In this document: positions 1-64,000 of the stretch, piece by piece
Position numbering within the stretch: the stretch's first letter is position 1
How the letters are laid out: each line of letters starts with the position of its first letter
NCBI GenBank assembly: GCA_950106755.1
Contig: OX467082.1
Span: 13,392,001-13,456,000 of the forward strand
Direction: 5' to 3'
Source of the DNA: Climacium dendroides
Taxonomy: Eukaryota; Streptophyta; Bryopsida; Hypnales; Climaciaceae
Length of the DNA stretch: 64,000 nucleotides
The notes under the pieces: model-generated
The model's input: only the letters and a program-made list of their open reading frames with translations
What the model was told of the DNA's origin: nothing
The model's database searches: none
Translations under genes and position numbers: made by a program

Positions 1-589
1 CAATAGAATACCAAATTTGGTTGGCCTTTCTTCCAAAACAACTATTGAGCTATATCTAGTCTTAAGCTTTAGTCTTAAATCACCACATTTCTACTAGTGA
101 GGGCCCCAAATAAATATGGTACTTTTGAACTATAAACAAGACTATAAATTCATCACTTTCAAATTGCTCAACATTAAAAAAGATTTAGATAAACTTTGGA
201 TTCTACTTTCTCTATTGATTTAGAATTACACATTAGAGACAATCTAGACCCTATGGAGGTCCATTTGACTCTCAATTAGTGTACAAATATAGTGAAATAA
301 AAATTAAATATAATTTTTATAAAAATTAATTTTTAAAATAATAAATAAATAAATTTTTAATTGCCAATCCAATGGGACACACAAGCTAACACAAACTGGT
401 ATGATTCTCTTTGACAAGATTTGGACTATAAGATTGGATTTTATATTGAAGGCCAATGCTCTAAAAGTTCTCTAAAGAGGTTTAAGGCCAATCATATATT
501 GTTTTGGAAAGTTTAACAAAATGTTTTGGAACACTTCTGAGTTGCTTAACTTTCCAAAACATTTTAGACTCCACTACCTCTAAGATTCA
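1..589. other. AT-rich spacer, no gene
   Basis: I see no coding region. Degenerate phrases resembling the following tandem array occur near 180-260 and 500-590, so this may be decayed flank of the same repeat. Confidence 0.5.
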
Positions 590-1745
590 ATTGATTCAGA
601 TTTTGAAGGCCTTCAAATAAATTTGGTAGCTTCTTTAATTTGCAACAACCCTATAGATTCAACACTTTCAACTTGCTCAACTTTTCAATGCATTTAGGAT
701 AATTTTGGATTCCACTTCCTTCAAGAAAAACTTTGCATCCTCTAGGTGTACTTCAACATCACCTTGCAATATACTTTCAAGTAATTGGGGATCTCTAACC
801 ACATAGGATTTTCATAGATTCAACTTTTACAAATTCATGAATTGTTCAAAAGACCCAAGCACACTTCTTAAAGTTGTAGTACTACAAAGATTTAGGTTTA
901 GGAAGTTGCACAATTTTTTGAATGACTCATGCCAATTCTAGATAGCATACTTGAATAGAATTAAGTCCCTTAGATTTGTAAGACCTCCAAAAGACTTAGG
1001 CAAATTTTGGATTGTATACAATTGAATAATCAAATTTCAAAGACTCTAATTCCAAAGACTTCTAAGATTCCCAAAGATTTAGATAAATTCTAGATTCTAC
1101 ATTCTCTAAGATCCAAATGGTTCAAATTTTAGAGGCTTCAAAACAAATCTAGAAGCTTTATATGTTTACTACAATATTTATTGTACATCCAACACTTCCA
1201 AGTTGCTCAACTTTCCAAAAGATTTGGATAAACTTTGAATTCTAATTCCTTCAAGATCCATGCTTTTCAAATTTTAAAGGCCTCCACATAAATTTGTTAG
1301 TTTCACAAGCTCACGACAACTTTGTAGATTTAACACTTCCAAGTTGCTCAACTTCCCAAAAGATTTGGATAAACTTTGAACTCTACTTCCTTCGAGATAC
1401 AAGATTTTCAAATTTTGGAGGCCTTCAAATGAATCTAGTAGATTCTTTAGCTTCCAACAAGTCCAAAAGATTGGGATAAACTTTGGACTCCACTTTTTCC
1501 GAAATACAAGTTTTTAAAATTTTGGAAAACTCCAAATGAATTTGGTAGCTTTACAAACTCACCACATTTACATAGATTCAACACTTTCAAGTTGCTCAAC
1601 TTCCCAAAAGATTAGGGTAAATTTTGGACTCCACTTCCTTCAAGATTCAAGTGATCCAAATTTTGGAGGCCTCCATATTCATTTGGTAGATTCTTCAACT
1701 TCCTACAAAAGGAAATTCAAAATAATGGTGTCCAAAGTCTCTGCC
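590..1745. repeat. degenerate tandem array, unit about 140 bp
   Basis: The phrase AGTTGCTCAACTT recurs near 673, 1201, 1342 and 1590. Around it are recurring blocks such as 'aaagatttggataaactttg', 'ccacttccttcaagat' and 'ttttggaggcctccaa'. Spacing is about 141 bp where clearest (1201 to 1342), with partial units between. The short reading frames crossing it follow the repeat and have stops, so I do not call them genes. Confidence 0.7.
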
Positions 1746-1809
1746 GGCTAAGTATGTCCAATTTGGCAAGCCTCAGTCGTAGAGTTCGAGTAATGAGCTT
1801 TTCGAATGT

Positions 1810-2181
1810 TTGAATGAGCATCATTCAATTATGATTCAAGAGCTTCGAGAATTTGCTAGTGCTGATGCAGTAAAGGATTCATGTTGTTCTAAATTTTACC
1901 TGTGGAAGAAGGCATGCACGGTTGCCAAAGGTGCCACTGACACGCTTGAGAACTACAGCAACGGGGTCAACATAGTCGCAAGCAAATGCTCGGGGAACGA
2001 ATATGGCTGTGAAGCAAGCCCAGTTGAGCCAGCTAGTGATTTCCTCCGCACATTATGCAAGGAGAGCCAAACGTGCAAACAAGTGCGTAGTAATGCACAA
2101 ACTGGAGCTGCGTTTCGAACTCCAACCAGGAGCGGAAGAAGCACAGCGAGGCTACCTCCTAGCGAATGGCCAGTGAACTGA
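1810..2181 (+). other. 123-codon open stretch, GC-richer, unrecognised
   Basis: An ATG-to-stop frame of 123 codons sits in sequence clearly GC-richer than its flanks. The product would be Cys-rich in its middle (about ten Cys) with an Arg/Ser/Thr-rich end. I recognise no domain, signal peptide or family. It lies between two tandem arrays. It could be an exon, a gene fragment or an untranslated leader. An overlapping antisense frame (1953-2144) is shorter and no more convincing. Confidence 0.2.
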
Positions 2182-2189
2182 ATCCGTAT

Positions 2190-2662
2190 ATTATGCGCTT
2201 CTACGTGGGTATGAATGCTTTATCATATAATCTCTTTGTGGCCTCATAGATTGATTCCTCGGTGCACCATGGTCCTTGAATTTGATTCTGGGGTTTCTCA
2301 TTATGCGCTTCTACGTGGGCATGAATTTATAGAAACACTTCAGCATATAATCTCTTTAATTTGCGGCCTCATAGATTGATTTATCAGTGCAGCATGACCC
2401 CTAAATTCAATTCCAGGGATTCTCATTATGCACTTCTACATGGGCATGAATTTATAGAAACACTTGAGCATATAATCTCTTTGTGGCCTCATAGATTGAT
2501 TCCTCGGTGCACCATGGTCCCTGAATTTGATTTCGGGGATTCTTATTATGCGCTTCTACATGAGCATGAATTTATAGAAACACTTGAGCATATAATCTCT
2601 TTGCGGCCTCATAGATTGATTCCTCGGTGCACCATGATCCCTGAATTCGATTCCTTCATGGA
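2190..2662 (+). repeat. 120-bp tandem repeat, about four copies, open in one frame
   Basis: The block CATAGATTGATTCCTCGGTG recurs at about 2244, 2370, 2490 and 2610, giving spacings of 126, 120 and 120 bp. The unit is 40 codons, so from 2361 to 2675 one + frame of 104 codons stays open and reads as a 40-residue protein repeat (core EHEFIETLEHIIS). The first unit has an in-frame stop and a 6-bp insertion. Whether it is ever translated is unknown. Confidence 0.85.
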
Positions 2663-3806
2663 AAATAACGATTGAAATCGTTTCAGTTGCAGTTGCAGAC
2701 TTCGGCACTATGCGATTGAGATACGTAATTTTCCATCTTCAGCACAAGCATGCAAAAGGTGGTACAATCTGTTTAGTGAACTTACAGGTTCAAAAATGCC
2801 GAGGCTCAAAATTGCAAATTATAGCTTGCCATGGTGCCAGCGTCTCCGTGCTCTGGAGAAGATAACCACGACGGCATGAAGTTAGAGGACTTTCCATGTT
2901 TCCTTCTCTTGAGCCAATTCCAGATTCAATTAAGGTCGGTACACCTAAAACCACCACAAATTGGGTTGTGGGTAATTTGAAAGCTAAGTAGTTAATAGTG
3001 AAATCAAGACAGCAAAAAGATGTGTAAAAATGGAAGAAATGTACAATCAATTTTCTGATTTTGGCAAATACTAGACCACATCAAGGGCACAAAGTTTTGA
3101 AAATAGAGTGCTTGAAACAACTCATAGGCAACCTTCAAAGTGAGCAGTCACATTCAAAAGCTCCATTATTTTCCCAAGGTGTCAAAAGTAAAGGAAATGA
3201 AGATGAAATTGTATTACTTATATTCCAAAAAATGTAAGCTAGTAAATCAACAAGCAACATAAAGGCTTATTATTAGTGTTATTATAGCACATGTGTCAAC
3301 TTTTGAAGTTCATATAACCTAAGGATTTAAGTCTCTAATATTTGTCATATCTCACTCATTGACAATGTTCAATATGTATTTAAACCATTTTAGAGCTTAT
3401 TTTAGAATAAGGTTTAATGCACTTTGTGATTTGGGGGGACCCACGGTAGATATCTACTCTAAATTCAATTTTATTTTGTGTCTTGTTTGAATAGTGTTGG
3501 TGCAATTTACTGACATACAAAAGTGAAATTTTGTTTTATCATTCTGAACTATTGTTTGAAAATGGTATTCATTGTTGTATGATGAAATCATTAAATCAAA
3601 GTGTACATATCCTAGGTCCCTATTATACAAATTTTGAATCCTTATTTTGACCCACCATTGTCATTTTGAAGGAAAAAAATATTGTAAAATTCGTAAAGCA
3701 TTTCAATTCAAACTTATACTAGCTTCTACATTGATAGGAGCATGTGAGGAATAGAGCAAATTGTAAAACAAGGATTGCAACAAGCTTTCTATAAGATGGA
3801 TCCATC
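2663..3806. other. spacer, no gene seen
   Basis: The first 300 bp are moderately GC-rich with a short minus-strand frame (2790-3050) matching nothing I know. The rest is AT-rich with frequent stops. Confidence 0.4.
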
Positions 3807-4361
3807 TTAACCCCTAACTCAGTAAATCATAACTTCTTGGATTGATATGAAATTTTTACCACAAGAACTAGACTAGTATGCGCAACTTTTCCAACAAAAA
3901 TTATTGAAAACAAACCCTGTCTGAAGAAGTTATAAGCCGCCTAAGTTCACTGAATGCAAAAATGTCTGGATTTTCAACTTCGAATTGCTCCCAAGCATTC
4001 AAAACAACTTGGATTGATATGAAAATTTTATCACAATAAGTAAACTTCATGGGGAACAAAACCCAACAAATTTTATTGAAAACTAACATTTGATGAAAAA
4101 GATACAAGCCCCCAAAGTTGCAGCCATCTCATTGCAGTGTGGTGAACTCAAATTGAACCTGCGAACTTTGAATGACTTTCAAAAACTCATTACATCTTTG
4201 ATAGATCTTAAAATTTTACCACAAAAAATAGACTATTATGCACAACTTTCACAACAAGTTTTATTGAATTTGGACATTGGATGCAAAAGTTATAACACTT
4301 TGAAGTTGACTGCTAGATTGTGTGAAGACACTTTTGGTCCCCTTGGACGGTGAGGGGTTAA
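3807..4361. mobile_element. TTAA-flanked TIR element, 547 bp
   Basis: TTAA at 3807-3810 is followed by CCCCTAACTCAG. The far end is the inverse (CCCCTCACCGTCC read inward), followed by TTAA at 4358-4361. The inside holds three degenerate direct repeats marked by 'gatatgaaatttttaccaca' near 3844, 4015 and 4203. There is no transposase, so this would be a non-autonomous (MITE-like) element. Confidence 0.6.
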
Positions 4362-6869
4362 ACCAACAACAATACAACTACATCATACACTTTGTGAAAG
4401 GATCATACATATGGAGAATAATAATGTTCATAGATTCATGATCTCAATCATATTTGAACTATATTAACATGTAGTTACTATAAGAAAATTAGAGATCAAT
4501 GAAACCAATATTCAAAATAATATCATTTTTATAAAAGTCATCTAGATAACATAGTTGAACTTCATTTCACACACAGGTACTACAAACACTACACTTCACA
4601 TGCATTTACATGTGGTTATTGTGACAAAGGCAATGTATATGTGATTATTGTCACTTTGTGTGGACTTAGTACACAAACGTTAGGTGAACTTTTCATGAAA
4701 GCAAAATTACCAACTCTTTTGTTGCAATATACAACTTTTAGAAATTCATAGATAGAAATTGATAGTAAAAATTATCTAAGAAATAGACATACTAGAAATA
4801 GAATGATGTCTTCTAGTATGACCAAAAGAAGAGGTTAAAAAATAATATGTGTGTAATTTAAATTAATATATCAGTAACGTAAAAAAGTAGTGCATCATCA
4901 CAATGCGAAATGATGCACTCACAAATTCTAATGTAGAAGGGGAAAACAAGGTCGTGCATGAAATTTTTAGGTACACAATTTTCTTACAAATTTCTTAAAA
5001 TATTTTATAATTTTATAGAGAACTTTTAGAGCATTTTCAAAGTATTGTTTAGCATGTTGTTAGAGTATTTTTAGAGTGATTTCTTATAGCAATGACCAAA
5101 AAAAGAGGTTTAAAATAATATATATGTGGTCTAAATTAATGTTATATAAAAAAAGGTTCAATAATTTGTATATAATCTAAATTAATGTTCATGTAAAAAA
5201 TAAAGTATTGTTGTAGTTCAATTTTCACCTAATATGTGGTAGTTTATAAAATAATGACTTGAAAGTATAAAGTATAATTTCTTTGGACACCCAACTCCAA
5301 ATGTGAACCATTCACCAGACAAACAAAATTAATGATGGCAAATTCCTTCCACACCAAGGTGGACAATCCAATAGATAAAAGATTTTGTTCACTAATACTA
5401 AACACCCTAGTCTAAACTAGACCTTAGAAGAGTAGTAATTGAGCTTTAGTTTGGAGGGATGAGGGACGGCTTTCTATGACTATAGCTATCCATGGAGATG
5501 CATGCATTAGAGTTGGTGGGATCAAGGATTTTCATTTCAAGTATTTATTTTGGGTACACCAAAAAGGTTCATTGGATTGCATTTTTAATTAAATTGTCCA
5601 ATTTGGCATATATGTAGTTTCATGATAAAAAATAGATTTCAAATCTATCATACAATTGAATGATAGAAATTCAAATCAAAGTGTCTTATTTATTATTTTA
5701 TTGATTAAATAAATCGATGTGAGATGTTAAAAAATTAGTGTGGAACAATCTATTGTACCTACTTGGTGTGAATAGTGGAGAAAGCAATTTTTGTCCATTG
5801 ATGTGAATGAGACATGCGAAATGTAAATGAAATCCAATTGATTCATATCCAAAAGTGCAATATTGTCTTTGGATTTTGTAGGCATTTAGTTGTTTTAGCC
5901 ATTACAAAAGGGGATTATGTCATGAAATATTCTCTCAATAATTTTTTGGTATTTCTTTGGAACAAATTTTTTTTAAGAACTTTTGGGGATTTTATGAGAA
6001 ACACATAATTTCATTAAAGGGGCTTCTAAAGGGCTACAAGTTCTTAGGCTATTGGGAACTTGAGAACTATGCCACAACAGCTTGATGTAACTGAGAGACT
6101 GCTACATCAAAATATATATAATAATTTATTTTAATTTATTTTAAAATTATTATTTTTATTATTTAAATATTCTGATTATGACATATTCATTATAGTCAAA
6201 GGAAAAGGGTTGAAACAACCCTCCTAGCCCCCCAAAATTCCTCTAATGTTTTTGAATAAATACTTTGACCATAGTTTCTATTATTTAATTATAAAAATTT
6301 GTGTTGTCTTATTGGAAGTCAAAAGGAGGCTCAAGATTCATTTGGAATATATTTTTGAAAATCCTATGAAGAAAATAAGCATTTTCAAAGATTTGAAACA
6401 AGGTATATCTAAAATTATTATACTTATAATAGAAAGATCGTATTGTTTACAAATGATGTAAAAGAATCTCATTTAAAACTATACAAAAATTTCAACTTTT
6501 ATGCACATCCCTTCATCGTAGCCATATTTAATTGGAAGAGAAATATTTAGATTCAATGCAATACCTTGAAATGAAGACCTTAAATACATATTTGATTTAT
6601 TGCACATTCTAATGAAAATGCAACAATTTATGTGATTTGGACTTCAAGCACCATATACAAAATCTTTTCATTATTGATGTCACAAATCACCATACGACAA
6701 GGAGTTTGTCAATCTAGTATATATGGTATAAATTATATACAACAATAATAGTTGCTAATTACAATTTAGCATAAAGACTATTATTTTCTAAAATTATTTT
6801 ATTGGATCTCATTGACAACTAAAAGAGGATTCCAATGCACTTTTGCATACATTATTTGGACATAAATAG
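4362..6869. other. AT-rich spacer, no gene
   Basis: The sequence is strongly AT-rich with stops in all frames. I see no RNA gene and no clear repeat structure. Confidence 0.5.
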
Positions 6870-7080
6870 GGAATGAATAAATTATGAATTTTCATCTCTA
6901 GGTGCTCCCCCCCACTAAGCTCTTATAGACTCTCATGTTTTGATAATATACACTTCTTGTAGTATCAACATCTATGTTTTTGTGATACTTTCTAATCCAA
7001 ATGTAGGTGTAAATTACATTTTGGATAATGTTGATTATGGATGGATGTACTTTATATATTGACTTTACCACAATTTTAAA
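6870..7080. repeat. dispersed repeat shared with 14265-14480
   Basis: The order of phrases (aatgaataaattatgaat, then a gtgctcccc-like block, then tatcaacatctat, then ttttgtgatact, then aatgtaggtgtaa) is matched in the same orientation at 14265-14480. The two are diverged copies of one repeat. Confidence 0.55.
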
Positions 7081-7256
7081 CTCAAAATGAGTATTCCAAA
7101 AATCATGCCATTGCCTACAAAGTTCTTGTAAAATGCAAAGAAGAAACAATTATACAATAGTAGAACTATATTATGAGTGATAGTCCATGGTTCCATCTTT
7201 TATGGCTATTCTATCTTCTCAAAAGAAAATACCATACATTCAAAGAAGCTTCAATA

Positions 7257-7407
7257 CACTACTAGAAAATTTAGTTTTTTTTGTTGTTTTGGTTGCGTTG
7301 ATCCAGTCAAAATCTGACAGAAATCTGTTAAAATCAATAGATTTCTGTCAGATTTTGATCGGATCAATGCGACCAAAACAACAGAAAAACTAAATTTTCT
7401 AGTAGTG
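7257..7407. mobile_element. 151-bp fold-back MITE with CACTA-type ends
   Basis: It begins CACTACTAGAAAATTTAG and ends with the exact inverse. The two arms pair almost perfectly along their whole length (about 65 bp each) around a short AT loop. CACTA...TAGTG ends are the signature of the CACTA (En/Spm) superfamily. The flanking 3-mers are ATA and GTA, so the expected 3-bp target duplication is only 2/3 conserved. Confidence 0.85.
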
Positions 7408-7410
7408 GTA

Positions 7411-8953
7411 CAAATTAACAAAAAGAACTTACAATCAAAAAAATGTGAAAATCTTTGGTTCTTATCTACCCAATTATATGAAAACTCCTACAAACAATAC
7501 AATATAAGTTAACCCCTTGGTCTATAAGTTAACTCCTTGTTGACCAAGGGTAGTTTAGATTTTCAAAACTGTAAAGATGTGTTATAAATGTGACTTAGAA
7601 GAATAATTTAACCTCCAAAGGACTAAGAACCCACTTTGGTTTTTTTGGAGAACTTGAGCATGCTCCATTGATATCATAATTTGGAATTTCAACATGAAAA
7701 TTATAAGATGGATGCTAATCATACAAGTAAAACTTTGTTCCAAGTTATATCAATAAACAATTTTTAAACAATTTCAATGTCAAAACAAGTAGGTAAAAAT
7801 ATATATTCTAAAAAAATGTTAAATTATTAAATTGTATAGATTGTTAATAACTTCTTAGAAATATTTGAACCATTCAATTATGAATAATGAGGTGAAAGTT
7901 ATAAAGAGTTTTATTTTTAATGATGAATATGGAAGTTTGCTTAATTAATTTTTTTAAATATATTCTCAATCCATTTTCAAACATATTGGCTAAATTGCAT
8001 AAGTTTGGGATATACTTTTATTTTTCCTAAAATTGTTTAAAAACAAACTTCACTTTTAGGAAGGGCTAGAAAACATTGCTTTTTGACTTTTAGGGCACAT
8101 TGAACTTACAATGGATAGGGATTCTGATTCTATTATTTTAGGAAAAATGGCTTTCCATTGTAGTAGTGGATAAAAATCTTGAAAGAATAGAAAAACTTTA
8201 GAAACTGAATTTTGTATTTAGCAATTTACCATCAATTTTAAATCCCATACTTTTGTATAAAAAATTGCGCTACAATGTGTAGTACTAATAATTAAAACAA
8301 CATCAAAATTGTGTATCATTGGTTTATTGTACTAATACTTCCCTCCACACTAGATTAACCTCAAGTTCAAATTTGAGTGGAACTCAATTATGTCTTTGCC
8401 TACAATGGTAGAACCTAATTTACACTCAATTAATGTATTGCAGTGACCATTGATTTTTGAAGTACCATTGATCATATTGCACAACATTGAGTCACCATTC
8501 CACGATACATTTATTAATTAAATACTTCACGAGTGCTTGGTAATATAGTATGCTTTAGAAGCGACCATTTAAGCATTGGTCTCTCTTTTTCATAGGTTTT
8601 CATGTAAAAAATATTTTTAGATCATTTTTTAGAGAAAGAAAAATAGACATGGAACTTAATACAAGTGATTTTGTTTTTCTCCAAGCATTTTTGAATTACC
8701 TATAAATTTTCAAAGATTTGGGGAATATTAGGCACCTATTTGTAACCATAGGTCTCTCAAAATCCATCCACTTGCAACTTGTGAAGAGATGTAAGGAAAT
8801 CAAAGACAATGATTGGCTCTTGCAACAGAAAAACAATTTTTTCTTGATTCATTCAATAGCTGAAGTGGTTCATTTGAGAATCATCTCATCTCCATTCTCC
8901 AACTAATAATAGGGGCAATTTGAAGAAGAGGGGCAGTTTTACAACACATTACC
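7411..8953. other. AT-rich spacer, no gene
   Basis: A possible lone TIR end (TTAACCTCCAAAGGACTAAG, near 7604) resembles the TTAA elements, but I could not find its partner. Otherwise I see nothing. Confidence 0.4.
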
Positions 8954-9879
8954 TTAATTCCTAAAGTCCCAAAGCCCCTATGGGGGACTCTTGGAATTTT
9001 GAGTAGGGTTGTGTGACCTCAATTTTTGACATGATTAAAATTTTTAAAAAAAAATAGGAAATCAGATAATTTTTAAGGCATATAATTTTTATTTCAATCA
9101 ATGCCTAGAAACAAAAGTTACGCCACCATGAGTCCAAAAAGCAACTTGAGGGGTAGCCAAAAAAAATCACAAAAAGTTAATTTTTTTTTAAATTAAATTT
9201 TTTTTCCTCAAAGACTATATTTTTGTTTACATTTGAAGTTTTGATTCATTCTATTTGGGCTAGTGATGAGAAAGTTATGGACAAATCTTGTTTTTTGGGC
9301 AATCTAAGCATCTTCTTGAAAAAATAGCTTACAAACTTCATTTTTGTATGCAATTTTAACAATTTTTCAAAAAAACATTGTTATTTAGGGTTAAATTTGT
9401 TTATTAGAAAATTCTCACCATTGGGATTATTGTGTTTCAATTCCATTTTAGAACTATCAATGGTTTAGTTATCTCTTGAATCTTAAAGCTACTTCTACTT
9501 AACAATTTTTTAATGAGTGAAAATTATGTTTTTTTTTTATTGATTCTTTTTTCGAGATTCTTAACTCAATTCTTCGACTTAAAAAATTAGAAAATCAAAA
9601 TCCATAGTGCAAAAATTCTAAATTAAGAAGATTCAAAGCCAAAAATCTAGCCAATCAAGGTGTAAGAAAAACTTGTTTTCTTCACTTTGACTGCAAATAT
9701 CTTGCAATCAACACGGTCAAAGTTTCTGAAATTTTTTCCATGCATTCTTATACTAGTGTAGTACAAGATTTTGAGGTTAGATATTAAAAAAAAAATTGAA
9801 GTTTTTCACTCTTTGCAACAGAAATGACAGTTTTGAGTAGGTTTTTATGGAAAAAAGGCCTTGGGACTTTAGGGGTTAA
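8954..9879 (+). mobile_element. TTAA-flanked TIR element, family C, about 918 bp
   Basis: The left end is TTAA (8954-8957) plus TTCCTAAAGTCCCAAAGCC. The right end is GGCCTTGGGACTTTAGGGG plus TTAA (9876-9879). The two termini pair over about 20 bp with three mismatches. The inside is non-coding and collinear with 26484-27385, and in part with 60.1-60.9 kb, which shows a dispersed family. Confidence 0.7.
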
Positions 9880-10642
9880 CTAAAACAAACAAGGGACCAA
9901 AAAACTTATTAAACCCATTTAGTCCCTGGTTTTTTTTACCATTAGTTGCTTTGTATCCAAAGTCAAAAACATGCAAGATGAATTCAATTCCATTAGTTTG
10001 ATGCATGAGTTGAAAATTAGATTTAAAAACAAAAACACACCCTCACACACCACAATTTTCCAAATACCTAAAATATTCTCCAATTCCAAGCAAATAAAAT
10101 TGCCTCAAATCACCTCAAAATGTTAAAAATAGGACAATACCACCCAACTATTTCTTGTGATGATGCCACCCCCCTTCTCTGCATCCACCCCCGGGCCTTA
10201 AAAAACAAAAGCCATTCGATCACGTAATGAAAAAAAGTCCCCCCCCCCTCCCGCCCCTACCATCAATTGGGAGAAAAACTGAAGACCGTCAATTAGTGGA
10301 CATCTTAGCCGAAAGACATATACGGATACATACTACAAATATGGATATAGAATATATAACATAGATATGGATGCAACAATACAATAATATATCTTGTATC
10401 GATTGCATTTGAAGTTGCAATTTGAAATTAGAAATAAGAGGGTTGGTTTGGTTTTGGGTTTGAGTTTGGAGATTGGGGATTTAAAAAAATCAATGTCCTA
10501 TCATTAAATGCCACGTGTACAATACAAAAATTTAAATTGGGTGTTAATTGAATCCTCACCTGACTGTTACTATCCACTCACAACAAGACAGCCTACAACC
10601 ATGAACGTACACATAATTAAAACGAATTTCATCAATATCTCT
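9880..10642. other. spacer, no gene
   Basis: AT-rich, with a short C-rich patch at about 10140-10260 that includes a run of ten C. Confidence 0.4.
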
Positions 10643-10980
10643 ACCAGCGTTCACAAAACTAGCTAAAATTCACTCCATTTCTACATACAAATTTTCAATA
10701 GTTAAATGTATATTGGAGGAAATCCTTGAGAAAATTAGATTGTAACCAAGAATAGAATTCGATAGACAATTTGTAACTTCTTCCACATTGGAATTAGCAC
10801 CTATTTAGTCAATTTTGTGTTGTAGTACTCCCAATAATCCTTTACAACTTGCAAAATCCTTTCTATTTAATTTATTTTTAATACTACTCATCACTCTCAA
10901 CTCTTAAGGTAGCCAAAGTGAATGCATGTTTGTCTTGAAGGTAGCATATTGCACTAAATTCCATAAACTAGCTCCTGACT
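10643..10980 (+). repeat. about 340-bp repeat, copy 1
   Basis: Collinear with 14632-14977 over the whole length. Shared phrases include 'gctaaaattcactccatt', 'atactcccaataatcctttac' (diverged by a base or two) and 'gcactaaattccataaacta'. Both copies end just before GC-richer, gene-like DNA. Confidence 0.85.
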
Positions 10981-11640
10981 CACAAGCTTATAAATAACCT
11001 CAGGCCGGCACCTCTCCAATGAGTGAAAATCACAAGCTGCGCCGCCTCTGAGACTGAGCTTGAATTAACTAACTCACAACGTGAATTGCGAAACGAAGAA
11101 GAATTTCACGGCTGGACGGAGTACCGAATCTGAAGCCATTACTGTTTCCAATATTTGAAAAACGACTTGATTCGTGCCAGCCAGCCCCGCCTGGCTCCAG
11201 CCTCCAGCAGTTTGAAACCCAAACAATTTGAAAAAATGCTGACGAAGCATGGGAACCGGAACGGAACGGAAGTGGAAAGAACGGAATGCCAGCAGACCAG
11301 CACGCAGATTGTGAACCCAGATTTGAGTCATAAACCAGCAGTTATTTTATGACAATCCCAGGCCTAAAAGTAGTAAGCCAGTACTTATTATTAGCTTATG
11401 TGGTTGCAGAAACGATCGATCCAGTTACAGTATATGAATTTGGCTCAAGTTAAGTGAAAAGTTGAATCCCTTGATGACAGGAAACCTTTGTTTGCATACT
11501 GAGTGAGGCAATGTCTGCCTGCTGAATGGAATCTTCGCATACAGTATTACAGTGTGACTCTGCACTCCGCAGTGCTGGAGAATCTGAGGTACCGTAATAG
11601 AGTCGTAGGTATACACGACACTTGGCAATTCATGATATTT
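10981..11640. other. GC-richer island, possible promoter or gene remnant
   Basis: Directly after the repeat there is a TATA-like CTTATAAATA (about 10988) and then several hundred bases of balanced composition. Both strands carry short frames (11155-11352 +, 11074-11331 -), but none resembles a family I know. It may be a promoter remnant or a non-coding transcript. Confidence 0.25.
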
Positions 11641-11734
11641 TGGTCTTGGAGGTAAGTGCGATATTTTGCAATATAACCTCTCAGCTTGGATGGCCGTAGT
11701 GTGAAGTGGTCCTAAACCTGAGAGCTCGTTGCCA

Positions 11735-12141
11735 TTAACCCTTAAACGCTCAGCAGAGCCAAAAATGGCCTACAATTTTTCATACAATACAGTATGCTTG
11801 GCCTTAATGGAACCCAATTTTCAGCTTTTTTGCTTTTCATTAATTGCACAATAAACTTACTATTATTTCTGCAATATGGTCTTAGTTGGACAATTGTGAA
11901 TGGTTGGCTCACTGGCTCATTCACTCATTTGTAACATGTGGTAGTTGTCAATCTTTTTCATTAATGTTGTTTTCTATTGGGATGCAAGCATAAGTACCAA
12001 ATTGAGGATACAAACAATTATCGATTGGTGGAAATTTTTGTAGTGTTAGGCATTCATGTTAACACTTTATTGCCATGCATGTTGTATTATACTTTGGTAT
12101 TTCATAAACCATAGGCCAACTCTCAAGCATTAAGGGGTTAA
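11735..12141. mobile_element. TTAA-flanked TIR element, about 399 bp
   Basis: TTAA at 11735-11738 is followed by CCCTTAAACGCTCAG. The right end reads inward CCCCTTAATGCTTGAG and is followed by TTAA at 12138-12141. Non-coding. Confidence 0.6.
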
Positions 12142-12375
12142 CCCTTAAATATCGAGGTGGACGTTTTGCGTCCGATGGATGACAAGGTATTCTCCTTGTG
12201 TATGATAGAAATGCAACTATTCATCCTCGGAATTAGGGGTGGAAAGGGAACCGAAATCTTCCACAGTACGTTTGACTCCCAATGATTATTTTTGGTTTTT
12301 TTAAACTAGATGATGTCACATAGGGTTCCCAAAGGGCTGATTTCCACGGTCACTAGCCCAATGTTCAAGGGTTAA
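12138..12375 (+). mobile_element. TTAA-flanked MITE, family B, 230 bp
   Basis: It shares the TTAA at 12138-12141 with the preceding element and ends at TTAA 12372-12375. The ends read inward CCCTTAAATATCGAGG and CCCTTGAACATTGGG. The inside ('caactattcatcct' block, then a 'gattt...ccacggtca' block) is repeated at 20041-20267 and in part at 41168-41365. Confidence 0.7.
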
Positions 12376-13404
12376 GGGAGGACATTATATCTGGCATACG
12401 AAGTGGGCCCAACAAGTTGGATTTACCCTAGAAGAAAATGTTTTATTTTTTGAAATTTTTCACACACGATAAAATTTGCAATTATTTGGATTCATATTGG
12501 CAATTAACGACTCCAAATTAGGTAAGAGAGGTTTGAAACATACCCTAGTTACGGTTCAAAATAAGGGGCTTTTTTTCACTTTTATCCCTGAAGAATCTAA
12601 AAAGTACCCTTCGAAGCCCACTTCATGGGCAATATTTAGTGTCTTGTGCCATTGAGGGTTTGAATGTCTAACTTTCGGAGCTCTAACTGGGCTCTTTTAC
12701 ATTGTAAGGTGCGTCAGGGCATTTGACCAATCTTCTAGCCTCCGGTCCATATAAACTAGGTGACTAGAGGCCTCTATTTCACATTAAGGAACAAAAGTGA
12801 AAGATGTGCGGGGCTTGGAGAAGGCCACACTTGCCTACTCAAAATTGAAGCAACTTAATGTTGTAGGTCCAATGTGGCTAATGCAAATATAATTGTTGAT
12901 TTTGATGCTTTGACAACCCTTCTAGTTGTTGGAGCTCCAATACACAAATGACAATTGGTTCTTAGGGCTAGTTGCCATTGGAGAATCGGACCTCCCAAAT
13001 TTTGAGCTCCATGTGCTTTCCATTGAGCTTTGGACTCTCCCCTCTAGTTGAACCTTTAGCTTCCAATCCATGCATTTAGAAATTGCAGGCCTTGAGGGTT
13101 TGGCCCTTCAATTGGAAGCATACAAATACAACTACAAAACAAAAATTTACAGCTATAGTTTGTGCACTTTCAAGGGGAAGGGCATAATAATGCTTAAAAA
13201 GGCATAGGATAATTGAAAAATATAATGATCTCATGGAAAACTCATGATTAGAAGTGAAATAATGATCCAAATTGAATGCTTGCTACTAGTGTATACATCA
13301 ATTTATATATTTTTAAAGATATTGTCACTAACTAAAATACACCAATCATTGTCACAAATTATAATTAAATAGAGTTCATATTATTAGACATAAATCATTT
13401 CAAC
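12376..13404. other. spacer, no gene
   Basis: Mixed composition with frequent stops in all frames. No RNA gene or clear repeat was seen. Confidence 0.4.
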
Positions 13405-14536
13405 TCCCAAAGGACCAAAACTACTTTTTTTGGCAACATAGCAATTTTGGGTAGCTCACTACAAATGGAATTTTCATTTATTTTTCTTTGAAATTTTCAC
13501 ACAACACAAGGACAAGATTTTTCTTTAAGACCCAAAAAATTTCAAAACTTTTGACTACATGGTTAAAAAGTTATCATACAATACGTGTTTTTTCCCTCAA
13601 CCAAGTAGTCCAGGCATATTAGAAAAATCACTTTTTTCAAAAACAAAAATGTGACATTGGTTTGCTAGATTTATATTTATGTGGAAAGCCTTGAATCATT
13701 CCATTTTGATCAATGAGATGAAAGTTATGAGTTTTTATTTATTTATAGGTTGTTATAGATTCTCTACTCTAAAATAAACTTTGAAGTCCTTTATCTTACT
13801 CAATTTTTAATATTTTTTGAAAAAAATAGAATCATAGGATGTAGATCGTTTATTACAACATTACAACCATTAGGAGTGGCATTTTTCAATTCTATAATCA
13901 AATTCTGAACAATTTAGTATTTTGAATTAATTTCTATTTTTTTCTACTTACTATTTTTTGGTATGTTGTACAATTCCAAATGATCTCAAATTTTTCAAGC
14001 ATGTATCCTACTTGCCTTGAAGAATAAATCTAAAGAAGTAACGCCATTTTTCACATTTTTTCATACAAATGTGACCTTGTAAAGTGCATTTGCCTTGTTT
14101 TTAGTAGGGTCAAAACAAGGTTTTTTGTCAATTAAAATGTTAATATTTTGCAATAAGCATGGTAGAAATTTCTGAAATTTTTTCCACATCTTTTCAAGCT
14201 AGCTTACTACAAAATCCAATAGTTACATGAGTCTAAAAATGTATTTTTTTTCTAAAATTTGGTACTTGTACAAGAAATGAATAAGTTGTGAATATGTTTT
14301 TGAAATATTGTCTCTTGGTGTCCCCAAAATCAACACTAGGTTCTCAAAAATTCTCGTATTTTGATTGTGTACAGTACCTCTTGTATAATCAATATCTATT
14401 TTTTGTGACACTATTGGGTACAAATATAGGTATTGCATTATAGACCCTCTTAATTATGGGTGTAGGTTGCATCAAATATACAACCAAAATACCACGCTGA
14501 GACCAAAGTTGAGTTTCCAAGTCCTTCGAGGATTAA
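13405..14536 (+). mobile_element. diverged family C element
   Basis: The left end TCCCAAAGGACCAAAAC follows a degenerate TCAA. The right end reads inward ATCCTCGAAGGACTTGG next to TTAA (14533-14536). The inside from about 13780 to 14240 is collinear with 57330-57790. The ends have decayed, so the boundaries are approximate. Confidence 0.45.
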
Positions 14537-14631
14537 CCCTTGACAATGATAAAAGTTCAAAATTCAAGCACTAACTTATTGAAGATGGTAAGCCTCAATT
14601 AACAACAAAGAAGGTGAGTAAGCTTCACCCT

Positions 14632-14977
14632 CAACCAATGTTCACAAAGTGGCTAAAATTCACTCCATTGCGACTTAAAATTTTCAGTAGCTAAATGTGC
14701 ATTGGAAAAAATCCTTGAAAAAAATTAGATTTTATTTTAGGTAAAATTGCAACAATCAATAGAATTTGATAGCCAATTTACAACTTCCTCCTCGTTAGAA
14801 TTAACATCTATTTAGTCCGTTTTGTGGTAAAATACTCCCAATAATCCTTTACAACTTGCAAAATCTTTTTTTTCATTTTTTTTTAACACTACAGTACTCA
14901 TTCTCAAGGCAGCCAAAGTTAATGAGTGTTTGTCTTGAAGATAACATATTGCACTAAATTCCATAAACTAGGTAGCA
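14632..14977 (+). repeat. about 340-bp repeat, copy 2, upstream of the sterol gene
   Basis: Second copy of the block at 10643-10980, about 4 kb away in the same orientation and roughly 450 bp upstream of the 3β-HSD start codon. The phrase 'tagcatattgcacta' is repeated again at its 3' edge (to about 15005). It may contribute promoter sequence, but I cannot show that. Confidence 0.85.
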
Positions 14978-15430
14978 TATTGCACTAACATAAATTCCAT
15001 AAACTAAATTAGTTCTGGGATCACTGCCCAATCATGAATGCGAAAAATCATTGCTAATCAAATGAACTGGTACAGTAACTGTTGGCCCTCATAACAGCAA
15101 AAGGCTGCGTTGGCGCTCTGCCCGCTCCCCAGAGAGATCTGAGCCGTCGGAGCAATCCACGGCGATCCGTCTCCCTCTGCCAGGCCTTTGTCTCCGGACG
15201 CTTCCAAACCCATCACCGTACCAACACAAAGCGCAACGGGCCCCGCACTCAAATTGCAGCGGCCAGACCCTCATCGCAATTCCGTGTTCCTCCCTGCTCG
15301 CAATTCTGTTGCGCGCTTGTTGTTCTGTCGCAATTGCTTCCGATTTCCCCTTCTCAGTATTCAAATCTGCTCACATTTCGCTTCAGGAGCCGTTTGGGGT
15401 GTTGGGTTTGGTCGAGGGGTTACGCAGGCG

Positions 15431-17143
15431 ATGGGGGCGTCGTCGGAGATTTGCGTGGTGACGGGTGGGCGAGGGTTCTTGGCCAAGTGCGTGGTGCAGA
15501 AATTGCTGGAGGATGGCCGCTTTGTGGTCCGCATCGTGGATCTGGCGCCCAGGTTGACGATGACGGATGAGGAGACGATGGGGGTTCTCGGGCAGGGGGT
15601 TCAAATGGAACGAGTTCAATACGTTTCCTGTGACATTCGCAACAAACAGCAGGTGATGGAGGCTATGCGAGGGGTTACAGTGGTGTTTCATATGGCCGCT
15701 CCCGACACTTCCATCAATAGCTTCAAATTGCATTTTGACGTCTCCGTCACGGGGACGCGGAATGTGATCGAGGCTTGTTTGGAATGCGGTGTACAGAAGC
15801 TAATTTACACTTCCTCTCCTAGCATTGTGTTCGACGGTGTGCATCCCCTTGTTAATGTGGACGAGTCGGCTCCGATCTGTGATAAGTTTAATGATTACTA
15901 CTCGGATGCCAAAGCGCATGGGGAGTCGCTGGTTTTGAGTGCTAATGGGAGGAGTTTAATGACATGTGCGATACGCCCGAGTGGGATCTTTGGACCCGGC
16001 GATAGACTGACTGTCCCTGCGTTCGCGAAGTCTGCGAGAGCTGGGAAACTGAAGTTCGTTCTCGGTGATGGGAAGAATATGTTCGATTGGACGTTTGTGG
16101 AAAATGTCGCGCATGCGCATTTGTGTGCGGAAAAGGCTTTGACATTCGGGGATGGAGGGGTTGCTGGGAAAGCTTTCTTTATTACGAACCAGGAGCCGAT
16201 TCCGTTTTGGGATTTCCTAACGAGAATTATCACTGGGCTTGGATACCCTAAACCGAAGTTCAACGTTCCTGCGAAGCTTGTGCTGACAGTTGCCGAAGCA
16301 TATGATAGCGTGGCGAAGATGTTGGCCCCACTCGGTGTCAAGCCGGCGGTCAATTTCAATCCTGTGCGTTTGAGGCTGGTTACTGTTACGAGAACGTTCA
16401 ACTGCAATAGAGCCAAGGAGCTTTTAGGGTACACTCCCATTGTGTCTTTAGAGGAAGGGATTCGGAGAACGATTGCAGCATATCCTGAGTTTCGAGCCGA
16501 TGCACCGGATCCCGAGATTGCGAATCGAGAAACCAAACTGTCGTCGAAGATAAATACGGCGCTCGGTGGTGGTCCCGTGGCGGATGTGCTTTTGTGGAAA
16601 GACAGTAAGAGAAGCGTTGCGATCTTCATTGGCCTTTTAAGCATACTGTACTTCTTCTACAGATCGGGGGCCACTCTGGCTTCTGCATTGAGCTATAACC
16701 TCTGCGTGGTGCTGATTGCTATCTTTACCCTCAACTTCTTGCCCGACCCTCTGTTTTCAATTTCGTTACCGAAGATTCCCCCGTCATTGTTCGAGATATC
16801 CGATGACTCTGCAATCAAAGTGGCCCATGAAGTTCGATCACTCTGGAACTCTGGCTGCTGTCTTCTGGAGAGAATTGTTGTTCAAAGAGAATGGCCTCTG
16901 TTTTTCGAGGTGATGGTAGTTCTGCGTATCCTGAAGTTTTTCGGGAGATTTTCCTTCCAGAGTTTACTCTTCATGAGTGTGTTCGCAGCGTTCACTGCAC
17001 CCTACATGTATGAGCAGAACGAGGACGAGTTTGACAAGCTGTGCACTCTGGTATTTGAAACCATTGACCATTACTACGGAATTGTCGCCAGCAAATTGCC
17101 GGAGAATCTACGAGGGCGGTTGGAGATGAAGAAGGTGCAGTAG
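15431..17143 (+). CDS. 3BETAHSD/D: 3β-hydroxysteroid dehydrogenase/C4-decarboxylase with reticulon domain
   Basis: This 570-residue protein oxidatively decarboxylates 4-carboxy-3β-hydroxysterols with NAD+ in ER sterol C-4 demethylation (family knowledge). The Rossmann glycine motif TGGRGFLA is at 11-18, an early sheet with acidic residue at VDL 36-38, and the catalytic pair Y157-x3-K161 in YYSDAK. A substrate-domain segment WTFVENVAHAH is at 220-230. A C-terminal reticulon domain starts about 383 (ADVLLWKD) with hydrophobic hairpins at 396-437 and 489-525, which should anchor it in the ER. The length matches the longer Arabidopsis members (about 560). I chose the ATG at 15431 because the SDR fold begins there; the frame is open upstream to 15188 but that part is low-complexity leader. 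The whole gene is a single exon, which is unusual. GC content is well above the surroundings. Confidence 0.95.
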   Translation: MGASSEICVVTGGRGFLAKCVVQKLLEDGRFVVRIVDLAPRLTMTDEETMGVLGQGVQMERVQYVSCDIRNKQQVMEAMRGVTVVFHMAAPDTSINSFKLHFDVSVTGTRNVIEACLECGVQKLIYTSSPSIVFDGVHPLVNVDESAPICDKFNDYYSDAKAHGESLVLSANGRSLMTCAIRPSGIFGPGDRLTVPAFAKSARAGKLKFVLGDGKNMFDWTFVENVAHAHLCAEKALTFGDGGVAGKAFFITNQEPIPFWDFLTRIITGLGYPKPKFNVPAKLVLTVAEAYDSVAKMLAPLGVKPAVNFNPVRLRLVTVTRTFNCNRAKELLGYTPIVSLEEGIRRTIAAYPEFRADAPDPEIANRETKLSSKINTALGGGPVADVLLWKDSKRSVAIFIGLLSILYFFYRSGATLASALSYNLCVVLIAIFTLNFLPDPLFSISLPKIPPSLFEISDDSAIKVAHEVRSLWNSGCCLLERIVVQREWPLFFEVMVVLRILKFFGRFSFQSLLFMSVFAAFTAPYMYEQNEDEFDKLCTLVFETIDHYYGIVASKLPENLRGRLEMKKVQ

Positions 17144-17700
17144 GTAAACAGGACCAGCTTACTTTTTGAACTCAGAATCATTTGGGATTCTTTGCGACCG
17201 AAAATCCGCCATGTTTTGTCTCAATGCTTGTGGCGTTTTTATGTATGTAGCCTGGACCTAAGCGGAGTAGTACATGTAAGCGGCGTATCATGCACAACGA
17301 GAGCTAGTGATGTATAACCATCTTTTAGGAGGGTTTTTTACACAGTGCAGTACACTATCCATGTAAAATGAGGTAGGATAATTTTTTGTCTCTCAGATTG
17401 GAGAGAGCGACAGATCGCGAATAGTTTGATGAGAGAAGTGTTAGCACCGACGTACTATACCGCACTTCACGAACATGTAATTTTGGTTGTCTTAAATTGA
17501 GAATTTTCCATATGACATTGGTGCCTAGGTCTCGTGTACTTCCTGATAATTTGATATTGCCTGCATCTCGGATCAAGTGGACGCCAAAAGTGATTTGTGG
17601 TTAATTCATGCCTGATAATGCTTCCTCACGTAGCACTGAGGTTTAGTTCCGTCTCTTATGCCAAGTGAATTTATCTTACTCTACTGCTAGGGAATAGAGT
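17144..17700 (+). other. 3' flank/UTR of the sterol gene
   Basis: Non-coding sequence after the stop. I see no clean AATAAA. Short frames on both strands are not convincing. Confidence 0.35.
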
Positions 17701-18320
17701 ACAAACATTAAATTGAACAAAGTGAGCTTTTATTCCTAAAAAGCAATGTAGCGAGAGAATGACGTTCGTTCCGAGACACACATCCCCAAGAGTATGTTGT
17801 CTCATCAAGCAGTGCATACCGTCTTCCCCCATTGAGATTGCCTTCAGAATTATATGCACAGAACGATTGAAAGAGTCTGGAAGACTGACCAGTACACTTT
17901 TGCGATTGCATTGGAAGGATGGTTGAATGCAACTTGATTTAGTTCCTTCACCATGGCCGTAGACGCAGAGATTGAATGTTGATTCGCAGAACGACAGAAG
18001 CCCGTGCCAAAAAGGGCGTACGAAAACTTGGCGTGACAGCAACGACATTGATGCTGTAGTTGGTCTACGCTATTACCTGAATCAGAAGGGAATTGACTGA
18101 AGTGGCTTCGCAAGTAAGTAGAACTGTAAATACCCTGTGAAATAAAGAGGGTGACGGTGGCACGCAATCGTGACTCAGTGTAGTTCTGAGCGACAAAGAG
18201 TTGAGTGTGGTGGGATTGGAGGGGCGGGCTAGCTTAGCGAAAACCAGTTCTCGTCACCAGAGGCGCGCGAGAGAGAGGCATAGAGGGACTTATTCCTTGT
18301 AGTGCTGTAACTTGGTGCAT
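17701..18320. other. intergenic, balanced composition, no gene
   Basis: Intergenic DNA between the sterol gene and U2. Overlapping minus-strand frames up to 125 codons (17671-18048) have no recognisable domain and look incidental. Confidence 0.35.
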
Positions 18321-18325
18321 GATTT

Positions 18326-18370
18326 GTCCCATATGGATTGCAGGCGGGGCAGGGGTCTGTGGAGTATAAG
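18326..18370 (+). promoter_or_regulatory. plant snRNA promoter (USE and TATA)
   Basis: GTCCCATATGG at 18326-18336 matches the plant upstream sequence element RTCCCACATCG at 9 of 11 positions. GTATAAG near 18364-18370 sits about 30 bp upstream of the U2 start, where the TATA of plant snRNA genes lies. The gap between the two is 28 bp, which is between what I recall for Pol II and Pol III plant snRNA promoters. Confidence 0.7.
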
Positions 18371-18395
18371 AAGTACCGGAGGCCATTGGAGAGGC

Positions 18396-18591
18396 ATACC
18401 TTTCTCGGCCTTTTGGCTAAGATCAAGTGTAGTATCTGTTCTTATCAGTTTAATATCTGATACGGGGGTCATCGATCCCCATGATATTAATCTAATTTTT
18501 CTCGGGTGCGGGTCCATCCGGCAGCTTGCTGCCCGGTCCCGCGCGCGTCGCCTTGGTATTGCACTACTTCCTTGGCTGGCGCAGCCCTCTC
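18396..18591 (+). ncRNA. U2: U2 spliceosomal snRNA
   Basis: The 5' end ATACCTTTCTCGGCCTTTTG is the plant form of U2. It is followed by the conserved 5' domain with the branch-point recognition sequence GTAGTA at 18429-18434 and the TATCAGTTTAATATCTGATA stem IIa region. Stem IIb is formed by GGGGGTCATCGATCCCC. The Sm-type site AATTTTT lies at 18494-18500. A strong GC hairpin (CCGGCAGCTTGCTGCCCGG, about 18517-18535) follows. The 3' end is set from the usual plant length of about 196 nt and is approximate. The gene carries its own promoter elements, so it is probably functional and not a reverse-transcribed copy. Confidence 0.95.
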
Positions 18592-18760
18592 CCCCTCCCC
18601 GGCTGGAGGGGACCCAAATGAAACCCTAAACAGCAGTTCTCATTCATGCCTTCGTAGAGATTTTAACCGTATGCAAATGAAACAGAACGAGAACAAGATT
18701 ACATGCTTGAAACTGTTCTGTTTTCCTACCTTCGTAGTCAGAACTACTTAAACCCTTTAA
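18592..18760 (+). other. 3' flank of U2
   Basis: Contains AAACCCTAAA (18621-18630), a telo-box-like sequence. I could not find a clean match to the plant snRNA 3' box. Confidence 0.35.
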
Positions 18761-18915
18761 GGGTGTTGAGAGGATCAAATAAATTAAACATCCTTGAGGT
18801 TGTTGAGAGAGGATCAAATAATTTAAACATCCTTGAGGGTGTTGAGAGAGGATCAAATAATTTAAACATCCTTGAGGGTGTTGAGAGAGGATCAAATAAA
18901 TTAAACATCCTTGAG
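18761..18915. repeat. 39-bp tandem repeat, four copies
   Basis: Four nearly identical units carrying GAGGATCAAATAA and TTAAACATCCTTGAG run head to tail. The first is 1-2 bp shorter. Because 39 is a multiple of three, the array stays open in several frames on both strands and produces spurious reading frames. Confidence 0.95.
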
Positions 18916-20040
18916 GGTTTTATTTCCGCTCTCCTCTCAAGGATGAGTATGCAAGGCTGTTTGCATGGAATGAGGCAAAATCTAAAGTGAACGTCAGGAA
19001 GCTTGCGCAAGGCCGTTCTTGGTTATTACTGTACTCCGGAAACAAATTTAGTGAGATTTTGTTGAAGTGCTTCTTCGTTAAAACCTGACTGGCGTGTTGA
19101 GCGATCATCAGCAGGAGAGGGGTTTCAGGAATTGCTACAGCACAAGATGCGAAGTTGTTACTTGATCAAATTTTGAGATTTGGTACTGCATCGCAGATTG
19201 GATGTGAATTGTGAAAATTTCGAAGTCATATTTAGAAGAAGGGACCCCCAATTACGGAGGGGAGGCCATGAACTACAAAATCAGTGGTCCAAATCAGGGG
19301 GCAATTTTTCACGTAAATGAGCAAGCGCGAAAACCCTCTCTCACCACTTGGAAGGCTCGGAGCACATCTGGTCAAACCTCCAACTGCATACCTGAAATGA
19401 ACAGGATGGGTATTTCTACCTTTAGTTCTGTGATTGTATGTACGACGTAGGTTCTTTTGGGGTGGTGGACAATATCATTGGAAAAGAGGGACAATCAAAA
19501 CAAAAGTAAAACTAATTTTCTAATTTTTTTAGAACCAAAAACAATTCAAAAACCCAAACTTTCTCACTATCTATACAAGATTTTGTGCAAGGGTGTCCAA
19601 TGCAATCTTGACTTCTGTAATATTGAAGGCTCTTGGAAATGAGCCTCAAATACTAGATCTTGGAGAAAAAATCACATTAGAAACTCATTTATAAAAATTG
19701 TTGAATAGATTTTTAAAAACCATAAATTTGATTGGGATTATGCATGCTAGGCTTTTCAACCTCATATTTTTTTGGTGTCCAATTCTTTAGATTTGACATG
19801 CAAAAAGAGAGCTAAAAGATTTTTGAGGGTTTTAACACCCCCGTGATCAAACATTACAATCTTTCAATCTTTCAATGATAATGTTGTATTTTCTTTTCCT
19901 ATGTGGTCTTTAACATGTCTAGTTTGAATTTGTACATTTACAATTAAAATAAAATTAATATACCTTATGAAAATGTTGACTTTTTGTTCAATTTAGTGCA
20001 AATTTCAAGAATCTCAAAGCAAGCCTTGGGCATTTAGGAG
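18916..20040. other. spacer, no gene
   Basis: The first 500 bp are balanced in composition, then it becomes AT-rich. A lone TIR-like end (CATTTAGGAG then TTAA) closes it at 20031-20044, possibly the right end of an element whose left end I could not place. Confidence 0.35.
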
Positions 20041-20267
20041 TTAAACGTGAAGGCGAGTACTTAGTGTTTGATGAATGATAGAGAATCATTTAGTGTAGGA
20101 CAGAAGTACAACTATTCATCCTCGAAGTTTTGTATGGAAAAGAGGAGATCTTCTACAGTAATTAATTTGACTACTAATGAGTGTTTTGGGATTTTTTTAG
20201 AACAATGATTTCCATGGTATCAAAATGGATGATTTTCACAATCATCAGTCCATCATTTAAGGGTTGA
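20041..20267 (+). mobile_element. family B MITE, copy 2
   Basis: Starts at TTAA 20041-20044 and ends with CATTTAAGGG followed by TTGA (20264-20267), a decayed TTAA. The inside is collinear with 12142-12371 (shared 'caactattcatcctcg'). Confidence 0.6.
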
Positions 20268-20578
20268 CAATGTGCTAATGGAATGTGTGTGTGACTGTAC
20301 CAACAATAGGGAAGCCAAATTCTTTTGAGGGCGATATTATTGACTTCCTCCTAATCATTTTTTGATGCAAAGTCCATGTCTTCTCTCCATTTCTTCTCTA
20401 AAATTAGTCAGTGAGGTTGGGTGACGTGAAATCATCTTGCTTTCTCGGTGCCTTGGAAACAGTAAATTTTTCACTTTTGGACCCTCAAAAGCCGTACCCT
20501 CTTGGGCCTAGAGTGGTAATCTCTACTATTAAGACAGCATGTTTGTTTTGTTTGTCACGTTGAGATCGCCCACACTGT

Positions 20579-21290
20579 GTGTCCTCTAGTCACGTGCTTG
20601 GTACCGCCGGAAAGCCCTCGGCAAGGAAGGGTGCACTGGCTTGGTTTGGTGGCCTTCGGACGTATGGTGTGGAAGTTGTGCATTTTCGAGTTATTTTTGG
20701 TTCTGAAAAATTAGAAAATTACTTTTACTTATATTTTGGTCATGATCTTGATACCGTCGGAAAGCCCTCGGCAAGGAGGGGTGCACCGGCTTGGTTTCGT
20801 GGCGTTTCGACTGACGGTGTGAAAGTTATTGAATTTTGAAGTATTTTTATGAACTAAAAAATTAGAAAATTACTTTTACTTTTGTTTAGACTATGGCAAC
20901 GGCACAAGACACACGTACTTGGTACTGTCGGAAAGCCCTTAGCAAGGAGGGGTGCACAGGCTTGGTTTTGTGGCGTTTGGAAGTACGGTGTGAAAGTTAT
21001 GCACTTTTGAGTTATTTTTTATTCTAAAAAATTAAAAATTACTTTTTCTTATATTTTGGTTGCAATCTTGGTACTACTAGAAAGCCCTTAGTGAGGAGGG
21101 GTGCACTGGCTTGGTTTCGTGGTGTTTTGACTCAAAGTGAGAAAATTATTGAATTTTGAAGTATTTTCATGAACTAAAAAATTAGAGAATTACTTTTTCT
21201 TATATTTTGGTCACAATTTTGGGACCATTGGGAAGCTCGTGGCGAGGAAGGGTGCACAGGCTTGGTTTCGTGGTATTCCGACTCGATATT
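20579..21290. repeat. 150-170 bp tandem repeat, five copies
   Basis: The block 'GGAAAGCCCTCGGCAAGGA' recurs at about 20609, 20759, 20929, 21079 and 21231 with graded divergence. Each unit continues with 'GGCTTGGTTTCGTGG' and an AT-rich tail 'aaattagaaaattactttt'. A single unit with the same upstream flank is at about 62055-62250. Confidence 0.9.
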
Positions 21291-21631
21291 TGATGCTTGT
21301 GAGCCACCGCATTGGCTCATAAATTAGAATTAGGGAAATTTAGACCATTTAGGTGAAATTAGAAGTTAGAAACTATTAGCTGGAGGAATTTAAGCTAAAA
21401 TTATAAATTAGTGGATTTTTCAATAGGTAGGAATGGATATATTAAAACAATGGTGTGAAATTTTAAAGATGCAATTATACAAAAAGGAAGAGGAAATCCT
21501 AGTGAAAAATTAGGATTTTAAAATCACAAAGACATTAATTTAAGATTTGTTAGAATTAGAAAGTAAAGTATTATGACTAAAAATTAGCATGAAAAATGAA
21601 CTAAGAGTCGGAAGGACAATTACAAAATAAA

Positions 21632-21765
21632 ACACCAAGACTAAAAGAAATGAGGATCAAAACTAGAAGAAATGAAAATCAAGAATAGAAGCAATGAAGA
21701 TCAAGACTAGAAGAAATGAAGAACAAGACTAGAAGAAATGAAGACCAAAACCAAAAGAAAGGAAG
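21632..21765. repeat. 22-bp purine-rich minisatellite
   Basis: About six units of ATCAAGACTAGAAGAAATGAAG with substitutions. Confidence 0.85.
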
Positions 21766-22140
21766 ATAAAAAAGAAAAGCAAGGAAGATGAAGACATGTG
21801 GTAGATGGAGGAAAATAGGGTTTGAAAACCGCTTTCTATTCCCTTGTTTTGACTCCCATGTTGTTCTTTTCTCTCTTCTAGAACTTGGATTGGGAGAAAG
21901 CTAAAATACACACGAGGAAAGGAGAATGGAGAAGAGATTGAGGAGAGAAGTCAAAAAGTAGTAGCAACTTGGAAGATTTGCTGAGTAGGTTTAGCTCAAT
22001 CATTGCTATGAGTTGGGAGATGATTAAGTTGAAGTTAGAGTTAGGAAATGAATCCTACATTAGAGCAGCAACTTTGGAGGGCAAGATCGGAAAGACCACA
22101 ATGAATTTGAGGACAAAACTTGGTTGGTTGATTTACATTT

Positions 22141-22595
22141 GAGTTGGCTTTCCAAGAAGCTTAGTTTCACATCATTTGGAGCAAGGATGAAGATTTAACA
22201 ACAATTCTAGTGCAAAGAGGTCTGCTACCAGCTTCGCGCAAGATGATCAATTTTGACGAACGAGATCAAGAGGATGGTAGCACAAAAGAAACTGAATTTT
22301 GGGGAGGTAATAAATGAGCAAGTTAACCTTTCAATAAGCCTAGTTTTGTATCATTTGAAGCAAGGATGAAGATTTGGTGGTCATTTTAGTGCAAGGAGGT
22401 ATGTTGCCAACTTCGCGCAAGATAGTCAACTTCGACGAACGAGATCAACAAGACAGTAACACAAAAGAAGCTAAATTTTGGAAGGTAATAGATGAGCAAG
22501 TTAGCTTTTTAAGAAGCCAAGGCTTGCCCAAATCAAAGCAAAGATGGAGAGTAGACGGCCGTTTTAGTGCAAAGGGGTTTGTTGCCCCTAAATTC
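22141..22595. repeat. about 179-bp tandem repeat, 2.4 copies
   Basis: Units begin near 22141, 22320 and 22499. Each has 'GCAAGGATGAAGATTT' and 'CTTCGCGCAAGAT' blocks (the third is partial). A 78-codon frame (22374-22610) crosses units 2 and 3, but unit 1 has stops, so I do not call a gene. It could be residue of a retroelement, without proof. Confidence 0.8.
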
Positions 22596-22805
22596 AAGCA
22601 ACGACTTTGAGATTTTGTGATTATTTGACATTTGATGAATACACTTGTTTAAGATTAACTGGGTTGCTTTTGAATTTTGCGTGGCTATCAAAACATGCAT
22701 AAGTGAATTAGTCACTAAGAGAATTTTTAGGTGAAGGATTATTTTCCAATTCATAATACATTGATGTTTATGAAATGGAATCATTTAATTATATGTGAAA
22801 TATAT

Positions 22806-22892
22806 ATGTGAACGGATGTAGTGCAAAGGTTGTATGTGAATGGATATTGTACAAAGGGTTGTATGTGAATGGATATAGTACAAGGGTTGTAT
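22806..22892. repeat. 28-29 bp tandem repeat, three copies
   Basis: Three copies of ATGTGAATGGATATAGTACA followed by AGGGTTGT, with small changes. Confidence 0.85.
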
Positions 22893-24795
22893 GTTCACTC
22901 ATCTCTAAGGAATTTTAACTCAAATCCTATGGTTTGAAGAAAGAAAATAATTTGATTGAAAAAGGGATCATGAAATTGATACACTTGTGATGTTTTCTTA
23001 TATTTTCTTTGGAGTCTTAAGGCAATGTTTAAAAATAATAAATTGAATTGTATTTGAGAAATCCATTGCCTAGAATGCTAGGTGATAAACATTTCTCCCC
23101 GGACTCTTCTAGAGGTGTGTTTTTGCCATCACGGTGAAAAACACTCATCATAATGCTAAAACTACACTTCAACAAAAATTTGTCAAAAATATAAACTACT
23201 AGAAATAACAATTGAGTTGGATCTTATTTAAGTTTAAAGTATTGTCAACACCAGACTTTGGTGCCTCGGGCATTTAGAGGCTAAGGGTTAACTACTTAGC
23301 ACTTCGACGTCCGAAATCTCAATAGATGATGAACAAACGTGTTGTAATGTCTTTTTTGACTAAAGAATTTTTCATTCACCCAAATCAATGTTTGACTTTT
23401 AAAAAAAATACTTTATGTATGATGAATTTGAGGTAAATAATGTATAATTATATAAAAAATAAAAGAAATATGTAAAAATTCATCTATAGAGAGGAACCTA
23501 AAGGGTTAACCAACCTAGACCATTCACCTTATAGAGATTGGTGGATCCATGGATGAGCCTTTCTTGGAATGTAGTTTCATCTATAGAGAGTCATTAGGCG
23601 GATGGAGTCGAAGTTGCAACGCTAGTGTCTTGAGATGCATAGCTAGGAAGTTGTAAACAGTCATTGGCTAGTTGGGAAGTTGCAATGTTGGGGGCTTAGT
23701 CTCGCTTTTTAGGGAGCAAAAGGGCCCCTTGGCATTGGTTAATAATGTTATGCAAATTCAAAAAGTTGTGGTAGCCTTTTATTTCACCTTGTGGGAAGAC
23801 AATTGTGGAAAATGAGATAACTTACTATTTATTGCAAGAGGATAATTTGGAAAAATTGGACTCATATTTGGAAAAATTGGATTCATATTTGGAATTGAAG
23901 ACTTTAATTTAGTGAAGAATGATCAAGAAATAAGTTAACCACTACAAAATAGGGAGTAGATTTTCATATCTATCCACTACAATGAAAAAATCAAAGTTTT
24001 GTATGTCACTTTTGGGAACTTAGTATGACTAGTAGAAAGAGGAGAGAATTTGTAATATTTTTTAGGCTTTCAACAAGGATTACTATTATGCGAGTTTAGA
24101 AGCATGAGCTCATGAGCCTAAAAGATTGTACACCTATGTTATAGGTGTCTATATTATTTCGAGGGGGTCACTTAGATATTTTTACCAAAACATGTGCATC
24201 ATAATATTGGGAGGTATTAATTCATAGTGTTAAAAAATTAGATTGAGATAACATGCATAATACAAATTAATGTACATTCAATTGTAAGAAAGATACATAT
24301 ATAAATAATACCTCATATTTGTAATTTTTTTTCTAAGATAGTCTCAAAGATATAGATCCTAAGAATTTATTGTGGATAGGGTGAATTTGTAAGACTCTTG
24401 GCTTCTTTGGTTGAATGAAAAATTGTATAACAATCCAATGAAAAGGATATTTTGAGTCCTTGTACAGCTTTATAATCTAGTCACTCCTTTCTTTTGCATC
24501 ATTATAGATACTTTAGATGCTTCACTTTGGATTCATGGAATGTTGTTTTCTACTTCACTTTGGGTGCTTTGCTTACATGTTTCAAATTTTATTGAATCTT
24601 ATTTTTTGCTCCAACATTGGCTTTAATTTCAACTTCTTGAAAAATACTTTAAAGATGGTGTTTGTGCATGCTCTTACTTTGAAGGTTTAGGGTTTAGGTA
24701 AGTTTCTCTTGTTGAATTTGCATGTTTTGGTTTAGGATTCATTGTTGTTGTTTATAGTTAGTGTCTTATATTTGGAGGTTGCAATTTATTGTCAA
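22893..24795. other. AT-rich spacer, no gene
   Basis: TTAA with adjoining GGG/CCC is seen at about 23290 and 23500, but the ends do not pair, so I do not call an element. A short tandem (22 bp, twice) sits at about 23860-23905. Confidence 0.4.
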
Positions 24796-26135
24796 CACTA
24801 TAAGAAACTTGAGTTTTATTGGACAAATTGAAAAACATGGTAATACAATTTTTTGGACGTCAAACATGTCATTGTGGATGCCCAACAAAATTTGTTTGAA
24901 TTGATGTGGCAAAAGCATGCAAAAATCTAAGAAAAAACGCCATATTTTGGTAGGTGCCAAAAGTGCACCATGTGGTTGCCACATTACTTTTACATAAGTG
25001 CCATGTGGGTGGGCAATGCTACATGGGATTTTTTCACCCAAACCATAAATGGTGTAGTAGCTGACATCATACTTGAGATCATGTTGTTTGCATCATATTT
25101 GAAATCATGTTGTTTGAGAAGATTAATACTATTCTGAGCAATGTCAATTTAAATGTCAAGAAGAATTATGATATTGTTTTTAGCAATATCAATTTAGACA
25201 TCTAAACATTTTTGAGATTTTTTGAAACATCAACTTTGATGTTTAAACCTCTAGCAACATCAACTTGGACATATATTATAGCTAATACACCTTATGATAT
25301 ATGCCATACATTGTATATCATATAACAATAAATTATATTTTGTATTTTTGTTGTATGGTTTGAAAATCCACTTATTGTGTATATATTGACAGGCAAAAAA
25401 GAAACTACTTATTGTGTGTATATTGACATGCAAAAAGAAACTACTTATTGTGTGTATATTGACATGCAAAATCAGTGGAGTAGGGTTGAGGGAGGGAAGG
25501 CAAACCATATGGGATATGTGAATTTTTTGAATTATACAAAGTTGTCAAAGTTGATGTAACAAAAAAGATCTAAACATCTCAATTGATGTCTTAGTTGATA
25601 TTGCAAAAATATTTTGACATCTTAATTGATGTCTCACCTAGCGTCTCAATTGATATTTAAAAAACATTGTTCAAATTCTTGAATGGCGTCAAAGTGTGCT
25701 GATATGGCATGCCACTTCATCCTTGTTGGATGCCATGTCACTCAAATGCCACATCAAGTGCCTTATTTTAATTTTTTAAATTTAAACAATGCCACGGGGT
25801 TGCCCTTCTCTTAAGTTTTTACATTTGGTTAGGGTCTTACTTTAGTCCATAGTAACTTTCACTACCTTATCCAAATTTAAACTAAAATCTCTTGCCAATA
25901 TGACAATTCTATGTTTTCTTGGATGTTGTACAAAATGCAACTATTTTTTAATGTCTCCTGGAACATAACCATTACATATGACATAAACTCCTTCTATCTA
26001 AGGCATTCAAATGTTTTTTGGAACATTGAACTCAATTTGGGCTCTTATGGTTGCAATTCCATCTTCATGCTCTTTTTCTGAAAAAACATGTGTGTTTGCT
26101 GGTAATGTCCAAAGAAACTAGGGGTTCTTATAGTG
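24796..26135. mobile_element. non-autonomous CACTA element, 1340 bp, with 3-bp TSD
   Basis: The left end is CACTATAAGAAACTTGAG and the right end TTCTTATAGTG, exact inverses over 11 bp. The 3-mers outside both ends are CAA (24793-24795 and 26136-26138), as expected for a CACTA (En/Spm) insertion. Inside, short motifs of the type 'gacatc-aattgatgtct' recur in both orientations near 25060-25270 and 25570-25660, like the subterminal repeats that bind CACTA proteins. No transposase is encoded. A 36-bp tandem repeat lies within. Confidence 0.85.
25371..25472. repeat. 36-bp tandem repeat, three copies
   Basis: Three units beginning CTTATTGTGTGTATATTGAC lie inside the CACTA element. Confidence 0.9.
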
Positions 26136-26479
26136 CAAATGTAAGGTATGGACTTAGGATTTAACTTTGTAGAAATATGTAGAAACTTCAAGGTATATAG
26201 AGTGTTCTTTGCCCTAGGGTGAAGGTTTAGGGTTTGAGTTTTGGACTAAGCTTTAGATGTATTGTTTTATAATGAGCATCTAGGGTGGACAACTTTGATC
26301 GCAACATGAAGAATTTATCCAAATTGTAGTAGCTTTTGGCCTTGCTTTCAAATTATCTATGCATTGTCTCCTATTAGATTTTAGTAGTGAAGATTTAGAA
26401 CGACTCTATGAAATTTTGTGCCATGGTTGGTAGGTCCGCGATGTTTCTATAGCGAAGGGAGAAGATTGGTGCAACTTAT
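26136..26479. other. spacer, no gene
   Basis: Stops in all frames; nothing recognised. Confidence 0.4.
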
Positions 26480-27389
26480 TATCTCCTAAAGGACCATTAT
26501 CCCTTTGGGGGACAAATGGGATTTTGGCTAGGTACCTACAGTCCCAATTTTTGTCTTGATTTTTTGAATTTTTTTTTTAAGATAGAAAAATTGATTAATT
26601 TCATGGGAATATAATTTTTTTTCAATAGGTGTCTAAGAACAAAAGTTATGTCCAAATAAGCTAAAAACATGAGAGAGGGGGCAACAAAAAAAATTCAAAA
26701 ATTTGAATTAAACTTTTTTTCTCTCTCATAGATTATATTTTTGTCTACATGTAAAGATTTGATTCATCCCATTTGGATTTGTTATGAGAAAGTTATAAAC
26801 AATCTTGTTTTGGGGGCAAATAGAGCATCTTCTTGAAAAAATAACTTGTAGGATTCATTTTTGAATGCAATTATTACAGTTTTTGAAGGAAAAAAATTTC
26901 ACATGTTTAAGTTTGCTTGCTAGAACAATGTCAACATTGGGATTAGTGCATTTTAATTCCATCCTAGAGATATTAATAATTTAGATCTTCCTTTTATCTT
27001 GTACCTACATCTATTGAACAATTTTTTAAAGAATAAAAATAAATTTTTTTCCCTAGATCCTCAACTCAATTCTCCACCATGAATACATAAAGCTCAAAAT
27101 TCTGTAGTGCCAAAAATTAAAGTTAAGAAGGTTCAAAGTCAAATAACCTAGCCTTGCAATGTATTAAAAACTTGTTTTTTCCCTTTAAAGTTTAAACGTA
27201 GATATCTTGCAATTTGAGTTGTCAGAATTTCTAAAACAAATTGTACGCATTCTCATACTAGTTAGGTGTAACATCCTATGGGTAGATGTGCAAAAGAAAC
27301 AATTTTCAAATTTTTTTATTCTTTGCTATAGAAATGGCAGTTTTGAGTGCTTTTTCACAAAAAAGGCCTTGGCCCAGTTTAGGGGTTAT
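26480..27389 (+). mobile_element. family C element with TTAT at both ends, 902 bp
   Basis: The left end is TTAT (26480-26483) plus CTCCTAAAGGACCA. The right end is CCCAGTTTAGGGG plus TTAT (27386-27389). The inside is collinear with 8958-9875. The identical non-palindromic TTAT on both sides would fit a 4-bp target duplication. Confidence 0.65.
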
Positions 27390-29098
27390 TGTTGCACGTG
27401 GATGACCCCTACAATTTGTGCATAAGATGGTTTAGCTTGTGGTTTTTCTTCTTAGATTGGGACATTTTTGCTTTTGTGGATTTAGATGTAAAGTATGCAA
27501 ATTTTGTGGATTTCTATATAATGTATGCAACAAGATTCAAACAACCATTTACTTTATGTACTTACAATTGTGTTGTGAATACATTTCAAGCTTCAAAAAA
27601 TTAGATGTTATTATTGTTGGTACACCATACGTGCTTGAACATTTTTGGTTTAAATTTGCCTTTCTGTTTTTTTTGGCTTCACGCATTTTTTGACTTTCTT
27701 GCATGTTGTTTTGTATTACATGGTATATTATTATGTTGATGGGATTGTAGTGCCTCATAAAAGTCTCGATAATAGTTTTTGGCACTAATCAAAAGTGGAT
27801 TTCAATTGTAGGAATATTAACTATTGCAAGTAATAATATCAAGGGCATACAACAATTGCCAACTAAGTTGTTACTTTAAACTCAAAGTATTTCTTTGTTT
27901 ACATTGGATGGATAGTTGTAAGCTTTAGAAGTTAAAAAAAATCTATAAAAAAAGAGTTATGTGAAAAATAAAATGTATCTATCAATCCTAGGTTTTGTCT
28001 TTAGGAACTCTTAGTGTCTAAGAGAACTTAGATTAGGTGTCCAAGATAAGAGGAAATACACAACAGAGCTACACCTTAAGAACATTTACAAAAGTGTAAA
28101 ATTGGTCAAATCAGTTGGATATGCAACCAAATTGGCTAAAATTAGAAGACATGAAAATCTAAGTAAGGCAAATTCTTCTCTAGAACTAATAAAGCACATT
28201 CTACACCTCTTGGTTGAATTGGATCAAGTTTACTAGCTATTTTGAGGAAAAATGTAAAATGATACAAAATAGCTAGTAGAATTTAAAACTCAAACAAGAC
28301 AACAGATGAGAACCCTATAGTTTGAAGAAGAGGTTCACACTAGAGAATATCTTTAGGATTCCAATGGTGTAATCTTCTTCCAGAGGTTTCTCTCTAGTCA
28401 AGAGATTTTTTTCTTTCAACACTTGTAGAGGTTGCTTTAGCAAGAAATCACCAATAAATGTGTAGGGCGGTTGCAAGAAAAATTGAAAGATTTAATTGGT
28501 ACCGTTTTACCAAAATTATAGTTCTTGCACTCTTTGTAATGAGAGTTCTTTCGGCGGTGCACTTAGTTTTACTACAACAAACCAAGTGCGAACAAGTGGT
28601 TTCTAATAAACTGTAATCTTAACTTCAAATTTTGAGCATTGTTTACTAATGACCATAGGAATCTGCTTCCAAAATTTCAAACTCAAATAAAATATGGAAT
28701 GATTTCTAGAAGAGGTTAGAAATGTACTAAAATGGCGTGTTTTTTTAACTCAAATATTTTTAGGGAACACACTTAGATGACCATTGCATCAATATTCAAC
28801 TCAAAATGAGCTTTCAATAGAAAGTTATTTTTAAGAATTTTTTTATTGTTTTTTAGACAATTTTCTCTTATATAATATAGGGGTGTGAAAGTTATTTTAA
28901 TTCTACAGTGTATTTTTTATTTCAAAAATTTATAACTAATTATTGTTAACAAATAAAATATCAATAATTCAAAACATAAACTTTCAAAGTAGAAAAATCT
29001 ATTCATATTATTTTCATTTCATTTGATTTAAAATTCAAAGAGTATATAGGGGGTTCAAAGTTTAGTTTGCACATAGTTTTTAATGGATACTCTAAGTG
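27390..29098. other. AT-rich spacer, no gene
   Basis: Short frames at 27389-27693 are AT-rich and hydrophobic by composition only. I see no gene. Confidence 0.4.
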
Positions 29099-29115
29099 CC
29101 CCCCCCCCCCCCCCC
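29099..29115. repeat. poly-C run, 17 bp
   Basis: Seventeen consecutive C in an otherwise strongly AT-rich setting. Confidence 0.95.
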
Positions 29116-32100
29116 AATTAAAACTTACAACCCCTTTCAGGGACAATGGCCATTATTCATCATCAATGGTGAATAGTGGCCACATTAAATAATAATAAAT
29201 TTTGAAAATTTAAAATTAACAAAACTATAATATAAAATATTTTAAATTAATAATAATTAATTAATAATTAATTTAAGAATAGCTATATAACATGGACATG
29301 TGGTCCTACCAATGCTATATTAGATTTGATATTTTTGTAATTTTATATTTTATTTATTTATTTTTAAAACTTATTTAAGTGAATTAGTCTTTACTAATGA
29401 GGCCTTTCAGTTTGTTGGCCAAAAGAATTGTTTTTTAAGTTTTATTTTGCCAATGGTTTTGCAGTTTCTATTATTTGGAGACTCACAGCTCCTTTGAAGG
29501 CTCACTTTTTCCCTAATAAAAATACATGCAAGCATCATAGAAACACTATTTGAAAAAAAGAATAGTTCTTCACATAAAATAGATACAACTAGGTATAAAT
29601 TAATAATAATTGAAAAATCATGAACAAAAAAAATCAAAAATTGGCGTTAGTAAAGTATGGATAGTGATCACATTTTAGCAAAAAAACAGTTGTCAAAAAC
29701 CATCTTTAATGTTCAAAACTGTATATGCAAGATAAACCTATTTGTCTAAATATGGAGGCCATAAAATAATATATTTTTAGATTGCCTTTGGGAATAATCC
29801 ATAAAATTTTTAACTCTAAAACTCAATAATCCATAAGAAATTTTTTATGGATTATTCCCTAAATCCTAAAACCCTAAAACCCAATAATCCATAAGAATTT
29901 TAGCTCTAAATTAATAATTATGGGTACTCCCTATTCCAAAGAAACCTAAACCTCAAAGTGTGATGAATAAGCAAAATTGACTTTTAAATAGAAAAGGATT
30001 TCTTTATTCTAAAAAATAAGGAATATGATTAAAATCAAGTTAATTGTCCCCAACGAAAAGTTTAAGTTCATCAAGTTCTGTTGTGAAAAGTTCTAATAGA
30101 AATCAACTCCATCTTTCTAAATGTGATGCAAAACAAGTCCAATCATTCTTGCAATCACTCTACAATTGAAGAACAATTGAAACTTATACTTGTATTTAAG
30201 GGCACCAAAACTAATACGAAGTTAGCCTTCAAAGTTTTGGGAATACTAAAGTTGCACAAGTTGATTTTCAAGAAAATCAACTTACACAACTTCTGACTAA
30301 AATTCTCAAATTTTCAAAAAAGTCCTGAAAAAATTGTGATAAAAGTAACATAAAACTTCTAGATTGTTTTAAGAGGCTCTACAAAGTTTTAAAAGTGTTT
30401 GATAGTATCAAGGATCTAAACCAAACATTTTTTTTTCTATTAGTACAACCTAAAACCTTGGGATTCTAGTCTACAAAGTTCTAAATAGAGGCTCTAAAAG
30501 TCCAATTATGAGCAAAAAAAAGTCTTCCTTTCCTTTCACAGCTTCTATGGACACCATGAAAAGGACAAAGTTCTTGGATAGAAAGATTCCACCTTCAGTT
30601 GGCCATTTTCAAAGAATTGATACTTTCCATACATACACTATATAAGTTTTATTGACCAAAGAAAAGGGGGAAGGGATTTTTCTAGTAAATTTGAGCCTTT
30701 AGAAGGAATGGTGTAATCTATTGGGCATTAGAGTTTTTCTCCAAAAACTAAATTTGAGTTCAACATAGTTTTTTGGACCTTGGAAATTTCATTTTGTAAG
30801 GTCTTAGAGTAAAAAGAAGGATGAGGCATTGGAAAATGTATAAAAGACCTCTCCCTCATCCCAAACACCTTCATTATTCTATTTGGTCTTTATGCTTTCA
30901 CACTCTCATTGCATTTCCTTTTTTCACTCAATGCTATCTAAACTTGAGTTTTGAAAACTTCTTAATTTAGGGGCCTTATTCCATAGTTTTGAGCACATCC
31001 CATTGTTTACTTTGCAATTTGTTTTTGAATTGCAAGGCATACATGTGGAATATTTGTGCATTACACAATGACTTCTTTAAGTTTAGAGCCATAAAAAGAT
31101 TATATGAAATAAATTTAATGACCTTATCATGGACATAAAAATAGACATCTTGATCTATCCAACATGCCCTACAAGGTTATACACAATTTATTTTTAAAAT
31201 CTATCTAAATTTGAAAGTTATAAAGTGCAATCAATGATTGATTTAGAGCATTAACATATACACTTATCTATTACAAGATTAGAAGGTCAATCCAAATAAC
31301 TTCACATTTATTCATGATTTTCAAAAAATCAAAAGGATAAGTGCTAATCATCAACATGCATTGTAGCATTGTAGCATATTATTGTTTATTAAAAATATGT
31401 ATTTGCTGACCTTTTATAAATTGAAATACAACAAATTTTATAACGTTTGTTACAATGTTTCTAGCATCCATCCAATTTGCACATCATTCTAGGTTTAGAC
31501 GGCAAGGATGCTATTATATGAGTGTAGAGACGTGAGCCTACAAGTCTTCAACTTAGTTTTAGGTATGTGCTTGCAACCATTTGATAATATATATACCCAT
31601 AACATAGGTACAATATAATATGAAAAAAGTTTATAATATAAATACTTATAACATAGATACTTTGGCACATAGTTATAATACCTATGTTCTAAGTACCTAT
31701 GCTAGAAGTACTTATGTTATACACTCCTAGGTACCATAAAAGTATTTATAACATACAATCTTGGGCTCATAGATTCTACCCTCCCATGCTTGCACTCCTT
31801 ACTAGACAATTTTTGAATTATATGCTTGAATATTTTACTTTGGGGTCCTAGTGAATTTTGTAACATTTGAATCATTTTTGGATTTTAGAACATTTATCCT
31901 TATATCTTTGTATATACACAATATTTATATCAAATTAATTGTAAAGAAAAATCACCTTTTAAAGATTCAAGAATTTTGGTGAATAAATGAGAAGGTATTT
32001 TGGACAAAATACATGCTTGAAGCACCCTATTCACCATCTACAAATTTACAATATGGATGTCAAAGCATTTAGGGTTTAAAATTGTTAACTACAACATGAC

Positions 32101-32736
32101 ATTATTTGGCCTATCCATAATTATTGATATATTTGTAAAGATGTTTTTGTTGAAAAAATCATTTTAATGTACAAGAGTTACGAAAAGAAATCATTACAAT
32201 GTGTAATTGTACAAATTTTATGAAACACTTTACATAGATGTGTGTATAAATAGTGGTGCATTATTACAATACAACCTTTTTGTTTTACTTTTGAAAAGGC
32301 ACCAAAATAGTGATCACCAATATTTGGCAAAGTATTGCTAGTATTCTAAACCCATCCATATTTTAAACAAATAATTGATTTTTTAGTTACGTTCATGTAT
32401 TTTTCATTCAAATTAAGACATTTCATCTTTGATTTGATAGAAATAAAAGAAATGGAAAAGAGTGTCCATATTTTGAACACCAAAGTCAAGAGTTGTTCTG
32501 AAATGGTCCAATTTGACCCCATACATGATGGCCCTCATAATCGGTGGTGCTATATATTCATTACACATTTGGAGTATAAGTTCTAAAAACTATTAGTATT
32601 ATTAAATGCTATTGCATATTTGCATTGCCATTCATTTGGTAATACTAATAGATTATTAACTCCTTTCTAATATGGGGACATTCTTTTGTTTTTTCTATTG
32701 GTTTGCTTAGTGCAATAGTACTCTAACAATGAAAAA
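29116..32736. other. AT-rich spacer, no gene
   Basis: Contains degenerate CCCTAAA-type telomere-like units at 29857-29883 flanked by repeats of 'ataatccataa', and a cluster of 'tacttataacatag' repeats at about 31580-31750. There are no coding signs. Confidence 0.45.
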
Positions 32737-33204
32737 TCATTCCATAGATGAAACTTCAACATTGCAGATTGGGCAAGTTTTTTTACATTGCAACCACTGT
32801 CTAATGCACTCAAAATGATATTCATGGTTACAAGGCAACTTGCACATTGACTTTCCTTCTTCAAATTCAAGTTGACAGACAATGCATTGTTCTTGATCAA
32901 AAGTGTTGTCTTGGGAATTGGATGTATATGCAAATCGTGGAAGTGCATCAATGAATTGAAGATCAAGACCTTCGCTCTCGGTCTCCATTATTTCTTCAAG
33001 TTCTGGCAAGTCTTCATAAAAACTGTTGTCCAAATCAACATCGTCCACATGATTGTGTCTATTATGTAGGCTATACTGGTAGTGAAGCCAATACATGAAG
33101 GCACGCCAACGTTCATCATGAATATGATAGTTGTCACTATTTGCACCATGCATATAGTTATCAGGATTGGTAAGTTCATTGATAAGTTCATCAATCATAT
33201 CCAT
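32737..33204 (-). CDS. RING-H2 E3 ubiquitin ligase, BIG BROTHER-like
   Basis: A 155-residue protein with a C-terminal RING-H2 finger: C107-x2-C110-x14-C125-x-H127-x2-H130-x2-C133-x10-C144-x2-C147, with the conserved Trp at 137. Upstream, the segment 61-93 (FYEDLPELEEIMETESEGL, then a LPRFAY motif) resembles the region before the RING in the BIG BROTHER family, which ubiquitinates growth regulators to limit organ size. It is shorter than that family's usual 240 or so residues and is a single exon with AT-rich codons. It may be a compact paralogue, the 3' part of a longer gene or an intact retrocopy. The RING assignment is firm; the subfamily is inference. Confidence 0.85.
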   Translation of the reverse strand: MDMIDELINELTNPDNYMHGANSDNYHIHDERWRAFMYWLHYQYSLHNRHNHVDDVDLDNSFYEDLPELEEIMETESEGLDLQFIDALPRFAYTSNSQDNTFDQEQCIVCQLEFEEGKSMCKLPCNHEYHFECIRQWLQCKKTCPICNVEVSSME

Positions 33205-33892
33205 CTCTAATTACTACCACTTCTTAGCTAAATTCTTTGTTTTTAAATCAAGACTATGAAATTATTATTGAAAATTTTTGACTACTCAAGTATGTGACAA
33301 TAATATTTTATGTTAAAAGTCTACAAATATAAAATCATAATAACTTTCATAAACCAAATGAATAACAAATGTAAGAGCAAGATATTCTTTTTATATCTAC
33401 CTTCAATTAAAAAAAAACTTATCAAAGTAAAAGATGGATCATATTACATTAAAGTAAAAGAAAAGTACAAATAAAGTGAATCATATTGAAGCATATATTA
33501 AAGTAAATACAAAACATAATGAGACTAAAGTAGTTTCAAATTTCAAATTTTTGTTTATAAGAAAAGTGATTTTTTTAATCTACCTAGACTATCTAATGTA
33601 AGATAAAATTACATATCATACAACTTTTTAAGTATGTAGTCAAAAGTTATGAAAATTGTAAAATATATCTACTTATACATATGCTCAAGATTCACATGCT
33701 CATGCTCTCACATTAGCATCATTGGGCTTTCAAGAGGCTCATATGAAAGCAACTTTTTGTAATGTTAATATCTCTTACAATGTATTTTTGAAGTAATAAC
33801 TTGCTTTCCAAGTAAGATTGTGCTCAGACTTTATTCTTTATAAAAATTGGTACTATACAATACTTGTACAATAATATTTCAATCTTGCTAAT
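33205..33892. other. upstream region of the RING gene
   Basis: AT-rich. No convincing TATA or further exon was seen. Confidence 0.35.
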
Positions 33893-35417
33893 TTAACCCC
33901 TAAGGTTCCTTGATTAAATTCTCACCAAAAATGTTCCAAAACTGCCATTTCTAATACATGTACCAAATTTTTGAAAAATATCATTTTTGGACACATGTAA
34001 TAGTAAGATTTTGTAGTATTATGGTTTGAGAATATGTAGAATTCTTTTTGGAAATTTCCACTATACAAATTGCAAGATATTAGCATTTGAAGTAGCAAAA
34101 ATCTTTTTTTTGGCCTTGCAAAGAAACGGGCAGCTACACTTCACAAGGTCATATCATTACGAAAAAATGTCCAAAATGGTTGTACTTCTTTGGATTAATT
34201 CTTCAAGGCAAGTTGGCTACATGCTTAAAAATTTTCAGATCATTTAGAATTGTATAACATTTAGGAAAGAAATAATATATAGAAAGAAGTAGAAAATGAT
34301 TCAAAATATAAATTTGTGACAATTTATTTATGGAATTGAAAACTTCCAATTTCAATGGCTGTAATGTTGTCCTCCCTCCATCCTGAAATAAATTTAGGAT
34401 TTCCAAATATACTTGTCTCAAATTAAATTCAAAATTGGTTCTCCACAACTTGTTGAACAACAACTAAAGTTAGTTTGAGCACCCTAAAGCAAACGAATTT
34501 GCAAATACCATGCTCAAAAGACTAAATAGCAATTTGATCCCTACAAATGGAATCAAAATGCAACCTCTAACCAACCAAAGGTAAAAAATTCAACCCACAA
34601 CTATACAAAAATTGCTATTGACAAATCTCTTGTTGAGACATTTATAGACTTGAATCACAAGACATTGTTAGAATTGAATAAAGAAGATGTCAATGGACAT
34701 CACTACACCAATGTTGCTCAGAAAATAATCAAAATCAATACTTCTAGAAGCAATTCCAAAAAGGGCAAAAATTTGTCAATTTTGTTGCTTGTTTTCAACA
34801 TGTACCAATTCATTCTTGACTTCCATTCTTTCATGCCTTGTGGGGTTTAGTAAGAGCTACATTAACTACACAATCCTTTGAATATAGGAACTATTCACAC
34901 GCTAATCTAGCCATTTCTAGGAAATCCCAAATTTATTTTGAGATGGAGGGAGTAATAAACAATCTACATTCTATGATTTTATTTTTTTCCAAAAATATTG
35001 AAAATTTGAGTTAAATAAAGGACTTCAAAGTTTACTTTAGAATAGAAAATCCTTAATTGCTTGCAAACTAAAATTCCTCATAACTTTTGACTCATTAATT
35101 ATAATGAAATGATTCAAAGCTTTCCATGTATATATAAATCTAATGAACCAATTTCAAATTTTTATTTATGAAAAAAATGATTTTTTTGATTTGCCCAAGC
35201 TCAAGTCCAAGCTGCCCAAGTTTAGAAACAAACTACAAATCATGCAATAACTTTTTAACCATTAAGTCAAAAGTTATGAAAATTGTTGGGCCTCAGCTAT
35301 TCTTCATCCACATGTTGTGTGAAAATTTCAAAGAAAACAAACAAAATCTCCACTCACGTACACGTGCTTCAAAAAGTTATGTTGCCAAATACACAAGGTT
35401 GGTCCTTTAGGGGTTAA
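33893..35417 (-). mobile_element. TTAA-flanked family C element, 1517 bp
   Basis: TTAA (33893-33896) is followed by CCCCTAAGGTTCC. The right end reads inward CCCCTAAAGGACCAACC next to TTAA (35414-35417). The inside near 33930-34000 matches, in reverse complement, the 14190-14280 and 61830-61910 blocks, so this copy is in the opposite orientation. A Stowaway-like element is nested in it. Confidence 0.65.
34372..34952. mobile_element. Stowaway-like MITE nested in the TTAA element
   Basis: The left end is CTCCCTCCATCCTGAAATAA. The right end is its inverse (TTATTTTGAGATGGAGGGAG) followed by TA. CTCCCTCC ends with a TA target are the Stowaway (Tc1/mariner) signature. At 581 bp it is long for the group. 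The TA on the left has decayed to TC. Confidence 0.8.
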
Positions 35418-38150
35418 ATTAATTTAAGAATAGTGCAACATTGGTAAAATAATTTTACAAGTACAAATAAGACAAATCAATGTAATTGAATGAATCATGG
35501 TGAAAAAGATTTAATTAGTATAGCACTTGGATAAATAGATTGATTTCATTTTAGAACATTGTGAAGTGTGAATTATTACATTATTTAGTTTGCCTCACAA
35601 ATTTGAATATTTACGAAAACAATGACTATTGTGTTATTACCATGAAGTATATATATTGAATTAACTTGGGTATTTGTAATAGAAAGGAGGTTTGGGGGTA
35701 CAGTATGTGAGTTTTATCTCCACCATTGAGATAAAATGAACACAATTGGATTTTGATTTGTTTAATGTGCAAATTCTTGAGTTTGAATTTTTAAAGCTTC
35801 ATCCAATTGTCCTTCCAAGCAATGGACAAGTTTTTGTTGTTTCTAATTTCTAAAAGTAAAAGATAGGTTTTTGTGGATTGATCTATTTATAAGGATAAAA
35901 ATTCTCGTCTCCAAACTTCAATTGACTTTTATGCTAGTTTTGATTGAAAAATGTTGTAGATGTTGTTTTTCTAATTTCAAAATGGTATTATATTTCAAAA
36001 TGCAAATTTGTATGAAAAAGTAAAAAGAGTCCCAAGTTTTAGATGAATTATATCTATTTAAACTTCATCCATTCATTTCTTGGTGAATAAAAACTTGTTT
36101 TCGGATTTTAAAGTAGATTTGGAGCTTTAAGTTATTTCTCTATGTGATTTTGAAGTTTATTCTTTGGGGGGAATTTTTAGGTGATTGTTCATTTGAGAAT
36201 TGGCTAGATAATAGTCTTACATCATCCACACCTATTTCTCCAAATCTTTACTTGTTTGGGGAGTTTAGTCTAGTTTTGAATTTTTTTTCTACCATTGGAT
36301 GATTGCAAAAAAGACAAGTCAATTTTGTGGTGTTTGGGCTAGTATTCATTGTACTACAATTAATTAAATAATAAATAAATAAATAAATAAAATGTGGATA
36401 TTTTATATAAAACTAAAAATAACATGTCTCCAAAATTTTATACCTAGAAAAAGTAGGTCAAAAGTTATTTTCAAAATAGAATGACAATTTGTTTTAAAAA
36501 AAGACAATTTCAAATTAAGAGCATTAGTTTAGAAGTCATAAAAATAAACCATAACATGATCTATGCCAAAAACATCTTCATTTGTAAAAAATCCAATGAT
36601 ATCTCAATGAGTGCATTTCCAACACCATTCACTATTTACACATAGAAGAAACTTTCAAAAATGAAATTGGATGAAAAATTGCAGTTTTTGTTCAATATTA
36701 TACTTTCAAAGTTATTCACAAGCCACTTTTTCCTTCTCTAGGCATTTCAAGATGTAAAGAAGTCCAACCCTACTCATACCATTTAACTATTTGTGTTGCT
36801 CTATATAAAGCATTATGACCAAACTAAGGTCTTAATGTGCTACTTTTGAATAAATGAGCTTATGGGCATCAATAAGGGGTGCAAGTGACAACTTAAAAGT
36901 GGCTTAGAAGTAGGAATGGGATCTTGTGCCTTATAGATGGAAAACATAAAAAAAACATAGCGACCTCCAATCTCAATGTTATTGATAGTTTTAGAATAAT
37001 ATTGTGGCCATTTTAGGTGAATATGATGACTATTTTGGTTGTACTTTTTGTTGGTTTTTGGATGAGATAGTGGCGCTTATAAGCTATGTGGGTAGCACAT
37101 TTCAAAAGCTTATAATAAATTCATATTTTATTAAAAAAATTTAAAATTCAATTGAAATTATTTTTTCACACACAATTCTATGTGTGCCCCCCCACTTGAA
37201 GTGAGTACAATCACAAAATCACAAATGTCACAAATAAGGTCAATTACGGCTTAAGACTATTATAAATGAAGATTATGTTGATGTAATTCTACTGAATTTG
37301 CCACATAAATATAGACTACTTATGACAATTTATTTCAAGAGTACATTTTATTACAAGTTTTTTCATGATATAATTGTTATTAAGCCCTTCATTATCTTCA
37401 AACCTTGGTGTTATTATATTAGCCCCCATTTTTTTTACCCAAGTCTACTAAATGTTTAACAAAATTTGCTTTGTATTAAAAATTTAGAGGGATAATTCAA
37501 AATGTATACCACTAATAAATTCTTGTACTAAATTTTCAAAAAATGAAATTCAAGAAGTGTGTGAAAAAATAAAATGTAATAAACATGTGGCTTGTCAAGT
37601 TCATACAATGATACAATTAGTGTATTCCACAATAATAACATTAAATTAAATTTGGGATTATGCAAATTTGTGAGGTGCACCAATATGCTTTAAATTCAAA
37701 ATATTAGAAAATCATAATTTAATGTAGTCTACACTATTTTCATACGATCTCATTTTGTGTGATTGTCATCCTACTTCCATCCTATTTTCACCCTACTTTT
37801 TATATTCCTTCATCTACATTTCATCCAAATATTCACACTAATTGAACCATATTCATCCAAAATTATTTGAAAAGTATGATTGAGGGATCTTGCACATACT
37901 ACAATACTTGATGATCAGGGTCATTTTAAAAAATTCTAAGAAAAGATACCAAATTTTTTGGATGTCATTTTAAAAAATGACATGAAAATAGACAAAAAAA
38001 ATTATTTTAAAGCATTTACTAAATTATATTTGACATCTTCAATTAAATTATTCAAAAGGAAATGCCAACCATAACCACTAGGTATTCAAACTCACTCCAA
38101 TTGAACTACCTTGAAAACAAAATTACAATCTTGGTATACCATAGTTCGGG
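35418..38150. other. AT-rich spacer, no gene
   Basis: Holds an (AAAT)n microsatellite at about 36370-36391. I see no coding sequence or RNA gene. Confidence 0.45.
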
Positions 38151-38164
38151 AAACTTTTTGAGTT

Positions 38165-38360
38165 TTACCGGCTAATTTCCTTCAATTCTCATATTGAACC
38201 AGTTTTTCCAAAACTAAGTCCGGTTATTTTCTCTTTTTTTTACTCAAAATAGAAATTTTATACATTTTTGCACCGGTTTTTTGCTGATGTTTTCAAATTG
38301 CAACCGGTTTTTTTCCCAATTCTTTCGGCTAACTTTGAACTAGCCGCCGGTTTTTTCCAT
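38165..38360. repeat. cluster of CCGGTTTTTT-like motifs
   Basis: Within about 200 bp the motif CCGGTTTTTT or close variants (CCAGTTTTTC, CCGGTTATTT) occurs about five times on the + strand at irregular spacing, in DNA that otherwise has almost no CpG. Confidence 0.6.
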
Positions 38361-38535
38361 ACATTGCGTTATACCATACACTTTATCAAGTGGAGAAGTC
38401 ATTCAAGGTTATATTTTAAAGCTTAGTACACACACCTCCAATACATGATTTCTAAAGAGATAAACAAGTGCCTCAAAACAAGCATGCCAATGGACGAAGT
38501 AGTTGCTCGGAAGAGTTTGTGCTTGCCGGTACTAA

Positions 38536-39457
38536 TCAGAGCATGAGTTTGCGGGACGGTGGCAACCCCGCTGCAGGAACTGGAACACCTGCATTGTTCA
38601 CAACCATAGACAACATTTTACTTATACAATAGATCTCTCAAAACTCCTGTTGCATATCATTATTTTAGAATTAACTTGCACTTTCTAGTAACAAATGACA
38701 TCAAATGAGAGGCAACTAACTAAAGGTGATTGACGTCCTGAAACCAACATATTAATTGAAGGGAGCTACAATCTCAATCAAAAAGCCCTTTACAATTTAA
38801 CGAAATTCACGATCACAGTTTCCGGTGACGAATTCCTCTGTCAACTTAACAAAGTTGACGTACTATACAGACATTCGTGATATTGTGTCCCACTCATCGA
38901 TTGCACATTCAAAACTGTGTCGATCAGACGTTGTGGAGAATTCAAAATCCCAATTACTTTCAGTGGCAAGATCAAAACAGGTTCACTTCGAGCATACAAT
39001 CATCCTTCGCAGGCTGCAGAAAATCAAACTCTACTGAATTCCCAAATTTTCGGCGCACAAGTATACACTTGACGAAGTGTAATGCAAGAATTGGAATGAT
39101 CCTGCTACTAATTAACAGCTCACCATTGCAAGTGAAATTGACAGGAACAGCTCTCCCACACATGTGCGGCAGATTCAACGCGGCCTTGAAGTTGATACTC
39201 CGGCTGTTCTTATACCCCGAGAACGCCACACACAGACACCCAGGCTCCGTGGTGCGCACCATGTAACAGCAATCTTCGTCCGGAGGGTCGGGATACGGCC
39301 CTTCTACAGCCGGCATGCACGACTGCATGGCGCCCAATGTTGTGGAGGCAGATGGGCACAAATACAAGGCGGAGACCACTTCCAGCTGATGCAGGCTCAC
39401 CACCATTGCCACAAGAATTCCTACGACAAACATGGTCACCGGATGCAGCATGGCCAT
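38536..39457 (-). CDS. non-specific lipid-transfer protein, secreted, two exons
   Basis: Exon 1 is 39457-39124 and exon 2 is 38588-38536. The intron (38589-39123, 535 bp) has a GTGAGC donor and a TGCAG acceptor. The spliced protein has 128 residues. A signal peptide covers about 1-30. The eight-cysteine motif is complete: C34, C47, C63-C64, C74-x-C76, C100, C110, with nine residues between CC and CxC, as in the DIR1-like type. The intron falls four bases after the last Cys codon, a classic nsLTP position. Exon 2 encodes a Pro-rich tail (GVPVPAAGLPPSRKLML) that ends at TGA. Without splicing the frame would run on into an unrelated 50-residue tail. Expected role: binding and moving lipids in the apoplast, for example in cuticle formation or signalling; the substrate is unknown. 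Confidence 0.9.
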
Positions 39458-39499
39458 TGTTGAATCGATGGGACGTACCCTGTTTGGAGTTTCGAGAAT

Positions 39500-39510
39500 G
39501 GATATAAGCC
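39500..39510 (-). promoter_or_regulatory. possible TATA box of the LTP gene
   Basis: On the minus strand, GGCTTATATCC lies about 45-53 bp upstream of the start codon. That would give a very short 5' leader, so this is tentative. Confidence 0.3.
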
Positions 39511-40649
39511 GTCAAGCTAAGGTTGGGAAATAGGTGGAATCAAGCAGAGCTTGTCAGGAATATATTCAGTCTGGTAAGAGAAGGAATTTAGGGTGGTTTC
39601 ATGCATGGCGTTGGAACGGGAAGGAATGGTTTGCTCGTGGGTTCAACTGCCTGCCTGCCTGCGGGTAGATATGCTGGAGTAACGGATTTTGCGTAGAGGA
39701 CACAGAGGTCTTGGTCTCGTGTTTTTTCATGTCGGTACGGCTCGATCTCTGTTGCGTGTGTAGAGGATAAATCAGTCATCTATTGATTCCATGGCAATGC
39801 TTAAGTCGGCCTGTAACGCCCAAATCCTGTTTTGAATTGAAGCTCATTAAGTTTGCTAAGAATGTACATCTGTGTACAAGTAAACGGTGCACGCCAATTT
39901 CATGACTCACATGGGTCAGAAACGAAGGTTGCCTTTCGAGTCTCGTGGATTTTCATGTTGGTACTAACTGATTTCTGCAGAGGGCTCCGAAGATATCATC
40001 CATGGATTCCATGACAACGTCTAACTTCAAAAATGTGTTATAAAATGCAATTCATAAGAATGATTTAGTGATGGGTTTTAACCCCTAAATCATGTTTTGG
40101 GCGTGCCACTTTGAAGCTAACTTTTGTATTTTGTTTATTCCTTTCAGATGAATGTATGCTGAATTATTAGCTTCTCAATATACTACTTTTTGTGCAATTC
40201 GATTAAGTGGTTGTATAGTTATATGATGCGGCCAAGTCTGGCAACAAGTTTTTTTTTGTTCTTAAGCTGTTTTTAAATACTACATATAACATAGCATTCA
40301 GTAGCATGCACTATCACTGCCTTGGCTTTATAGTAGATGGTGTAGAATATTCCACACCTAACATTAATAGTTACATGGGTAGGTGGAGGTTCAATGTGAT
40401 GAGCAGGTGCATGAAAGAAAGGCAATAGGCATGGAGGCTATAGAGTGTTATGAATTTTAAGATCGTTTTATTAATTCTATAAAGAGTTATGGCTTCCCCC
40501 AATTTCATAGTGGTAAAGCCCACTATATTTGAAAAACTAATATATAAAAAAAAATTGTGGATTTTTTTAGTTGTTGAAGGTGAACCCATGTCTAGGCTTG
40601 TGACTAAGTTCTCACCATGGGCAATTGATCCCAAATTTCATCTTCTTTG
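39511..40649. other. upstream region of the LTP gene, then spacer
   Basis: The first 500 bp are GC-richer, with a CTGCCTGCCTGCCTGC run (about 39650). A lone TIR-like TTAACCCCTAAATCATG (about 40079) has no partner I could find. Confidence 0.35.
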
Positions 40650-40725
40650 TTAGCTCAATACATCTGCCATAAGCAACACAAAATTACCATGAATTTTTTC
40701 AACTATGGCAGATGTATTGAGCTAA
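40650..40725. repeat. 22-bp perfect inverted repeat (hairpin)
   Basis: TTAGCTCAATACATCTGCCA plus TA (40650-40671) is exactly inverted at 40704-40725, with a 32-bp loop. A transcript would form a small stem-loop. Confidence 0.9.
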
Positions 40726-40868
40726 ACCTAAAATTGCACAAATAAACAATTGAGCATGGTTGCCATTATTGTACTATACTGAAATTTTTTTGGTGGGATC
40801 TTGATGGAAGCCGAAAGGAGATTCTCGATTCTTTCAATGCACACTATAGGGGGATCATGTTGCATTTC

Positions 40869-40932
40869 CAGTGAGTCCCACTTTTCCTGGTATTCTTAAT
40901 GTATGACACACAAGGAAAAGTGGAACTCATTG
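40869..40932. repeat. 20-bp inverted repeat (hairpin), 18/20 paired
   Basis: CAGTGAGTCCCACTTTTCCT (40869-40888) pairs with AGGAAAAGTGGAACTCATTG (40913-40932) with two mismatches and a 24-bp loop. Confidence 0.85.
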
Positions 40933-41167
40933 AGAATTTTGACACCAAGAACGCAATATGAGCTCTGAGCATTTGAATGCCACACGGAGCACTTGTGATA
41001 TGAAACACTAGCTTCGATTTCAAGCGAATTTGACTTGAAAATAGTCAGTGACGTAGAGAATCCGAGCTGTCAGTCTTTCTTGTTTAATGGATGCTGTGTT
41101 CTCTGATGTCGGAAAAAGAAAGGCAAACATGCTCGAAGTCAAGGGAGGGACTAGGATCATAATTAAG

Positions 41168-41365
41168 TTAACACTTAAACTTTAAGGAGGATGTTTGGTG
41201 TTCCATGGATGATAGAGAATCTTTTTGTATAAGACAGAAGTGCAACTATTCATCCTTAAAATGCTGTGTGTGAAAAGGGGAGATTTTTTAAACTACTGTG
41301 ACTATCAATGAGTGATTTTGAATTTTTTTGACCAATGATTCCTACCATATCAAATAGATGATGTC
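41168..41365 (+). mobile_element. family B MITE, copy 3, right end missing
   Basis: Starts at TTAA 41168-41171 and is collinear with 20041-20230 ('ggatgatagagaatc', 'gcaactattcatcct'). The right TIR is absent. Confidence 0.55.
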
Positions 41366-41391
41366 TATGTAAGAGATAATTGTGGCTTCCA

Positions 41392-41817
41392 ATGTAAGAT
41401 TGAAGCACCATTGTCAACCACGCCCAATTCCCAACATGTAAGGTGCACTATTTCCTACTTTTAATTAAAACTCAAGCTTTGAATGTGTTTTTTGTTGTCC
41501 TTAATAAGATTGGGACTAATAAGGTTATGACACATGTCCCAAAATAGTGAGCAAGAATGTAGGAAGTAGTGAATGGCAAAGTAGTTCTTGAATGATTAGA
41601 ATTGGAAGACTCTTAAAAACATTGACCTCTAGACAAGTGCACTTTGTGGCTTCCAAAATTCACAGTAATTTCAATTTTGGGAATAAAATTCTAAATTTTT
41701 TGTTATCCCCATATTTCCTATCTTCCTACATGGGAAAATTTTTCTACCACCTCATACTCCTTACGATTTGCTCCAAAATCACTTAAATAATTGACTAATG
41801 GTGCCTCAATCTTACAT
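41392..41817. mobile_element. 426-bp element with about 26-bp TIRs
   Basis: The left arm 41392-41417 (ATGTAAGATTGAAGCACCAT...) is inverted at 41791-41817 with one substitution and a 1-bp insertion plus one further change. No coding capacity. The target duplication is not clear. Confidence 0.65.
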
Positions 41818-42141
41818 CTTGTGATCATTGTATGCTTTCAATGTGCACCTTCTGGACATTTGTGTTGCTCATGCTTTGAGTTGCCACTTAAACTACTACT
41901 GATTGGAAACACAACCACCTAACTAGCGAAAATGGGTGGCTAATTGGAAAGGGGTTGGCTACCTTAATATTTTACAAATCTTCAAGTCGAGAACATAACA
42001 CTATATTGTAATTTCCAAACCATTTCAATTCCTATTGATTGCTTCAAAGAGCTCCCCACCTCCACTTGACAATAACATAAAAATGTCCTCCCAAGGAAGA
42101 CTTTCATGAAAAAATCATTATACTACTAAAATCATAAGTCC

Positions 42142-42490
42142 CTCTGTAATATCACAAATGCTACCATTAATACTAGGGGCTTGTGCTTTCTATGCTACAC
42201 ATTCATTGTATCACATATTAGTAAAATTTTGATATATTTGAATAGAATGCATGATAATGATTTTGATAAGTTTTTAAAATAATTATTTTAAATATTTTGT
42301 AAAAATATTTTCAATCATGCATACATAGAAATTGTATTTTCACACAATGTGATATTACAGAAATAGAGTAGCAATTTGCAATCACTTCTGTAATATCACT
42401 TTTTACAAAGGGTGATATTATAGAAATAATATAGTCGTTGCAATTGAGGTGATATTAAAGAGGATTTATAGGATGATATTATAGAGGTAG
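42142..42490. repeat. fold-back cluster of GTGATATTACAGA motifs
   Basis: The 13-mer GTGATATTACAGA or a close variant occurs in both orientations: inverted at 42142-42155 and 42385-42399, direct at about 42349, 42412, 42449 and 42473. This allows several alternative stem-loops. Confidence 0.75.
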
Positions 42491-44090
42491 CAAATCCATT
42501 GCTTCTTTGCACTTCTGTGATTTTGTGCTTTTGTGAGCTTTGAGCTTTCATGATTTCAATTTTCTATTGCTACGACCAAATGATTTTGAGAAATTTATTC
42601 GATTGAAGCGATTTTGGATTCCACAACAATTAAGTTGTTCACAAAGTTTTTGAGATTTATAAGTTTTTCTTTTCAATTCTTCAATTTGAGTTGCCATTTT
42701 TTGTGACAATGGAGTCAAATTTCTAATGCATTCTGATGTATGTATATCTTTTATAGTATTTATCATTGCATATGTTTCATTCATCATTCAATAAATTTCT
42801 ATTGTACATTTCAATAAATGCCTACTTATAAAAAAAATTATACAAAGATTTTAGTCATTTTTATTTGAAGATTTATTGAAAATTTTGTTCTGCATTCTAT
42901 CTAATACATAAAAATTCTTATAAAATTCTAATGATGAATGTATAGCATAGCAAGCGCCAACCACTAGTTGCTATCTAAAAATGTTCTTTTTTTTGGTGCC
43001 AAATGATGCATGACATCATTAAAAGAAAATGAAATAATTAAGAGTAAACAAATAAAGAACAAATTTGTAAATGAAGAATGATTTTATCCATTGACTTAGC
43101 ATTTGTTCTTCGATTGATTTTTTAAAATGATTGTCTTCATATTGTGAATCCAAATCTGTACAAAAATGATTACGTGATGGATATACATCCACTTAAAAAA
43201 AAAAAAGGGTATAATAACTTGTACACAATGACTACAAGCACAGCAATGGCTGTATTTTTTGTGATCGTTGTTGGCACTTGAGAGAGAGACTTTAAATGGG
43301 TTTGATAAATGAATGCTTTCTTGGCAGTTTCATTATTGAGTTCCCCATTTTACTGTACTAAGCAGCACAATCGAGCACACTCATTCAGCTGAAATGAATC
43401 ACTTGACGCCCGTAAGTTGACAATGAAGTACAAGAGTAATCAAGTTTTATGTACAAATTCTTGGCCATGTCAACCATGCCCTTCTTTGTCCCATGGGCCT
43501 GCGTTCACTCAAAGCCAGTCAATTTGTCCTAAACCACAACTTGGACAGCCCACAGTTGAAAACAGTCCAAACAAAATCCCCTTTCTTTTAAGTTTAAAAA
43601 CAAACTACCATCTACATAACCCTCCGTCTTCCATCACTTTCATCGCCTCATGGCACATTTGTAACTAATTGGAAATGATGAGGAGCTGTCGTCATATTAA
43701 CCTCCACCTGATGGTCTCGATTTCGTTTGGGAAAGAGGGTCATGTCCAAATAACAGTCTTGAGCCTCCTAACCCGCCACTAATTCATCTATGACGCAAGG
43801 CAAATACATTTGCTGCTTGAATGGTGTCAATTTTTCTCAAGTCCTCCAAACCAACTTCCGTCTTCGTAGATAGCCTTTCAATGGAATCACCAAGAGGACG
43901 ATCTTGTCTGTTGCGGTTGGAAAAAGAGGAGGAAGATCTACAGTCGAAACCCCGCTTTCCGTGCACTCTCAAAAGGAACTGTATCTCTAAGATCTGACGA
44001 ATGATTCCATTGGATTGGGGTTGTGTTCGATAACCATCTCAAGCCTCCCTAGCGGGCAGTACTTCACAATATGGAGTTGGTGCCGTGAAC
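42491..44090. other. spacer between fold-back cluster and TRM 3' region
   Basis: AT-rich until about 43380, then GC-richer. A minus-strand frame of 62 codons (43784-43972) with a basic N-terminal half is not recognised; it lies downstream of the TRM-like gene and could be 3' UTR or decayed exon. Confidence 0.3.
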
Positions 44091-44097
44091 TAAACTG

Positions 44098-44965
44098 AAT
44101 GGTTGATTGTCCTTCTGCAATGGAACTGCAGATGATATAGTCCATCTTCACTGCCGCGCAAGATTTAGCAAAGGATTTCGATGAAGTTTTAGATGCGAAA
44201 AGATGAGCTGATCCTAGATCTTTGACAAGGATTCCTTGCCATCACTACTCCAGACCATCACCCGCATCGGCACTGCGCGACACGCCCTCCCCCCCCCCGG
44301 TCGGCAACCACCACCTCCTAAAGAATGCTTTTCCAAACCATGATCTCAATCTCGACCCCAACATCAATTACTTCAGCAGCAACAGACCCTCACGAGCAAG
44401 CTTCCTTGACCCTTTGCAATAAGGCGTTGATGTCTTGAATTGATGCCTTGGGTGTCCTTCTACAACGGAATTGTACTTGTAATACGCCATGATCTACAGC
44501 GCCGCCACAAGATTTACTCAAGATCGAATGTCATTTCAACTGAAGACTGCCAGGCGAGTCTTCCATGTAAGAGATGATCGAGCTTTTCGGGAGGACTACT
44601 CACAGTAGCAATTGAAGGGACTATTTGCCATCACCGACTACTCAGGATCATCCCCCTCACCAATCGATACGCCGCGACCTGCACCCCTCGAACTCCACCA
44701 CGACCTCATCATGATCTCCATTTTGACCCCAACAGCAGCAGTAGCAGCAGCAGCGGCTTCAGAAGCGATAGACTTCATCAGCAAGCTTCCGGAATCCTTT
44801 GTACTAAGGGGTCGATGTCTTGAAATGTTTCAATCCAACTGTAGTCTTCCATGCAAGAGATGATCGGGCTTTCGGGAGGACTAACAACAACAGCGCAGGA
44901 TTCCATCACTGACAGACATTCGAGACCGTCACCGATACTCCGCGACAACCTCCCATCATGCACAA
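44098..44965. repeat. degenerate tandem duplication at the 3' end of the TRM-like gene
   Basis: Copy A (about 44098-44445) and copy B (about 44447-44830) share, in order, 'tgtccttct-caa-ggaa', 'gccgc-caagattta', 'gccatcac-actac', 'gaccccaaca', 'aagcttcc' and 'tgatgtcttgaa'. A partial copy C (about 44831-44965) repeats 'cttccatg-aagagatgatcg'. The stop codon of the gene falls inside this array. Confidence 0.65.
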
Positions 44966-47900
44966 AGTCCCCCACGACCTCCTCCAGAACCCCTTCCCAC
45001 ACACCCCTCTCAATCTCCACCCCCACCTCCACCACCTCCGGCGCAATCACCCTCCAATGCCCCAAATGCACTCTCAAATCCCTCTCCATCAACCCCTCCA
45101 CCCCGACCTCCTTCGCCACCCCCCTCCACTCCTCGATCGTCTTCCCCACCGACACCACGAGCTCCTCTCCCCACACTCGCTCCACGGGCGCCCACCGCCA
45201 CAGCCGGGTGCTCACCCGGGCCACCGCCTCGTTCACGCAGTCGAACAGGAGCTTGCGGTCGCAGCGCCACAGCCCTCCCGAGGCCAAGACGGGGTTCCCC
45301 TCGCTCTCCAGCTTGTCGAAGAGAGAAGGGTCCAGGGCGAGGTCGGGAGTGTGCCAGGAGGGGGAGGAGGAGCCCAGGAAGTGGGCGTAGGAGAGAAGCG
45401 AGGAGATGAAGAGGGTCTCGTTGCCGGGGGTTATGGAGGGGGAATGCAATGTGGGGGTGGGGGGGTCGGGGATGCGGAATGTGGAGATGTCGATGAGAGC
45501 TTGCTTGATTCGGTCGATGTTGCTTGGGGGCAGGGCTCGATCCGCCCTCGTCGTCTGTTCCGGACTTAACTGTCGGATGGATTCTGAAAGGGAGAGAGTG
45601 CGACATCCGCATCAGAAGAAGGATGATATTGTTCAAGATCACGGTTTTATTTTTTGAGTTATTTTGAAGGGGGAATTTCTTACATCTTGAATTCCAGAAT
45701 GAATTGTTTCAGATGGAACGATGGTTTCAGATTCTTGGGGATGCAGCACGGGCCTTGAAGAGAATGGCATAATGGGAGAACAATTTTCAGCGAGATGCAG
45801 GGTGCATGAGTTCATACCTGGACTGGATTCTGAAGTGGTGCAGGTTTCGTCATCGAAAGGCGATTGCAAGACCGAGACAGGGCTGGGTTGCCCAGCTGCT
45901 TCATCCACGAAGCGGTGTTCCAGAATCTTCTGCACTGGTGGTGACTTTGGTTCCGGGTCCAAAACTTCGGCTTCCACTTCCTGTTCCTTCACCTGGGAAG
46001 AAAAGAACAGCAGAATCAAGCACAACCATCATAAATGCACTCTAAGATAAAGAGGGTACTAGGGAACTGATCCCGTCTCCTACTCTAACCCCCTGCTACC
46101 AACAGCAACTCATCTATTAAAACACGAGATTGGCTTCAATTAGAGACTGGAGGATGTGACTTAGCTCGATGGCTAACCCCTAAAATTGAACGGAAATGGG
46201 GTTGTCCACTGTCCCTCCAATAGCGGTCTAAACCTCCCATTTTGAAAGATTCACAAAAATTGATCTAAAGAGAGTCTAGCTCTTGCTGTCTCCAGTGAGA
46301 GTGCTCTACAGAGTGATCTCCCAAAGAGAGCACACTCCTACAATTGATGGTTAAATGCTTCAATAGCATCCTCTACCTAATTCAATTGTGAAATCAATGG
46401 CCAAATCAATGGAACTCCACGTACCTGGGAGTTCTTTCCTGGTGAATCACTCATCCCATCACTCGGTAGATCACACTCTCCCGGGTTGTACGAAGCGCAG
46501 GAGCTCCACGAGTCTCCATTTCGTTCCTCTTCAGAGAACGTCAGACTCCGTGACGAAATCGAAGGGCCCGAACAGCTTCGTTCACAACATCGCCCACTCA
46601 GAATGGTTTCCACAATCTCATCCTCCCAACACACAGGGTACGATTCCACGGAGATTGATTCGTTCTCCGCGGTGGGGACATTACAGTCACCACGAAGTTC
46701 AACACAATCAATCAAAGGACTAGTCGAAACCCCCTTTCCATACTCTGCAGAGTCACGAAGCTCGTTATAGTCAATCAGAGGACTCATCGAAATCTGGGGC
46801 GCGTCTCCGTTGCTGCACTCTGTGAAATCAAAGTCTGGGCTGAATAAGACATTTTCAATTGGTCGACGGAGCCTTATTGTATCAGTCTCCTTGGGTTCAC
46901 TGTCTAGAGAAAGTTCAGGAAACAGAGCATCCACGCTTCGTGATTGAGATTTCAAGGGCTTCGTGATCGTGATCTTGATTCGTTTGGAAGTAATCAGAAT
47001 TGGGGGTTCAGATTGACTCGCCATGTCCTGTGCGTTCGTATTATTTCCCGTCTTTAATCGGTCACCTACACCTTCCACTTGCTGGATCCCTTTGGGTTTA
47101 ATCACAACACCGCTGGCAGCAGCTTTTTCAGTGAACCTCTGCAACTTCAGCGACGACGGGGGCTTACTGTGGCTGGCCAGACTTGGCTTGGGAACGTGAT
47201 GAAGTCGATCTGCCGAAATGTCACTCTGGGCGTCTAGAGATGTTGATCCTTTTGCTTTTGCCTTGCCAACTTTGCTGGGCGGTGGCTTTCCTGGCGCCAT
47301 AGCTGGAGACTTCACCAAATGCTCCTTGCTCTTCATCTTCGCCGTCGTCGTCTTTCCTACTTGTGATGATGCGTTCTTCTTGGGGGAATTCTTACCAGAC
47401 TTGCCACTCGGACGCCATGCTCTGGAGCCTCTTGCCTGACCTGCCATGGGCGGAGTTTTCGAAGAGACGGACCGAAACTCACTATTTGAGCTCTGCGAAG
47501 TACCTGTCAGTTTGCACGAATTTTAGCCAAAATGGCTAGTAGAGAAAACACTTGGCTGATTTCATTAATGGAGACATGAGCCAACAGATTTGTCCAAAGT
47601 TGACCAAACATAGTACTTTTCTACAGAGTTATTGAAGAACCTGCATGATGACACCAAGAAAATGGCTATCAAAAGTTATAAGACTATGACAATTTCGCGA
47701 CTTTTGAAAAAATCATAAACACGACTGATAAGTTACCTGTAGACGCAAAAGATATCGAAGTTCTGGAAATTTCCGCTGGAATCATCAAAGGCTGCCGCTC
47801 GCCAGGGCTCCTGGAACCCCCTCGACGTCTCGAACCTTTGAATTCAGGCTCAGCAATTGGTTTGGACCGCCTGTTTGTGTGACGAGCAGCTTGTGACTGC

Positions 47901-48826
47901 TGCGACGGCGGCGAGGTTTTCTTCACGCTTCGTCGCTGTCGTCTCGGTGGCCCCTCAATGGTGGAATCACTGTCGTCACTTCCATTCCACGAGGAGCTTC
48001 GTCTCCTCCCGTGCACCATTTTCGAATTCATCAACAACGGTTTCGACGACGCGGAGTCCGTTGGTTTGCTACCCACGCTCTCACTCTCCTGCGGCCGTTC
48101 CGAGCTCGAGGTTTCTGTCTCCTGGTACAGATCCGGCGGAACATTGTGTTGTCCCCCGAGTGGCCACCCTTGCAGCAGAACATCTCTCCCCGTGGACCGC
48201 GCCTGCAGCAAGCTGAGCTCCGGAATGGCCTCCCCGGATGTGGGAAGCCGCGACAGGAAGGGTTTCTGTTTCTGTGTCACGGAGTACATGAACCGGGACT
48301 GCGCTTGAGGGATGTCGACGAACGCCGGGGAGATGCACCATTCCTCCGATCGGCAACGAAACGTCGGGAAGGAGCTTCCCTTCCGAGTGGCGTAATGGCG
48401 ACGAGTGACGCGTCTGCAGAAGAGACGCTCTCGCAGGGATTTGTTGGGTTTGGAGGGTTTGAAGTCTTGTTGAAGGAGGTCTTGGAGCAGCGCGGGGCTG
48501 GTGATGGGTTGATCAAGGCGAGATGTGGAGGAGCCCTGGGATCGGCGATGGCTGGGGTAGGGAGCTTCTGGGAGAGACTCTAAGCCCATCAGCCGGGCCA
48601 CCACGCCGGGTGGTCGCATCGGTGCAGCAACGTGCTCGTCATGTCTCTGCAACGTAGCAATGGTGATGGCGTAACCTTGTCAGGGCTCAATTCGAAACAT
48701 CATGGCAACACAAGCACCACTGGGTTACAACAATTGGGAGCTAGTGAGACGATTCGTCACATAACTTCGCAAAGCAAAAACATTAGAATTGGGAACCATG
48801 ATATATTACCTTTCGAGTTTTGCCAT
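44778..48826 (-). CDS. TRM/LONGIFOLIA-like protein, five coding exons
   Basis: Proposed coding exons: 48826-48810, 48644-47737, 47503-46425, 45992-45684, 45569-44778; 1034 residues. Introns of 165, 233, 432 and 114 bp have GT-AG ends and keep frame. The tiny first exon has ATG in context ACCATGGC. VARLMGL (21-27) is the N-terminal DUF3741-type signature. Basic, Ser-rich disordered sequence follows, then QPSPVSVL (703-710), and a DUF4378 domain about 790-975. This order is that of TON1-recruiting-motif proteins, which bring TON1/PP2A to cortical microtubules and control cell elongation (family knowledge). The last 60 residues lie outside DUF4378 in duplicated DNA. Start exon and final acceptor are the least certain parts. 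Confidence 0.85.
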
Positions 48827-50900
48827 GGTCGGTGCGAAAGCTCCTCGATCGTCGAAATGAGCCTTTCTCCGACTTACCTACATCACCAGCACTCAATGGA
48901 TCATCACGTGGTCACAAGGATTGAGACGAAAATCGAATGTGCGCTTCAATTTTCTGGCTCTGGCGCAGACTCAATGGAGAGTGGTGCCCTCTCTTAGGGC
49001 TCTGGAGCACTACACCTAAGCCGACGACGACTCCCCGATTGAAAAGGGTTAAGGCGCAGAGAATTCTTACGACTCTGTTCTTACTCGATTTTCATCACTT
49101 CGGTGACCCACTTGTAATTAACCTTCAATCACAACTTCGGCCTCGCATCTCAGAAACAGGGTAAGCACGAGCCAGTCAGTTTGTGACTGAACCGTGCCTT
49201 TCCAGTTCTGCAGACCATTGCAGCCATTGCAAGAATATTCCAAGATGATTCAACTCACTTGCTTGGAGAGCGAAAGGAAAGCTTATGCACAGTGGTACTC
49301 ACTTGCAGGGAGTCGCTTCATGGAGAATCGTTTGCCTGAGGGCCAGTCAAACAAGTGGAAGAAGGAGCTCACGCAGCCTCCATATCGCGGAGACTGTACC
49401 ACAGGCGAGACGTAGGATGGCGTTCCTCGCGCTTCCCCCATCACCACCATCTTCAAAGCTACCTTGCGCTCACTACCCAGCGTTCTCTGGCAACGCATGC
49501 AGCTCTAGGTTGAGCCCAAACTGACAACGCATCCAACCTAGCGTTGCCAGATTTCTGCACCGCATCCACCACGCAATACGATCAGCGTCGACAGGAAGTC
49601 GTCGTCGCCATCGGGGTTTTGATTCCACCACTGATCGGCTCTAAGACAGGTTCTAAACATTCCCTGCAGGAGAAGGAGCAGCGTTCTTCGGAACTCCAAA
49701 CATTCGATCCTGAAATTCCACAGCAACAGTAGCCATTGCGGTACAATGCAAGTGCCGAAACGGACTCGTCATTCTGGAGATTCTTGCACCCAAGTTTCGG
49801 TGTGCACATTCGTCTGGGAGTGCCACACTCGGCCATTCACGGCAGTCGTCCCCCCTTCTAAACATTCGCCTCGTCTCTCTCAAAACTTGCACACGTACAC
49901 AAACACTTAATCCTCCATCACCCAAAGTCCGACTAGCTGCACGAGAATATTTAACAAGCTATCTAGACTGCCTAAAAGCTCACTTCCCATCAGTGGCCAT
50001 GCCCAATATTATTTACAACCATACGGTACATCAAAACTTGGCAGCTTCTAACAAGTCTATCAATACATGAAGCTCTCACTGGGATCAGTACAGGTAGTCC
50101 TTGTTACCCCGTGTCCTGTACTGTACGTTTCTCTCGAGCTCAGTACAAGACGTGAAACAAGCTAGTAACAGCAACCACGAGGCGATCTTCCTGAATCTCT
50201 AGGAAGAACACGAGGAGCGCCCTTCCCCTGAAAAGCATACATACTTACATACATACCAACTGTGAGGGCTCTTCATGCAGGCGCAACTGCCGGCGACTAC
50301 GCTCCAAAAGCACACCCACCGAAGTCGACCACTGAAAAGTCTTAGCTAGCTACTGATGAGCAAGAGGGACCGCTCACTGCTCCTGCACCCGCCGGTAGCT
50401 CCATCAGCCAGGACCTGCAGTGGAATCATCGTTTTGGGTAATTGGTAATAACAAATTCCGGAGTTACTCTTTTGTTTTGTGCTCGCTTTCCGAAAGCGTA
50501 ATTGTTCCACAAGGTGCTCTGGATCATGACCGTCTGGGATTCACATCTGTATGTGACCAGGAGCTGACAGATTCTCAGCAAGCATGGGGGAACAACGAAG
50601 GGTCGGCGCTGGGGCTGGTGCTGCAATAGATCTCTCAGTGAAGGCCACGCCGGCCATGGCAGGAACGGACACGCTGTGCTGTGCTTCTGGTTTGGGAAAA
50701 CTGGGGACTGATTCATCAGGAGACTCAGGTGAGAGTCTGGCGTCGTTGCGGAAACTCTTGTCTCTTTGTATTTGTTTGCAGAGAGATTGTAACTTCGATT
50801 CTATTTGGAATTTGGCGTTTGTTAAAAAGAGTTTGTTCGTTTGTCCCACGCCTGCATTGTGATGGGAAACAAGGGACATGTTGCTAGAAACGACCCCTTA
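48827..50900 (-). other. upstream region of the TRM-like gene
   Basis: About 2 kb of balanced composition, unlike the AT-rich spacers. It probably holds the promoter and 5' leader of the TRM-like gene. A donor-like TAG/GTAAGTC on the minus strand near 48858 could belong to a leader intron. Short frames on both strands, such as 50584-50862 (+) and 50541-50879 (-), match nothing I know. Confidence 0.35.
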
Positions 50901-51575
50901 TGATTCTTGCCTAAAATGTCCAGCCTTTGTTCAGGACAGCCTAGGGTAGTTGGGTTTTTTGGCATACCCATTTTCAACACTTTGAACATTCATAGTTTGT
51001 TCATGTGGTGTCCTAAAATGCTTGCTTGGATTGAATATTGATTCTTGTTTTGATTTCAAACATGGTTAAATGAAGTATATTAGACAAATTAATAATAGGA
51101 ACCAAACTCAAATGTAGACATTAGCTAATCTTAAATATACTTAAGATGATTTAGGCGCTCTCACATTCAAAGGGTTTATAGTCTAGAAAAGAGTTTATGG
51201 GAATTGGGTTTGCACAGAATCACCTAACCCATGAAAAACATGTTTTACTTAACTATAGATGGAAAGAGAGGGTAAATGAAAGGATATGGCAACAGATAAG
51301 TGATATGGAATAGTAGTTATGGTCAAGGACTGACCTAAAAAAAACTTTGCTACTCATTGTTGAACATTGAGAGCAAGATTTGGAAGCTTATACCATACTC
51401 TGAATTTCATTTTTATTCATATCATATGTTAGTTAGTTCATTGTGAAATGTTCAATGGTACACAGATGATTTTAATTCATTGAATCTAGAGTAAGTTAAA
51501 TGCTCCTTTTGTCCTAGAATCCTAGATGGAATCAACCCAAATTTGACTGATTGCGTTAATGACCCACTGAAATGC
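50901..51575. other. spacer, no gene
   Basis: AT-rich; nothing recognised. Confidence 0.4.
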
Positions 51576-51599
51576 TCATCTGGAATGAGAAGTATCTTC

Positions 51600-52075
51600 A
51601 TTTGAGTCAAAAAAATCAAAGAAGAAAACTTGTCGTTTGCTTTGATGGTAAGTGGATACTGTTTCTATAATTACAGCCGGAGCCACCCAGTCGTATGCCT
51701 TTACCATCCGTCCTTTGAACTTTATCCAATTGTAGGTCGAATTAAGAGCGGTGTGCACTTCGTCAAACTGCTGAGAGAGTGAATCAATGCTGAACAGGAT
51801 TTCTGTCATCGACAATGGTAAAATACTTTTGTGCAATGAAATTCTGCTTCATTTTTCGCCTAAAAAAAACACTTTAAGAAATAACCGGAATTCCGCTTCA
51901 GTTAAGATATATAGTTGCTCTCTGATTTCTCACGGCCTGAACTGTGAAGACGGTCAACAAGTCGAGAAGCGCAAGGTGTCCACTGTGGCGTGACGGAATC
52001 TGTATTGCAGGAGCAGCCAGGCTCATAATTGAGCATGGAAGGAGGAGCCCTGTACTTTCCTGGGAGGAGGAACAT
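51600..52075 (-). other. possible exon fragments, unrecognised
   Basis: On the minus strand, a frame at about 51576-51836 has a protein-like composition (segment FDEVHTALNSTYNWIKFKG) and an acceptor-like CGATGACAG just before its core. A second open stretch runs from an ATG near 52073 for about 57 codons. I cannot assign a family. They may be exons of one decayed gene. Confidence 0.2.
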
Positions 52076-53670
52076 GTTCTCCAGTTCTAGACACCTGCAG
52101 GAAGTTTACGTAGGACTCGTGACGGACTTAAAACCTAAAACAAAACTTAACTTTATTAATAATTATTAGAGCTGAGATTTGGGGTGCAGTTCGGGACTTG
52201 GGGTTAGAGAACCAATGGAACTTAATTACTGGCAGCTTCTGAAGTCTGAAACATGGATTGGCGTGCATTGACTTTGGAGTTCGTTTCCTAGTGTGAGTTG
52301 GAGGCAGGCAGGCAGGCAGCACTCCAGGCAGGCAGAGTTCGCATTTTTGGTTCTGTGGAACAGTTTCAGGACTCCAGTCTCTCGAAGCCAGTGTTCACAC
52401 TTTCACAAAATTAAGGTAGGAACTGCCCATTAAGCTTACCACACGGATTTGCTACCTAGGTGCTTTGGAGAAGCCATTTGTCAGCTCCCATGCTCCGTTT
52501 AGTTTTTTTAACAAATGGAAGAACCATTGCATTAAAAAAAAGTCATCAACACAAAAAAAACAGCCAAGCCAAAGGTTGGACAATGAAGAGAAACGAGCAC
52601 AGACAAGAAGGAAAACCAAAAAGAACTATAAAAAACGTGCTAGGAGGGGGAGGATTCTTGGTCCAACTAATATAGTTCCCATTCCTACGAGCTAAGGCTA
52701 GAGAGAGGGTCCAAATGCTATCGAATTTCTGCCCAATAGTATGTGCTTGTTGAGGATGATGTCTAATAGCTAATTGCACCTTCAATTGCGCTACACATCT
52801 AACAAAGCCTCCCATAAAGTATTCTTGAGCAAAGTCTATAGGAGTTCCCATGTTTTTTAGAGATTGAAGAGTTTGAGAGAAATTGAATGCAAAAAGAATG
52901 AAGACATTCCGATAAGAAGTGAATTTTTGTGACTTTTTAAAGCGAGGATGTTAAACTGTGAATAGACACTTATTGAAGCAATATGAAGAGAACCTTGTTA
53001 AAGCATGGGTTGATGTATTTGCTCTCCAAGTGCATTGCCATCATGATAAAGAGTTGTGAAGATTGTGGTAATAAATGGGCCACTAACACAATTGGGAGGA
53101 TCTTGTAGGTGGCAAAATTGGGTGGATGGTGGTCTTGGAAGGACTAGGGAGTTCTACCTTATGGCTAAATTTAGAAAAAATGCAATTCTACCCAATTGAA
53201 AGAATTTTCTTTCTTTGGTTGACTAAAATATGTGAGTACCCTATGTGAAGGTCAAATTCAACGAAAATTAAGTCATTTTTGCTAAGAGAAAACAAATGTG
53301 ACATGTGTCATCTTGTGAATGGTATGTGGTGACATGGCCCCGGAGAATCTGATGTGGAAACTCAGTTTGGGTACTCAAGTCCTGAATCAGACCTTCCAGA
53401 ATATGTTGGGATACCAGCGTGAGCAACTTATGGAAAGTGCAAACATTATCAGGAGGACATTGGGTGGAACAAATAATTGCTAACGAATTGTATTTGTATT
53501 AGATATATAACAGGTATATATAAATACTCAGATATCCGTATATCATGGCCTTGTGCGTGGCAATTATTTCATTATGTGTTGACTTGCTAAATTTTTTTAA
53601 AACTTGGAACAGAAGAAAGAGTGGACATCCAGTTCTAAAGCCCGAATTCAAGATAAGTTAGACACCGACA
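52076..53670. other. spacer with GGCA repeats and short frames
   Basis: A (GGCA)n patch lies at about 52300-52335. A minus-strand frame of 101 codons (52546-52851) has a protein-like first half but ends in low-complexity residues encoded by an A-rich tract; I do not call it. Confidence 0.35.
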
Positions 53671-53679
53671 TTTTAAAGG

Positions 53680-53780
53680 GAAAAAAAGAGAAAAAAAAAA
53701 AAAGAATAAAGAAAAAAAATGGAATAAAGAAATGAAGGAATAAAGAAATAAAGAAATAAAGGCAAAAAAGGAAAAGGAAG
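53680..53780. repeat. A/G-rich microsatellite (AAATAAAG-like)
   Basis: Runs of A with GAATAAAGAAATAAAGAAAT units. Confidence 0.85.
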
Positions 53781-54320
53781 GCAGGGAGCCATTTGAGTAC
53801 TGGATGTACCTGAATAATAGTCAAGCTCATCAATTGGGCATTGAATAGACATATTATTTTGTTCAGTTTGCATTTTCATGTGGAGAACCACAAATTTTAG
53901 TTTAGGTGTTTGTTGCACAGACCAACCAGATTATGACAGATGGCATATTTCTTATTCCACCACTTATTTTTATGATGAAGTATACCGTATTCAATATTGC
54001 CATCAATCAATTCAAGAGCTCTCCTCAGTTTCAGTCTCTTGGGGGGAAGTAATTGGAATACCTGGAAAACCATCATGGAGTCATGTGCCTGGTCATACAG
54101 CTAGTAGATAGATTGCTGCAGTTGAGTTTCCATCAACAAATGAAACTTCTGCGGAGTAGAAGAAGAGTCATATAGAGCAGCATGAATAAAGAGTCTGTTG
54201 GGGATAGTTCAACTTTTCATGGAGTGCTTCATTGCAGTGCATGCAGGTAGTATATTGAAGCGTACACTTGAGTATGTATACCTGATTGACGACACAAGCT
54301 CACCCTCCTTGCTGGAACTA

Positions 54321-54484
54321 AGTAAGGTAACTCTGCCTATGACAGCCCAAATAGGAGCCATCTCATCACAGGCCAAATCGTACTAGTAGTGTACATTCCA
54401 GTTTTTGAAATGTGCATCACTAGAATTTTTTGGCCTGTAATGGGTTGGCTGGCATTTGGATTGTCATAGGTTGGTTTACCTTAG
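54321..54484. mobile_element. fold-back MITE, copy 1
   Basis: The arms pair over about 75 bp each. Matching blocks from the outside in are TAAGGTAA, CCTATGACA, CCAAAT, AGCCA, ACAGGCCAAA and CTAGT. It ends TTACCTTA. Second copy at 55236-55397. Confidence 0.7.
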
Positions 54485-55235
54485 AGTGAATTTGGAGTGA
54501 ACGAGGGCTTCCTCAGAGTATTGCCACCGTTTCCCTATAAACAAGCCCATGTCTGGGCTTCACTTTGTCTCCCACCACGAACTTGCCATTGCCCAAGTCT
54601 AGAGCGGGTTCCTCAAAAACCATGAAGTGCACGGAATCGTGTCATGCTCAGGTATGAATTAAAGGCATTCTATGTTCTTGTGATCCTATTTTTATCCGTA
54701 TGTTGTGAATCCATTCACAAGCTTGCAACTCCTAGCCATAGATGAGGAAATCTCAAATGAACAATTGCATATTGGTGCTCCGAATCTCCAATTGAATTGT
54801 GATTGAGAACTTGGAATATCCCCTTGTATCATGTGAAGTTTGCATAAATGGGTGGGAGCTACTCTCACCCAACCAATCACAATTTTGAACATTGCATAGC
54901 TCCTTAGTTGTGTAAATTTTGGAGGGAAACGGTGGAGATGCTTTCAATGAGTTCAGTAAATCCCAAACCCTAAACTGGCAACCAACAACAGCATTGGCAG
55001 GGTGGATTCCAAATAAAATTCAGAAATTGTGCCTCAACATGACTGTTTGAATGCTTGACAAGTTTGCAACCTTGTCATTTTTTTTTGCTCTTGATCAGCT
55101 TTTGGGCAAACTTGCCAATGCCCTTGGCACACTCTTGATTCCATCACAATGGCAACAAATTCTACCTCTATTACTCCATGGCCCAATGAGACAATCAAAC
55201 TCTACACCTGCTCTTTGAAGCAAATTAGAGCGCCA

Positions 55236-55397
55236 TGAGGTAAGTAATTCCATTATAGGCCATATGGGAGACAGTCCATTCCAAGCAAAATTATATTAGT
55301 GGTGTGCATTTTTTAGCTTGAATGTACACCAATAATATAATTTTGCCTACAATGGGCTCACTTCCATTTGGCCTAAAACAAATTCACTTACCTTAGT
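55236..55397. mobile_element. fold-back MITE, copy 2
   Basis: Same architecture as 54321-54484. The inner arms are the clearest: GCAAAATTATATTAGTGGTG (about 55286) pairs with CACCAATAATATAATTTTGC (about 55327). It ends TTACCTTAG, the inverse of the AGGTAAG at the left. Confidence 0.75.
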
Positions 55398-55691
55398 AGT
55401 ATGACAATAGAAGCATGAAGCTCAAAAGATGGTTGTTGTTGCCATCAATAAGAAATGGGACGCCATGTATGCTTGGGAGGTATTGGCGTTTGGGTTGTAT
55501 GTTGGTGCCCAATTAAGGATTTTTTAAGGTAAGAGCCCTTGTTTGTGCCATGATCCAAAAGACACCCTGTTTATGTCATATGATTGTATAAATGTATACA
55601 TTTCAGATTTTTCAAATGTATTCAACTGAAGCATAGTCATTGTAAAGTGACACTATACCTCAATCATCAATCACCTTAGATTGATTGATGG

Positions 55692-58600
55692 TTAACCTCT
55701 AAAGGACCATAAGACCACTAGGTGACTTTTACAACTACATTTGTAAAAAATTTGAAATTCAAACTTCACTAACAATTTGTGAACAACAAATAAATACTAG
55801 ATGATTTTTCTACCAAATTTGTAGGTACAATTTGATCAAGAATTGATCAAGTGCATGATTGTTGGTGAATTTTTTTGAGAATGGAGAAGGCACTTTGGAT
55901 CATCACACCACATTTTTTTCTTCCACACCTCAAAATGATTTGAAAAAAAATACACATCAATATCATGATGATATATCCCTATGGGGAAAAAAATGAAAAT
56001 TTTTGGAGCACCTGCATGCATATTGGGAGGATAAATGAGCTTCATGACTCCAATGAAGATTGTTTTTTATATTGCCAAAAAATATGAAATAAAGATCACT
56101 GCAATGTACCAATAAGGTGTTATGAACTTAAATGGGTTTTGATGTAAACCCCAATGCTCATTTTATGATATAAATATACAAATATTGAGTATTTTTTATT
56201 TTATTTTACAAAATGAAGTAGAGATCTTGGACTTTTTTTTAAATTTCTAATCTAAAATGAATGCATGATACACATCTAAGCTTGTTTAGGTTCAAACACC
56301 TAATTGGATATACCAACCTTGTGAATATTTATAGAGGTGGGATTCACCTATACTAAATTAGATGAAGTACACCAATTTGCAATAATATGTTATATTACAA
56401 CGTATAGACGAAATGAGAATATATTTGCAAAAAATATGATTATGTATTTATTTTTGGAAATATAGAGGCTTTGAAATACAATAGTTGATATCCAATAAAA
56501 AAAACAAGTGTTCCCAATGACTTGTCCACAATGACTTATCCACAATGACTATATCATAACAATGATTGCAAAATAGACAAGAAATGACTACTATAGTCAT
56601 TGTGAACAAGCAATGACTACTACAATCATTGTAGACAAGTCATTTATACTTTTTTTTCTTTTTTAGTGGCTAATGGTCTTAAAATTCCTCCAACTAAAAT
56701 TCCATGAAGTTGGAATTCATTCCTAATGGTTTTATAAGACTCCTACTCATATGTTTGTGTACACGTGCTTAGAATTTTTTCGACTATTTTTGTTTGTTTT
56801 TCCTATCCCTTACACAGATGAGGGAAAAATTTAAACATTTCTTGGGTTATTCCCCTTTATGAATTACAAAACATCTTAGCAAGTATATTACTAATTTTAG
56901 GTTGACATAGAATTAATTCTTGAGATTACTATTGGTGAAAGCAAGTTATAAAATAGGCATACAAATATCTAGATTTGGACTTCAAACAAACAAAATAGAC
57001 TCCACTAGAACAAAGATATAAGGCACACGTTAAATCCTACACCCTAAACAAAATAGACCCCATTAGAAGCAAGATATAAGACAAACATTATATAGACCTT
57101 GACAAATCATGCTTAAGAAAGGAAAATCATGCAAATGGCTCAAAGATCAATATGATGTATTGTACAAGCATGCCCTAATTGTTGGCCAAATTAACATTTT
57201 AATTACTACTATGTATGGCCAAATTTTAGATTTTGTACCACTTAGAAGCTAAGAAGTGAAAGGAAAAACACAAGATGATACAAAAGGTAAGAGTACAATA
57301 AATAATAAATTTATGGAATCTTTACTCTAAGATAATTTTTGAAGTCCACTATTGAATTCAGTTTTTAATATTCATGGAAAAAAATAAAAATATTGGGTGT
57401 ATATTGTTCATATAACATTACAACCATTATGATTGGCATTTTTCAATTCCATAAAAAAATTGTTAACAATTTAGTGTTTGGAATCACTCTCTACTTCTTT
57501 CTACTTACTATTTTTCCCTATATGTTGTACAATTCCAAATGTTCTAAAAATTTGAAAGCATGTAACCAGATTGCCTTGAAGAATGAATCAAAAGAATTAC
57601 AAACATTTTGGACATTTTCTTACAATGATCTAACCTTGTGAAGTACCACTGCCCAGGTTTTTGCAAGGTCAAAAGAGGATTTTTGTCACTTCAAATACTA
57701 ATGTCTTGCAATCTACAGGGTGGAAATTTCTAAAAAAGTTTTCACATCAAAGTACTCCAAGATCTTGTAGTTACATGTATTCAAAAATTGTTTTTTTTTG
57801 GTACTTGTAGGATAATTTTATGAATGAGTGGTTTAAAAGTGGCCTTCGTGGCTTCACTATAAGTCACTAAAATAGAAGGCTATTCTTTTTTATAACAACT
57901 ACATTAGAAATGAATAGGAAAAATTTCCAACTGAAGGGCAACCCACCTCAATCTTATAAAATATAATATAAGAGAAAAGAAAATAATGATAATGATAATT
58001 ACTTATAAAAAAAACATCCCCAAAATTTGACCTTCATTTTAACTACTAAAAATTTCCTAATTCTATATTTAAAAAATGTTCTTATAATGTAGAAAGCATT
58101 TCACTCAAACAAAACCTTTAGATCATTCATAACAAAATCACTAGACAACATTTAAATATATCCTTATTGTCAAAAAAAGTCCATATTTAATATTTTGTTC
58201 AGTTGGAACAAGTCCATATACTTCACTTTAAAAGTCCTATACTCCTATAAAAAATTGAAAGTTCTTAAACAAACTACATAGATGTCTTCATAATCAAGTT
58301 GTTAATATTTTGGACAAAAAAATTGTGATCTAGAGCCTTTCTAATGCTAACATTTTTTGAAAGCATCCTTGTGACCAATCTATTGAGACACTCATTAATT
58401 AATACAACTACCTTGTAAAAACAATTGCCATTTTTTAGTACATTGTCCAAAATTGAATATGATTTTTTTTAAAATTAATCATAAAAAGTGTATTATATAT
58501 TACTATAAAAATGTGTTGAAAAATTTTCAGCCCATGTGACTAGTTGGATTAAAAGATTATAACATTCAGAGTGAAATTTTTTTGCTCTTGATGAATTTTA

Positions 58601-59241
58601 TTCTCTCAACCATTGAGTTCTAAATCTTATTAGGTATACTTATGCAAAATTTTAGTAGCAAATATGGAGTTTAGCATACTCTAAATCACCCTACAATGCA
58701 AAGAGGTAATTTTTTGATGATTTTTTTATTTGTGCAATGGAGAATTTTTTATTTGAAATTCAAATGGTGAAAAATTAGAAGCAAAAATTTGGATTACATG
58801 GAAAAAGTTTCAAGAACTTTAACTTCACAAATTGTAAGATATTAGCTTGAAGTTAGAAGAAAATGTTTTTTCTTGAAACCACCTCAATATAGGTAACAAA
58901 GTTTGACTCCTCTTAGAACATGATTTGAAAACTAAATTTTTGGGGGAAGGGAGAGAATTGTATACCATATTTTATTAGTTACATACATGCCAAATTTCAA
59001 AAGTCAATGAGGGTTTTAGCAAAAGATGCTCCAAAGATGCCTAAATTGCCCAAATCTTTTTTAATAGCATAACTTTTAATCTGGAAACTCAATCAAAAGA
59101 TATATATTATTTCAATGAGGCAGTACATGTTCACATCTTGTGTCAAAAATTTTGTGAATATCTTACCAAAATTGACTTTGTAGAAACCTTTTGGAAATTT
59201 CTTGTGTCCATTGAATGAACACTTGGTCCTTTAGAGGTTAA
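55692..59241 (+). mobile_element. long TTAA-flanked TIR interval, 3.5 kb
   Basis: The left end is TTAA (55692-55695) plus CCTCTAAAGGACCA. The right end is the exact inverse, next to TTAA (59238-59241): 18 paired bases without mismatch. The inside at 57330-57790 is collinear with 13780-14240. I see no transposase frame; the longest ATG frame is 82 codons. The two ends may instead belong to separate copies. Confidence 0.5.
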
Positions 59242-60100
59242 TCAACCTTTTCATAGTTAGACATTGTATAGTGAATGAAATAGAGTTAAATTTTTATAAG
59301 CATGGCTTAGAGTAAACCGGCCATTCCATCTACACGCATCCAAGAACCACACAACAACCATTGCCAATTATTGCACAATAACCATACAATTCAACTATCA
59401 ATTCAATTGTCATGGGAACAAAATTTTGTATCATTGTCTAATGACCACACATTGTGCAGTGAAGGGCCGCAAGGAATTTTTTATTAGATTTCAAGAGCAT
59501 TGCCTTTAAATTGCAATAAAATTTGTAGGAAAAAATCTTTTGCATTTTGTTTTTTAAGGTGAATCTTAACATGACATTTAATAATTATGTCAATTTTCAA
59601 AACATTCAAGTCTTTATTTTTATGTGGAGAGGATTTGAGTTTTATCTTTGCAATAATTGGCAAGTTTACAATGTGTTCAAAAACTTCCAAATATTTTTTT
59701 AAAATCATAAACTTTATAAACTCTAATATATGTTTAATTGTAATCTACTCTTATGGTAGAAATTCAAATTTTGTTGACATGTTTTTTTAATTGGTATTCA
59801 GCTTTTACATTTAGGAAAAAATATGATTATTTCAAGTATCTACTAAAACTTACTAAAATGTATGTTTTATAGGAAATGCATTTTTTTGACGATGCTTTGA
59901 GGTATGGTATTTTACTTTCATTTGTTTCCAAAGTAAAACATAAACTTGGATGATTTTGAAGCTAAAAGGGATAATCTTGTTCAATTTGTTTTAATTTCAA
60001 AAGTCTCAAAGTCCTAGAATTTTTTCCTTAGGATTTTAGATAGATTCCTATAATGTCAAAGTTTACTATAATTACTTGAAACATTCTTTTAAAGCAAGGG
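59242..60100. other. AT-rich spacer, no gene
   Basis: Stops in all frames; nothing recognised. Confidence 0.4.
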
Positions 60101-60129
60101 AATGTACTAGGTTTGTGTGAGTTCAATAT

Positions 60130-60906
60130 TTATTTCAATTGGTGTAGGGAAAAAAGTTATACTTTCCTAATTTTAAAGTTCTCAAGTTTGGGCAATAAAA
60201 ATAGAAAGCCCCAAATTTATTGCTTTTATTTCTTTTCTTCTAGAATATATTTATTTCTACATAGAAAAAAATTGATCCATTTCATTTGAATTATTTAGTA
60301 ATGTGAAAGTTATGAAGAATTGTTTTTTGAGCAATCAAGGTATCTTCATGAAAAAGTTACATATGGAATTTAATTCTAAACACAATTTTTATAATTTTTC
60401 AAAATAAAAATGTCCATAGATTGTAGGTTACTTGCTTCAACAATCTTGCCATTAGTATTGTCTTTCATTTTCAAAACTATTGACAATTTAACTTTCCTTT
60501 CATCTTATACTTATTTTTACATAATAATTTTTTCACAATTGAAAATTATTAAATATAAATTTGGATTTTCTCTTGTAGATTTTAGATTCAATTTTGTACC
60601 ATGAAGATTTAAACATCAAAGTTCTTTTATTGCAAAAAACTCAAATTAAAGGGATTCAAAGTCCAAAATCCTAGGAAAGAAAGGTGTAAAAAAATCTTCT
60701 CTTTTTGCTTTGAACACTTATATCTTAAAATCTACATAGTGAAAGTGTTAAGAAAAAAATTCCACACATTTTCATACAAGTCTAATGCAAGTACCTCCAA
60801 TAAAATAAGAAAAAAAGTTTTTTTTCCCGTTCTAATTCTTTGCATTAGAAATGGCACTTTTGAAGTCGTATATGGTAAAACATAGTCATGAATTATTAAG
60901 AGTTAA
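60130..60906 (+). mobile_element. family C element, left end unclear
   Basis: Collinear with 9200-9880 and 26700-27389 ('gatccatttcatttgaatt', 'gtgaaagttatgaag', 'agaaatggcacttttga'). It ends at TTAA 60903-60906. The left TIR is not recognisable. Confidence 0.5.
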
Positions 60907-61304
60907 TAAAAGGAAAACAACTCTAACCATCATTAATGTTGGCATCACTTGAGATTTTGTTCATTTCAGGTCCCACCTTAGCTCCCTAAAGTTTTTGTTT
61001 GTTTTACATTTGTAAATGTCATGTACTTGCATTTTGAGTATGGATTTTCTTTTCAATTTTGCAAGGCAATGTAATATCCAATCTTAACTTGAGTGTTGAA
61101 GCAATTGACATTCATATATGCATATGTTTGTATGCTCATAAGTTATAAAGAAAGCTCAAGTACCAAAGGTGATATATTTAAACAAGCTCATGTTGTATAA
61201 TAATTCTATTTGATTGGTGGCTTATCTAAAATTATAAGTTTATTTCTAAAGCCCTAAACTGTTCATTATGAATAGAATTTTTTTTAAACAAAACCTAGTG
61301 ATGA

Positions 61305-61814
61305 CCATATTCGTTATATTGAGACTTTTTGCAGATTTTGTGACAGAATGTTAGTTATTTGTAAATTCATTTAAAATAATAGTAATTGAAACCAAAAACA
61401 TTATGTGAAATTTGAGGCCTCAAGAAGACTGTAAGTTTACAGGCTATGAAAACTGTCTCAACTCCGTGTGAATGCTGCAGCTGTGTAGTCCGACGTGGTC
61501 GAGACTGTGCCACGTCATTTTCAACTTTTTTTTGCATTTCAGATTATTTTTAAATTAAAAAAAAAAAACTGATAACTGGCCACGTTCTTTTACTGCTGCG
61601 GGAACAAAATTGATAACAGGCTTGAAACGGCCATGTTGAGGCCTCAAATTTCATATAATGTAAATAATGCTCAAATAGTGATTCTAAAATGAAATTCTAA
61701 AAGTTGGTGTTGTTACTTATTTATTAAAAAAATACTAGTAAAGAGATGAAGTAGTTTATCTTTGAGTTAAGGATAAAAATAAGATTGCAAAAAGCTTCAA
61801 TATAACGAATATGG
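61305..61814. mobile_element. about 510-bp TIR element (outer)
   Basis: CCATATTCGTTATATTGA then a G-CTTTTTGCA-like tail (61305-61332) is inverted at 61786-61814 with an exact 18-bp core. It encloses the 264-bp inverted-repeat element below. Confidence 0.75.
61398..61661. mobile_element. 264-bp TIR element nested in the outer one
   Basis: The 26-bp arms ACATTATGTGAAATTTGAGG... (61398-61423) and their inverse (61636-61661) differ at one position. The core TTGAGGCCTCAA is itself a palindrome. The inside is GC-richer than the surroundings and non-coding. Confidence 0.85.
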
Positions 61815-61829
61815 CCTTCAGTGTACTAC

Positions 61830-61937
61830 AAGATCCTATAGTTACATGTGACCAAATTTTTTTTCTTCTAAAATTTGGTACTTGTACTAGAAATGGCATT
61901 TTTGGACTATTTTTGTAGAAGCATAGTCAAGGGTTAA
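61830..61937 (+). repeat. right-end fragment of family C
   Basis: Matches the 14190-14280 block ('aaaatttggtacttgtac-agaaatg') and ends CATAGTCAAGGG plus TTAA (61934-61937). Confidence 0.5.
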
Positions 61938-62054
61938 CAGTCCTAGTCTAACACAACCAACAATCTATGGTTACCCATTTTGTTTTGTTTCATTTGGCAT
62001 CTTGGAGCCAAAATCTAATAACGTGGCACAACCATTCATTCATTAAGATAGGTT

Positions 62055-62250
62055 GTTTTGTTTTGTTTTGTTTGTTACGTTGAAATCTCCTAAACCGTGC
62101 GTCTCCTAGTCACGTTCTTGGTACCATTGGAAAGCTATTGCAAGGAGAGGTGCATGGGCTTTGTTTTGTGGTGTTCTAACTCATGATGTGTAAGTTACTG
62201 ATTTTTGAAGCTTTGGAAGCTTTTAGGAATCAGAAAATTACTTTTACTTT
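62055..62250 (+). repeat. single dispersed unit of the 20.6-21.3 kb tandem repeat
   Basis: 'CTAGTCACGT-CTTGGTACC', 'GGAAAGC' and 'AAAATTACTTTTACTT' occur in the same order as at 20579-20730, and the upstream flank (GTTTTGTTTGT-ACGTTGA) is also shared. Confidence 0.8.
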
Positions 62251-63456
62251 TATTTCAATTGTAGCAATGATACACAACATACTAGTAGTAGTTTAAATCT
62301 CAAGGTACCATCTTCCATTTTTTGCATGATGTATTGTTACACTGTACCAAAAAAACTCGGTGATTACTACAATAGACTTTACGTACACAAGAAGTACGCA
62401 AATAAAGAACTCCAATTAAAAATGCAAGTAGGGAATTTGCATTATGAGAGGTTTGATTGTAGATTACAAAAAAATATTTGTTCAAAGTATACAATGTTCA
62501 TCCACATGCGGCGCCAAGACTACGAATGACATTATTTCAGGTGAAATTTGCCACTCTCACCCATTTCAAAATGAAGAATATGATGCAAAATATTCTAACA
62601 TTAGTTCGAACATCTGACTCAGCAAAAACTTCCTACAAAGTGCATGGTTTCATGGTTCGGGCTGTTTATCAGTTGTTGAAAAGGGGGAAAAAAATATATA
62701 TTTTCGCTGGGGACACGGTCCTCTGGTCCTTTGTACTGTTCCCTCTTATCAATGGAAATTGTCCGTGTGCTTAAAAAAACTGAAAAAAGAACACTTCCTA
62801 CAAATAAAATCCCTGGCTGAGTGGTCCTGACCCTGGGCAGTTTTTTGGGGATCCACCAACCCATCAGCGAACTTATGGCATTCCAGGTTGACAGAGCTGG
62901 TTTCAATTTTTAAAAGTTAAATTTTTTTTTTAAAGTTTAAAATTTTTAAAAAAAATTTAAAATTTTATTTTGGAAGCTGATTGATTTCATTTTCAATACG
63001 TGCTTGGGTGTGACCATCCATGGAATTTTTTTTAATATCCTTGGATGTTGTATGTGCACAAGACTTCAAGCTTATCTGCACTCATGCTCCAAACAGGTCT
63101 CCGAAGGTCCGCATGAGAAAAAGGTCCCCCACTCAGACCCATAGAATGCAGAATTTGAGCGGGCTCCATAAAAACAAGCCAAGCCAGGGTCTGGCCCAGG
63201 TAAGGGCGTGCGCAACCACTTTAGAGCATAGATTCGGCGAATTTCCGACATTATTTGGTCTTATGAGAGGTTGATTTCCTGCTTTAGAGCATTGTGAGTT
63301 GTTGGGGAAGGCGCAACATGGTTTTGGGGAGTTGGGAGTGTAGACAAGGGTGGGCGAGATTCATTGTAGACCTTGAAAACAAATCCATCGAAGGCCCTCT
63401 ATGTCACAAATTGAAGGCCACTTTTCTTGCAATTGAGTATATGGGCCTAGGTGCTC
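62251..63456. other. spacer, no assignable gene
   Basis: Patches of balanced composition at 62500-62900 and 63050-63290 contain short frames on both strands and a donor-like CCCAG/GTAAGG (about 63196). I recognise no family and call no gene. Confidence 0.3.
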
Positions 63457-63725
63457 TTAACCCCTTGAACGTCACAATGGATGTTTTCTGGATGTTCAGA
63501 GTTCTAGATTTTTCCAAGACAATGTTCATCAATTATTATAATCCCTAAATCTAGACGGTGGGTTCTCTCAAAATTTGAATAATCACATTCATCAAGTAGT
63601 TAACATGCGAATTCAATAGTGAAGTCCTCATTGAATCATGAAATTTCTCATTATTCCGTTTTTCCTTGCACATTGCTAAGAAGCTTCTGAATTTTGACGT
63701 TTTGGTTGTGACATTTAGGGGTTAA
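63457..63725. mobile_element. TTAA-flanked MITE, 261 bp
   Basis: TTAA (63457-63460) plus CCCCTTGAACGTCACAA. The right end reads inward CCCCTAAATGTCACAA next to TTAA (63722-63725). 13 of 16 terminal bases pair. Another TIR-like CCCCTCAAATGG starts immediately after the right TTAA. Confidence 0.75.
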
Positions 63726-63865
63726 CCCCTCAAATGGACACATTTCAATTTGTAATTGCTTCAAGCTTAAAAGGAACCAATTTTGGTTATTTGGGTCAAT
63801 GAGAAATGATGTAGATTATTGCTAAAAAAAATTCCAAGAGGAAAAGAAAAGAAAAAAATAAGAAC

Positions 63866-64000
63866 TAACCCCTAATGTCCCATTGTTCCCTTGGAGGACA
63901 AAATGGATTTTGAACAAGTTCCTAAAGTCTCAATATTTGTCATGATTTTCTTAAACATTTTGTGAAGGTAGAAAAACACATTAGCTTTGTGAAAATGTAG
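63866..64000 (+). mobile_element. left end of a family C element, cut by the window edge
   Basis: CTAACCCCTAATGTCCCATTG, then a 'GGAGGACAAAATGG' block, then 'tttgtcatgattttct', follow the same order as 26480-26590 and 8954-9050. The element runs off the window. Confidence 0.6.

Follow-up and report, generated by a model that had tools for sequence, protein, structure and literature searches.

Probable piggyBac-type passenger elements and candidate transposases in the nuclear genome of the moss Climacium dendroides

TTAA-flanked elements of the window

The window, a stretch of 64,000 nucleotides from contig OX467082.1, contains eight intervals with CCCCTAAA-like termini. All eight carry an identical 4-mer at both ends: TTAA in seven and TTAT in one. 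Within each interval, the first 8 inner bases of the two ends match at 6–8 of 8 positions. Comparison of the 16 interval ends shows element ends reading CC and GG, and nearly no conservation in the bases immediately outside TTAA; the fourth base of CC[C/T]T-type ends is C or A in many cases. Chance levels were set by 1000 dinucleotide shuffles. TTAA followed by CCCCTAAA with at most two mismatches occurs at 24 sites in the window (shuffle mean 5.5, maximum 15). Convergent pairs of such sites number 8 (shuffle mean 0.38, maximum 3), by a greedy count whose pairs differ from the eight intervals. Chance is excluded as the source of the pattern. A sequence-only reading had proposed these eight TTAA/TTAT intervals with CCCC-like termini, and they stand as 7 TTAA and 1 TTAT, far above chance. 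The coordinates it gave needed one correction, the TTAT interval beginning at 26479 and not 26480, and it had passed over two copies with equal end 4-mers and decayed termini, at 13400–14333 (TCAA) and 59991–60906 (TTAA). Three of the intervals also need qualification, being a deletion derivative, a copy with a nested MITE and a possible composite, as described below.

Elements lie on the forward strand unless stated otherwise. Family A is represented by a non-autonomous element at 8954–9879 (TTAA/TTAA), the element at 26479–27389 (TTAT/TTAT) and the third copy at 59991–60906 (TTAA/TTAA), the inner bases of which agree at 3/8 between the two ends. The first of these matches 26484–27388 at 69% identity over almost the full length, and the similarity ends at TTAA. 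A genome search with 26479–27389 gave 40 scored candidates, most near whole length, at 78–95% identity. Family B comprises the element at 33893–35417 (TTAA/TTAA) and its reverse-strand relative at 13400–14333, which has TCAA/TCAA where the former has TTAA; one terminus of this relative is decayed, and 1/8 inner bases agree. Inside 33893–35417 lies a nested MITE at 34372–34952 (no strand assigned), missing from the related copy and outside the TTAA group. We take it to be Stowaway-like from its inverted CTCCCTCC ends. The family C element at 12138–12375 (TTAA/TTAA) has decayed relatives inside the window at 41168 and 20041–20267, and has one TTAA in common with its neighbour, a 407-bp non-autonomous element at 11735–12141 (TTAA/TTAA). 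Six other places in the genome match positions 1–407 of the latter, three at 94–95% and three at 73–75%.

The interval 3807–4361 (TTAA/TTAA, 555 bp) derives by deletion from a non-autonomous family about 981 bp in length: its left end consists of about 11 bp of terminus fused to internal sequence. It has 39 other scored genome matches at 95–96%, and the full form of the family is bounded by TTAA with flanks that are unlike between copies. At 63457–63725 lies a 269-bp non-autonomous element (TTAA/TTAA), matched over positions 1–269 at 22 other genome places (72–86%). Another terminus begins at TTAA 63722, the same TTAA that ends this element. The largest interval, 55692–59241 (3550 bp, no strand assigned), is a putative single element with TTAACCTCTAAAGGACCA at both ends and 18-bp matching termini; clean copies of family A read TTAACCCCTAAAGGACCA, which resembles these termini. 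A six-frame search of the interval found no Pfam domain. Because a search of the 412.6-Mb assembly found no second full-length copy, and parts of the interior are repeats dispersed separately in the genome, the interval may be a composite or a single element into which others have inserted.

Dispersed copies and the duplicated target

Five intervals (those starting at 3807, 11735, 26479, 55692 and 63457) were searched across the 412.6-Mb assembly, and all except 55692–59241 represent dispersed families. Relatives of the remaining three (starting at 8954, 12138 and 33893) were found within the window. Outside it, both ends were recognised in 34 copies with unrelated flanking DNA: TTAA/TTAA bounds 33 of these, and TTAG/TTAG bounds one. 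For the ~981-bp family, 17 of 20 fetched copies had both ends recognised, in every case as TTAA/TTAA. Of ten copies fetched for family A with the 26479–27389 query, three duplicate the window locus (TTAT/TTAT) and seven are independent (six TTAA/TTAA, one TTAG/TTAG). Unrelated flanks and TTAA/TTAA were found in every copy with fetched ends of the 269-bp (6/6) and 407-bp (4/4) families.

Unfilled paralogous sites were recovered for 4 of 12 complete insertion constructs among the matches listed; for the other 8, no empty site was found among those matches. The query spanned 1848 of 2592 bases, and one site took 35 of the 40 matches listed. All 16 empty loci aligned for these four insertions run through without a gap and contain just one TTAA, in agreement with the earlier claim of a 4-bp TTAA target rather than TA. 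The target duplication is shown to be 4 bp, nearly always TTAA and occasionally TTAT/TTAT, TTAG/TTAG or TCAA/TCAA.

Transposases between similar ends

The piggyBac transposase domain DDE_Tnp_1_7 (PF13843) has 119 matches in the genome (best E 6.1e-79). Nine loci were extended out of 30 returned. Six of them were picked for an end of CC or TCCT type that could be seen beforehand on one side; L060, L061 and L062 were the only ones picked by open frame alone. TTAA and similar ends lie on both sides of the transposase in 9/9 loci, and the ends are CCCC/CCCT-type on both sides in 8/9; the right end of L042 starts TCCT, not CC. The end pairs exceed 100 of 100 shuffles in 8/9 loci, the CC-type pair of L061 ranking second-best and not beating the shuffles. 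The piggyBac-type identity proposed from the window is upheld by these matches and flanking ends, and both checks named with that proposal, empty sites and a transposase between such ends, favour piggyBac. The extended elements span 5.0–7.2 kb. L062 measures 5801 bp, with an 872-aa ORF and terminal bases equal at 16/16 (CCCCTAAATGACCCTG); L063 measures 4999 bp, with a 653-aa ORF. Stops fall within the domain match in 4/9 loci (L033, L042, L046 and L057). The four transposase ORFs read are 552–1054 aa long, some with long N-terminal parts. Near-identical transposase pairs reach 99.7–99.8% identity, and two open frames belong to such pairs. Together with the 97.9–99.3% identity between element copies, these values suggest recent activity. 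The genome holds several diverged transposase lineages, and the earlier idea of several non-autonomous families served by one transposase is not supported.

Aspartates and fold were examined on the L063 protein, the other copies by profile only. This protein matches Trichoplusia ni piggyBac (6x67) in sequence (E 6e-28), and its D268, D346, D447 and D450 align with D318, D397, D508 and D511 of 6x67, in columns nearly invariant across a 22-row alignment. Its fold matches 6x67_C (E 1.9e-24, 24% identity in the fold alignment). The ORFs of L061, L062 and L063 have cysteine-rich C-terminal tails by eye, with no such Pfam domain reported. It is possible, from faint indications, that some transposases bear a Tudor-like N-terminal barrel. 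The termini of L063 have ACCGCCCAAGG in common with the 981-bp family. More generally, the likeness shown between window families and transposase elements lies in ends and target, not in long subterminal sequence.

Probable assignment to the piggyBac superfamily and its alternatives

Because TTAA ends and empty sites, transposases between like ends, and matches in sequence, aspartates and fold coincide, the window intervals very probably represent several piggyBac-type families of the moss nuclear genome by non-autonomous copies, most of them MITEs, which DDE_Tnp_1_7 DDD transposases encoded elsewhere in that genome would move. In the proposed mechanism, a DDD transposase would be made by the 5–7-kb elements and would recognise the CCCC/CCCT-type terminal repeats of the passengers. 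By presumed cut-and-paste chemistry, the element would be excised and then inserted at TTAA, leaving TTAA on both sides. Ends and target suggest that such enzymes may serve the window families, any pairing of one enzyme with one family being presumptive.

TA and TAA are contained in TTAA, and the window has a Stowaway-like MITE, so that relatives of Tc1/mariner (TA target) or PIF/Harbinger (TTA/TAA target) strongly preferring TTAA come to mind. Such an origin is highly improbable: the non-TTAA sites are duplicated as entire 4-mers (TTAT/TTAT, TTAG/TTAG, TCAA/TCAA), whereas a 2-bp target would let the outer two bases differ between ends. The empty sites have one TTAA rather than the trace of a TA duplication, and a search with the DDE_Tnp_1_7 profile placed transposases of that family between such ends. 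Sola3 uses TTAA. Kolobok likewise duplicates it, as stated in the available part of one source (PMC9587614), and Sola1 is tabulated for Physcomitrella in the consulted portion of another (PMC9033089). Membership in either superfamily is nevertheless hardly credible, since the enclosed transposases of the nine extended loci are piggyBac by profile, one of them also by sequence and fold, and Kolobok termini are given as 5'-RR and YY-3' in that part of the text (PMC9587614) against CC and GG here. It is unlikely, if less so, that different systems move different window families, piggyBac serving only those with L062/L063-like termini and the 3.5-kb interval being a composite. The lack of demonstrated long subterminal identity with transposase elements and the single full-length copy of 55692–59241 would suit this explanation; against it, TTAA and CCCC-like ends are common to all window families, and four families hold TTAA at their exact bounds genome-wide.

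PiggyBac-type transposons are well known from animals and little described in land plants. The moss elements share with the superfamily (T. ni piggyBac; piggyBat) the TTAA duplication, DDE_Tnp_1_7, the catalytic aspartates, the fold and the CC[C/T]T-type ends that are a piggyBac hallmark (PMC2872659), and perhaps, judged by eye, the cysteine-rich C-terminal tail. They differ in host, in their 5.0–7.2 kb size, in some long N-terminal parts and in the possible Tudor-like barrel. The remark that no well-described land-plant piggyBac is known was fair, if slightly too strong: plant piggyBac-like elements and MITEs are mentioned in print. In the accessible text, plant MITEs classed under PiggyBac (PMC10004981) and a PiggyBac entry in a fern repeat table (PMC6890710) appear as a category name or count only; they belong to the same superfamily and, unlike the moss elements, come without transposase, ends or empty sites in that text. 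The moss is therefore a newly documented case of a known superfamily already named in plants. As a land plant in which elements coding for transposase occur together with empty sites and passengers in many copies, it allows the plant branch to be studied directly. An insertion tool adapted to plants could naturally be sought among the transposase frames that are open, including the two with near-identical partners, and the N-terminal barrel, if a chromatin reader, would be a test case for target choice by DNA transposons. A broader scenario is doubtful: mosses might hold an old, diversified piggyBac lineage distinct from those of animals. Its transposases would have acquired, at the N terminus, a Tudor/chromobarrel-like domain for reading histone marks and directing insertion, and the lineage would have stayed active until recently and seeded thousands of MITEs.

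Coral CMITEs, which are piggyBac MITEs, are similarly small and TTAA-flanked with CC[C/T]T ends, and have interiors mostly unlike the autonomous element (PMC2872659). At about 100 bp, they keep one conserved interior (PMC2872659), in contrast to the moss families of 238 to about 981 bp with differing interiors. In the moss window, one TTAA is common to two or three adjacent elements, and such neighbours are akin to the tandem arrays of CMITEs (PMC2872659).

Terminal structure and target duplication

The eight intervals read from the sequence as a TTAA-targeting, CCYCTAA-ended group (3807–4361, 8954–9879, 11735–12141, 12138–12375, 26479–27389, 33893–35417, 55692–59241 and 63457–63725) are non-autonomous piggyBac relatives, and the moss has many coding members. 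An identical 4-mer flanks both sides of every interval (TTAA in seven, TTAT in one), and all termini are CCCCTAAA-like, much as the sequence-only reading had described. Such ends are far commoner in the window than in shuffled sequence: 24 TTAA-flanked termini (mean 5.5, maximum 15) and eight convergent terminus pairs (mean 0.38, maximum 3) in 1000 shuffles, and 16 sites within one mismatch of TTAACCCCTAAA (mean 0.55, maximum 3) in 20 shuffles. The position just beyond TTAA shows no conservation. One TTAA at 12138–12141 is common to the adjoining elements 11735–12141 and 12138–12375; additional termini begin at the shared TTAA of 63722–63725 and 20041–20044.

Copies elsewhere in the genome bear on the proposed preference for a 4-bp TTAA over a 2-bp TA target. 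Both ends were recognised in 17 of 20 fetched copies of the 981-bp family, the full form behind 3807–4361, and all 17 are flanked TTAA/TTAA; the other three (L017, L024, L027) have a left end that differs from the search word. TTAA/TTAA likewise bounds all six fetched copies of the 269-bp family (63457–63725) and all four of the 407-bp family (11735–12141), every copy having different flanks. Of ten copies fetched for family A (in the window 8954–9879, 26479–27389 and 59991–60906), three have the flanks of 26479–27389 and its TTAT/TTAT, and are therefore repeats of one event; the other seven comprise six TTAA/TTAA and one TTAG/TTAG. Element 13400–14333 has TCAA/TCAA. Since the non-TTAA 4-mers (TTAT, TTAG, TCAA) also recur at both ends of their element, whole 4-mers were duplicated, which argues against a 2-bp target and upholds the longer one. 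Empty sites agree. Eighteen flank constructs were built, and 12 whole and one partial were used as queries; unfilled places were found for four of the 12 whole constructs among 40 matches listed, 35 of which fall on one site within a high-copy repeat. All 16 aligned empty loci have a single TTAA, no gap and 97.9–100% identity to the joined flanks; a site never filled and one restored by precise excision would look alike. The L029 insertion lies inside a short tandem repeat, the next unit of which, by eye, has TTAG at the corresponding place and resembles an unfilled site.

Non-autonomous families and their copies

Genome searches covered five intervals (3807–4361, 11735–12141, 26479–27389, 55692–59241, 63457–63725), the remaining three being 8954–9879, 12138–12375 and 33893–35417; 40 candidates were scored per search, so that counts are lower bounds. 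Interval 3807–4361 drew 2651 first-look candidates and has at least 39 other matches at 95–96%, every one beginning at query base 12 or 13. Seven matching copies reveal a longer element with TTAA at both ends, six being 97.9–99.3% identical to the seventh; this form measures 980–981 bp wherever left and right ends could both be recognised (17 copies). Interval 3807–4361 is a deletion derivative of this family. For 26479–27389 there were 8744 candidates, and most of the 40 scored match over nearly the whole length at 78–95%. Bases 1–269 of 63457–63725 match at least 22 other places, and bases 1–407 of 11735–12141 at least six. No second full-length copy of 55692–59241 was found in the genome search; its query pieces 1620–2118, 2118–2704 and 3019–3247 are each repeated separately.

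Within the window, the three family A elements align along their lengths, and similarity ends at TTAA. In family B, 33893–35417 and 13400–14333 form a pair once a nested Stowaway-like MITE at 34372–34952 (ends CTCCCTCC...GGAGGGAG), missing from 13400–14333, is excluded. The piece at 57311–57809 (query 1620–2118 of the 3.5-kb interval) is a widespread repeat with recurrent bounds that family B elements also contain. Element 12138–12375 has two decayed relatives.

Transposase genes and their relatives

The DDE_Tnp_1_7 domain (PF13843) has 119 matches in the 412.6-Mb assembly of 123 contigs (best E 6.1e-79) and none in 14 control genomes. Ten of 30 loci listed, from the 119 matches, lack a stop within the domain match. 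Nine of the 30 were extended: L060, L061 and L062 were picked by open frame, L063 (the same as L056) likewise but with one fitting end already visible, and L033, L042, L046, L048 and L057 with one fitting end visible before selection. A transposase between ends of the same kind, sought as a check on the piggyBac reading, was found: each of the nine loci is bounded left and right by TTAA and similar ends, 5.0–7.2 kb apart. Both ends start CCCC or CCCT in eight (L042 has one TCCT end), and in eight the pair outscores the top TTAA pair from every one of 100 shuffles; L061 is the exception, and there an unrelated pair ranks above the fitting one. Stops interrupt the domain match in L033, L042, L046 and L057. 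The L062 element spans 5801 bp, its two ends agree at 16 of 16 terminal bases, and its ORF encodes 872 aa; the L063 element spans 4999 bp, and its ORF encodes 653 aa. Sequence searches align the L063 protein with piggyBac 6x67 (E 6e-28) and piggyBat 9c0f (E 3.8e-26); counted from the alignment, its D318, D397, D508 and D511 lie opposite piggyBac D268, D346, D447 and D450, which we take to be catalytic. Its predicted structure (mean pLDDT 75.7) matches 6x67_C at E 1.9e-24, with piggyBat next. We infer both the pairing of enzyme with the family it moves and the present activity of the families.

The ten open frames share 30–62% identity, except for L038/L040 (99.8%) and L048/L049 (99.7%). Against 5.8 billion proteins, L063 has 35 relatives, three at 45–54% and all others at 34% or less; among the latter, the three with an organism name are all cnidarian. 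That the 35 include no named land-plant protein need not mean that other plants lack such proteins. A 37-row tree (eight moss proteins, 29 of the 35 relatives) unites the moss proteins with the three at 45–54% (support 100/100); the relatives were collected by shared words with a single moss query, and the tree therefore does not settle origin.

In print, the piggyBac hallmark and MITEs are treated in PMC2872659, and PMC8086355 and PMC10813416 include plants among hosts of piggyBac-like elements. PiggyBac figures among angiosperm MITE superfamilies (PMC10004981), in a fern repeat table (PiggyBac 1230; PMC6890710) and as a single 75-bp entry in a grass table (PMC8319324); a grapevine survey also belongs to this literature (PMC2528002). 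No account of moss piggyBac elements was found among the open-licence PMC papers listed.

Host DNA and neighbouring features

The window is the 64-kb stretch 13392001–13456000 of contig C1 in the assembly. A 3-beta-hydroxysteroid dehydrogenase/decarboxylase-like gene at about 15143–17143 is, among 120 of 590 matches listed, 76–77% identical to Ceratodon and Physcomitrium proteins, 84–85% to two further proteins, 46% to a Sphagnum protein and at most 51% to named non-moss plants; from this gene's sequence we take the window DNA to be moss. A U2 spliceosomal RNA lies at 18396–18589 (full-length Rfam match), and the minus-strand ORF 32740–33210 has, by eye, a RING-finger-like cysteine pattern. 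Local direct repeat arrays occupy 530–1708, 2189–2654 and 20589–21284. A hairpin at 7257–7407, CACTA-like in appearance, has perfect 23-nt arms starting CACTACTAGAAA.
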